From positions 1 through 35,537 of the forward strand of contig JAHYIW010000029.1 in assembly GCA_019429445.1 (NCBI GenBank): a DNA stretch of 35,537 bases, written 5' to 3'. The translations under genes were made by a program, and so were the position numbers. Position 1 is the stretch's first letter. Each line of letters opens with the position of its first letter. The notes below the pieces were generated by a model. It saw nothing but the letters and a program-made list of their open reading frames with translations, searched no databases and was not told the origin of the DNA. Origin of the DNA: Desulfuromonadaceae bacterium. Lineage in GTDB: Bacteria > Desulfobacterota > Desulfuromonadia > Desulfuromonadales > JAHYIW01. Shown here in pieces: positions 1 to 35,537 of this stretch.

Positions 1-1
1 G

Positions 2-397
2 GGGACCTTTTCACTCCTTTCCTATCGTGATCCGCATGTGCAGCGTACCCTTGATGTTTACGATGCTGCGGCCCGCTGGGCGGCGCGCGGTGATTTTGAT
101 GACGCCGCTATCAAAGAGGCGATCATCGCTGTATTTGCTGATCTTGATCGCCCGCTCTCGCCGGGCGGACGGGGGGCGCGGGAGTTTGCCAATCAGTGTC
201 AGGGGCTGACGTGTGAACTGCGCCAGCAGATGCGCGCCGCCATTCTTGACGTCGATCACGAGCATCTCGTTGCCGTGGCTGAACACTATCTGGTTGCCGG
301 GCGGGAGCACAGCGCGGTGGCAGTGGTTGCCAGCGAGGAACTGTTGCAAACGGCAAATACGACCTTGGCTGAAAAGCTCGAAATCAGACCTGTCTGA
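2..397 (+). CDS. M16 family (PreP-like) zinc peptidase, C-terminal fragment
   Basis: The reading frame is open from the left edge and ends with TGA at 395-397, giving the last 131 residues of a longer protein. The visible part starts FSLLSYRDPHV and continues with VYDAAARW, PLSPGGRGAREFANQ and a C-terminal AVVASEELL segment. I recognise this as the end of the M16C/presequence-protease family, in which the C-terminal half is a catalytically inactive M16-like domain that closes the chamber. The HxxEH zinc motif would lie outside the window, so activity cannot be judged. Known role of the family: degradation of short unstructured peptides. The next gene, nadC, begins 107 bp downstream behind its own candidate promoter, so the two need not share a transcript. 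An ATG-like in-frame start at 38 is only an internal codon. Confidence 0.8.
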   Translation, partial: GTFSLLSYRDPHVQRTLDVYDAAARWAARGDFDDAAIKEAIIAVFADLDRPLSPGGRGAREFANQCQGLTCELRQQMRAAILDVDHEHLVAVAEHYLVAGREHSAVAVVASEELLQTANTTLAEKLEIRPV

Positions 398-441
398 CGA
401 CCGGACGCAGGTGTTGACTTTGTTTCCGCACGGCTTTTGTG

Positions 442-471
442 TTGCGACGAATGTTCCCTCTATGCTATAAA
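442..471 (+). promoter_or_regulatory. candidate sigma70 promoter for nadC
   Basis: TTGCGA (442-447), an 18-bp spacer, then TATAAA (466-471), about 33 bp before the nadC start. Another -35-like TTGACT at 414-419 has no good -10 at the right distance. Inferred from sequence only. Confidence 0.35.
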
Positions 472-504
472 AATTACTCATGATTTTCATATTCAGAGGC
501 AAAA

Positions 505-1329
505 ATGACACTAGTTGACCAGATTATTCGTAATGCTTTGCACGAGGATATCGGTGGTGGTGACCTGACCACAATCGCGACGATTCCCCCCACGACACAA
601 ACGCGCGCTGAACTGGTGGCGAAGGACGATTTTACTCTTGCCGGAATCGATGTTGCGGGGAAGGTTTTCAAGGCATTAAATAGCGCTATCGACTATGAGC
701 CATTGACCCGCGATGGCCATCAAGTGCGCCGGGGGGATGTTCTGGCCTGGATCAGGGGGGATGCCGCATCAATTTTGCAGGGGGAGCGCGTTGCTCTGAA
801 CCTGTTGCAGCGAATGTGCGGAGCTGCAACGCTGACGCGCCGCTTCGTTGACGCGGTGGCCGGGACCAAAGCGGCGATTGTCGATACGCGAAAGACGACC
901 CCGGGATTGCGCGTCCTTGAAAAATACGCGGTACGGATGGGGGGCGGGCGCAATCATCGGACGGCCCTTTACGACGGCATTCTGATCAAGGAAAATCATA
1001 TCGCCGCTGCGGGAAGCATCGAAGCGGCATTGCAGCGGGCGAAAGATTATGCTCCGCACACACTCAAGATTGAGATTGAAACACGAGATCTGGATGAAGT
1101 TCGACAGGCCCTTGATGGTGGAGCAGATATTATTCTGCTCGACAATATGGATCTGGCGACGTTGCGACAGGCGGTGGAGCTGGTTGCCGGACGCGCCTTG
1201 ACGGAAGCTTCGGGGGGCGTCAATCTTGAGACGGTGCGTGATATCGCCGAGACCGGCGTCAATTTTATTTCGGTAGGAGCCTTGACGCACTCCTGTCGAG
1301 CCGTCGATATTTCCCTGCTTTTTGATTGA
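505..1329 (+). CDS. nadC: nicotinate-nucleotide pyrophosphorylase (quinolinate phosphoribosyltransferase)
   Basis: A protein of 274 aa, the usual length of NadC. It converts quinolinate and PRPP to nicotinate mononucleotide, the third step of de novo NAD synthesis, in the cytoplasm. Visible family motifs in order: ERVALNLLQRMCGAAT (residues 94-109), DTRKTTPGLR (127-136), RMGGGRNHR (144-152), KENH (162-165), then EIET, LLDNM, EASGG and ISVGALTHS. These include the basic residues that bind quinolinate and phosphate and the acidic metal/PRPP residues. The start is ATG 505 with AGAGG at 495-499. Its stop overlaps the earliest possible TTG start of birA, so nadC and birA are probably co-transcribed. 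Assignment is firm. Confidence 0.96.
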   Translation: MTLVDQIIRNALHEDIGGGDLTTIATIPPTTQTRAELVAKDDFTLAGIDVAGKVFKALNSAIDYEPLTRDGHQVRRGDVLAWIRGDAASILQGERVALNLLQRMCGAATLTRRFVDAVAGTKAAIVDTRKTTPGLRVLEKYAVRMGGGRNHRTALYDGILIKENHIAAAGSIEAALQRAKDYAPHTLKIEIETRDLDEVRQALDGGADIILLDNMDLATLRQAVELVAGRALTEASGGVNLETVRDIAETGVNFISVGALTHSCRAVDISLLFD

Positions 1330-1340
1330 ATCAGCCAACG

Positions 1341-2324
1341 ATGGCGCGCGGCGATCTTTCCGGCAAGATTCTCAAACTTTTTCGTGAACAGCCTGCGGGG
1401 TTTGTTTCGGGGGCACTGTTAAGCCGTGAACTGGGGGTGACGCGCGCGGCGATCTGGAAGCAGGTTGATCGCTTGCGTCAGCGCGGCTACCAGATTGAGG
1501 CGGTGAGCTCGAAGGGGTATCAGCTCCTGGAAACGCCGGATTTATTAGCCGCCGATGAACTGGCGGCGGATCTCGGCAACACCCGTATCGGGCGGCAACT
1601 GGTTTGTTTTGAGGAGATCGATTCGACCAATGTACAGGCGCGGCGACTGGCGGAAGAGGGGTGTGCTGACGGCACGGTGGTGATTGCTGATCGTCAGACT
1701 GCCGGTCGCGGTCGCCTTGGGCGAGGATGGGTTTCGCCGGCCGGGGTGAATTTTTATGGTTCGATTGTGCTGCGCCCGCCGATCCCGGCGGTTGAGGCAA
1801 GTCAGCTGACTTTTTTGTCGGCGGTTGCCACGCGTGAAGCGATTGCCGCCTGCGGGGCGCTTTTGCCGACCATGAAATGGCCGAACGACATTCTGCTCCT
1901 GGGCCGAAAAGTCGCCGGACTGCTCAACGAACTGGATGCCGAGACCGAGCGGGTCAACTTTGTCATCCTCGGTATCGGGGTGAATCTCAACATGACCGCA
2001 GACCAGTTCCCTGCCGATTTACGTTATCCGGCAACATCTGTATTGCTGGAGACCGGGACCCCGGTTTTGCGACTGACTTTCGCCCGTCGATTGCTGCAAA
2101 GGCTTGATCACTGGTATCAGCACTACCTGCAGGACGGATTTGAGCCGGTATTGCGCGCCTGGGAGGAGGGCTGTGATCTGGTCGGGAGTGAGGTTGAAGT
2201 TGATTGTCGTGGTATCTTGCGGCGTGGTACCGTCACTGGCCTGGACAGTGACGGGGCGTTGCTGCTGCGGACGGCAGCAAGTCCACGGGAACGCATCCTT
2301 GCCGGTGATGTCCGGCGCTTGTAG
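1341..2324 (+). CDS. birA: bifunctional biotin-[acetyl-CoA-carboxylase] ligase / biotin operon repressor
   Basis: A protein of 327 aa from ATG 1341. The N-terminal 65 residues form a winged helix-turn-helix (SGALLSRELGVTRAAIWKQV), so this is the long, DNA-binding form of BirA. The catalytic domain follows with GRGRLGRGW (122-130), the biotinyl-AMP binding loop, KWPNDI (179-184) and KVAGLLNE (190-197). The C-terminal 50 residues are the SH3-like domain. Known role: it makes biotinyl-5'-AMP, transfers biotin to AccB, and represses biotin genes when substrate is exhausted. The frame also allows a TTG start at 1326 that overlaps the nadC stop; neither start has a convincing Shine-Dalgarno, and ATG was preferred. 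A structured repeat follows 28 bp after the stop. Confidence 0.95.
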   Translation: MARGDLSGKILKLFREQPAGFVSGALLSRELGVTRAAIWKQVDRLRQRGYQIEAVSSKGYQLLETPDLLAADELAADLGNTRIGRQLVCFEEIDSTNVQARRLAEEGCADGTVVIADRQTAGRGRLGRGWVSPAGVNFYGSIVLRPPIPAVEASQLTFLSAVATREAIAACGALLPTMKWPNDILLLGRKVAGLLNELDAETERVNFVILGIGVNLNMTADQFPADLRYPATSVLLETGTPVLRLTFARRLLQRLDHWYQHYLQDGFEPVLRAWEEGCDLVGSEVEVDCRGILRRGTVTGLDSDGALLLRTAASPRERILAGDVRRL

Positions 2325-2352
2325 TGATCTGGAAGGTCTTTCGAAACAACAT

Positions 2353-2504
2353 TGATGGCGTCGCAAAAAATCCGCCCTACGGCGTTACGCTGATTTTTCA
2401 GGACCTCGACCTACCTGATGGAGGCCTTCGTCCCTGAAAAATCACCAAGCCTTGTATGACGAAATTTTTGCTTAGCCATCTCATTCTTTTTTGCGAGTGC
2501 ATCA
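2353..2504 (+). repeat. structured ~150-bp intergenic repeat, copy 1
   Basis: First of four related copies. It begins TGATGGCGTCGCAAAAA and ends TTGCGAGTGCATCA. A long hairpin is visible: outer arms 2354-2380 and 2454-2480, inner arms 2392-2402 and 2433-2443 (GATTTTTCAGG with CCTGAAAAATC), and an apical stem around 2410-2424. The 3' tail 2487-2504 is a second complement to the first 17 bases. It lies between birA and coaX, about 30 bp ahead of the coaX start. No ORF of note. Confidence 0.9.
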
Positions 2505-2537
2505 ACATTGAACGAATCATTCGCGGGGAGAACAAGC

Positions 2538-3329
2538 GTGCTGCTGGTTATTGATGTTGGGAACACCCATACCGTCCTCGGTGTCTATCGTGATGATGAG
2601 CTGCTTCACCGCTGGCGGGTGACGAGCGATGTTTCGCGTACGGTTGACGAATATGCGGCCCTTTGTCACCAACTTTTCCAACTATCGGCTCTGCACTTTT
2701 CTGCTTTGAACGGGGTGGTTATTTCCAGTGTTGTTCCCCCGCTGGTGAAAACGCTGGAAACGCTCTGTCGTCGTTATCTCAACTGTTCCCCTTGTGTGGT
2801 TGGCCCCGGCATTGAGACCGGCATGCCAATCCATTATGATGACCCGGGTCAGGTCGGCGCCGATCGGCTGGTGAATGCTGTTGCCGCCTATGAAAAATAT
2901 CGTCGCTCCCTGATCATCGTCGATCTCGGCACCGCGACGACGTTCGACTGTATCTCTGCGGACGGTTGCTTTGAGGGGGGGGCCATTGCTCCCGGTCTCG
3001 GTATTTCAGCCGAGGCCCTTTTTTCTCGAACCCGCCAGTTACCACCGGTTGAATTCAAGAGTCCGCCGCAGGTGATCGGTAAAAATACTGAACATAGCAT
3101 GCAGTCGGGGATTTTTTACGGCTATGTCGGTCTGGTGGACGGCATCGTTGAACGCATGCAGCGGGAGTTACCTGATGAGCCGTTGACGGTGGCGACCGGC
3201 GGTCTGGCCGCAGTGATTGTCGCCGCATCACGAACGATCAGCGTGACTGATGCGGATCTGACGCTGGACGGGTTGCGAATTATTTATCAGAGGAACAAAC
3301 AGCGTTTTGACACCCTGAACGGCGAATGA
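2538..3329 (+). CDS. coaX: type III pantothenate kinase
   Basis: A protein of 263 aa that phosphorylates pantothenate, the first step of coenzyme A synthesis. The start is set at GTG 2538, because GGGGAG at 2525-2530 is well spaced from it and the protein then begins MLLVIDVGNTHTVLG, exactly as the family does. The frame is open upstream to a TTG at 2508, but that would add ten unconserved residues. Motifs: the phosphate loop DVGNT at 6-10, GADR at 107-110 for pantothenate binding, and DLGTATTFD at 129-137, the ASKHA-fold second phosphate motif. Type III enzymes need a monovalent cation and are not inhibited by CoA. The birA-coaX adjacency is common in bacteria; here a repeat element separates them. 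Confidence 0.95.
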   Translation: MLLVIDVGNTHTVLGVYRDDELLHRWRVTSDVSRTVDEYAALCHQLFQLSALHFSALNGVVISSVVPPLVKTLETLCRRYLNCSPCVVGPGIETGMPIHYDDPGQVGADRLVNAVAAYEKYRRSLIIVDLGTATTFDCISADGCFEGGAIAPGLGISAEALFSRTRQLPPVEFKSPPQVIGKNTEHSMQSGIFYGYVGLVDGIVERMQRELPDEPLTVATGGLAAVIVAASRTISVTDADLTLDGLRIIYQRNKQRFDTLNGE

Positions 3330-3453
3330 TAGAATACTTGACGGTTCATGACCGGAAGAAGACCAGCGTTCAGTTGTAATGTGAAGCAAGGAGCGGATCC
3401 ATCTCATTTTCTCTATTGAATGTCCCTTGCGGGATGCAATGAAAGGAGCGAGC

Positions 3454-5529
3454 ATGGCAAAGATCGAGACGTCTAATATCAGGAATCTTGGTATTGTCGG
3501 GCAAGGTGACGCGGGGAAAACCTCGTTGACCGAGGCAATTCTGTTCAATACCGGCATGACTGACCGCCTGGGGCATGTCGATGACGGGACTTCGACGATG
3601 GATTTTGAACCGGAAGAGGTGAAGCGGCGGATCACGATCAGTTCGAGCCTGCATCACTGTCACTGGAAGGATCATGATCTGCATATCGTTGATACCCCCG
3701 GTTATACGAACTTTCTCCATGATACCCGAAATTGTCTGCGCATCCTGGGGGGCGCGGTTTTGGTTGTCTCGGCGGTTGACGGCGTCAAGGCCCAGACTTC
3801 AACCCTCTGGAAATGGGCGGAGGAGTTTGAAGTCCCGCGGATGGTTTTTATTAACAAGCTCGATCGCGAACGCTCCGATTATCTGAAAACCGTTGATGAT
3901 ATAGAAAAAACGCTCAGCACCCGGGCAGTGGCAATAAATATGCCGATTGGACAGGAAAGCGATTTTCAGGGGATTATTGACCTGATTTCGATGCAGGCCC
4001 GCATTTTTCAATTCGACGAAAAGGGGACTTACGAAGAAACGGAAATCCCTGCGGAATATCGTGATGAAGCTGAGCGGCTACGGACCATTCTGGTTGAAGC
4101 CGCAGCGGAGTCAGATGATGCGCTGATGGAGAAATATCTTGAGGAAGAAACGCTTTCCACCGATGAAATTCTGCACGGATTGCGTGAAGGAACGCTGACC
4201 CAGGTATTTACTCCAGTGGTGTGCGGCAGCGCTACGGCGAATATTGGTATCCGTCAATTGCTCAATTATATCGTTTGTTGTTTGCCTTCACCGCTTGACA
4301 AGGGCACGCAGATCGGGATCAATCCCAAAACGCAGGAGGAGGTGCAGCGTGAGCCCGATGCGAACGAACCTTTTTCGGCGATGGTGTTCAAGACAATTAG
4401 TGATCCCTATACGGGGAAACTGACCCTTTTCAGGATCTACTCGGGGACGTTGAAGTCAGATTCCGTAGTTTATAATCCCAACCGGGAATGCACGGAGCGG
4501 ATTTCCCAGCTTTTCCTGATGGAGGGGAAGAAGCAAAAACCGGTCAGCGAAGCGTTTGCGGGGGATATCGTGGCGGTTGCCAAGCTCAAGGAAACAGCCA
4601 CGGGGGATACCTTGTGTGACGGAGGAAAACCGATCGTTTTTGCCAGTCCGATGGCACTCAAGCCGGTGATTTCCTTTGCTCTGGAAGCCAGAAGTAAAGG
4701 GGACGAAGAGAAAATCATGAGTTCACTCCAGCGGTTGATGGAGGAAGACCCGACCTTGCAGGTGCAACGCGACGAAGAAACAAAAGAAATGATCCTCTCG
4801 GGGATGGGGCAGGTGCATGTCGAAGTCGCGATTGAGAAATTGAAACGTAAGTTTGGTGTCGATGTCATTCTCAAGGAACCGAAGGTCCCTTACCGGGAAA
4901 CGTTGAAAAAGTCGGTCGATCAACACTATCGACATAAAAAGCAGTCAGGCGGTCGTGGCCAGTTTGCGGATGTCCATATCCGGGTTGAACCGCTACCGCG
5001 GGGGAGTGGTTACGAATTTGTTGATAAGGTTGTCGGCGGAGTTGTGCCGCGGCAATATATTCCGGCCGTCGATAAGGGGGTTCAGGAAACGTTGCGCAAG
5101 GGGATGCTGGCCGGTTATCCGGTTCAGGATGTTCGCGTAACCCTCTACGATGGTCAGCACCACTCGGTCGATTCCTCCGAGATGGCCTTCAAAATCGCCG
5201 GTTCAATGGCTTTTAAACGGGCCTCGGAGAGTGCCGTTCCGGTACTTCTGGAGCCGATCATGCAAATGGAGATTACCGTTCCCGATGAGTGTGTCGGGGA
5301 TGTTATCGGGGACATGAATTCCCGGCGAGGCAAGGTTCTCGGCGTCGATCCGCAGGGGAGCAATCAGGTCGTTGGCGTTCAGGTACCGATGGCAGAAGTG
5401 CTTAAATATGCGCCGGAGCTGCGTTCCATGACTTCTGACCGTGGACTTTTCAGTATGGAGTTTTCACACTACGAGGAAGTCCCTTCGCATCTGACCGCGA
5501 AGTTAATTGCCGAATTAAATCAGGAATAA
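3454..5529 (+). CDS. elongation factor G paralog (EF-G-like GTPase)
   Basis: A protein of 691 aa with the full EF-G architecture: G domain, domain II, and domains III-V. GTP motifs: G1 GQGDAGKT (16-23), G3 DTPGY (80-84), G4 NKLD (134-137), G5 GSA (258-260). The start is ATG 3454 behind AAGGAG at 3443-3448; an in-frame TTG at 3427 is less likely. The switch I region reads KRRITIS where canonical EF-G has RGITI, and the P-loop has GQGD instead of the usual AHIDAGKTT-type sequence. This places it with the paralogous EF-G-like proteins rather than with the fusA of the str operon, and no rpsL/rpsG/tuf genes lie nearby. Its exact role (translocation, recycling, or a specialised condition) cannot be read from sequence. 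Confidence 0.9.
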   Translation: MAKIETSNIRNLGIVGQGDAGKTSLTEAILFNTGMTDRLGHVDDGTSTMDFEPEEVKRRITISSSLHHCHWKDHDLHIVDTPGYTNFLHDTRNCLRILGGAVLVVSAVDGVKAQTSTLWKWAEEFEVPRMVFINKLDRERSDYLKTVDDIEKTLSTRAVAINMPIGQESDFQGIIDLISMQARIFQFDEKGTYEETEIPAEYRDEAERLRTILVEAAAESDDALMEKYLEEETLSTDEILHGLREGTLTQVFTPVVCGSATANIGIRQLLNYIVCCLPSPLDKGTQIGINPKTQEEVQREPDANEPFSAMVFKTISDPYTGKLTLFRIYSGTLKSDSVVYNPNRECTERISQLFLMEGKKQKPVSEAFAGDIVAVAKLKETATGDTLCDGGKPIVFASPMALKPVISFALEARSKGDEEKIMSSLQRLMEEDPTLQVQRDEETKEMILSGMGQVHVEVAIEKLKRKFGVDVILKEPKVPYRETLKKSVDQHYRHKKQSGGRGQFADVHIRVEPLPRGSGYEFVDKVVGGVVPRQYIPAVDKGVQETLRKGMLAGYPVQDVRVTLYDGQHHSVDSSEMAFKIAGSMAFKRASESAVPVLLEPIMQMEITVPDECVGDVIGDMNSRRGKVLGVDPQGSNQVVGVQVPMAEVLKYAPELRSMTSDRGLFSMEFSHYEEVPSHLTAKLIAELNQE

Positions 5530-5538
5530 CGATGAGCT

Positions 5539-5576
5539 GAGAGCCGGACCGTGTTGACGGTTCGGCCTCTCCTTTT
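5539..5576 (+). terminator. rho-independent terminator after the EF-G paralog
   Basis: GAGAGCCGGACCG (5539-5551), loop TGTTGA, CGGTTCGGCCTCTC (5558-5571), then CTTTT. Thirteen pairs with one bulged C and one G-U. It stands 9 bp past the EF-G stop and ends 13 bp before the next start. Confidence 0.7.
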
Positions 5577-5589
5577 ACAGAGGTTGGCC

Positions 5590-6573
5590 ATGAAATTTCC
5601 GAGTTTCAAGAAAAGGTCTGCTGCTGGGAAGACGCCAGAAGAAAAACCGCAGCAGACAAAAGCGTCCAGGGGCGCTGGCGGCAAAGGGTCTCAGACACGA
5701 TTGCTGGTATTGTTGCTCCTGCTGGTTGTCCTCGGCGTCGGTGCCAGTTTTTACCTTGGAATTATTCCGGGGATGCCAGAACCTGCGCAACAGGCTCCGG
5801 TGACGCAGCAGGTCAAACGGCAGGCGATTGCCAAACCGGAAACTTCGTCAGTCCAAAAGCAGGCGATACCCAAACCTCCTGAGTCAACGCAAAAGCCGGT
5901 GGCTGTCGTCAAACCGGTGCCGACAAAGGAGACAAAAAAAGTTGTTGAAGAGCAGGTCCCAGCGCAACCGGTGGCCGCTGTTGCGTCGCAACCGATGGTT
6001 AAAAAAACGGTTGCCGCAACAACAGCAGTGCCTTCAGTCAAACCACAGCCGGTCACCACGGTGCTGCCGGTCAAGTCTGCTGACAAACCCGCTGTCAAGA
6101 AGCAGAAGTTGGGGAATTATACCGTGCAGGTCGGCACCTTCCTGATCCCCGACTCGGTGAAAAAAGCGCGTAATGTCATCCGCAAACTTGGTTTTGACCC
6201 GGTTGTTACCGACGTCCGCCAGGCGGTCAACATGACACGTCTGCGGGCTGACGTTTATCCGGACAAGGCGGCTGCGGTTGCGCGGGTCAAGCAGCTTAAA
6301 TCTGTCGCGCCAGACTCATTTTATCTCCAGGTCGGGGCAGAATATCACGTTTATGTCGGCAGCTTCTTCAATATCGATACCGGACGACGCTTCGCCGATC
6401 ATCTCTACACGCGGGGGATCCTGCTAGAAGAGGAAGAGGTCTCGATTGTAAAAACGTTGAAGCAGGTGAGCTTTGGCCAGTTTGTCGAGAAAAAAGAAGC
6501 TGATCAGGCTGCGGCCAAAGCCCGCAAGAAAGGGCTTGATGCGCAGGTCAGTGGACTTGGCAGTCATCGGTAA
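5590..6573 (+). CDS. membrane-anchored SPOR-domain protein
   Basis: A protein of 327 aa from ATG 5590, with AGAGG at 5579-5583 just upstream. The N-terminal 36 residues are basic and cytoplasmic, followed by one membrane segment (about 37-56, LLVLLLLLVVLGVGASFYLG), so the rest is periplasmic. Residues about 63-170 are a low-complexity Pro/Lys/Val/Gln-rich spacer. From about 177 a SPOR-type domain begins (NYTVQVGTF...), and YHVYVGSFFN looks like a second half of the repeat. SPOR domains bind denuded septal peptidoglycan, so a cell-envelope or division role is likely. The gene sits directly behind a terminator; where its own promoter lies is not clear. Confidence 0.8.
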   Translation: MKFPSFKKRSAAGKTPEEKPQQTKASRGAGGKGSQTRLLVLLLLLVVLGVGASFYLGIIPGMPEPAQQAPVTQQVKRQAIAKPETSSVQKQAIPKPPESTQKPVAVVKPVPTKETKKVVEEQVPAQPVAAVASQPMVKKTVAATTAVPSVKPQPVTTVLPVKSADKPAVKKQKLGNYTVQVGTFLIPDSVKKARNVIRKLGFDPVVTDVRQAVNMTRLRADVYPDKAAAVARVKQLKSVAPDSFYLQVGAEYHVYVGSFFNIDTGRRFADHLYTRGILLEEEEVSIVKTLKQVSFGQFVEKKEADQAAAKARKKGLDAQVSGLGSHR

Positions 6574-6588
6574 GCAAGCGGTGAACGG

Positions 6589-7590
6589 GTGATACAAAGC
6601 TCTTCTTCAGTCGGAATCAAGGTGCCGCAGGTGGTGGCTCGTGTGGTCGCCGGGAGTGTCTCACGGCAGGTGCGCTTGCAGGCCGCCCGGGCAGAACTCG
6701 ACTTGCATGGCCGCGATCTGCTCCTTGCCTTGCTCCTTCTTTGGCAGGGGAATGATCCCGAGGTTAAGGTGGAGGCAGGGAAAACTCTGCGCCACTTACC
6801 CGAAGACGAGATGCTCGCTGCGATTGTTGCCGAGCCAGCTCTGCATCCCCGGCTGCTGCTCCTTTTGGCCCGTTTTCGCTGGCGCTCGGTGGCGATCCTT
6901 GACGCACTCCTCACCCACACGCAATTACCCCCCACCCTGCTTGAAGCGGTCTGTTTACAGGCTCCGCAGGAGATTGTTGCGCTGCTTGAAAAACACGAAT
7001 TGTTTTTTACTTACCCCGAGCTGATCGAAAAGGTGCTTGAAAATCCGTCGCTTGACGATGCTCAGCGTAAACATTATTCAGAATCAGAGATCCCCAAAAT
7101 TGACGCAAATGATGACAACGATGCTGAGCCGACCCCCGTCACTGCGAGTGAGGGGGAGCCGACTGAGGATGAAAAACTTTCCAAATATCAGCAGGCCCTG
7201 ACCATGAAGATTGCCGAGAAGATCAAGATGGCACTGACCGGTGACAAGGAGTGGCGGGCGATTTTTCTCAAAGACTCAAATAAATTGGTCTGCTCTGCTG
7301 CGATTAAAAATCCCCGGATCACTGATAGTGAGGTGTTGGCCGTCGCTCGCCTGAAAACGTCAAATGAAGAGCTCATTCGCTTGATCACCATGGGGAAAGA
7401 TTGGGTCAAAAACCCGGAAATTAAAAAAGCATTGGTTGTTCACCCGCGTACTCCGTTGCCTAAAGCACTCAAATATATGGACGTATTGACGCTTAAAGAT
7501 TTGAAGCAGTTGGCGAAGAGTAAAGGTGTTTCTCAAGCACTGGTCAACGCGGCACGGAAAAAAGTCGCGGATATCGCCAGGAAAATGTGA
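6589..7590 (+). CDS. conserved hypothetical alpha-helical protein
   Basis: A protein of 333 aa, not recognised with certainty. The start is taken as GTG 6589. The N-terminal half (about 1-160) is leucine- and alanine-rich with repeated helical pairs, resembling HEAT-type repeats. An acidic, disordered linker around 165-195 follows (many D, E, P, T). The C-terminal part (about 200-333) holds short repeats of the type KNPRITDSEVLAVAR and KNPEIKKALVVHPRTPLPKA, again helical-repeat-like. There is no signal peptide or membrane segment, so it is probably cytoplasmic. It lies 15 bp after the SPOR gene and 6 bp before the MOSC gene, which suggests one operon. HEAT/DUF2336-like scaffolding is a possibility, not an assignment. 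Confidence 0.75.
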   Translation: MIQSSSSVGIKVPQVVARVVAGSVSRQVRLQAARAELDLHGRDLLLALLLLWQGNDPEVKVEAGKTLRHLPEDEMLAAIVAEPALHPRLLLLLARFRWRSVAILDALLTHTQLPPTLLEAVCLQAPQEIVALLEKHELFFTYPELIEKVLENPSLDDAQRKHYSESEIPKIDANDDNDAEPTPVTASEGEPTEDEKLSKYQQALTMKIAEKIKMALTGDKEWRAIFLKDSNKLVCSAAIKNPRITDSEVLAVARLKTSNEELIRLITMGKDWVKNPEIKKALVVHPRTPLPKALKYMDVLTLKDLKQLAKSKGVSQALVNAARKKVADIARKM

Positions 7591-7596
7591 GATTTC

Positions 7597-8070
7597 ATGG
7601 AAAACGTTTCAGGCAGGATCGTCGCCGTTTGTCGCAGTGCGGCCAAAGGGGAAAGAAAAAAGTCTATACCGGTGGGCGAGTTGATCGTTGAACACGGACT
7701 GGCCAACGATGGCCACGCCGGTCCCGGTCATCGCCAGATCAGTCTGCTGGCACAGGAAAGTATCGACAAGATGTGTGCTGCCGGGCTGGATGTCCATGCC
7801 GGAGATTTTGCTGAAAATATCACTACCAGTGGTATTGAGCTGCCGGTGCTGCCGATCGGTACACGATTGGCGCTGGGTGACAAGGCGGTTGTCGAGGTGA
7901 CCCAGATTGGCAAGGAATGTCACCAGCGTTGCGCAATCTATGATCAGGCCGGTGACTGCGTCATGCCACGTGAAGGAATTTTTGCGCGGGTTGTGGTCGG
8001 CGGTGCAATTCGTGCGGGAGATCGGGTTGCGCGGATTGCTGCCCCGGTAAGCGAGGATCGCTCGGCATGA
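7597..8070 (+). CDS. MOSC domain protein
   Basis: A protein of 157 aa that is essentially one MOSC domain, as found at the C-terminus of molybdenum cofactor sulfurase and in YiiM-type proteins. Visible: GLANDGHAGPGHRQISLL (about 35-52), DFAENITTSG, GKECHQRC with two cysteines around residue 108, and a C-terminal VVVGGAIRAGD. MOSC domains bind molybdopterin-type cofactors and often handle sulfur transfer. The TGA stop overlaps the ATG of the next gene, mogA (ATGA at 8067-8070), a sign of translational coupling, and the pairing supports a molybdenum cofactor role. The exact reaction is unknown. Confidence 0.88.
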   Translation: MENVSGRIVAVCRSAAKGERKKSIPVGELIVEHGLANDGHAGPGHRQISLLAQESIDKMCAAGLDVHAGDFAENITTSGIELPVLPIGTRLALGDKAVVEVTQIGKECHQRCAIYDQAGDCVMPREGIFARVVVGGAIRAGDRVARIAAPVSEDRSA

Positions 8071-8552
8071 TTCACATTGGCGTGCTGACCTTGTCTGACC
8101 AAGGTTCACGTGGTGAGCGGGTTGATGAAAGCGGGCGGATTGCACGTGAGCTTCTCGCTCCGGTGGGGGTTGTGAGCCACTATGAATTGCTGCCGGACGA
8201 TGAGGAGGCAATTACCGCGAAGTTGCGGCAGTGGTGTGATGAGGAACATCTTGATTTGATCGTTACCACCGGAGGGACGGGGCTGACGCCGCGCGATGTG
8301 ACTCCGCAGGCGACCGCTCCGTTGCTCGATTACGAGGTTGTGGGGATGGCTGAGGCCATGCGCCATGCGAGCCTGAAGATAACCCCCTACGCAATGATTT
8401 CACGAGCCCTGGCGGGGGTTCGCGGCAGTACCCTGATTATCAACCTGCCAGGGAGTCCCAAGGGGGTCAGTGAAAACCTCAACGTTGTATTGCCGGTCTT
8501 GAAGCACGCGATTGAAAAACTTCAGGGGGCCGAGTCAGATTGTGCCCGTTGA
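8067..8552 (+). CDS. mogA: MogA/MoaB family molybdopterin adenylyltransferase
   Basis: A protein of 161 aa, the usual length for this family. It activates molybdopterin by adenylation before molybdate insertion. Motifs: GVLTLSDQGSRGERVDESG near the N-terminus, TTGGTGLTPRDVTP (about 67-80), the molybdopterin-binding signature, and LPGSPKGVSENL (about 133-144). MogA and MoaB differ little by eye, so the symbol is the better guess of the two. The start overlaps the MOSC stop by four bases. The gene ends 6 bp from the end of the convergent ZIP transporter, with no obvious terminator between. Confidence 0.9.
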   Translation: MIHIGVLTLSDQGSRGERVDESGRIARELLAPVGVVSHYELLPDDEEAITAKLRQWCDEEHLDLIVTTGGTGLTPRDVTPQATAPLLDYEVVGMAEAMRHASLKITPYAMISRALAGVRGSTLIINLPGSPKGVSENLNVVLPVLKHAIEKLQGAESDCAR

Positions 8553-8558
8553 CAGAGC

Positions 8559-9344
8559 TCAGGGAGACACCCCTGCCGCCAACGCTACAAGAATCCCCCC
8601 CAGCAGGGCGACCACTCCCTTGGCTCCTCGCTCCCGGTGAGATTCCGGAATCAGATCTGATGCGGCAATGTAGATGAATGAACCGGCGGCCACCGACATA
8701 AACATACCAAGAACCGTGAGCGGCAGGTGTTTCAGGAACAGGTAGGCACAGATCGCTCCCAGCGGAGTGGAGAAGGCGACGATTGCGGTAAAGGTCAGAG
8801 CCTTTGCTTTGCGATAGCCGTAATGCAGGAGAATGGAAGCAATCGAGACCCCGGCGGGAAGTTTATGGATGATGATCGCAAGGGTGGAGAGGATCCCGAT
8901 TTCCAGGTCGATTTCGAAGCCGACACCGATGATCAGGCCGTCAAGCAGGGAATGCAGACTCATGCCGACCAGTGCAATACCGCCCAGCGGGTGGGGATTG
9001 GCGCAATGAGCGTCATGGCTGTTCGGTTTGTCGATGTCGGAGTGCAACAGCCCTTCACGGTCAGGGTGCAGTACCAGCAGTTGTTCCAGAGCGTAAAAGG
9101 CGACGAACGTCAGCAGAAAGATGTAGTTGGCTGATGTGGTCAGCGCCGTTGCTTCGGGGAGAATATGGGTGAAACTGACCGCCAGCATAACCCCGGCAGA
9201 AAAGGCCAGCAATGCTGGAGTGTTACGGCGACACCACGCTTCTTTGGTCCAGACCAGGGCGGTGCCGACAAGAAAGGCCAGGGCCGCCAGGATGCTGAAA
9301 AAGAGGATGTGTTCCCACGCTGTAGTCATGGCGGTGATGCTCAC
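8559..9344 (-). CDS. ZIP family divalent metal transporter
   Basis: A protein of 261 aa with about seven to eight hydrophobic segments. The ZIP transport-site motifs are visible: HSLLDG in transmembrane helix 4 and HKLPAG in helix 5, with a histidine-containing loop between helices 3 and 4. ZIP proteins bring Zn, Fe or Mn into the cytoplasm; the metal cannot be told from the sequence. The longest frame starts with GTG at 9344; an ATG at 9329 is an equally good choice, since neither has a clear Shine-Dalgarno. It is divergent from the REC-PilZ gene and convergent with mogA. Confidence 0.88.
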   Translation of the reverse strand: MSITAMTTAWEHILFFSILAALAFLVGTALVWTKEAWCRRNTPALLAFSAGVMLAVSFTHILPEATALTTSANYIFLLTFVAFYALEQLLVLHPDREGLLHSDIDKPNSHDAHCANPHPLGGIALVGMSLHSLLDGLIIGVGFEIDLEIGILSTLAIIIHKLPAGVSIASILLHYGYRKAKALTFTAIVAFSTPLGAICAYLFLKHLPLTVLGMFMSVAAGSFIYIAASDLIPESHRERGAKGVVALLGGILVALAAGVSP

Positions 9345-9467
9345 TGGTCAGGTTGATCATGTTGACAGGTTTTTGTGATTGTCGGCTGTTTTTCAGCCGG
9401 TCGGGATTATGGCATGTTCGCGGACAGATTTCAATCGTTGGATAGGCTCTAAGCGGGGAGCGTTATT

Positions 9468-10187
9468 ATGTTGGAGGGAAAAAAACGGGTACTTTTGGTC
9501 GATGACGTGCAATTGTTTATCGAACTCGAAAAGTCATTTTTTCGGAAGGATGATTTTGATGTTTTCACCGCGAACGACGGTCAGGAGGCCTTGGTCGTAG
9601 CGGAGCGTGAACGTCCCGACATCATCTTTATGGATCTTTTCATGCCGAAGATGAATGGTGACGAGTGCTGCCGCCGTATCAAAGAGCATGTCGCATTAAA
9701 GTTTATCCCGGTGGTGATGGTCACTCAAGACGGCAATGACCGGGATATTGAGCTTTGTCTTCAGGCAAAATGTGACGAAATATTGTTCAAGCCGGTTGAT
9801 CGCAACCGCTTTCTGGGTTCTGTCGGCAAGTTTCTTCATGTCCCACTGCGGCAATCATCGCGTTATTCGGGGCATCTGCCGGTTCAATTCTCTTCGTCCC
9901 GAACCCCGTTGATGCGTGGTTATTCGCTCAATATCAGCGAGCAGGGGATGTTCATCGAAGTCGCCCATATCGAACCGGTTGGCGCGGAAATCAGATTAAG
10001 TTTTTTACTGGCAACGCTGGCTGCCCCGATCGATTGCAGCGCGCGCGTTGTCTGGGTGAATTCATCCAGTGAGCGTAAACAATCACACTATCCTGTCGGG
10101 ATGGGGCTGGAGTTCGTTGGTTTGTCAGCTGAGGACCAGTCGGCAATCAAGGCGTATCTGGGGACGTTGCGCCCCCTTGCAAAATAG
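9468..10187 (+). CDS. response regulator with REC and PilZ domains
   Basis: A protein of 239 aa. Residues 5-120 form a receiver domain with acidic pair D12/D13, phosphoacceptor D56 (IIFMDLFMP), T86 and K108-P109. Residues about 126-235 form a PilZ domain with RQSSR (R128, R132) and NISEQG (155-160), matching the two-part c-di-GMP binding pattern RxxxR and (D/N)xSxxG. No DNA-binding or enzymatic output is present. It should link phosphorylation to c-di-GMP sensing, for example in motility, surface behaviour or gliding, but its partner kinase is not next to it. The start is ATG 9468 with GGGGAG about eight bases upstream. It is transcribed away from the ZIP gene and stands alone before the M24 peptidase. 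Confidence 0.9.
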   Translation: MLEGKKRVLLVDDVQLFIELEKSFFRKDDFDVFTANDGQEALVVAERERPDIIFMDLFMPKMNGDECCRRIKEHVALKFIPVVMVTQDGNDRDIELCLQAKCDEILFKPVDRNRFLGSVGKFLHVPLRQSSRYSGHLPVQFSSSRTPLMRGYSLNISEQGMFIEVAHIEPVGAEIRLSFLLATLAAPIDCSARVVWVNSSSERKQSHYPVGMGLEFVGLSAEDQSAIKAYLGTLRPLAK

Positions 10188-10274
10188 GTTGGTCGGATGT
10201 GGTTTGTTGCTGAATTTTTGCGCGGCTGACGCGTCCATGGCTGCAAATCAATGAATAAAGATCAGGAGGTTGTA

Positions 10275-11465
10275 ATGCGGATCACTCCGGCGACGGAATT
10301 GGCCACGCGAATTGAGAAACTCCAGGGATTCATGAACGGTGCTGAGGTTGACGCGGTGCTGATGCTGCAGAATGCCGATCTGTTTTATTTTACCGGCACG
10401 GTTCAGCAGGGGATTTTGTATGTCCCGGCCAGCGGCGCACCGCTTTACATGGTGCGCAAAGATGCCGCCCGGGCGCGGATGGAGTGTGGTCTGGAGCACG
10501 TCGTGCCGCTGAAAAGCCCGCGCGATCTGCCAGGGATTCTCGGCGATTTCGGCCTGCCCCTCCCGCAGACTGCCGGGTTGGAGCTCGATGTGTTGCCGGT
10601 GGCTCTTTATCAGCGACTGCAGGCCGCATTGCCCGGTTGTGTCTATACTGACGCCACGCCGTTGATCCGCCGGGTACGTGCGGTCAAATCGGATTACGAA
10701 ATCAACATCATGAAGGACGCGGCCTTGCAGGTCGATCGCGTCTGTCAGCGGGCCAGGGAAGTGATTCGCGTCGGCATGACCGATCTGGAGCTGGCCGCCG
10801 AACTCGAATGTACGGCGCGTCGGCAAGGGCACCAGGGGATCACCCGCATGCGCGGGTTTAATTCCGAACTGTTCTACGGTCACATCTTCTCCGGCGCTGA
10901 CAGTGCCGTCCCCGCCTATATCGACACCCCGCTCGGCGGGCTCGGACTCAATCCCTCTTTCGGTCAGGGGTGCAGTTACAAGAAGATTTGCGCCAATGAA
11001 CCGATCACCATCGATTTTGCCGGGGCTTTCGACGGTTATCTGGTTGATCAGACGCGCATCTTCTGTATTGGCGGTTTGCCGGATCAATTGTTGCGGGCCT
11101 ATGAGGATATGTACCAGATCCAGAATCGATTGAAGGCGATTGCCAGAACCGGCGCCATCTGGGGAGAAATTTATGATGAATGTTACGCCCTGGCGTGTGA
11201 ACTTGGCTACAAAGACTATTTCATGGGCTCTGCCGGGGCGCAGGTATCGTTTATCGGTCACGGCATCGGGGTGGAGATTGATGAATACCCCTTTATCGCC
11301 CGAGGATTCAAGGACCAGGCGTTGGAACGCAAGATGACGTTTGCGTTTGAACCGAAGGCCGTTTTCCCCGGTCTGGGCGCAGTCGGGATCGAGAATACCT
11401 TCTGGGTGGAAGATGATGGCCTGCGTCATCTGACCTATTCCGACGAACAACTGGTGATTCTTTAA
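10275..11465 (+). CDS. M24 family metallopeptidase (Xaa-Pro aminopeptidase-like)
   Basis: A protein of 396 aa. The N-terminal 150 residues form a creatinase-type domain; the C-terminal pita-bread domain carries the five metal ligands D247, D258 (11 apart as in the family), H329 in GHGIGVEIDEYP, E359 in FEPK and E373 in GIENTF. Such enzymes remove an N-terminal residue before proline, using Mn or Co. The start is ATG 10275, because AGGAGG at 10264-10269 is correctly spaced; an ATG at 10251 in the same frame lacks a site. Some M24 proteins are dipeptidases, so the substrate is uncertain. A structured repeat begins 7 bp past the stop. Confidence 0.9.
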   Translation: MRITPATELATRIEKLQGFMNGAEVDAVLMLQNADLFYFTGTVQQGILYVPASGAPLYMVRKDAARARMECGLEHVVPLKSPRDLPGILGDFGLPLPQTAGLELDVLPVALYQRLQAALPGCVYTDATPLIRRVRAVKSDYEINIMKDAALQVDRVCQRAREVIRVGMTDLELAAELECTARRQGHQGITRMRGFNSELFYGHIFSGADSAVPAYIDTPLGGLGLNPSFGQGCSYKKICANEPITIDFAGAFDGYLVDQTRIFCIGGLPDQLLRAYEDMYQIQNRLKAIARTGAIWGEIYDECYALACELGYKDYFMGSAGAQVSFIGHGIGVEIDEYPFIARGFKDQALERKMTFAFEPKAVFPGLGAVGIENTFWVEDDGLRHLTYSDEQLVIL

Positions 11466-11472
11466 GCAGAGA

Positions 11473-11624
11473 TGATGGCGTCGCAAAAAGTCCGCCCTAC
11501 TGCGTTACGCCGGTTTTTCAGGATCTCGACCTACCTGATGTAGGCCTTCGCCCCTGAAAAACCACCAGGCCTTGTAGGACGAAATTTTTGCTTAGCCATC
11601 CCATAAGTTTTTGCGAGTGCATCA
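11473..11624 (+). repeat. structured ~150-bp intergenic repeat, copy 2
   Basis: Same length as copy 1 (152 bp) and same ends. The apical stem reads CCTAC/GTAGG, where copies 3 and 4 have CCTGC/GCAGG: both sides of the stem changed together. The inner stem is GGTTTTTCAGG with CCTGAAAAACC. It lies at the end of the M24 gene, just before a strong terminator. Confidence 0.9.
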
Positions 11625-11638
11625 GAGATGAAACAAAC

Positions 11639-11671
11639 AAAAAAGCCCCCTCGATTGAGGGGGCTTTTTTT
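11639..11671. terminator. bidirectional rho-independent terminator
   Basis: A perfect 14-bp stem AAAAAAGCCCCCTC (11639-11652) / GAGGGGGCTTTTTT (11657-11670) with loop GATT. It works on both strands because the stem is flanked by A and T runs, and it separates two convergent genes. Confidence 0.9.
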
Positions 11672-11688
11672 AAACCGCAAACAAATCA

Positions 11689-13257
11689 TTAAAAGTCAAT
11701 GCTGAGCATCCCGGCAACTTGCAACTCCTTGGGAGCCTTGTCGCCGTCGTATTCAACCTCTTCGGTGGAGTAAACACCGCCAATATCGAGGCGCACCGCC
11801 CAGAGGTTGAGACCAAGCCCCCCCGTGAAATTCAGCTCGGCGTCACTTTCGGCCAGGTTTTGATACGCCCCGACGCGCAGAGCAAGGAAACGGAAGGCGT
11901 CCCACTCCAGCCCGACCGACAGGTTCTGGGTCTGGTAGGTGTAGCCAGGACGCGTCAAAATGGTGTCGTTCTTGGTCAGGTCGTAATCAACTTCGAGGGT
12001 CAGGGTTTCAAACGGCATAAAAGCAATCCCGGCGGTAACCTGGGGATCAAGGGTAACGTCGTCATAGGTCGCGGTAACCGTCTGACCGTTAGACAGCAGT
12101 GTGGTTTTGGTGAAGCCGTCAAATTCCGGTTTATTGAGGTTACGTCCGACCAGACCAATGTTGAGCATTGGAAAACGGGCCATCAGCCCAAGATCGACAC
12201 CGAAAGAGGTGGTTTCCTTGTAATCATCTTCAGCATCGTCCATGACGCCACCGGAATCTTCATCAAAGACGAGCACCTGGGTACCGTAAACACGGCCTCT
12301 CATCAATTTGAAATTCACCCCGGCGGCGAAGTTTTCACCGAAGGTGAAACCGTAGGTGATGGGCACTTCGACGTGGCCGAAACCGTTCAATTGAACGGTG
12401 GTGGTGTTGTTTGCAAGGCTTCCGCCAGTAACCGGAAGCCCGGTTTCGGGGTCAGTGACTGTATTCCCATCGGCAAAATTAGCGATGTTGGACAGCAGGT
12501 TGACCGCTTCAGTCAACGTCGCCAGGTCGATTCCTTCCTGGCGCGCGACATAGTCGAGCGACTGGATCGCTGCTGAATTGTAGCCCGCTGAGATCAACTG
12601 TGCTCCCATGGCGGACGTAATGACGAGCTGCTGACCATCTCCTGGCTCGGCAGTGATGATCTTCGTACTCAGAATGGAAGAATTATAGCCAAGCGTCGAA
12701 GCAAAGCCAAGATTTACAGTGTCGACATTCAGAACCTGCCCCGCGGCCTGGACAAAACTGTGAACGCCGATACCGAATGAGCCAATGCGCAAGTTAAGGC
12801 CGCCGTTAACGCTGGTAATCACAGCGTTCCCTTCATCGTCCAGACCTGAAATACTACTGACCAGGTTAATCAGATCGGCGAGGTCACTGGCATTTTGTAC
12901 ACCGTTGTCACTCAGTCCTTGATAGTCGATATCCGCCAATTCATCCAGATAGGTGCCAAATTCGTTGGTTAGCCGATAGCCCCCTGCCGCGCTGAGCGCC
13001 AGCCCCCAGTCTTTACGACCGAGGTTGTTGTTGTCGCTGGCAAACTTTTTGCCGTTAGCATCCATTTTGCCGAAGAAACCAAAGGCGGCGGGATTGTAAT
13101 ATTGCGCGGTATTATTGTCGACCGAGGCGACGTTGGCTCCGCCCATTCCCATGGCGCGGGGACCAACCATAAACGTGTCGAGTGCCAGCGCCGGGGCGGC
13201 GCACAGGACAATGACGATGACAAGCATCTGGAGCGTGAAACGTTTGCTGAAAACCAT
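11689..13257 (-). CDS. outer-membrane beta-barrel protein, TraF_2/OmpP1-FadL-like
   Basis: A protein of 522 aa from ATG 13257, chosen because CCTCCTCC on the plus strand (13262-13269) gives a strong GGAGGAGG ribosome site; the longer frame to 13341 is rejected. It has a signal peptide (basic MVFSKRF, hydrophobic LQMLVIVIVLCAAPALA, cleavage before LDTF). The mature start carries VGPRAMGMGGANVAS and NTAQYYNPAAFGFFG, a signature shared by the TraF_2 family (named after conjugal transfer TraF) and FadL/OmpP1-type barrels. The C-terminus alternates polar and hydrophobic residues and ends in phenylalanine (MLSIDF), as outer-membrane barrels do. There are no conjugation genes nearby, so a transfer role is unlikely; cargo unknown. 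Confidence 0.82.
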   Translation of the reverse strand: MVFSKRFTLQMLVIVIVLCAAPALALDTFMVGPRAMGMGGANVASVDNNTAQYYNPAAFGFFGKMDANGKKFASDNNNLGRKDWGLALSAAGGYRLTNEFGTYLDELADIDYQGLSDNGVQNASDLADLINLVSSISGLDDEGNAVITSVNGGLNLRIGSFGIGVHSFVQAAGQVLNVDTVNLGFASTLGYNSSILSTKIITAEPGDGQQLVITSAMGAQLISAGYNSAAIQSLDYVARQEGIDLATLTEAVNLLSNIANFADGNTVTDPETGLPVTGGSLANNTTTVQLNGFGHVEVPITYGFTFGENFAAGVNFKLMRGRVYGTQVLVFDEDSGGVMDDAEDDYKETTSFGVDLGLMARFPMLNIGLVGRNLNKPEFDGFTKTTLLSNGQTVTATYDDVTLDPQVTAGIAFMPFETLTLEVDYDLTKNDTILTRPGYTYQTQNLSVGLEWDAFRFLALRVGAYQNLAESDAELNFTGGLGLNLWAVRLDIGGVYSTEEVEYDGDKAPKELQVAGMLSIDF

Positions 13258-13337
13258 AAAGCCTCCTCCTTCAAATGAAAACGTTGTGGGGTGAACGACA
13301 TCCGAAAAGTAATAACATGAGCGAAATATAACCGAGA

Positions 13338-14210
13338 TCATGAGGTCTTTTCAAGCGATTTTTGGGGAGAAATACGTCCGTCAAGAAAAGCATGGATATT
13401 TTCCAGCCCCGCCAACGCTCCGACCGGTAAGCTGATATGCGGTGGTGCGACCGAGGATTCACGCGGGTTGATGCGAACGACCAGAACATCGGGGTGTTCC
13501 CCGAGACGTTCACTGAGGAAGCGAATGGTCGGAATAGCCGTCCCCGCGCCGAGCTCGACGACGACCGTTGGGCGGTTGTGGTTGCGTTGCAAAAAAGAGT
13601 CGAAACGTTCCTCCTGGCGGGCGGTTCGGTCTGAAATCCACGCATAATCGCCAAACATCAAAACATTTGGACGGGCCGTTTTTTTGCAGTAACGGCAGGC
13701 GGGGATGTGCCCGGCACGCATTGTTTCGCTATTGATCGGAATCTCTTCATTGTGCGGCCAGATATTCGATGAGCAGGGAGTGGTACATTGCAGGTGGTGG
13801 ATCGAGCCATGGACTTCGAGGATGGTGTCCTCGGTAAAGCCTGCTTTCTGAAATTGTCCGTCCACATTGGAGGTGACAACAAAGGTGTCAAGGTTGAAAC
13901 GTTGGCTCCAGTCTTTCAGCAGCGCAAAGCCGTGATGGGGCTCAGTCGCGCGATAAAGATTGGTGCGATGACCGTAGAAGCCCCAGCCGAAGGCCGGATC
14001 GCGGTCGAAATGCTCTGGATTGGCGGCGCCGATAAAGTTGATGCCGAGCTGTTCATAGATGGGGTAGGCGTTCCAGAAGCCGTGACTGCCCCGAAAATCA
14101 GGCAACCCGGAATCGACCCCCATGCCGGCCCCGGCGGTAACAATGAGTGTGGATGCTTCAGCGAGTGCGGTTGCGATTCTTGCGTAACGATCGTGCAGAT
14201 CAGTTTGCAT
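13338..14210 (-). CDS. Sir2 family NAD-dependent protein deacylase-like protein
   Basis: A protein of 290 aa with the Sir2 Rossmann core. Visible: GAGMGVDSGLPDFRG (27-41) for NAD binding, TSNVDGQF (113-120), catalytic-position H134 in LEVHGSIHH, and four cysteines C142, C146, C172, C175 placed to bind zinc. Family members typically read TQNID; here the glutamine is serine (TSN), and the first motif has GMGVDSGLP, so this is a divergent subgroup. Expected reaction: NAD-dependent removal of acyl groups from lysine, or ADP-ribosyl transfer. It starts at ATG 14210 behind GGGAGG and lies 15 bp after the arfB stop, so the two probably share a transcript. Confidence 0.88.
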   Translation of the reverse strand: MQTDLHDRYARIATALAEASTLIVTAGAGMGVDSGLPDFRGSHGFWNAYPIYEQLGINFIGAANPEHFDRDPAFGWGFYGHRTNLYRATEPHHGFALLKDWSQRFNLDTFVVTSNVDGQFQKAGFTEDTILEVHGSIHHLQCTTPCSSNIWPHNEEIPINSETMRAGHIPACRYCKKTARPNVLMFGDYAWISDRTARQEERFDSFLQRNHNRPTVVVELGAGTAIPTIRFLSERLGEHPDVLVVRINPRESSVAPPHISLPVGALAGLENIHAFLDGRISPQKSLEKTS

Positions 14211-14225
14211 CGAAATCCTCCCGGC

Positions 14226-14642
14226 CTAATCTTCGCGAACTTTCCCGCGTAACGCCTTGATGTGCCCTTTTTTAACTTTTGCGTCTGTTTTACGTGCTTT
14301 TGAGGCGTTGGTCGGTCTGGTCGGGCGCCGTTTTTTTGGTTCCACGGTTACGTCGCGAATCAGGGCACGCAGGCGGTCAAGCGCGTCTTCCTTGTTCATT
14401 TCCTGACTGCGGCTGGGTTGGGCCTTGATGATGATCGTCCCGCTACTGGTGATGCGCTGGTCGCTCAACGCCAACAGGCGGGCCTTGATGACGGCGGGCA
14501 AAGATGATGCGTTAATGTCGAAAAAAAGCACCACCGCGCTGGAAACCTTGTTGACGTTCTGTCCCCCCGCACCTTGAGCACGTACCGCTTTGAAGGTAAT
14601 CTCACTCTCGGGGAGGGTAATGTCCGGGGTAATTTCAAGCAT
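14226..14642 (-). CDS. arfB: alternative ribosome-rescue factor ArfB (peptidyl-tRNA hydrolase)
   Basis: A protein of 138 aa, the typical length for ArfB (YaeJ). It carries the release-factor GGQ motif at 26-28 (RAQGAGGQNVNK), which catalyses peptidyl-tRNA hydrolysis, but lacks the stop-codon recognition domain of RF1/RF2. The C-terminal tail from about 102 is rich in lysine and arginine (KKRRPTRPTNASKARK), which in ArfB occupies the empty mRNA channel of stalled ribosomes. Upstream on the same strand is the coiled-coil gene with its own terminator. It is followed closely by the Sir2 gene. Confidence 0.93.
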   Translation of the reverse strand: MLEITPDITLPESEITFKAVRAQGAGGQNVNKVSSAVVLFFDINASSLPAVIKARLLALSDQRITSSGTIIIKAQPSRSQEMNKEDALDRLRALIRDVTVEPKKRRPTRPTNASKARKTDAKVKKGHIKALRGKVRED

Positions 14643-14682
14643 CGCACGCCTTCGGCAACAGTAGCGCTCCGTTGATGAAGAG

Positions 14683-14709
14683 AAAAAGGGCCGCGCAGTG
14701 GCACGGCCC
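14683..14709 (-). terminator. rho-independent terminator of the coiled-coil gene
   Basis: Read on the minus strand: GGGCCGTG, loop CCACTG, CGCGGCCC (8 bp including one G-U), followed by five T (complement of A run 14683-14687). It lies 37 bp past the coiled-coil gene stop. Confidence 0.8.
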
Positions 14710-14745
14710 GGAAAATGTCAACAACGCGACGATTCAGCAGTGAAT

Positions 14746-15150
14746 CTACTTCTCCTGATCTTGCGGCTCTTCCGCTGCGGAATTGGTGGGCGTCGGCTTA
14801 TTGGTCGACGGTTCCTGCACCGGTTCCGTTTCGCGCAGCGTTTGAATTTCTTCTTCGAGCCTGGCGGCATCCTGCTTCAGGTCGTCGATGCGCTGAAAAA
14901 TTGCGTTGACCATTTCGTCCTTGAGAATGTTTTTCTTGTCCGCGGTGCGGGCGTCGTCAATGAACTTTCCCAGGTCGGTATGAGCGGCAGTGATTTTTTT
15001 ATGAATCGAGGCCATGTCGATCTTTTTTTGCACGATGTCTTTGTACTGACCGGCACGATGCGTCGCTGATTTGAATGTATTGCGCGTCGCTTCCCATAAC
15101 TTTTCCGTCGACTCTTTCCACTCTTCTTTGTAATCCTTGAAATCGTTCAT
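14746..15150 (-). CDS. small coiled-coil hypothetical protein
   Basis: A protein of 134 aa, not recognised as a named family. Residues 1-105 are highly charged and predicted helical with heptad-like leucine/isoleucine spacing (MVNAIFQRIDDLKQDAARLE around 81-100), consistent with a coiled coil. The C-terminal 27 residues are Pro/Thr/Glu-rich and disordered. There is no signal peptide or membrane segment, so it is probably cytoplasmic. ATG 15150 has a good ribosome site (GGAGG on the minus strand). It is transcribed alone, divergent from fbp, and has its own terminator. Function unknown; a structural or stress-related helper is only a guess. Confidence 0.7.
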   Translation of the reverse strand: MNDFKDYKEEWKESTEKLWEATRNTFKSATHRAGQYKDIVQKKIDMASIHKKITAAHTDLGKFIDDARTADKKNILKDEMVNAIFQRIDDLKQDAARLEEEIQTLRETEPVQEPSTNKPTPTNSAAEEPQDQEK

Positions 15151-15337
15151 TTATTTCCTCCATTTTAGACAACAATGAGCCTACATCATAGCAGGATCAG
15201 GCGTGTCGTCAAGCACTGAAAAGTAGTGCATCGAGCGCTGGCCGGTGCTGCTTCTTGCTTGCCCCGTACCGTGTTTTGTTTTAAACTGCCTCCGTTTACA
15301 CGTTTATTCTTCATTTCACTTTTCAAGGAGCGGGTCA

Positions 15338-16279
15338 ATGGCCGAAGCAGGAAAAACCAGATTTCAAATTAATTTGAGGCATTTTTTACGTGAACGCGAT
15401 GTCGACCGGAATTTGACCCGGGTCATTTGCGAGATCGCTGACGCTTCAAAATATATCGTTAATTCAATCCGTACCGGTGATCTCGGCGTGGCCGGTACCT
15501 CGAACCTTTATGGTGAGGAGCAGTTGGCGCTGGATGTTCTGTCCGACCGTATTTTGCGCAAGCGGCTGGCGCATTCCGGGGTGGTTGCCAATATTGTGTC
15601 TGAGGAACAACCGGAGATTGTTCCGTTGTCTCCCGATTGCGAAGGGAAGTTCTCGGTGGCCTATGACCCCCTTGACGGCTCTTCGCTGGTTGATGTCAAC
15701 CTGGCGGTCGGCACAATCATTTCGATCTATGCCGGGTGCGATTTGTTGCAGCCGGGATGCAATCAGGCGGCGGCGATGTATATCCTCTATGGACCGCGCA
15801 CGACGCTGGTGTTGAGTACCGGTGACGGGGTGCATGAATTCAATATGAATCAATTGATGGAATACACCCTGACACGCGAAAATATTCAGGTCGGTGCGAG
15901 CGGCAGTATCTATTCGCCCGGCGGCCAGCGCAACAAGTATACGGCGGGGGTGCAGAGCTTTGTCGAGCAACTTGAGGCCCGTGGCTCCAAATTGCGCTAC
16001 AGTGGCGGCTTCGTTCCCGATATCAATCAGGTGTTGATGAAGGGGAAGGGCATTTTCTTCTATCCTCATTTAAACGACACCCCCGAGGGAAAATTGCGCG
16101 TCCTGTTTGAACTGAATCCAATGGCGTTTCTGATGGAGCAGGCCGGTGGCGCGGCTTCAAACGGAAAATCGCGGATTCTTGATATGGTGCCGGACAACAT
16201 CGACATGCGCGCTCCGGTTTTTATCGGCAGCAAGGATGAAGTGGCTTTGGCGGAGCGCTGTATTGCCGAGCAGGGGTGA
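15338..16279 (+). CDS. fbp: class I fructose-1,6-bisphosphatase
   Basis: A protein of 313 aa from ATG 15338 with AAGGAG at 15325-15330; upstream in-frame codons to 15245 are not conserved. It hydrolyses fructose-1,6-bisphosphate to fructose-6-phosphate in gluconeogenesis. The class I metal-site motifs are present: SEE at 88-90 and DPLDGSS at 110-116, followed by YSPGGQRNKYT and NPMAFLMEQAGG. It lies upstream of hypF, separated by 19 bp, but the functions are unrelated. A promoter should lie in 15151-15337, the divergent region shared with the coiled-coil gene; only weak candidates were seen there. Confidence 0.95.
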   Translation: MAEAGKTRFQINLRHFLRERDVDRNLTRVICEIADASKYIVNSIRTGDLGVAGTSNLYGEEQLALDVLSDRILRKRLAHSGVVANIVSEEQPEIVPLSPDCEGKFSVAYDPLDGSSLVDVNLAVGTIISIYAGCDLLQPGCNQAAAMYILYGPRTTLVLSTGDGVHEFNMNQLMEYTLTRENIQVGASGSIYSPGGQRNKYTAGVQSFVEQLEARGSKLRYSGGFVPDINQVLMKGKGIFFYPHLNDTPEGKLRVLFELNPMAFLMEQAGGAASNGKSRILDMVPDNIDMRAPVFIGSKDEVALAERCIAEQG

Positions 16280-16298
16280 CGCTTCCTCCCCCGCAACG

Positions 16299-18569
16299 AT
16301 GATTATACGCAAGCAGTTTATTATTTGCGGTACAGTACAGGGGGTCGGTTTTCGTCCCTTTGTCTACCGTATTGCGTCTGCTCACGCATTGACCGGCTGG
16401 GTGTTGAACGACAGTCGCGGGGTGACGATCGAGGTTGAGGGGAGGGCGGCGCAGCTCGAAGCGTTCGCCGTTGCCCTGGTTGACGAATTGCCCCCCCTGG
16501 CGCGCATCGATCGTTGTGAGGTGATCGAACAAGCAGCGACCGGCGCGACCAGCTTTACAATTCGTGCCAGTGAAGATGCCGCTGCGCGTACGGCGGAAAT
16601 ATCCCCGGACACCTTTGTCTGTGCCGATTGTCTGCACGAACTGTTCGATCCTGCCGACCGCCGTTACTATTATCCCTTCATCAACTGCACCAATTGTGGA
16701 CCGCGTTTTTCCATTGTCACCGGCGTTCCCTACGATCGGGCATTGACGACGATGCGCGATTTTCCGTTGTGCCCCGCGTGTCGCTCTGAATACGAGGATC
16801 CCGCTTCACGGCGCTTTCATGCGCAACCGAATGCCTGCCCCGTTTGTGGTCCACAATTACGTTTGCACAGTGCCGCAGGGGGGGAACTTGCCGAGCCGTT
16901 AACCACAACGATCGAACTGCTCAGGGCGGGAAAGATTGTCGCGATCAAGGGGCTGGGCGGCTACCATCTGGCGGTTGATGCGACGAATGATGTGGCGGTG
17001 GCGGAACTGCGGCGGCGCAAAACGCGCGACGAAAAACCGCTGGCGCTGATGGTTGCCGACCTGTCCGCGGCACACGCCATTGCCCGCCTCGACGCGGCTG
17101 AAGAGAAGCTTCTTGGCGGGGTTGAACGGCCGATCGTCTTGCTGGCGCAACGTGCGGACCATGGTTTGTCGTCGCTGCTGGCGCCGCGTAATAACACCTT
17201 TGGTTTGATGCTCCCCTATACCCCGCTGCACCATTTGCTGTTCACCGCCGGGTTTAAAGCGTTGGTGATGACCAGTGCCAATCTCAGCGATGAGCCGATG
17301 GCCTACCGTGACGCTGAAGCGCGGGCGCGACTGGGATCGGTCGCCGATTTTTTTCTGAGTCACAATCGTGACATTCATACGCGTGTCGATGATTCCATCG
17401 TCCGCACCATGGCGGGGCGCGCGCTGCTGTTGCGTCGTTCGCGCGGGTATGTGCCGCGCAGCGTGGTGTTGGCGCAGCGACAACCCTCCGTTCTGGCGCT
17501 GGGGGCGGAATTAAAAAATACGATTTGCCTGACGCGCGGCGACGCAGCGTACCTCAGTCAGCATATTGGTGATCTGGCCAACGAGACCGCCTGTGATGGC
17601 TTTGAACAGGCGATTGCCGCATTCAAAACCCTGCTCGCGGTCGAACCGGCCATCGTTGCCCACGATCTCCATCCTGATTACTACACTACGCGCTTTGCTG
17701 AACAACTTGATGGTGTAGAGCGGATCGCGGTGCAGCATCATCACGCTCATCTGGTCAGTTGTATGGCAGAAAACGGGGTCACTGCGCCGACCATTGGCAT
17801 TATTTGTGATGGCCTCGGCTACGGCTCCGACGCTACGCTCTGGGGGGGGGAACTGTTGCTCGGCGATTGCCGCGATTTCCGCCGCCTCGGCTCTCTGCGC
17901 CCGCTGGCGATGCCTGGCGGCGATGCCGCGAGCAGAGAACCGCGACGCATGGCGCTGAGTGCGCTGGTTGCTGCCTACGGTGACGACCTGCCCGATTTAC
18001 CGCTGCTGGGCAGCGCATTTTCCGGCGGAGAGTTGAAGCTTCTGCTGCAGATGCTGGCACAAGGAATCAACGCTCCGCTCACCTCCAGCTGCGGGCGCTT
18101 GTTCGATGCCGTGGCGGGGCTGATTGGTCTGCGCCAGATTGTCAGCTACGAGGGGCAGGCGGCACTGGAGCTGGAGCAGGCGATCAATGGTGCTGAAAAC
18201 GAAAGCTACAGCTTTGCCATCATCACCACGGAATCCGGGATGATTTTTGATTCATTGCCGGTGATCCGCGCCGTGGTCAGCGACGTCCTGGCCAGCACCC
18301 CGGCGGGGACGATCAGTGCGCGTTTTCATAATGGGCTGGCTGAGTTGTTCGTTGCCGCCTGTGTGCGGGTTCGCGCGGCGCAAGGGGTTAAGGGTGTGGC
18401 GTTGTCCGGCGGCGTTTTTCAAAACCGCTACCTGACCGAGCGCACTGTTGTCTTGCTCGAAGCGGCCGGTTTTGAGGTGTTGACCCATGCGCTGGTGCCA
18501 CCGAATGACGGCGGGGTGGCGCTCGGACAGGCGGTGATCGCCGGCGCGGCGCGCGGCGCTTCAGCGTAG
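16299..18569 (+). CDS. hypF: carbamoyltransferase HypF, [NiFe] hydrogenase maturation
   Basis: A protein of 756 aa with all HypF parts in order. An acylphosphatase-like domain begins GTVQGVGFRPFV (11-22). Two zinc-finger pairs follow (CADC/CTNC and CPAC/CPVC around 107-185). A YrdC-like domain contains AGKIVAIKGLGGYHLA and RRRKTRDEKPLALM. The C-terminal Kae1-like domain has QHHHAHLVSCMAENG and GLGYGSDATLWGGE. HypF makes the thiocarbamate group on HypE that becomes cyanide ligands of the NiFe centre. The start is ATG 16299; the longer frame from 16146 lies inside fbp. No other hyp gene is present in the window. The last 9 bp overlap the convergent MFS gene. Confidence 0.96.
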   Translation: MIIRKQFIICGTVQGVGFRPFVYRIASAHALTGWVLNDSRGVTIEVEGRAAQLEAFAVALVDELPPLARIDRCEVIEQAATGATSFTIRASEDAAARTAEISPDTFVCADCLHELFDPADRRYYYPFINCTNCGPRFSIVTGVPYDRALTTMRDFPLCPACRSEYEDPASRRFHAQPNACPVCGPQLRLHSAAGGELAEPLTTTIELLRAGKIVAIKGLGGYHLAVDATNDVAVAELRRRKTRDEKPLALMVADLSAAHAIARLDAAEEKLLGGVERPIVLLAQRADHGLSSLLAPRNNTFGLMLPYTPLHHLLFTAGFKALVMTSANLSDEPMAYRDAEARARLGSVADFFLSHNRDIHTRVDDSIVRTMAGRALLLRRSRGYVPRSVVLAQRQPSVLALGAELKNTICLTRGDAAYLSQHIGDLANETACDGFEQAIAAFKTLLAVEPAIVAHDLHPDYYTTRFAEQLDGVERIAVQHHHAHLVSCMAENGVTAPTIGIICDGLGYGSDATLWGGELLLGDCRDFRRLGSLRPLAMPGGDAASREPRRMALSALVAAYGDDLPDLPLLGSAFSGGELKLLLQMLAQGINAPLTSSCGRLFDAVAGLIGLRQIVSYEGQAALELEQAINGAENESYSFAIITTESGMIFDSLPVIRAVVSDVLASTPAGTISARFHNGLAELFVAACVRVRAAQGVKGVALSGGVFQNRYLTERTVVLLEAAGFEVLTHALVPPNDGGVALGQAVIAGAARGASA

Positions 18570-19793
18570 CCGGCGGAAATCGCGCAACTGGAGCAGCAGG
18601 ATCGGGGTCAGGCAGCCGCCGATGAGCAGAAACGCCGTCGCGATGCCGTAGCGATCCGCGCCAACGCCGACCAGCGGGCCGGTGGCAACAAAGCCGAGAC
18701 GGAAAATCAGCGACTTGAGAGACAAGATGCTGGCCCGGTTATGACGGCTGCTGTGGCGTTGCAGATGATGCCGCAAAAACGGACCTTGCAGGCCGCGCAT
18801 GGCGGTCAACAGATAATAGCCGAGAAAACAGAATATTCCGCCGTAAAAGCCGAGGATGAGATAACCTGCCACGCTTAATCCCCCGCAGAGAAGTGCCAGT
18901 TTGCTATCCCCCAATGAAAAATGAACCCGTTGACTGAGAAATGAAAAGAGCGCCACGGTGAGGTTTGCTCCGGCCCAGATCGGACCGAACCAGATGAGCG
19001 GGGTCCCTGCTTCGCGCAGATACGGTTGAATCAGCCAGACCGGATAGAAGGAGGCCAGCCCGAAGAGGGTGGTGAGCAACAGGGAAGCGCGCAAAGCCCG
19101 GTTGTCATGCAGGGCGTAGCGAATAACTTCACCGGCCGCGCGCAGATGGTTGGGGTGCTGGTGCTCGCTTTTGACCGGTGGCTCCCATAAGGTCAGGGCC
19201 ACCGCGAACGCCAGCGTCCAGATGCCGACTTGAAGCAGAAAGGGGAGGGTCGGGGAGAGGGCGTAAACCGCTCCGGCAAAGAGTGCCCCGCAGGCCTCGC
19301 CGGTCTGGGCCCAACCGGCCATGCGCCCGTCGTGCCGTGCATAGCCCTCTTCCCGCCCGGTCCAGCGCAACGACTCAAAGAGCAGCGCCGTATCAGAACC
19401 ACTGATAAAGGCGAAAGCCGCGCCGAGCAGAATCTCCGCGACCATCACCAGGGCAAAGGTATCGGCGATAGTGTAGACCGCCCAGCCGCAGACACCAATG
19501 CCGGACGCGATCAGCAGGGCACGGCGGTAACCGATGCGATCACTGATGTAGCCAGAGGGGTATTCGAAGAGCAGGGTGGCGAGGGAAAAGACCCCTTGCA
19601 GAACCATGATGTCAGTCAGGCTGAGACCAACCCGATCCTGCCAGTAGAGGGTGATAATCGCCATTGGCAGCAGGAACATCTTGAGGAAGGAAAAGCCGTA
19701 GAGCTTCCTGATGTTGCAGACGGCCAAAAGGTGATCCGGAGAGTGTGTTGGTGTCGCCTTCACTCCTGCCAGTAGATACAGGCCGCCGGACAA
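18561..19793 (-). CDS. MFS family transporter
   Basis: A protein of up to 410 aa with about 12 hydrophobic segments and the major-facilitator loop signature GYISDRIGYRR between the second and third segments. Substrate unknown. The longest frame starts ATG 19793, inside the ferredoxin gene by 34 bp. A GTG at 19763 would make a GTGA overlap with the ferredoxin stop (19760-19762), but the AGGA before it is too close; so the start is uncertain. It is probably co-transcribed with the ferredoxin and ends by overlapping hypF on the other strand. Confidence 0.85.
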   Translation of the reverse strand: MSGGLYLLAGVKATPTHSPDHLLAVCNIRKLYGFSFLKMFLLPMAIITLYWQDRVGLSLTDIMVLQGVFSLATLLFEYPSGYISDRIGYRRALLIASGIGVCGWAVYTIADTFALVMVAEILLGAAFAFISGSDTALLFESLRWTGREEGYARHDGRMAGWAQTGEACGALFAGAVYALSPTLPFLLQVGIWTLAFAVALTLWEPPVKSEHQHPNHLRAAGEVIRYALHDNRALRASLLLTTLFGLASFYPVWLIQPYLREAGTPLIWFGPIWAGANLTVALFSFLSQRVHFSLGDSKLALLCGGLSVAGYLILGFYGGIFCFLGYYLLTAMRGLQGPFLRHHLQRHSSRHNRASILSLKSLIFRLGFVATGPLVGVGADRYGIATAFLLIGGCLTPILLLQLRDFRRLR

Positions 19794-19954
19794 CTGTCCA
19801 TGGCCTGCTCAATTTTTTCAGCTGACGCTCCCTGGGGATTGTGGACAGTCGATTTTTCGATAGCATGATTCATCGAAAAGACCTCGGGGCAGATCTGCGT
19901 GCAGACCTCACAGCCGATGCAATCATCTTGTTCAACAACGGGAATCCGTGCCAT
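19760..19954 (-). CDS. single [4Fe-4S] cluster ferredoxin
   Basis: A protein of 64 aa from ATG 19954 behind GAGAAGGAG; an upstream frame to 20017 is unconserved. Cluster ligands are C12, C15 and C18 (CIGCEVC) with the distal C55 in DSCPAAC; two further cysteines C22 and C59 may form a disulfide. The pattern closely follows the small Desulfovibrio-type ferredoxins. It carries one electron at low potential in the cytoplasm. It heads a unit with the MFS transporter and has its own sigma70-like promoter divergent from the ParM-like gene. Confidence 0.9.
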   Translation of the reverse strand: MARIPVVEQDDCIGCEVCTQICPEVFSMNHAIEKSTVHNPQGASAEKIEQAMDSCPAACIYWQE

Positions 19955-19981
19955 GGAGTGCTCCTTCTCTAATTTTGTTGC

Positions 19982-20010
19982 ACTATCAGGTGAATTGACT
20001 TCTTTGTCAA
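19982..20010 (-). promoter_or_regulatory. candidate sigma70 promoter for the ferredoxin
   Basis: On the minus strand TTGACA (20005-20010), 17-bp spacer, GATAGT (19982-19987). The start codon is about 28 bp past the -10 box. Confidence 0.5.
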
Positions 20011-20060
20011 TGCACAATCCGGCGCTTATGTGCAGAATTTCGCTTGTCTGTCTGCGCTGA

Positions 20061-20090
20061 TTGACATATAGTGTTTACGTTTAATATTCT
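20061..20090 (+). promoter_or_regulatory. candidate sigma70 promoter for the ParM-like gene
   Basis: TTGACA (20061-20066), then TATTCT (20085-20090) at 18 bp, or TAATAT (20082-20087) at 15 bp. It is divergent from the ferredoxin promoter. Confidence 0.5.
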
Positions 20091-20136
20091 GATTTTACAG
20101 CCATTTTTTCTGTTTATGCTGGATACGGGAGGCACT

Positions 20137-21177
20137 GTGGATATTCTCGGGATCGATATTGGTTTTGGTTTTACCAAGGCAACCAATGGCCGTGATACGC
20201 TGATTTACAAGTCGGTTTTCGGCGAGGCGAAAGAACTGCAATTTCAGGAACAGATCCTTGCCGGCAGTGCCGCGCAGGAACATCTCCAGATCGAAGTTGA
20301 CGGGGCGTCTTTTTTTGTCGGTGAGCTGGCGGAGCGCCAGAGTGATGTGCGCTTCTTTACCCTTGATCAGGACCAGTTTGTGACCCAGTTTGCCAAAACC
20401 TTGGCATTGGCGGCGGCTGCCCGCCTGGCCGGGAGCCACATCCCGGTGAATCTGGTCACCGGCTTGCCGATTGGCCATTACCGACGGCACAAAAACGATC
20501 TCGCCAAAATTTTGCAGGGTAACCACGCCATCGCCTTGATCGATGAAAATGGACAGCGGCAGGAAAAGACGATCAATATCAACAAGGTGCGCGTTATTCC
20601 CCAGCCGTTCGGTTCGATGTTTAATCTGATGCTCAACGATCTTGGTGAGTTGGGGGACAAGCGGCTGGTGCATGAAAAAATTGGCGTGATCGATGTCGGA
20701 TTTCGTACTTCGGACTACACCGTTGCGGACAAGATGCGTTATTCCGAGCGGGGCAGCCGGACGACCGACTCCGGGATCTCCCGTGCCTTTAATGTGATTG
20801 CCGGGAAGATTCGCGAAAAAAGCGGGGTTAATGTCGAACTTTACCGCCTTTACAACGCAGTCGAAACCGGTTCAATCAAGATTCGCGGGCAGCAGTACGA
20901 ACTGACCAATTTGGTCGATCAGGTCTTCAAACAACTGGCCAATACCGTGGCCAGCGAGGTTGATCGACTGTGGGCAGATGATTGGGACATCGACGCGATT
21001 GTGATTACCGGTGGTGGTGGCGCGGTGCTGGCCAAATATCTCCAGCCGTTGATTCACGGACAGCTCCTCCAGTCTGACGTCATGCTTGAGGATTCACGAC
21101 TGAACAATGTGGCGGGTTACTGGAAGTTCGGCAAACATCTTTGGGCGCGTGGTCTTGGTGCCCTTGCTGCCTCTTGA
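20137..21177 (+). CDS. ParM/StbA-like actin-fold ATPase
   Basis: A protein of 346 aa from GTG 20137 behind GGGAGG (20127-20132); the frame is open further to 20071. Actin-fold nucleotide motifs are visible: phosphate-1 loop DILGIDIGFGFTK at the N-terminus, phosphate-2 loop GVIDVGFRTSDYTV around 188-201, and the adenosine motif ITGGGGAVLAKYL near 290. ParM proteins form filaments that separate plasmid copies with a partner ParR bound to parC. No ParR-like gene is next to it and the neighbours are chromosomal (ferredoxin, rnr), so the partitioning role is unproven. It could be a chromosomal actin-like protein of unknown role. Confidence 0.85.
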   Translation: MDILGIDIGFGFTKATNGRDTLIYKSVFGEAKELQFQEQILAGSAAQEHLQIEVDGASFFVGELAERQSDVRFFTLDQDQFVTQFAKTLALAAAARLAGSHIPVNLVTGLPIGHYRRHKNDLAKILQGNHAIALIDENGQRQEKTININKVRVIPQPFGSMFNLMLNDLGELGDKRLVHEKIGVIDVGFRTSDYTVADKMRYSERGSRTTDSGISRAFNVIAGKIREKSGVNVELYRLYNAVETGSIKIRGQQYELTNLVDQVFKQLANTVASEVDRLWADDWDIDAIVITGGGGAVLAKYLQPLIHGQLLQSDVMLEDSRLNNVAGYWKFGKHLWARGLGALAAS

Positions 21178-21227
21178 ATCCTTGCCCGGATGCAGCTCAC
21201 CATGCAGGGGTGTCGGGGACTGATGCG

Positions 21228-23333
21228 ATGAAGAAAATTACTTCAGCTGATATCATGCGTCTTTTTCCGGTCAGTGCCCGACGCTCTCATTCCTTAAAAG
21301 ACATTCAGCGGATGTTGCGGATTTCAAGCCGGGAACGGAGTTATCTTCGTACTGCACTCGACCAGTTGCTCGCCTCCGGACAACTGGTTCTGCTCGGGAA
21401 CCGGCGTTACGCGGTGCCCCGTCGCGGTAAGTGCGTTGCGGGGGAGTTGAGTGTGCATCCCGATGGCTTTGGCTTTGTCGCCACACCGGGGCGAGACGAT
21501 ATCTACGTCAGTGGCCGCGACCTGCATGGTGCTATCGATGGTGACCAGGTGAGCGTGGTGCTCGGCGCACCGGGCAGGTCCGGGCGGTTGCGTGGCCGGG
21601 TTGACGCGGTCCTCTCCAGAAAACGTGCGCAGCTTGTCGGGCGTTATTACGAACGATCCGGCACCAGTCATGTGATCCCGGATGATCCGCGCATGTCTCA
21701 GCCGGTGATGATTGCAGCGGACCAGCGCGAGGCGGCCCGTGATGGTCTGGTGGTTGTCGCAGAAATTCTCCCTCCCCGTGCCGGGACCGTTGCACTGCGT
21801 GGAAAGATTATCGAGGTGCTGGGTGATCCGGCAGATCCCGCCATCGAAATGATCCGCATCGCCCGCCGTTTTGAGCTGCCGACCGAGTTTCCGGCTGAGG
21901 TCATTATGGCCGCCGCACAGATTGCCTCTGTGGTGAAGGAAGAAGAGCTGGCGGGGCGGCGCGATCTCAGGCATCTTCCGTTGGTGACGATTGACGGAGA
22001 GTCCGCCAAAGACTTCGATGATGCGGTACTGGCGACCCGTGAAGCTGACGGCAACTGGCGATTATTGGTTGCCATCGCCGATGTCGCTCATTATGTCGAC
22101 GCGGGGGGAGTGATCGATCTTGAAGCACGCCGCCGAGGAACCAGTGCCTATTTTCCCGCAGCCTGCCTGCCAATGTTGCCGGAGGCATTGAGCAACGGCA
22201 TCTGCTCACTGCAACCGGGGGTTGACCGTCTGGCGCTGGTCGCCGAAATTTTGCTGTCAGCGAGCGGTGAAACCCTTGCCGCACGTTTTGATGAAGCGGT
22301 GATTCGCAGCCAGGCGCGCCTGACTTATACCGACGTTTTTGCCTGTTTGTCCGCCGCCGTTGTGCGTGAGGCGGTGGCTCAATTGCGTCCGCAACTCACG
22401 CTAATGGCGGAGCTGGCAGGCCGACTGGAAAGATTGCGGCGGCGCCGTGGCAGTATCGATTTTGATCTGCCCGAAGCTGAAATTATTCTCGATCTGCGCG
22501 GTCGCCCCGAACAGATTATACGCAGTGAGCGGACGATTGCCCATGGCTTGATCGAAGAATTTATGCTGGTTGCCAATGAGGCGGCGGCAAAATTTCTGGT
22601 GGATCACCAGTTTGCAGTGCTTTATCGGGTGCATGAACCGCCCACCATTGCCGCCCTTGACCAGTTTCGGGAGTTTTCTGCCTATCTCAATTACGGACTC
22701 GCTGTCGCTGCCGGTGACGTTACTCCGCTTGAATTGCAACAGCTGCTGGCCTCGGCAGCAGGTCAGCCTGAAGCACATATTTTGCATCGGGCGCTGTTGC
22801 GAGCCATGCGCCAGGCCCGCTACTCTCCAGAACCGCTGGGCCATTTCGGGCTGGCATTATCACATTACTGCCATTTTACCTCTCCGATCAGACGCTATCC
22901 TGACCTCTTTATCCATCGTCAGTTGCGCGCCGCACTGCGCGGCGCAACGTGTCGCTATGCAGCAGGAAAAGAGCTGGCACGGCTGGGGGAAGAAACCTCA
23001 CTGTGTGAGCGACGGGCGATGGAGGCAGAGCGCGACATGCTGAGGTTGAAGAAATGTCAATTTTTGGCTGAACACACCGGGAATCAGTTTGCGGGGGTGA
23101 TTTCCAGCGTTCAGCCTTTCGGGTTTTTTGTCGAGCTGGAAATGTTTCTGATCGACGGTCTAATAAAAATTGCTGATCTGGATGACGACTATTACCTCTA
23201 CGAGGCGGAGCGACAACGCCTCGTCGGCACCCGCCGTCGGCGCATCTTCGCCCTGGGGGATCCCTGCCGGGTAACGGTTACGCAGGTTGATATTGATCGC
23301 CGCCAGATCGATTTTTCACTGGTGGTCGATTGA
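21228..23333 (+). CDS. rnr: ribonuclease R (RNB exoribonuclease)
   Basis: A protein of 701 aa from ATG 21228, the usual size for RNase R. The N-terminal 60 residues form a winged-helix domain. Cold-shock-like domains follow (GELSVHPDGFGFVATPG). The RNB catalytic domain carries the metal-binding motif DFDDAV beginning at 262, then YFPAACLPMLPEALSNG and HFTSPIRRYPDL. A C-terminal S1 domain (GVISSVQPFGFFVEL) ends the protein. It degrades structured RNA processively from 3' to 5' and acts in RNA quality control. It lies 50 bp after the ParM-like gene and 57 bp before ribF. Confidence 0.95.
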   Translation: MKKITSADIMRLFPVSARRSHSLKDIQRMLRISSRERSYLRTALDQLLASGQLVLLGNRRYAVPRRGKCVAGELSVHPDGFGFVATPGRDDIYVSGRDLHGAIDGDQVSVVLGAPGRSGRLRGRVDAVLSRKRAQLVGRYYERSGTSHVIPDDPRMSQPVMIAADQREAARDGLVVVAEILPPRAGTVALRGKIIEVLGDPADPAIEMIRIARRFELPTEFPAEVIMAAAQIASVVKEEELAGRRDLRHLPLVTIDGESAKDFDDAVLATREADGNWRLLVAIADVAHYVDAGGVIDLEARRRGTSAYFPAACLPMLPEALSNGICSLQPGVDRLALVAEILLSASGETLAARFDEAVIRSQARLTYTDVFACLSAAVVREAVAQLRPQLTLMAELAGRLERLRRRRGSIDFDLPEAEIILDLRGRPEQIIRSERTIAHGLIEEFMLVANEAAAKFLVDHQFAVLYRVHEPPTIAALDQFREFSAYLNYGLAVAAGDVTPLELQQLLASAAGQPEAHILHRALLRAMRQARYSPEPLGHFGLALSHYCHFTSPIRRYPDLFIHRQLRAALRGATCRYAAGKELARLGEETSLCERRAMEAERDMLRLKKCQFLAEHTGNQFAGVISSVQPFGFFVELEMFLIDGLIKIADLDDDYYLYEAERQRLVGTRRRRIFALGDPCRVTVTQVDIDRRQIDFSLVVD

Positions 23334-23390
23334 AGAGGGTTGTTGTCAACGCTGCCTGGACCTCTTTTGTCACCACGCTACCATGGTGAG

Positions 23391-24350
23391 ATGATGCGGA
23401 TCATTCGAGCTTTGGAGAATGTGACCGGTGCGCTACGCAATCCGGTCATGACGATCGGTAATTTCGACGGCGTGCACCTTGGACATCGCGAACTCTTTCG
23501 ACGGGTCGTGACCCGCGCCGCCGAGTATGACGGTGATGCCGTGGTGCTGACCTTTGATCCGCATCCGCTTAAAATCATCGCCCCGCAACGTGCGCCACGT
23601 TTGATCAATACCCGCGACGAGAAAGAACGCCTGATCGCCGCGTCGCGGGTTGATGTCTTGCTCAATCTTCCTTTTAACGCAACATTAAGTTCATTGACCG
23701 CTGAGGAGTTTGTTTCCCGGGTGCTGGTTGAACAGGTCGGTGTGCGCCACATCATCGTCGGTTTTGATTACGCCTTCGGGGCCGGACGCCGCGGCGACAT
23801 TGAACTGTTAGCGCGGCTTGGTGAGCAGTATCGCTTTGGAGTCGAAGTGGCCAAACCGGTCTGTATTGACGATGAAGTTTACAGTTCGACCCGCATTCGG
23901 CGGATGGTCGGTGCCGGGCAGATGGCGGAGGTTGTTGCCTACCTTGGCCGTCATTATAATCTGGAGGGAACGGTCGTCGCCGGTGTCGGGCGCGGCAAAC
24001 AACTCGGTTTTCCGACCGCGAACCTGACCACGGAGAAAGAGTTGATCCCGGCCGACGGTGTTTATGCGGTCAAGGTCTGTCTTGACGGGTCGATTCACGA
24101 TGGCGTCGTCAACATCGGCAGTACGCCGACTTTTGACGCCGGTCGTTACACCATTGAGGCGCATCTCTTTGATCTGGATGCCGATCTCTATGGAAAAGCG
24201 CTGCGTGTTTATTTTATCGAACGACTGCGGGATGAAAAGCGTTTTGCCGATGCGGATGCATTGACCCAGGCAATTGCCATGGATGTCGCGCGGGCAAAAG
24301 AGCTGTTACAGGGTGCGCGAATTATTGAATATCATGAATATCTGGGGTGA
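23391..24350 (+). CDS. ribF: bifunctional riboflavin kinase / FAD synthetase
   Basis: A protein of 319 aa, full-length for RibF. The N-terminal FMN adenylyltransferase domain has GNFDGVHLGH (23-32), LTFDPHP, and YSSTRIRRMV near 180; the C-terminal riboflavin kinase domain has GRGKQLGFPTANL and VNIGSTPTF. It makes FMN and then FAD. The start is ATG 23391 or the adjacent ATG 23394; the frame open back to 23340 is inside the short gap after rnr. No room exists for an FMN riboswitch upstream. It is likely co-transcribed with rnr, while pilB behind it has its own promoter. Confidence 0.95.
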   Translation: MMRIIRALENVTGALRNPVMTIGNFDGVHLGHRELFRRVVTRAAEYDGDAVVLTFDPHPLKIIAPQRAPRLINTRDEKERLIAASRVDVLLNLPFNATLSSLTAEEFVSRVLVEQVGVRHIIVGFDYAFGAGRRGDIELLARLGEQYRFGVEVAKPVCIDDEVYSSTRIRRMVGAGQMAEVVAYLGRHYNLEGTVVAGVGRGKQLGFPTANLTTEKELIPADGVYAVKVCLDGSIHDGVVNIGSTPTFDAGRYTIEAHLFDLDADLYGKALRVYFIERLRDEKRFADADALTQAIAMDVARAKELLQGARIIEYHEYLG

Positions 24351-24412
24351 CACGATGCTAGCGACAAAAGGGTTTTGGTCGGCAGCAGTGTTCCCCCGGG
24401 CCTGTCTATTCC

Positions 24413-24441
24413 TTGACAGGTTCAATGCGATTTTATACTAT
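24413..24441 (+). promoter_or_regulatory. sigma70 promoter for the pilB operon
   Basis: TTGACA (24413-24418), 17-bp spacer, TACTAT (24436-24441); an alternative -10 TATACT at 24434 gives 15 bp. It stands in the 144-bp gap between ribF and pilB, about 54 bp before the pilB start. Confidence 0.7.
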
Positions 24442-24494
24442 TAACGCCGGACTGATGATATTGAATGTTCTAGAATTTCAGGAGATGTGACGGT

Positions 24495-26195
24495 ATGGCC
24501 TCCAACCGACTTGGCGAACTGCTGGTTCGCAACGGTCTGATCGACGAAAAACAGCTTTCAAAAGGTTTGGAAGAGCAGAAGCTGAACGGTGGTCGTCTCG
24601 GTGCCAGCCTGATTAAACTCGGTTATATCAAGGAAGAAGAGCTGGCGGCGTTTCTGTCACGCCAGTACGGTGTCCCGTCGATCAATCTGAGTGAATTCGA
24701 GATCGACCCCGCAGTTATCTCTGCCGTTCCCGCCGACGTCTCCCAAAAATACCAGATTATTCCGATCAACCGTGCCGGTTCAACCCTGATCATCGCCATG
24801 AGCGACCCGTCGAATATTTTTGCGATCGACGACATCAAGTTCATGACCGGTTACAACGTTGAAGTGGTGGTCGCACCGGAAGCGTCAATCAAGGACGCAA
24901 TTGACAAGTATTACGATCAGAGTGCGTCGTTGGCCAGCGTCATGGACGATCTCGAAGACATCGACATGGAGGTCATCGAGGGCGATGAAGAGGTTGATGT
25001 CGGTTCTTTGGCGCAAGCGACCGAAGATGCCCCGGTTGTTAAATTATGTAATCTGATTCTGACCGATGCGATTAAACGCGGCGCCTCGGATATTCATATC
25101 GAGCCGTATGAAAAGTCGTTTCGGGTGCGTTACCGGATCGACGGGATGCTCTACGAGGTGATGAAGCCGCCGATGAAGCTGAAAAATGCGATCACCTCGC
25201 GGATCAAGATCATGGCGGAAATGGATATTGCCGAGCGTCGCCTGCCGCAGGACGGGCGGATCAAAATCAAACTTGGCAAAGACCGGGATATGGATTACCG
25301 GGTCAACTGTCTGCCGACCTTGTTTGGTGAAAAGATTTGCCTGCGGTTGCTCGATAAGTCGAATCTGCAACTCGACATGACCAAACTGGGGTATGAAACG
25401 AAGCCGTTGGAGTGGTTCAAGAAGGAAATCCACAAACCGTTCGGCATGTGTCTGGTCACCGGCCCGACCGGGTCAGGAAAGACCGTTTCGCTTTATTCCG
25501 CACTGTCGGAGCTGAACAAGGTCTCGGAAAATATATCGACGGCCGAAGATCCGGTCGAGTTTAACTTTGCCGGCATCAATCAGGTGCAGATGCACGAGGA
25601 AATCGGGCTCAACTTCGCCTCGGCACTGCGGGCATTTTTGCGTCAGGATCCGGATATCATTATGATCGGTGAGATTCGCGATTTTGAAACTGCCGAGATC
25701 GGGGTCAAGGCGGCCTTGACCGGGCACCTGGTGCTGTCGACCCTGCACACCAATGATGCACCAAGTACCATCAACCGTCTGCTCAATATGGGGATCGAAC
25801 CCTTTCTGGTCGCATCCGCCGTCAACCTGATCACCGCACAACGGCTCGGCCGACGGACGTGTCAGGAGTGCAAACAACCGGAAGATATTCCCAAAAAAGT
25901 ATTGATCGAAGCCGGTGTACCCGAGGCCGATGTCGACAGCTATGTTTCCTACAAAGGGACCGGTTGTCCGGTGTGCAACGATACCGGTTGCAAGGGGCGG
26001 GTCGGTATCTATCAGGTCATGCCGATGTTTGAGGAAATCAAGGAAATGGTTCTGGGGGGAGCCAATACCGCCGAGATCAAACAAACCTCAATGAAGCTGG
26101 GCGTAAAAACGATGCGCCAGTCGGCGCTAACCAAACTCCAGGAAGGCGTTTTGTCGATCGAGGAAGTCGGGCGCTGCACGGTTGCTGATACCTGA
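24495..26195 (+). CDS. pilB: type IV pilus assembly (extension) ATPase PilB
   Basis: A protein of 566 aa, full length. The N-terminal 150 residues form the GSPII_E/MshEN-type domain (LGELLVRNGLIDEKQL). The ATPase core has Walker A GPTGSGKT (323-330), the Asp box region around MAEMDIAERRLPQDGR, Walker B IIMIGEIRD and the His box GHLVLSTLHTND. A four-cysteine zinc site follows (CQEC ... CPVCND, about 456 onward). It powers pilin polymerisation at the inner membrane. RBS AGGAG about ten bases before ATG. Its TGA stop coincides with the outer, eroded end of repeat copy 3, which separates it from pilT. Confidence 0.97.
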   Translation: MASNRLGELLVRNGLIDEKQLSKGLEEQKLNGGRLGASLIKLGYIKEEELAAFLSRQYGVPSINLSEFEIDPAVISAVPADVSQKYQIIPINRAGSTLIIAMSDPSNIFAIDDIKFMTGYNVEVVVAPEASIKDAIDKYYDQSASLASVMDDLEDIDMEVIEGDEEVDVGSLAQATEDAPVVKLCNLILTDAIKRGASDIHIEPYEKSFRVRYRIDGMLYEVMKPPMKLKNAITSRIKIMAEMDIAERRLPQDGRIKIKLGKDRDMDYRVNCLPTLFGEKICLRLLDKSNLQLDMTKLGYETKPLEWFKKEIHKPFGMCLVTGPTGSGKTVSLYSALSELNKVSENISTAEDPVEFNFAGINQVQMHEEIGLNFASALRAFLRQDPDIIMIGEIRDFETAEIGVKAALTGHLVLSTLHTNDAPSTINRLLNMGIEPFLVASAVNLITAQRLGRRTCQECKQPEDIPKKVLIEAGVPEADVDSYVSYKGTGCPVCNDTGCKGRVGIYQVMPMFEEIKEMVLGGANTAEIKQTSMKLGVKTMRQSALTKLQEGVLSIEEVGRCTVADT

Positions 26196-26201
26196 GCCAT
26201 T

Positions 26202-26348
26202 TCCTCGCAAATACTCAAAGGATGGCTAAGTAAAAATTTTGTCCGACAAGGCTTGGTGTTTTTTCAGGGGCGAAGGCCTGCATCAGGCAGGTCGAGGTCC
26301 TGAAAAACCGGCGTAACGCAGTAGGGCGGACTTTTTGCGACGCCATCA
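26202..26348 (-). repeat. structured ~150-bp intergenic repeat, copy 3 (reversed, one end eroded)
   Basis: Same element in reverse, between pilB and pilT. Its 5' end on the minus strand is intact (TGATGGCGTC... at 26348). The 3' tail has lost the last bases after TTTGCGAG (plus CTCGCAAA at 26204-26211). The apical stem is CCTGC/GCAGG. It lies 6 bp past the pilB stop and ends 17 bp before pilT. Confidence 0.85.
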
Positions 26349-26365
26349 CATAAGGCTGAAATTAA

Positions 26366-27475
26366 ATGGCGACAATTCATCAATTGCTCAAAACCATGGT
26401 CGAACAGGGGTCTTCCGACCTGCATATCACCACCGGGTCTCCCCCGCAAATTCGTATCGACGGTCACATGACCCCGCTCAAATTGCCGCCGCTGACGGGC
26501 AACGATACCAAGAATCTCTGCTACAGTATCCTTACCGATGATCAGAAGCGCCGCTTTGAAGAAGAGAACGAACTTGATTTCTCCTTCGGTGTCAAGGGAT
26601 TGGCGCGGTTTCGGGGGAATCTGTTTCGCCAGCGCGGCGCGGTCGGCGGGGTGTTCCGGCTGATTCCGTTTAAAATCCTGACCTTCGACGATCTGGGTTT
26701 GCCGCCGGTGGTCAAGGCGATTACCAGTAAGCCCCGGGGACTGGTACTGGTCACCGGGCCGACCGGGAGTGGCAAATCGACCACCCTGGCGGCGATGATC
26801 GATGCGATCAATTCAGAGCGCCACGAGCACATCATCACCATCGAAGACCCTATCGAGTTTATTCATCCGCACAAAAAATGCCTGGTCAACCAGCGCGAAG
26901 TGGGGGGGGATACGGTTTCTTTCAAGCGGGCATTGAAGGCGATTCTGCGTCAGGACCCCGACGTGGTTCTGGTTGGCGAGTTGCGCGATCTGGAAACGAT
27001 CGAAGCGGCGTTGACCATTGCCGAAACCGGACACCTGTGTTTTGCGACCCTGCATACCAACTCTTGCGCACAAACCATCAACCGGGTGGTTGACGTTTTC
27101 CCCACCAATCAGCAGCAACAGGTGCGCACCCAGCTTGCATTTGTTCTCGAAGGGGTCCTGTCACAAACCCTGGTGCCCAAGGTTGGCGGCAGAGGGCGGG
27201 CGCTGGCGCTCGAAGTCATGGTGCCGAATGTCGCGATCCGGGCCTTGATTCGCGAAGACAAGATCCATCAGATCTATTCACAGATGCAGATGGGACAAGA
27301 TAAATATGGGATGCAGACGATGAATCAGCAACTTTTCATGTTGCTGCATCAAAAACAGATTACGCTCGAAACGGCCATGTCACGTTCCAGCGATATAGAC
27401 GAATTGAAACAGATGATTGCCAACCCGGCGGCGCACATCAAGCGATACGCCACCCCGCCACCACCGAAGCGTTGA
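26366..27475 (+). CDS. pilT: type IV pilus retraction ATPase PilT
   Basis: A protein of 369 aa. Walker A GPTGSGKS (131-138), Walker B VVLVGELRD, and the His-box region GHLCFATLHTN are visible. It also has the PilT-type N-terminal domain (SDLHITTGSPPQIRIDG) and the C-terminal PilT signature (TMNQQL). It lacks the N-terminal domain and zinc site of PilB. It disassembles pilin from the base to retract the pilus, and retraction drives twitching and DNA uptake in related bacteria. The start is ATG 26366, soon after the repeat; no clear Shine-Dalgarno of the AGGAG type is visible, so it may be co-translated from a transcript that carries the repeat. Confidence 0.96.
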   Translation: MATIHQLLKTMVEQGSSDLHITTGSPPQIRIDGHMTPLKLPPLTGNDTKNLCYSILTDDQKRRFEEENELDFSFGVKGLARFRGNLFRQRGAVGGVFRLIPFKILTFDDLGLPPVVKAITSKPRGLVLVTGPTGSGKSTTLAAMIDAINSERHEHIITIEDPIEFIHPHKKCLVNQREVGGDTVSFKRALKAILRQDPDVVLVGELRDLETIEAALTIAETGHLCFATLHTNSCAQTINRVVDVFPTNQQQQVRTQLAFVLEGVLSQTLVPKVGGRGRALALEVMVPNVAIRALIREDKIHQIYSQMQMGQDKYGMQTMNQQLFMLLHQKQITLETAMSRSSDIDELKQMIANPAAHIKRYATPPPPKR

Positions 27476-27486
27476 TTTGAGGAACC

Positions 27487-28704
27487 ATGCCCAAATATTC
27501 GTGGGAAGCAAAAGACAAAAAAGGTAAAGTTCACAAGGGCGAGGTTGAAGCGCCGAATGAGGATGTTGTCCGTGCCCAGGTGAAAGCCCAGGGGTTGATG
27601 GTCACCGCCGTCAAGGAACGCGGCAAGGGGCTGGATTTTGAACTCAAAATCCCCGGCTTTGAGCCCAAAGTCACCACCCGCGACCTTGTCATCTTTACCC
27701 GCCAGTTCAGCACCATGATCGATGCCGGTTTGCCGCTGGTGCAATGCCTGGATATTCTGTCGAGTCAGCAGGAGAATAAAACCTTCAAGAAAATGCTGAC
27801 CCAGATCAAGGAAGATGTTGAATCCGGCTCCACCTTTGCCGATGCGCTGAAAAAACACCCCAAAGGTTTTGATGAACTCTACGTCAACCTGATTGCCGCG
27901 GGCGAGGTCGGCGGTATTCTGGATACCATTCTCAACCGCCTGGCGGCGTATATCGAAAAAGCGCAGAAACTCAAGAAACAGGTCAAAAGCGCCATGACCT
28001 ACCCGATTACCATCATCGGTATCGCGGCGTTGGTTATTATTGTCATCATGGTTTTTGTTATCCCCGCCTTCGAAAAAATGTTCGCGGATTTCGGTGGTTC
28101 ATTGCCGATGCCGACCCAGATCGTCATCGCCATGAGTCGCTTTATTACCAGTTATATTCTGGTGATCATCGGCGCCGTTTTCGCGTTTATCACCCTTGTT
28201 AAACGCATTTATGCCACCAAAAAGGGGCGGGAGATCATGGACGACTGGTTCCTTAAACTCCCGGTCTTTGGTGAACTGATCCGCAAGGTTTCAGTCGCCA
28301 AATTTACCCGAACCCTGGGGACAATGATTTCCAGTGGCGTGCCGATCCTTGATGGCCTGGAAATTGTCGCCAAAACCGCCGGCAACAAGACTGTGGAAAA
28401 AGCGATCTATGTCGTCCGGCAGAGCATCAGCGAAGGGAAGACCATTTCCGAGCCGCTCACCAAAACCGGCGTTTTCCCGTCGATGGTGTGTCAGATGATC
28501 GCCGTCGGTGAACAGTCCGGATCGATCGATACCATGCTCAATAAAATTGCCGATTTCTATGATGACGAGGTCGACGATGCCGTCGGCAACCTGACGGCCA
28601 TGATGGAGCCAATGCTCATGGCCTTTCTCGGTACAACCGTCGGTGGTCTGGTTATCGCCATGTATCTGCCGATTTTCAAACTTGCCGGAGCCGCGGGCGG
28701 TTAA
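27487..28704 (+). CDS. pilC: type IV pilus inner-membrane platform protein PilC
   Basis: A protein of 405 aa of the GspF/PilC family with two GspF domains. Three membrane segments are visible, near IIGIAALVIIVIMVFVIPAF (about 178-197), YILVIIGAVFAFITLV (about 222-237) and FLGTTVGGLVIAMYLPIF (about 381-398). The conserved motif FTRQFSTMIDAGLPL (about 70-84) is the first half of the family signature and is repeated as FTRTLGTMISSGVPI around 273. PilC connects the cytoplasmic ATPases to pilin assembly. It is spaced 11 bp after pilT and 9 bp before pilS, so the genes form one operon. Confidence 0.96.
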   Translation: MPKYSWEAKDKKGKVHKGEVEAPNEDVVRAQVKAQGLMVTAVKERGKGLDFELKIPGFEPKVTTRDLVIFTRQFSTMIDAGLPLVQCLDILSSQQENKTFKKMLTQIKEDVESGSTFADALKKHPKGFDELYVNLIAAGEVGGILDTILNRLAAYIEKAQKLKKQVKSAMTYPITIIGIAALVIIVIMVFVIPAFEKMFADFGGSLPMPTQIVIAMSRFITSYILVIIGAVFAFITLVKRIYATKKGREIMDDWFLKLPVFGELIRKVSVAKFTRTLGTMISSGVPILDGLEIVAKTAGNKTVEKAIYVVRQSISEGKTISEPLTKTGVFPSMVCQMIAVGEQSGSIDTMLNKIADFYDDEVDDAVGNLTAMMEPMLMAFLGTTVGGLVIAMYLPIFKLAGAAGG

Positions 28705-28713
28705 GGTTTCTGC

Positions 28714-30330
28714 ATGTCGGCACAGCAAGACCAGAACGCAGCTTTGACCCGCGTCCGGCAGTTTCAGTGGCTGCTGCTGTTCAGGATTACCGTCATTCTG
28801 ATTTTTTTAGGGGGGACTTTCCTGTTTTATTTCCGGGAAGGTCTTCTCTGGACCTCGCCGCACCTTTTCCCGCTCTATGGGTTGGCCCTTTTTTCCTTCA
28901 TTCACGCCCTGCTTTCCTCGGTTTTTTTGCGACGAACCCGTCGTTTCAGGCTGTTTGTGCAGCTGCAAGTTGTCTGGGATATTGTCTTCGTCGCATTTCT
29001 TATCCATTTTTCCGGGGGGATAAACAGTTTTTTTTCGTTCGCCTATATCCTGCTGATCGTCAGCTACAGTTTTTTTCTCGACCGCAGAGAACTGCTGCTG
29101 TGCGCCTCCGGTGCCTCCATCCTTTACGGGAGCATGCTGGATCTGCAATATTACGGCTACCTCGACTTCTTGCAGGTGCCGCCCGCCGGTCCAATCCCGT
29201 TGTCCGAAGTTGTCTATGCGGTGTTCCTCAACGTTTCAGCCTACTACATCACCGCCTTGCTGGGGGGTGCCCTGGTCTCCCGTTTAAATCGCAGCGAACG
29301 TGCCCTTGAAAAAAAGGTAATCGACTACAAGGAACTCGAACGGCTCAACCGCAGTATTCTTTACAGTATCAGCAGCGGCTTGATGCTGATTAACAGCGCC
29401 GGGCGCATTCGTCTGTTAAATGCCGCCGCCGAACGGATCACCGGTTACCAGCTCAAAGAGGTCTACGACACGCTTTTGATCGACCTTTTCCCCGAATTTG
29501 AGGCGTTTGACGGAGGGTTTAAACTGGTTAAGCGTGGCGAATGCCGGATACTGTCGAAAGGTCGTCAGGAAATCTGGCTGGGTTACAATTCGACCCTCAT
29601 CAAACATCCGGGAGAAGGCCATTTAAGTTTGCTTATCACATTTCAGGATCTGACCGAGTTGAAACTTTCGGAGGAAAGACTCCAGCAATCGGCGCGGATG
29701 GTCGCCGTCGGGCAGTTGGCGGCAGGGCTTGCCCACGAGATCCGCAACCCGCTGGCATCGATCAGCGGGACGATTCAATTGCTCCTTGAAAATCGGTCGA
29801 TACCGGAAAAGGACACGCGGCTGATGGCATTGACGATGCGTGAAGTGCGCCGCCTTAACACGCTGCTCACCGATTTTCTGGTTTACGCCCGGCCCTCCCC
29901 GTTGCGGCGTTCAGCGGTTAGCGGCGAGCAGATTGTCGAATCGCTGTTGCTGCTGGTCGATGCTGACGAGCGTTTCAAGGAGATTAAGATCGACTGTTCA
30001 TCCGTTTCTCAAGAATCGTTTTCGCTGGATAAGGAGAAGGTTTGTCAGGCTCTGTGGAACTTGCTGCTCAATGCGGCGGCTGCGTTGCACTATCGCGGCA
30101 CCATTTCCATCACCTTTGATCCCGGCAAGGCGCAGATCAGAGTTGAAGATAACGGCCCCGGTGTCCCCCCGGAACTCAAACAGCGCATCTTCGAGCCGTT
30201 CTTTACCACCAAAGATGCCGGGACCGGGCTGGGGCTGGCGACTGTTTTTACCATCATGCAGGCACATCATGGGCAGATCACGGTTGCTGATCGCCCCGGC
30301 GGTGGTACCAGCATGATTATGGAATTTTGA
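28714..30330 (+). CDS. pilS: sensor histidine kinase PilS
   Basis: A protein of 538 aa. The N-terminal 170-190 residues hold about six hydrophobic segments, typical of PilS. A PAS-like domain follows (SGLMLINSAGRIRLLNAAAE). The kinase core has the H box at H341 (AHEIRNPLASIS), an N box (ALWNLLLNAAAAL), the G1 box DNGPGVPP and G2 motif GTGLGLATV near the end. It probably controls PilR by phosphorylation. In other bacteria PilS senses pilin levels in the membrane; that this happens here is inferred. The stop codon TGA at 30328-30330 is the first three bases of repeat copy 4, so the element supplies the end of the protein. Confidence 0.93.
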   Translation: MSAQQDQNAALTRVRQFQWLLLFRITVILIFLGGTFLFYFREGLLWTSPHLFPLYGLALFSFIHALLSSVFLRRTRRFRLFVQLQVVWDIVFVAFLIHFSGGINSFFSFAYILLIVSYSFFLDRRELLLCASGASILYGSMLDLQYYGYLDFLQVPPAGPIPLSEVVYAVFLNVSAYYITALLGGALVSRLNRSERALEKKVIDYKELERLNRSILYSISSGLMLINSAGRIRLLNAAAERITGYQLKEVYDTLLIDLFPEFEAFDGGFKLVKRGECRILSKGRQEIWLGYNSTLIKHPGEGHLSLLITFQDLTELKLSEERLQQSARMVAVGQLAAGLAHEIRNPLASISGTIQLLLENRSIPEKDTRLMALTMREVRRLNTLLTDFLVYARPSPLRRSAVSGEQIVESLLLLVDADERFKEIKIDCSSVSQESFSLDKEKVCQALWNLLLNAAAALHYRGTISITFDPGKAQIRVEDNGPGVPPELKQRIFEPFFTTKDAGTGLGLATVFTIMQAHHGQITVADRPGGGTSMIMEF

Positions 30331-30478
30331 TGGCGTCGCAAAAATTCCGCCCTCCGGCGTTACGCCGGTTTTTCAGGACCTCGACCTGCCTGATGCAGGC
30401 CTTCGCCCCTGAAAAACCACCAGGCCTTGGAGGACGAAATTTTTGCCTGGCCATCCAATTTTTTTTGCGAGTGCATCA
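30328..30478 (+). repeat. structured ~150-bp intergenic repeat, copy 4
   Basis: Lies between pilS and pilR. The outer stem has CCTCC/GGAGG where copy 2 has CCTAC/GTAGG, a two-sided change. The apical stem is CCTGC/GCAGG. A short extra palindrome CCGGCG-TTA-CGCCGG is also present. The first bases form the pilS stop codon; the last bases lie 31 bp before the pilR start. Confidence 0.9.
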
Positions 30479-30509
30479 ATTTTGATCGACAGCCAAAGTG
30501 GAGTTCACC

Positions 30510-31898
30510 ATGACTCAGGATAAACAAAATTTTCAACTGCTGGTTGTCGATGACGACTCCAGTCTCAGAGAATTTTTGACCATCATGCTCGAGCGCGAAG
30601 GCTATCAGGTGACGGCTGCACCCGACGCACTAACCGCGTTGAAGGTGCTGCGCTCCGGCAGCTTCGATTTGATTCTCAGTGACATCAAGATGCCGGGGAT
30701 GAGTGGCATTGAACTGCTCGATGTGGTCACAGCTGAAGCTCCGGAGACGATCGTGGTGATGATGACTGCTTTTTCCTCGACCGAAGACGCCGTTGATGCG
30801 ATGAAGCGTGGCGCCTATGACTACATCGTCAAACCGTGCGATAACGATGAATTGCGTCTGGTCATCAGCAACGCTCTCGAACGTAAAGCCCTCAAACAGG
30901 AGAATGTGCGGCTCAAAAAAGAGTTGCACAAACTCCAGTCGTTTTCCGGCCTGGTCGGCAAAAGCAAGGCGATGCTTGCGGTTTACGATCTGATTGACAA
31001 GGTAGCCGACAACCGGGTGTCAGTGCTGATCACCGGCGAGAGCGGCACCGGCAAAGAAATCGTTGCCCGGACCATACACCAGCAGAGTTCGCGAAAAAAT
31101 AACCCGTTCATTGCCGTGAACTGTGGCGCGATCCCTGAAAATTTACTCGAAAGTGAACTGTTCGGCTACGAAAAAGGCGCGTTTACCGGTGCCGAGCGGC
31201 AGAAACCCGGGTTGATGGAAGAGGCTCAAGGCGGCACGCTGTTCCTTGACGAAATCGGCGAACTGCCGCAACTGATGCAGGTCAAACTGTTGCGCGTGTT
31301 GCAAGAGAGCGAGGTTCGCCGGGTCGGTGGCAGCCGCTCGGTCAAGCTCGATTTCCGTTTATTGACCGCCACCAACAAGAACCTGACCGATGAGGTTGCC
31401 GCCGGACGTTTTCGTGAAGATCTTTATTATCGGCTCAATGTCATTGAGCTGCGCCTGCCCCCGTTAAGAGATAAAAAAGAGGATATTCCACAACTGATCA
31501 AATATTTTTGCGCGCGCAGAAACACTGAGGATGTCGTCGTCGCAGAGGACGCCTTGCGCTGCCTGACCGCTTATCATTGGCCGGGGAATGTCCGTGAGCT
31601 GGAAAATGTGGTTGAGCGCTGCCTGGTATTGGGGCAAACGAACGTTATCGAGAAAAGCTGCCTGCCGGTCGAGTTAGTAAGCCCCTGTGCATCTTTGGAG
31701 GTGGCGGTCCAGTTGCCTGCCGACCGCTTTGATCTCGACGCCTACTTGCTCAAGGTTGAAAAATCGTTACTTCTCGCCGCGTTGCAGGAAACAGGAGGGG
31801 TCAGAAAAAAAGCCGCCGCACGCCTCGGCATGACCTTTCGCTCGATCCGTTACCGACTGGCCAAGTTTGATCTGGATCGGGAAGAGGAGGCGGAGTGA
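30510..31898 (+). CDS. pilR: sigma54-dependent response regulator PilR (NtrC family)
   Basis: A protein of 462 aa with three domains. REC domain: D14/D15/D16 region and phosphoacceptor D58 ([10 protein letters not shown]). AAA+ domain: Walker A GESGTGKE (176-183), the sigma54-contact loop GAFTGA (223-228), Walker [14 protein letters not shown]-terminal Fis-type helix-turn-helix: [21 protein letters not shown]. The ATG 30510 has GGAG at 30500-30503; the frame also allows GTG 30498. It should activate the -24/-12 promoter found ahead of pilA, as in Pseudomonas and Geobacter. The last codons and stop lie inside a 69-bp segment that is duplicated 1.25 kb downstream. Confidence 0.95.
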
Positions 31899-31931
31899 AT
31901 GGTGACGTTTTGTGTTTCAAGGCTGACAAAT
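31863..31931 (+). repeat. direct repeat A (3' end of pilR and trailer)
   Basis: Left copy of a 69-bp direct repeat, 65 of 69 bases identical to 33117-33185. It includes the last codons of pilR, the TGA stop and about 33 bp downstream. The left copy is in frame with pilR, so it is taken as the original. Confidence 0.95.
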
Positions 31932-31948
31932 GATAATAAATAGTTTTT

Positions 31949-32112
31949 GTAACGATTCACCTGTCCACCCAAAGGTCGTCATCCCCGAGCGATCCTGTCG
32001 GGGATCTCAACGTTCAACCCTGAAACCCCTGGATTCCGGCTAAACCCCTGCCGGAATGGCGCGCGATTTTTCGCGGCTAAAAGCCGCTCCCACAAAAGTG
32101 CTGAACAGTTAC
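31949..32112 (+). repeat. REP-like inverted repeat, left arm (164 bp)
   Basis: Reverse complement of 32933-33096 over the whole length with scattered mismatches. It contains three hairpins: CCCCGA...TCGGGG (about 31984-32003), ATTCCGGC...GCCGGAAT (about 32033-32056) and GCGGCTAAAAGCCGC (about 32073-32087). The last, with following TCCCACA, resembles the widespread GTGGGAGCGGC-type REP sequences. The rest of 31899-32214 holds no gene. Confidence 0.9.
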
Positions 32113-32214
32113 AAAAGTTTTTTCACGGTGAGCAGAATAGTTACAGTTTTTCTTCGTTTTCTTTGTGGTGAGAAAAATCGTGCCAGCGCATAAATAACAT
32201 TTCTTTTAGAGCGG

Positions 32215-32553
32215 TCAATAAGGCTCTTCTTTCCAGCAAAAACGATTTTGCCCACCGATCCTGATATTTAAAAGAAGTATTGGCTCCGCGGGGTCAGGTG
32301 GAACCCAGTAAAGAACGAGGAAATTTCGGGCGCTGGCATCCAGCACATATTCCCTCACCGTTATCTTTTTGCCTTGGACCGACCTTCGTCGTGCAGGGGC
32401 AATCTCGTCAAACGCGGAAATATTCTCTACCATTGACCGGTAGCTTTGCTGCAAGCGTTCCACAAAACGAACCGCACCCAATTCAGCATACTCGTCAAGA
32501 AATTCTTTCAATCGGCGAGCAAACAAAGGTGTGGCGACAACCTCCCGGGTCAT
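32215..32553 (-). CDS. RelE/ParE superfamily toxin
   Basis: A protein of 112 aa that has the compact RelE/ParE outline: N-terminal helix-rich half (FARRLKEFLDEYAELGAVRF), then strands with RRRSVQGKKITVREYVL and VLYWVPP, and a C-terminal LLLNIRIGGQNRF. Whether it cleaves mRNA or acts on gyrase cannot be told; the conserved catalytic residues of RelE are not obvious. Its ATG overlaps the antitoxin stop by four bases (ATGA, 32550-32553), the usual antitoxin-first arrangement. The pair sits between the two arms of an inverted repeat. Confidence 0.8.
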   Translation of the reverse strand: MTREVVATPLFARRLKEFLDEYAELGAVRFVERLQQSYRSMVENISAFDEIAPARRRSVQGKKITVREYVLDASARNFLVLYWVPPDPAEPILLLNIRIGGQNRFCWKEEPY

Positions 32554-32828
32554 CCTCTTTTCTTCTCCATAACAGCCTTAGCCCGAGCTAAAGCATGATC
32601 GAACCGGGCATCAATCTTTGCAGCAGACTCACAAACGCCCGTTAACTCATACTCTTCCCATGCCGCAAGTGCTTCTGCTTCAAACTGAATATCAGCCTCG
32701 GCTGCTTCAATTGCCGGAGCGCCAATCGCCTCAAGCACGGCTCCCATCGGTCTGCCGATTTTTTTTGATAGAGCTTCCAGCCTCTCGGCAAATTTATCAT
32801 CCACCCTTAAATTAAGTTGCCTGGTCAT
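32550..32828 (-). CDS. ribbon-helix-helix antitoxin
   Basis: A protein of 92 aa. The N-terminal 45 residues (QLNLRVDDKFAERLEALSKKIGRP) match the ribbon-helix-helix DNA-binding fold used by antitoxins of ParD/RelB type; the C-terminal half (alanine- and glutamate-rich helices) would wrap the toxin. It likely represses its own promoter, since a 24-bp perfect palindrome covers the -10 region just upstream. It is translationally coupled to the toxin. Confidence 0.8.
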   Translation of the reverse strand: MTRQLNLRVDDKFAERLEALSKKIGRPMGAVLEAIGAPAIEAAEADIQFEAEALAAWEEYELTGVCESAAKIDARFDHALARAKAVMEKKRG

Positions 32829-32853
32829 AACTGTACCCCTTTCGTGTTTTTCA

Positions 32854-32884
32854 GTATGCTAGCAGTTGCTAGCATACAAGTCAA
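32854..32884 (-). promoter_or_regulatory. toxin-antitoxin promoter with palindromic operator
   Basis: Palindrome GTATGCTAGCA-GT-TGCTAGCATAC at 32854-32877, perfect over 11+11 bases. On the minus strand the -35 is TTGACT (32879-32884), the spacer 17 bp, and the -10 TAGCAT (32856-32861) lies inside the palindrome. Such a site is typical for autorepression by the antitoxin. Confidence 0.75.
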
Positions 32885-32932
32885 GTTCAGTCAGGGGGAC
32901 GGGGGACGCAGGGAAGCTATGTAAGTTATTTG

Positions 32933-33096
32933 GTGACTGTTCAGCTCTTTTGTGGGAGCGGCTTTTAGCCGCGAAAAATCGCGCGTCATTTCGGCAAGAT
33001 TTCAGCCGGAATCCAGGGTTTTCAAGGTTGAACGTCAGGATCCCCGACAGGATCACTCGTGGATGACGCCCCTTGGACGGGCAGGTGAATAGTTAC
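32933..33096 (-). repeat. REP-like inverted repeat, right arm (164 bp)
   Basis: Inverted partner of 31949-32112, same length. The internal hairpins are conserved in part; the GTGGGAGCGGCTTTTAGCCGC core (32953 onward) is exact. The two arms enclose the toxin-antitoxin pair. Confidence 0.9.
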
Positions 33097-33116
33097 AGTT
33101 CAATGAATGTATCAAA

Positions 33117-33185
33117 AAGTTTGATCTGGATCGGGAAGAGGAGGCGGAGTGAATTGTGACGTTTTGTGTTTCAAAAGTGACAAAT
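33117..33185 (+). pseudogene. direct repeat B: duplicated 3' fragment of pilR
   Basis: Second copy of the pilR 3' end, coding only [11 protein letters not shown] and stop (33117-33152), then the same trailer. Four differences from copy A. It cannot be translated as a functional protein. It marks the right limit of the inserted or duplicated segment. Confidence 0.9.
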
Positions 33186-33376
33186 TTTGTCTCACGTTTC
33201 CACGCTAGCGGGGGAGGGTGGGGCTGCAATATTTAAAAGACTCTTCCATGCAGGTCAAAAAAATCACCCGTCCACAAAGACAACCATCTGATTATAAACG
33301 ATTTTTCTTCGTGTTCTTCGTGCCTTCGTGGTGAGAAAGATCTTTTGCTTTTGATCGTATGGAGTCACTTGCAATT
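33186..33376 (+). other. non-coding region upstream of the pilA promoter
   Basis: No ORF of note. It holds a degenerate palindrome at the junction with repeat B (GTGACA-AATTT-TGTCTCAC, 33177-33195), and a segment ending TTCGTGCCTTCGTGGTGAG (about 33301-33343) that resembles 32147-32179 on the far side of the island. Any enhancer site for PilR should lie here. Confidence 0.4.
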
Positions 33377-33392
33377 TGGTATGTTGCTTGCT
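33377..33392 (+). promoter_or_regulatory. sigma54 (-24/-12) promoter of pilA
   Basis: TGGTATGTTGCTTGCT: the GG at 33378-33379 and GC at 33390-33391 are exactly ten bases apart, and TTGC matches the -12 box. Transcription would start near 33403, about 96 bp before the pilA ATG. PilR encoded upstream is the expected activator. Confidence 0.75.
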
Positions 33393-33498
33393 AATATATC
33401 GAACGTGTATGCAACGAACTTAAAACCAGTGTGCCGGCGCAAAAATTTAAACATTCAATGCCGTCGGGTTGTTGTTCATTAACGAAAGGAGCTTTAAC

Positions 33499-33711
33499 AT
33501 GTTGAAAAAGTTCAGAAAGAATGAAAAGGGTTTTACCCTGATCGAGCTGCTGATCGTTGTCGCGATCATCGGTATCCTCGCGGCGATTGCCATCCCGCAG
33601 TTCGCATCCTACCGGCAGAAAGCGTTCAACTCGGCTGCCCAGAGTGACCTGAAGACGATCAAGACCACGGTCGAAGGTTACTACACCGATCAGTACTACT
33701 ACCCCTACTGA
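33499..33711 (+). CDS. pilA: short type IV pilin PilA (Geobacter-type, aromatic-rich)
   Basis: A preprotein of 70 aa: leader MLKKFRKNEKG with cleavage before FTLIELL, giving a mature pilin of 59 residues. The N-terminal helix is FTLIELLIVVAIIGILAA. The protein has no C-terminal globular domain, like the short PilA of Geobacter species. Aromatic residues in the mature chain: F1, F24, Y27, F32, Y50, Y51, Y55, Y56, Y57, Y59, so the tail is unusually tyrosine-rich (GYYTDQYYYPY). The ATG has AAAGGAG eight bases upstream; TTG codons in frame at 33469 and 33472 could give a longer leader. It is followed 36 bp later by a small secreted-protein gene. Confidence 0.95.
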   Translation: MLKKFRKNEKGFTLIELLIVVAIIGILAAIAIPQFASYRQKAFNSAAQSDLKTIKTTVEGYYTDQYYYPY

Positions 33712-33747
33712 TTTGACCTAATTAATGAGCTAATGGAGGAAATAAAA

Positions 33748-34146
33748 ATGCGTAATAATAAACTGGTGACTGGTCTTATGATCGTTTCCGCACTCTTTTT
33801 CGTGTCGAGTGCATTGGCAGAAGATATTACGACTGTGCAGGGCGCAGGAAAAATTAATATCGGCACGAGCACACCTGTCAAGAAAGAAATCGGTCTTTCC
33901 AAGGGCGTTGAAGTTCGTTATGTTAATCCGGGAGATACTGCGGCTACCGCACAGTGGTATGTTGTGGCCAGTGTTCATTCCGGCGGCAACGCAGGTTACG
34001 CCACAGCCCAGAATCTGACCAATATTATGACGACGCAATATAAGCCAGGTGAGCCGACCTCGACTGTTCTGACGACGATTCCTATTATTGAAGCGTCTAA
34101 AGACGCATGGCCTTCAGGTCCGGTTAGTGCTTGGGTCGCCCAGTAA
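33748..34146 (+). CDS. small secreted protein next to PilA (PilA-C-like partner)
   Basis: A protein of 132 aa with a signal peptide (MRNNKLVTGLMIVSALFFVSSALA, cleavage before EDITT) and a mature part of about 108 residues rich in T, V, S and G, likely beta-strand. I do not recognise a named domain. In Geobacter sulfurreducens the gene after pilA encodes a protein (PilA-C/Spc) proposed to pair with the short pilin; position and size match, so this is probably the same kind of partner. The start is ATG 33748 with GGAGG at 33735-33739; the ATG at 33733 in the same frame would bury that site. It is followed by a strong terminator. Confidence 0.75.
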   Translation: MRNNKLVTGLMIVSALFFVSSALAEDITTVQGAGKINIGTSTPVKKEIGLSKGVEVRYVNPGDTAATAQWYVVASVHSGGNAGYATAQNLTNIMTTQYKPGEPTSTVLTTIPIIEASKDAWPSGPVSAWVAQ

Positions 34147-34168
34147 CAGATTGTTTATAAATCTGATT

Positions 34169-34197
34169 GAAAAGCCCTTCTTTATGAAGGGCTTTTC
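34169..34197 (+). terminator. rho-independent terminator of the pilA unit
   Basis: Perfect 12-bp stem GAAAAGCCCTTC / GAAGGGCTTTTC with loop TTTAT, ending in TTTTC. It lies 23 bp after the small secreted protein gene and ends 56 bp before the ligase-like gene. Confidence 0.88.
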
Positions 34198-34253
34198 AAT
34201 TTTAAGGGGGCTGAATCAGTAGTCGTTCTGCGTAACTGTATGTGGATCTGTTC

Positions 34254-35537
34254 ATGAGTTCTCCAGTCGAAAAGTTTTCGTTCCCTGTTATTGTTGTCGT
34301 TGCGACGTTGTTTCTGGCGCAGTTACTCAATCCGTCTTTTTGGGGGATGAGTGGCAGGGTATTTTTGGTTTTTCTGGTTGCTTTTTTTGTTTTTGTTGTA
34401 AGCAGAAGCTCTATCACCCGCACCTCCTGTGTCAATATTTCGCAAGTTCACTTATGGCTGGCAGGTGGACTTGTGTTGGTGTTTTTAAGCTCAACATTTG
34501 CTTTCAACAAGTCGTGGGCGTTACTCATGACAGCGGTGTTGTTGCTTTATGTCCTGCTGTTTTTTCTTATTGTCCATATTTCCGGAATGCGGCATGACTT
34601 TCCTCTTTTGATCATTGATCTTTTATTATTCTTCGGGTTAGTGGGCGCGCTTCTCGGTTTCTATGAATATGTCTACTATCACAGTTGTGGTCCGACTCAT
34701 GCCCCCTTGATTCCCTACCTGCTTCCCCCGGATGGGGAGGGCCGAATCAGCGGTCCTTATGGACAGCCGAACCTTTTTGCTCTTTTTTTGACCTTAACGC
34801 TGCTTGCCTATTTCTATCGTTATTTGCATGCTTCACTGGCCCCCCGGTGTCGGTCTGTGATCCTCGAATCTCTGCGTTTTTTGCCTTTTCTGGCGGTCGC
34901 CTGCGTATTTTTTTTGACTCGTTCCAAGGGCGGGTTGCTGTCGCTTTTTCTGCTCATCTGCTTTCTTCTCTGGCTGGTTGCCAGCAAGCGGTATCTCGCT
35001 GATGATTGCGATTCGAGAAAAGAGTTCTTTCGGTTGCTTGGGTGTCTCTGTGTGGCTTTTGTTCTCTCCCGTCTGACATTTACTACAGGTGTTGAGGAAT
35101 TTGTAGCGACGCGCTCACTTTCAAATACAGGTATCAACCCTGATGGCCGGTTTGTTTTCTGGACCAGCGCGATCCTGATTTTTCTTGATCACCCGTGGCT
35201 GGGCGTTGGTCTGGATAACTATCGTTTTCTTATGAACGGCTATGGCCCGGCCTCGCACGACTTGCTTGGATTTGTCAATTTTGAGGCGATGAAGTCAACT
35301 TTCTGGGCACATAACGAATATTTACAACTGCTGGCCGAGGGAGGCATTTTTCTTTTTGGACTGGTACTGTTTTTTCTTTTCTTTTTTTTCAAAAAGATCT
35401 GGACATATTGCATCAGGCCAGCACATATTGATAGGCCACTTTTCCTCTACAGCCACCTGTTTCTGGTGCCTTTCCTGATTCAGTCCCAATTTTCGTGGCC
35501 GTTGCGACATCCTGCCCTGCTCCTTCTTTTTGTCACC
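34254..35537 (+). CDS. O-antigen ligase / PglL-like polytopic membrane protein, 3' end outside window
   Basis: A reading frame of 428 codons with no stop before the right edge. It begins MSSPVEKFSF at ATG 34254 (a GTG at 34242 is also in frame) and has about ten hydrophobic segments. A periplasmic-type motif GPYGQPN lies at 167-173, the segment HPWLGVGLDNYRF follows, and WAHNEYLQLLAEGG with H353 matches the Wzy_C/O-antigen ligase signature. The GQPN motif resembles that of PglL-type O-oligosaccharyltransferases, which glycosylate pilin. The location directly after pilA supports that, but O-antigen ligase (WaaL) or polymerase activity cannot be excluded. Base composition is T-rich, as expected for a membrane protein. 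Confidence 0.8.
   Translation, partial: MSSPVEKFSFPVIVVVATLFLAQLLNPSFWGMSGRVFLVFLVAFFVFVVSRSSITRTSCVNISQVHLWLAGGLVLVFLSSTFAFNKSWALLMTAVLLLYVLLFFLIVHISGMRHDFPLLIIDLLLFFGLVGALLGFYEYVYYHSCGPTHAPLIPYLLPPDGEGRISGPYGQPNLFALFLTLTLLAYFYRYLHASLAPRCRSVILESLRFLPFLAVACVFFLTRSKGGLLSLFLLICFLLWLVASKRYLADDCDSRKEFFRLLGCLCVAFVLSRLTFTTGVEEFVATRSLSNTGINPDGRFVFWTSAILIFLDHPWLGVGLDNYRFLMNGYGPASHDLLGFVNFEAMKSTFWAHNEYLQLLAEGGIFLFGLVLFFLFFFFKKIWTYCIRPAHIDRPLFLYSHLFLVPFLIQSQFSWPLRHPALLLLFVT

Follow-up and report, generated by a model that had tools for sequence, protein, structure and literature searches.

Small folded mobile repeats of bacterial intergenic regions include the Correia/NEMIS, ERIC, BOX and RUP elements, and most MITEs of bacteria are interpreted as transient remnants of insertion sequences. 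REP/BIME sequences are moved by RAYT and are not known to produce a target duplication, and bcr1 is associated with a 5-bp target duplication. REPs are given as 20–40 bp in the part of the source consulted (PMC3733652). Likewise in the excerpts consulted, bcr1–bcr3 of the Bacillus cereus group are described as MITE-like intergenic repeats that often lie in UTRs (PMC3446304), and bcr1 as a 167-bp sequence with a common predicted structure (PMC2267715). The Chunjie MITE of Geobacter uraniireducens is summarized in an excerpt of a review as having 38 copies of 178–235 bp with conserved ends and direct repeats (PMC10969869). The “multicopy nucleotide sequences” of Geobacter and Pelobacter appear in the consulted portions of three papers as intergenic repeats with some palindromic families (PMC2700814, PMC2996986, PMC3543383).

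The window analyzed here, a stretch of 35,537 nucleotides from a Desulfuromonadaceae bacterium, carries four copies of a non-coding element of approximately 150 bp. Comparison of this element with the systems above revealed that (i) it does not look like a REP, a family that the preliminary description had not recognized in it, having 150 bp and 6-bp target duplications rather than a 20–40 bp palindrome without duplication; (ii) it resembles bcr1–bcr3, as portrayed in the excerpts, in being MITE-like, intergenic and folded, but differs in its hosts, its 6-bp A-N4-T target, its three boxes and its phylum-wide distribution with strongly divergent stem letters, the separation being by description and not by sequence; (iii) it shares conserved ends, direct repeats and a related host with Chunjie, which is longer, although this distinction is drawn from the excerpted review description only and the two may be identical; (iv) it is, by description only, like the multicopy nucleotide sequences (intergenic, in part palindromic, related hosts), for which the portions of published text seen contained no analysis of mobility, duplication or covariation; and (v) its likeness to Correia/NEMIS, ERIC, BOX and RUP is one of description, not of sequence, and none of 4227 Rfam families matched the window at the gathering score. 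At six related loci, Rfam gave only tRNA and group II intron matches away from the element; weak matches at high E-value, all below threshold, were treated as chance. A literature search returned no description of the element and no text containing its sequence fragments.

The four copies were confirmed at their reported positions by end-to-end alignment, and the exact borders of copies 1, 2 and 4 were set by their target duplications. Copy 1 (2354–2503, 150 bp, core 2354–2480) has its better-folding strand, referred to as the structural strand, on the minus strand and lies between two copies of AACATT (2348–2353 on the left and 2504–2509 on the right). Copy 2 (11474–11623, minus strand, 150 bp, core 11474–11600) is flanked by AGAGAT (11468–11473 and 11624–11629), and copy 4 (30329–30477, minus strand, 149 bp, core 30329–30455) by AATTTT (30323–30328 and 30478–30483). 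Copy 3 is a reverse insertion on the plus strand (26198–26347, core 26221–26347) with a decayed right end, no target duplication and an extrapolated outer border. Copy 2 has 10 other full-length and 4 partial relatives in the host genome that are 95–99% identical to it, and genome G001 carries one copy 99% identical to it.

Each element contains three related boxes, which read GA-N7-G(C/T)AAAAA in the host genome. Boxes E1 and T form the two extreme ends, and box I starts approximately 23 bp inside E1. Box I is complementary to box T, and their pairing closes a hairpin of approximately 127 nt. In copy 2, box T (11474–11489, plus strand) reads GATGGCGTCGCAAAAA and pairs with box I (11585–11600, GATGGCTAAGCAAAAA on the minus strand), and box E1 (11608–11623, GATGCACTCGCAAAAA on the minus strand) lies outside the folded core. 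The terminal inverted repeats noted in the preliminary description were recovered as imperfect copies of GATGnnnTCGCAAAAA at both ends. Within the hairpin, the inner stems change their letters quickly around the loop motifs CAAGGC and AACGCAG, which are kept in most families.

The element is mobile and MITE-like, because it is approximately 150 bp long, is flanked by 6-bp A-N4-T duplications and is missing from its sites in a sister genome. It has three features of a MITE: a length below 500 bp (149–150 bp in the window) without a transposase gene, terminal inverted repeats, and a target duplication of fixed length, here 6 bp. An exact 6-bp duplication flanked 25 of 53 host-genome copies, compared with 21 of 2756 cross-copy pairs, and 27 of 53 copies in relatives, compared with 8 of 2756 (2 of 55 relatives' copies, with a short or N-containing flank, were dropped). 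None of the four window sites is occupied in the sister genome, where three of them are clean empty sites. The element has recently jumped around the host genome. The borders could also be read as TGATG...CATCA ends with a 4-bp duplication, but loci L017 and L024 differ at the position in question and have the same base on both sides in each case (L024 with one other mismatch), which favored 6 bp. In 21 of 54 places of divergent families, at least 6 bp of the right flank are repeated 20–34 nt ahead of the core.

The covariance-model search of the host genome and its relatives placed the four copies in a larger, phylum-wide family. In the host genome, BLAST gave 42 matches, and the covariance model, with 150 of 1294 candidates scored, gave at least 69 distinct places, of which at least 4 touch contig ends and may be halves or overlaps of one copy. 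The end motif (up to 2 mismatches) occurs 98 + 96 times, compared with 6 + 10 for a reversed control, and the family is far beyond chance by this count. Matches were found in 25 of 58 genomes among relatives and in 64 of 297 genomes of the phylum, the host being included in both counts; the latter represent 43 of 199 genera. Several genomes, among them G265, G313 and G000, show signs of recent bursts. No match was found in 72,556 plasmid and 50,697 phage records. Two end scans gave 37 loci in a viral collection, and the covariance model matched 6 of them on 5 contigs; 13 other end-scan loci (12 outside Delta/Desulfo titles, and L185) gave no model match even at E ≤ 1.

The preliminary description had argued from covariation in three stems for selection on the fold itself or, alternatively, for spread of the element in folded form. 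All of the letter changes that it cited are present in the window copies. RNAalifold gave a poor consensus on 108 full-length sequences, and the pairs were therefore counted on the named structure in these copies. At the apical A-U/G-C pair (columns 91–101), pairing is well conserved and is lost in 4 of 106 cells. The letter changes cited for the outer and inner stems are also real, but the pairs in question are unpaired in 32 of 108 (columns 57–137) and 42 of 106 cells (columns 70–123), and in these two noisy stems only single pairs change together. Stronger covariation was found at columns 89–105 (C-G in 56, A-U in 49), with G-C to A-U changes at columns 66–127 (6) and 52–142 (4). Altogether, two-sided changes were seen at 12 of 46 pairs compared with 5.4 after shuffling, and in 99 cells compared with 7–17 when the pairing was slid; in a second alignment of 29 sequences, two of them distant, the figure was 16 of 46 compared with 4.6 shuffled and 4–8 slid, the shuffle controls ignoring the tree and copies of one genome being related, non-independent cells. 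Covariation between boxes I and T could also arise with no folding involved if a single protein bound both as inverted sites, but this leaves the inner stems unexplained.

The minus strand folds lower in all 108 copies (mean −63.5 compared with −48.6 kcal/mol). Six consensus pairs are G.U on the structural strand, corresponding to A.C on the opposite one, and no A.C cell was found at these six; outside these pairs, the bias is modest (86 G.U compared with 44 A.C cells). The covariance model, which assigned strands to host and related places and was itself built from one strand, scored the structural strand higher in all 55 host-genome places scored on both strands. The same strand folds lower in all 57 related places, two pairs of which (L128/L275 and L133/L278) are one sequence reached twice, and in all 21 clusters that these places form below 75% identity (mean z −6.9); in 5 of the clusters, the advantage over shuffled sequences is only weak (z −1.25 to −2.54). 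At L133, a 200-nt stretch folds better on the other strand, but the core itself does not (−52.3 compared with −50.0). In an early orientation test, the expected strand was better in 7 of 14 groups because the search had recovered identical palindromic cores in either orientation; with orientation set by the TAAG box, it was better in 8 of 8. Relatives combine very different stem letters with the same architecture.

Both halves of the earlier alternative thus gained support: maintenance of the fold from covariation in two alignments, the architecture shared by relatives and the constant strand preference, and spreading from the target duplications and empty sites. Evolution seems to preserve the folded shape itself. 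Compensatory changes could also arise without selection if hairpin-templated repair or gene conversion copied one arm onto the other, and the long arms, many copies and recent spread suit such a process. We regard it as quite improbable, since arm copying would restore perfect Watson-Crick pairing on both strands, whereas six one-strand wobbles persist with no A.C and some pairs often carry a mismatch caused by change on one side.

We consider that the element probably represents a non-coding, MITE-like superfamily of mobile elements in the host's phylum (Desulfobacterota-type lineages) whose fold is kept for propagation. A putative transposase acting in trans would recognize the boxes and make a 6-bp staggered cut, and one single strand, either a transcript or single-stranded DNA, would have to fold for the element's own propagation, which would be why the hairpin is kept. 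No promoter-like site was found near copy 2, which counts against this explanation. Alternatively, the element may be an ordinary MITE that arose from an insertion sequence by deletion; its long palindrome would then merely reflect terminal and subterminal binding sites for the transposase, and its fold would have no function. Target duplications, inverted ends, the lack of a reading frame and the occurrence of nested and truncated copies agree with this account, as do the resemblance of the three related boxes to multiple binding sites and the existence of mini-elements that consist of two ends and have a duplication, including one of 43 bp in L145 and, in L326, one of 110 bp bounded on each side by an E1-type box. 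It is nevertheless unlikely in our judgment, because the inner stems do not repeat the box sequences and differ between families yet still pair, the G.U pairs are constant in strand, and a single architecture of approximately 150 bp recurs across 43 of the 199 genera sampled.

A further alternative is that the element is a regulatory or processing hairpin of mRNA that serves the host and is also mobile, a role that has been proposed for Correia elements and, in the portions of the bcr literature consulted, for some bcr repeats. A simple heuristic ORF picker placed 45 of 52 scorable host-genome copies between ORFs (one of the 53 copies, which gave no clear call, was excluded), and this location, the strand-specific fold and the loop motifs kept in most families are consistent with such a role. 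However, the host-genome copies showed no clear orientation bias toward neighboring genes (opposite/opposite 16, same/same 11, opposite/same 10, same/opposite 8), and we therefore favor selection for propagation over a function for host genes. Open reading frames that end exactly at a junction (20 of 105 on the left compared with 6 of 106 on the right) mostly read into the worse-folding strand, and the window insertions are absent from the sister genome. Together, these observations make a host-serving RNA improbable.

Searches covering three families of transposases, together with two scans for the end pattern and clustering of neighboring ORFs, found no mobilizing enzyme or autonomous partner. 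The loci of DDE_Tnp_1 (8 matches in G000, G001 and G030), rve (36 matches in 8 genomes, 30 with the locus scanned) and DDE_Tnp_1_6 (6 matches in 12 genomes) had no end boxes of the element. Three weak box-like matches at the DDE_Tnp_1 locus L116 were attributed to chance, since a different pair of inverted repeats encloses the transposase gene of this locus. ORFs within 3.5 kb of 69 related ends included no common transposase by eye, the largest clusters containing five ORFs. Unpaired host-genome ends had no convincing far partner within approximately 1.5 kb, nor did six unpaired-end regions with 3.7 to 11 kb of room; the wider scan gave one weak candidate 7117 bp away, with four mismatches in all, and other pairs without matching duplication.

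A REP/RAYT system, in which a Y1 transposase acts on single-stranded hairpins, would account for the strand-specific hairpin, and genes that we take to be Y1-like from their motif are present in the host genome and in G265. Fixed 6-bp target duplications are not expected of such a system; moreover, the putative Y1-like gene on contig C54 is bordered by a palindrome unrelated to the element, and that in L328 adjoins a truncated copy, with an E1 box beside both, and is not enclosed by element ends. A REP/RAYT origin is therefore very improbable. The E1 box in L328 is one of six in G265 that seemingly lack the usual core; those of L326 and L327 belong to the 110-bp element, and the remaining three (L329–L331) were matched to neither the 110-bp element nor the truncated copy. 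Other G265 copies share the E1 box GATAAACTCGTAAAAA and have I/T pairs of GATGGC/GCCATC or GACAGC/GCTGTC; the constancy of E1 among them follows from the search pattern, and a looser scan shows E1 variants in this genome.

The recurrence of one architecture (three boxes, 6-bp A-N4-T, changing stems and kept loops) in 43 of 199 sampled genera raises the testable question of whether selection on a fold can hold gene-less mobile DNA together. We propose, tentatively and as a doubtful extension, that the element is a long-lived, gene-less selfish lineage analogous to SINEs, whose persistence across the phylum would be due to a strand-specific folded RNA or single-stranded DNA that takes part in its transposition; the folded end and its internal partner would co-evolve independently of the other end. 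The covariance model allows so far unexplained repeats of sulfate-, sulfur- and metal-reducing bacteria to be annotated, and the sister genome supplies empty sites for comparison. New insertion junctions read TGATG, so that an element landing in a TGA stop codon restores that codon, which may help explain why insertions are tolerated. At the left junction of copy 4, the TGA at 30328–30330 is the stop codon of a PilS-like kinase gene (28714–30330).

The four copies of the element (copy 1, 2354–2503; copy 2, 11474–11623; copy 3, 26198–26347, reverse, with the outer border at its decayed end extrapolated; and copy 4, 30329–30477) align with one another over their full length, and their positions in the preliminary description were right. 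No Rfam family reaches its gathering score for any of the four. On the E1-first strand, copy 2 begins with the end box E1 (GATGCACTCGCAAAAA), which is followed by 7 nt and the internal box I (GATGGCTAAGCAAAAA); beyond box I, two stems separated by CAAGGC lead through an internal loop to the apical stem, and the return side carries AACGCAG followed by the box T complement (TTTTTGCGACGCCATC), box T being the other extreme end. Box I pairs with box T, and E1 lies outside the hairpin. In two element copies of the same genome, L085 and L088 (G000:C17 near 10545 and C27 near 23397), an additional palindrome (GAGTAACTTCAA...TTGAAGTTACTC), identical in both, lies near box I; it may be an old variant or another small mobile repeat, the third of its kind here.

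With copy 2 as the query, BLAST returned 42 matches in the own genome. A covariance-model search of this genome with a model of the 127-nt core (R1, 29 input sequences) revealed at least 69 distinct places, with 150 of 1,294 candidates scored; 55 of the 124 listed rows were the opposite strand of an already listed place, and at least 4 places touch contig ends. When up to 2 mismatches are allowed, there are 98 + 96 occurrences of the end motif TGATGnnnTCGCAAAAA, versus 6 + 10 for the reversed control. L374 has a pair of box-like GATGC(A/C)CTCGCAACAAG stretches (G000:C2 near 119830 and 121777), which are in direct orientation, 1947 bp apart, and each preceded by ACGATT.

The element is mobile. 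When 44 copies were aligned together with their flanks, sharp borders and flanking direct repeats were visible; in the 35 copies retained by a border filter (9 were dropped), identical 4-mers lie just outside the originally described borders in 21 copies, versus 21 of 1,190 cross-copy pairs. Once the borders were set to GATG...CATC, the duplication was 6 bp. Exact duplications flank 25 of the 53 own copies and 27 of 53 copies from relatives (36 and 31 if 1 mismatch is allowed), and the cross-copy controls gave 21 and 8 exact matches in 2,756 pairs (194 and 136 if 1 mismatch is allowed), respectively. The consensus of the insertion target is A-N4-T. In the sister genome G001, which is 97% identical over the gene preceding copy 2, the element is absent from all 4 window sites: the sites of copies 1, 2, and 4 are clean empty sites with a single copy of the duplication each (one base differs at copy 1), and the site of copy 3 is an altered stretch. 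Adjacent copies at L038/L090 have a common border duplication. In Pelobacter sp. UBA6093 (L145), an apparent 43-bp mini-element is made up of only two ends, with a duplication of 6 bp (ATTTAT).

According to a simple ORF picker, 45 of 52 scorable own copies lie between ORFs and 7 inside an ORF, with no clear orientation preference relative to neighboring ORFs. Junctions were scored where the flank was at least 400 bp; because some flanks are only ~450 bp, the locus edge truncates open frames in them. Among 105 left junctions, 20 have a reading frame of at least 100 open codons that terminates precisely in the junction TGA, and the other two frames are open in 7 and 4; the corresponding numbers for 106 right junctions are 6, 4, and 6. 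In 13 of the 20 TGA-ending cases, the stop falls at the same codon in the rebuilt empty site. Therefore, the TGATG junction can restore stop codons, for example, that of the PilS-like gene before copy 4. No promoter-like site was found near copy 2.

The fold of the element is strand-specific. The folding energy of copy 2 is −66.7 kcal/mol (z −6.9) for the minus strand and −51.0 kcal/mol (z −4.3) for the plus strand; for copies 1, 3, and 4, the z of the worse-folding strand is −4.4, −1.5, and −5.1, respectively. In all 108 full-length copies (53 own and 55 from relatives, after removal of 33 matches that were partial or at an edge), the minus strand is lower (mean −63.5 versus −48.6). The minus strand has G.U at six consensus pairs that the plus strand would turn into A.C, and A.C cells occur there in 0 copies; beyond these six, there are 86 G.U versus 44 A.C cells, a difference that is modest by itself. 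In the 108-sequence alignment, 96.4% of cells are paired, and both-sided changes occur in 12 of 46 pairs (5.4 in shuffles, reached by 0 of 500; 4–11 when slid) and in 99 cells (40 in shuffles; 7–17 when slid). In an alignment of 29 sequences, two of them distant, both-sided changes affect 16 of 46 pairs (4.6 in shuffles; 4–8 when slid). Because related sequences can exceed shuffles, more weight lies on the slid alignments and on the distant families. Of the three stems originally proposed to covary, the apical pair holds, and the outer and inner pairs are weak examples, with 32 of 108 and 42 of 106 unpaired cells, respectively.

BLAST matches occur in 25 of 58 genomes (own counted), and covariance-model matches, obtained with filters stricter than those of the BLAST survey, in 64 of 297 phylum genomes and 43 of 199 genera. 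A genome-wide end scan found 69 stretches with the left end and a different interior, 55 of which are titled Deltaproteobacteria, Desulfo-, Geo-, or Pelo- lineages. The model was then applied to 86 selected loci (56 of these stretches plus 30 from the phylum model survey) and gave 57 places, with hits in 21 of the 56 end-scan loci; the remaining 13 stretches have none. The 57 places form 21 clusters at <75% identity with a mean z of −6.9, five clusters being weak (−1.25 to −2.54). The model-assigned strand folds better in 57 of 57 places, an agreement that is partly conditioned, since only one strand went into the model. The TAAG box also gives the strand in 45 of 57, and eight groups set by this box alone, one of which (L262) overlaps the main family, show an agreeing strand. 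Of the 54 places whose flank is long enough (two sequences are present twice), 21 have a right-flank repeat of at least 6 bp located 20–34 nt before the core, about the expected E1 start. In another phylum genome, G265, copies fetched by one E1 box have the I/T pairs GATGGC/GCCATC or GACAGC/GCTGTC, and a third form with a wobble pair (GACGGC/GTCGTC) occurs at two sites. Because E1 was fixed by the search pattern and a looser scan finds E1 variants, these data are limited to the point that I and T change jointly whatever E1 is.

The element, which is mobile and MITE-like and keeps its fold throughout the phylum, is best filed among the structured MITEs, a known kind that includes bcr1. No mobilizing gene was found among transposase families, end-box scans, ORFs beside ends, unpaired ends, and the G265 loci. 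A bolder possible reading is a lineage that lacks genes and moves with the help of its own folded single strand (RNA or single-stranded DNA). No description of the element was found in the open-license literature; the repeat may have been listed earlier without analysis (Chunjie or Geobacter/Pelobacter genome papers).

Model matches at L332, L344, L349, L357, L358, and L368, which come from five viral-collection contigs, may represent prophage or phage carriage. G313, a further phylum genome, has at least 11 copies, ten of equal score and seven of them at contig starts, which suggests that a very recent burst interrupts the assembly. A 110-bp element of G265 with E1-type boxes at both ends (L326 3922–4031 and L327; 6-bp duplication AAAATT in L326) is another small family whose ends are of the same kind. 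A gene at L107 4827–5831 (G000:C54), Y1-transposase-like by its motif, is bordered by an unrelated palindrome (GGGACGTTGTTTACTTGTTGA).

The window also contains a second repeat family of ~169 nt, whose inverted copies (31948–32116 and 32929–33097; 87% alike) flank two small minus-strand ORFs (32215–32553 and 32550–32828), neither with a Pfam match at E ≤ 0.001. Relatives (78–79%) occur in L004, L005, L034, and L071, and within the L079 element copy, which is interrupted by this 78%-alike repeat. A 69-nt direct repeat (31863–31931 and 33117–33185; 94%) duplicates the end of a sigma-54 regulator gene on both sides of the module, which looks as if it had been inserted with a long duplication.
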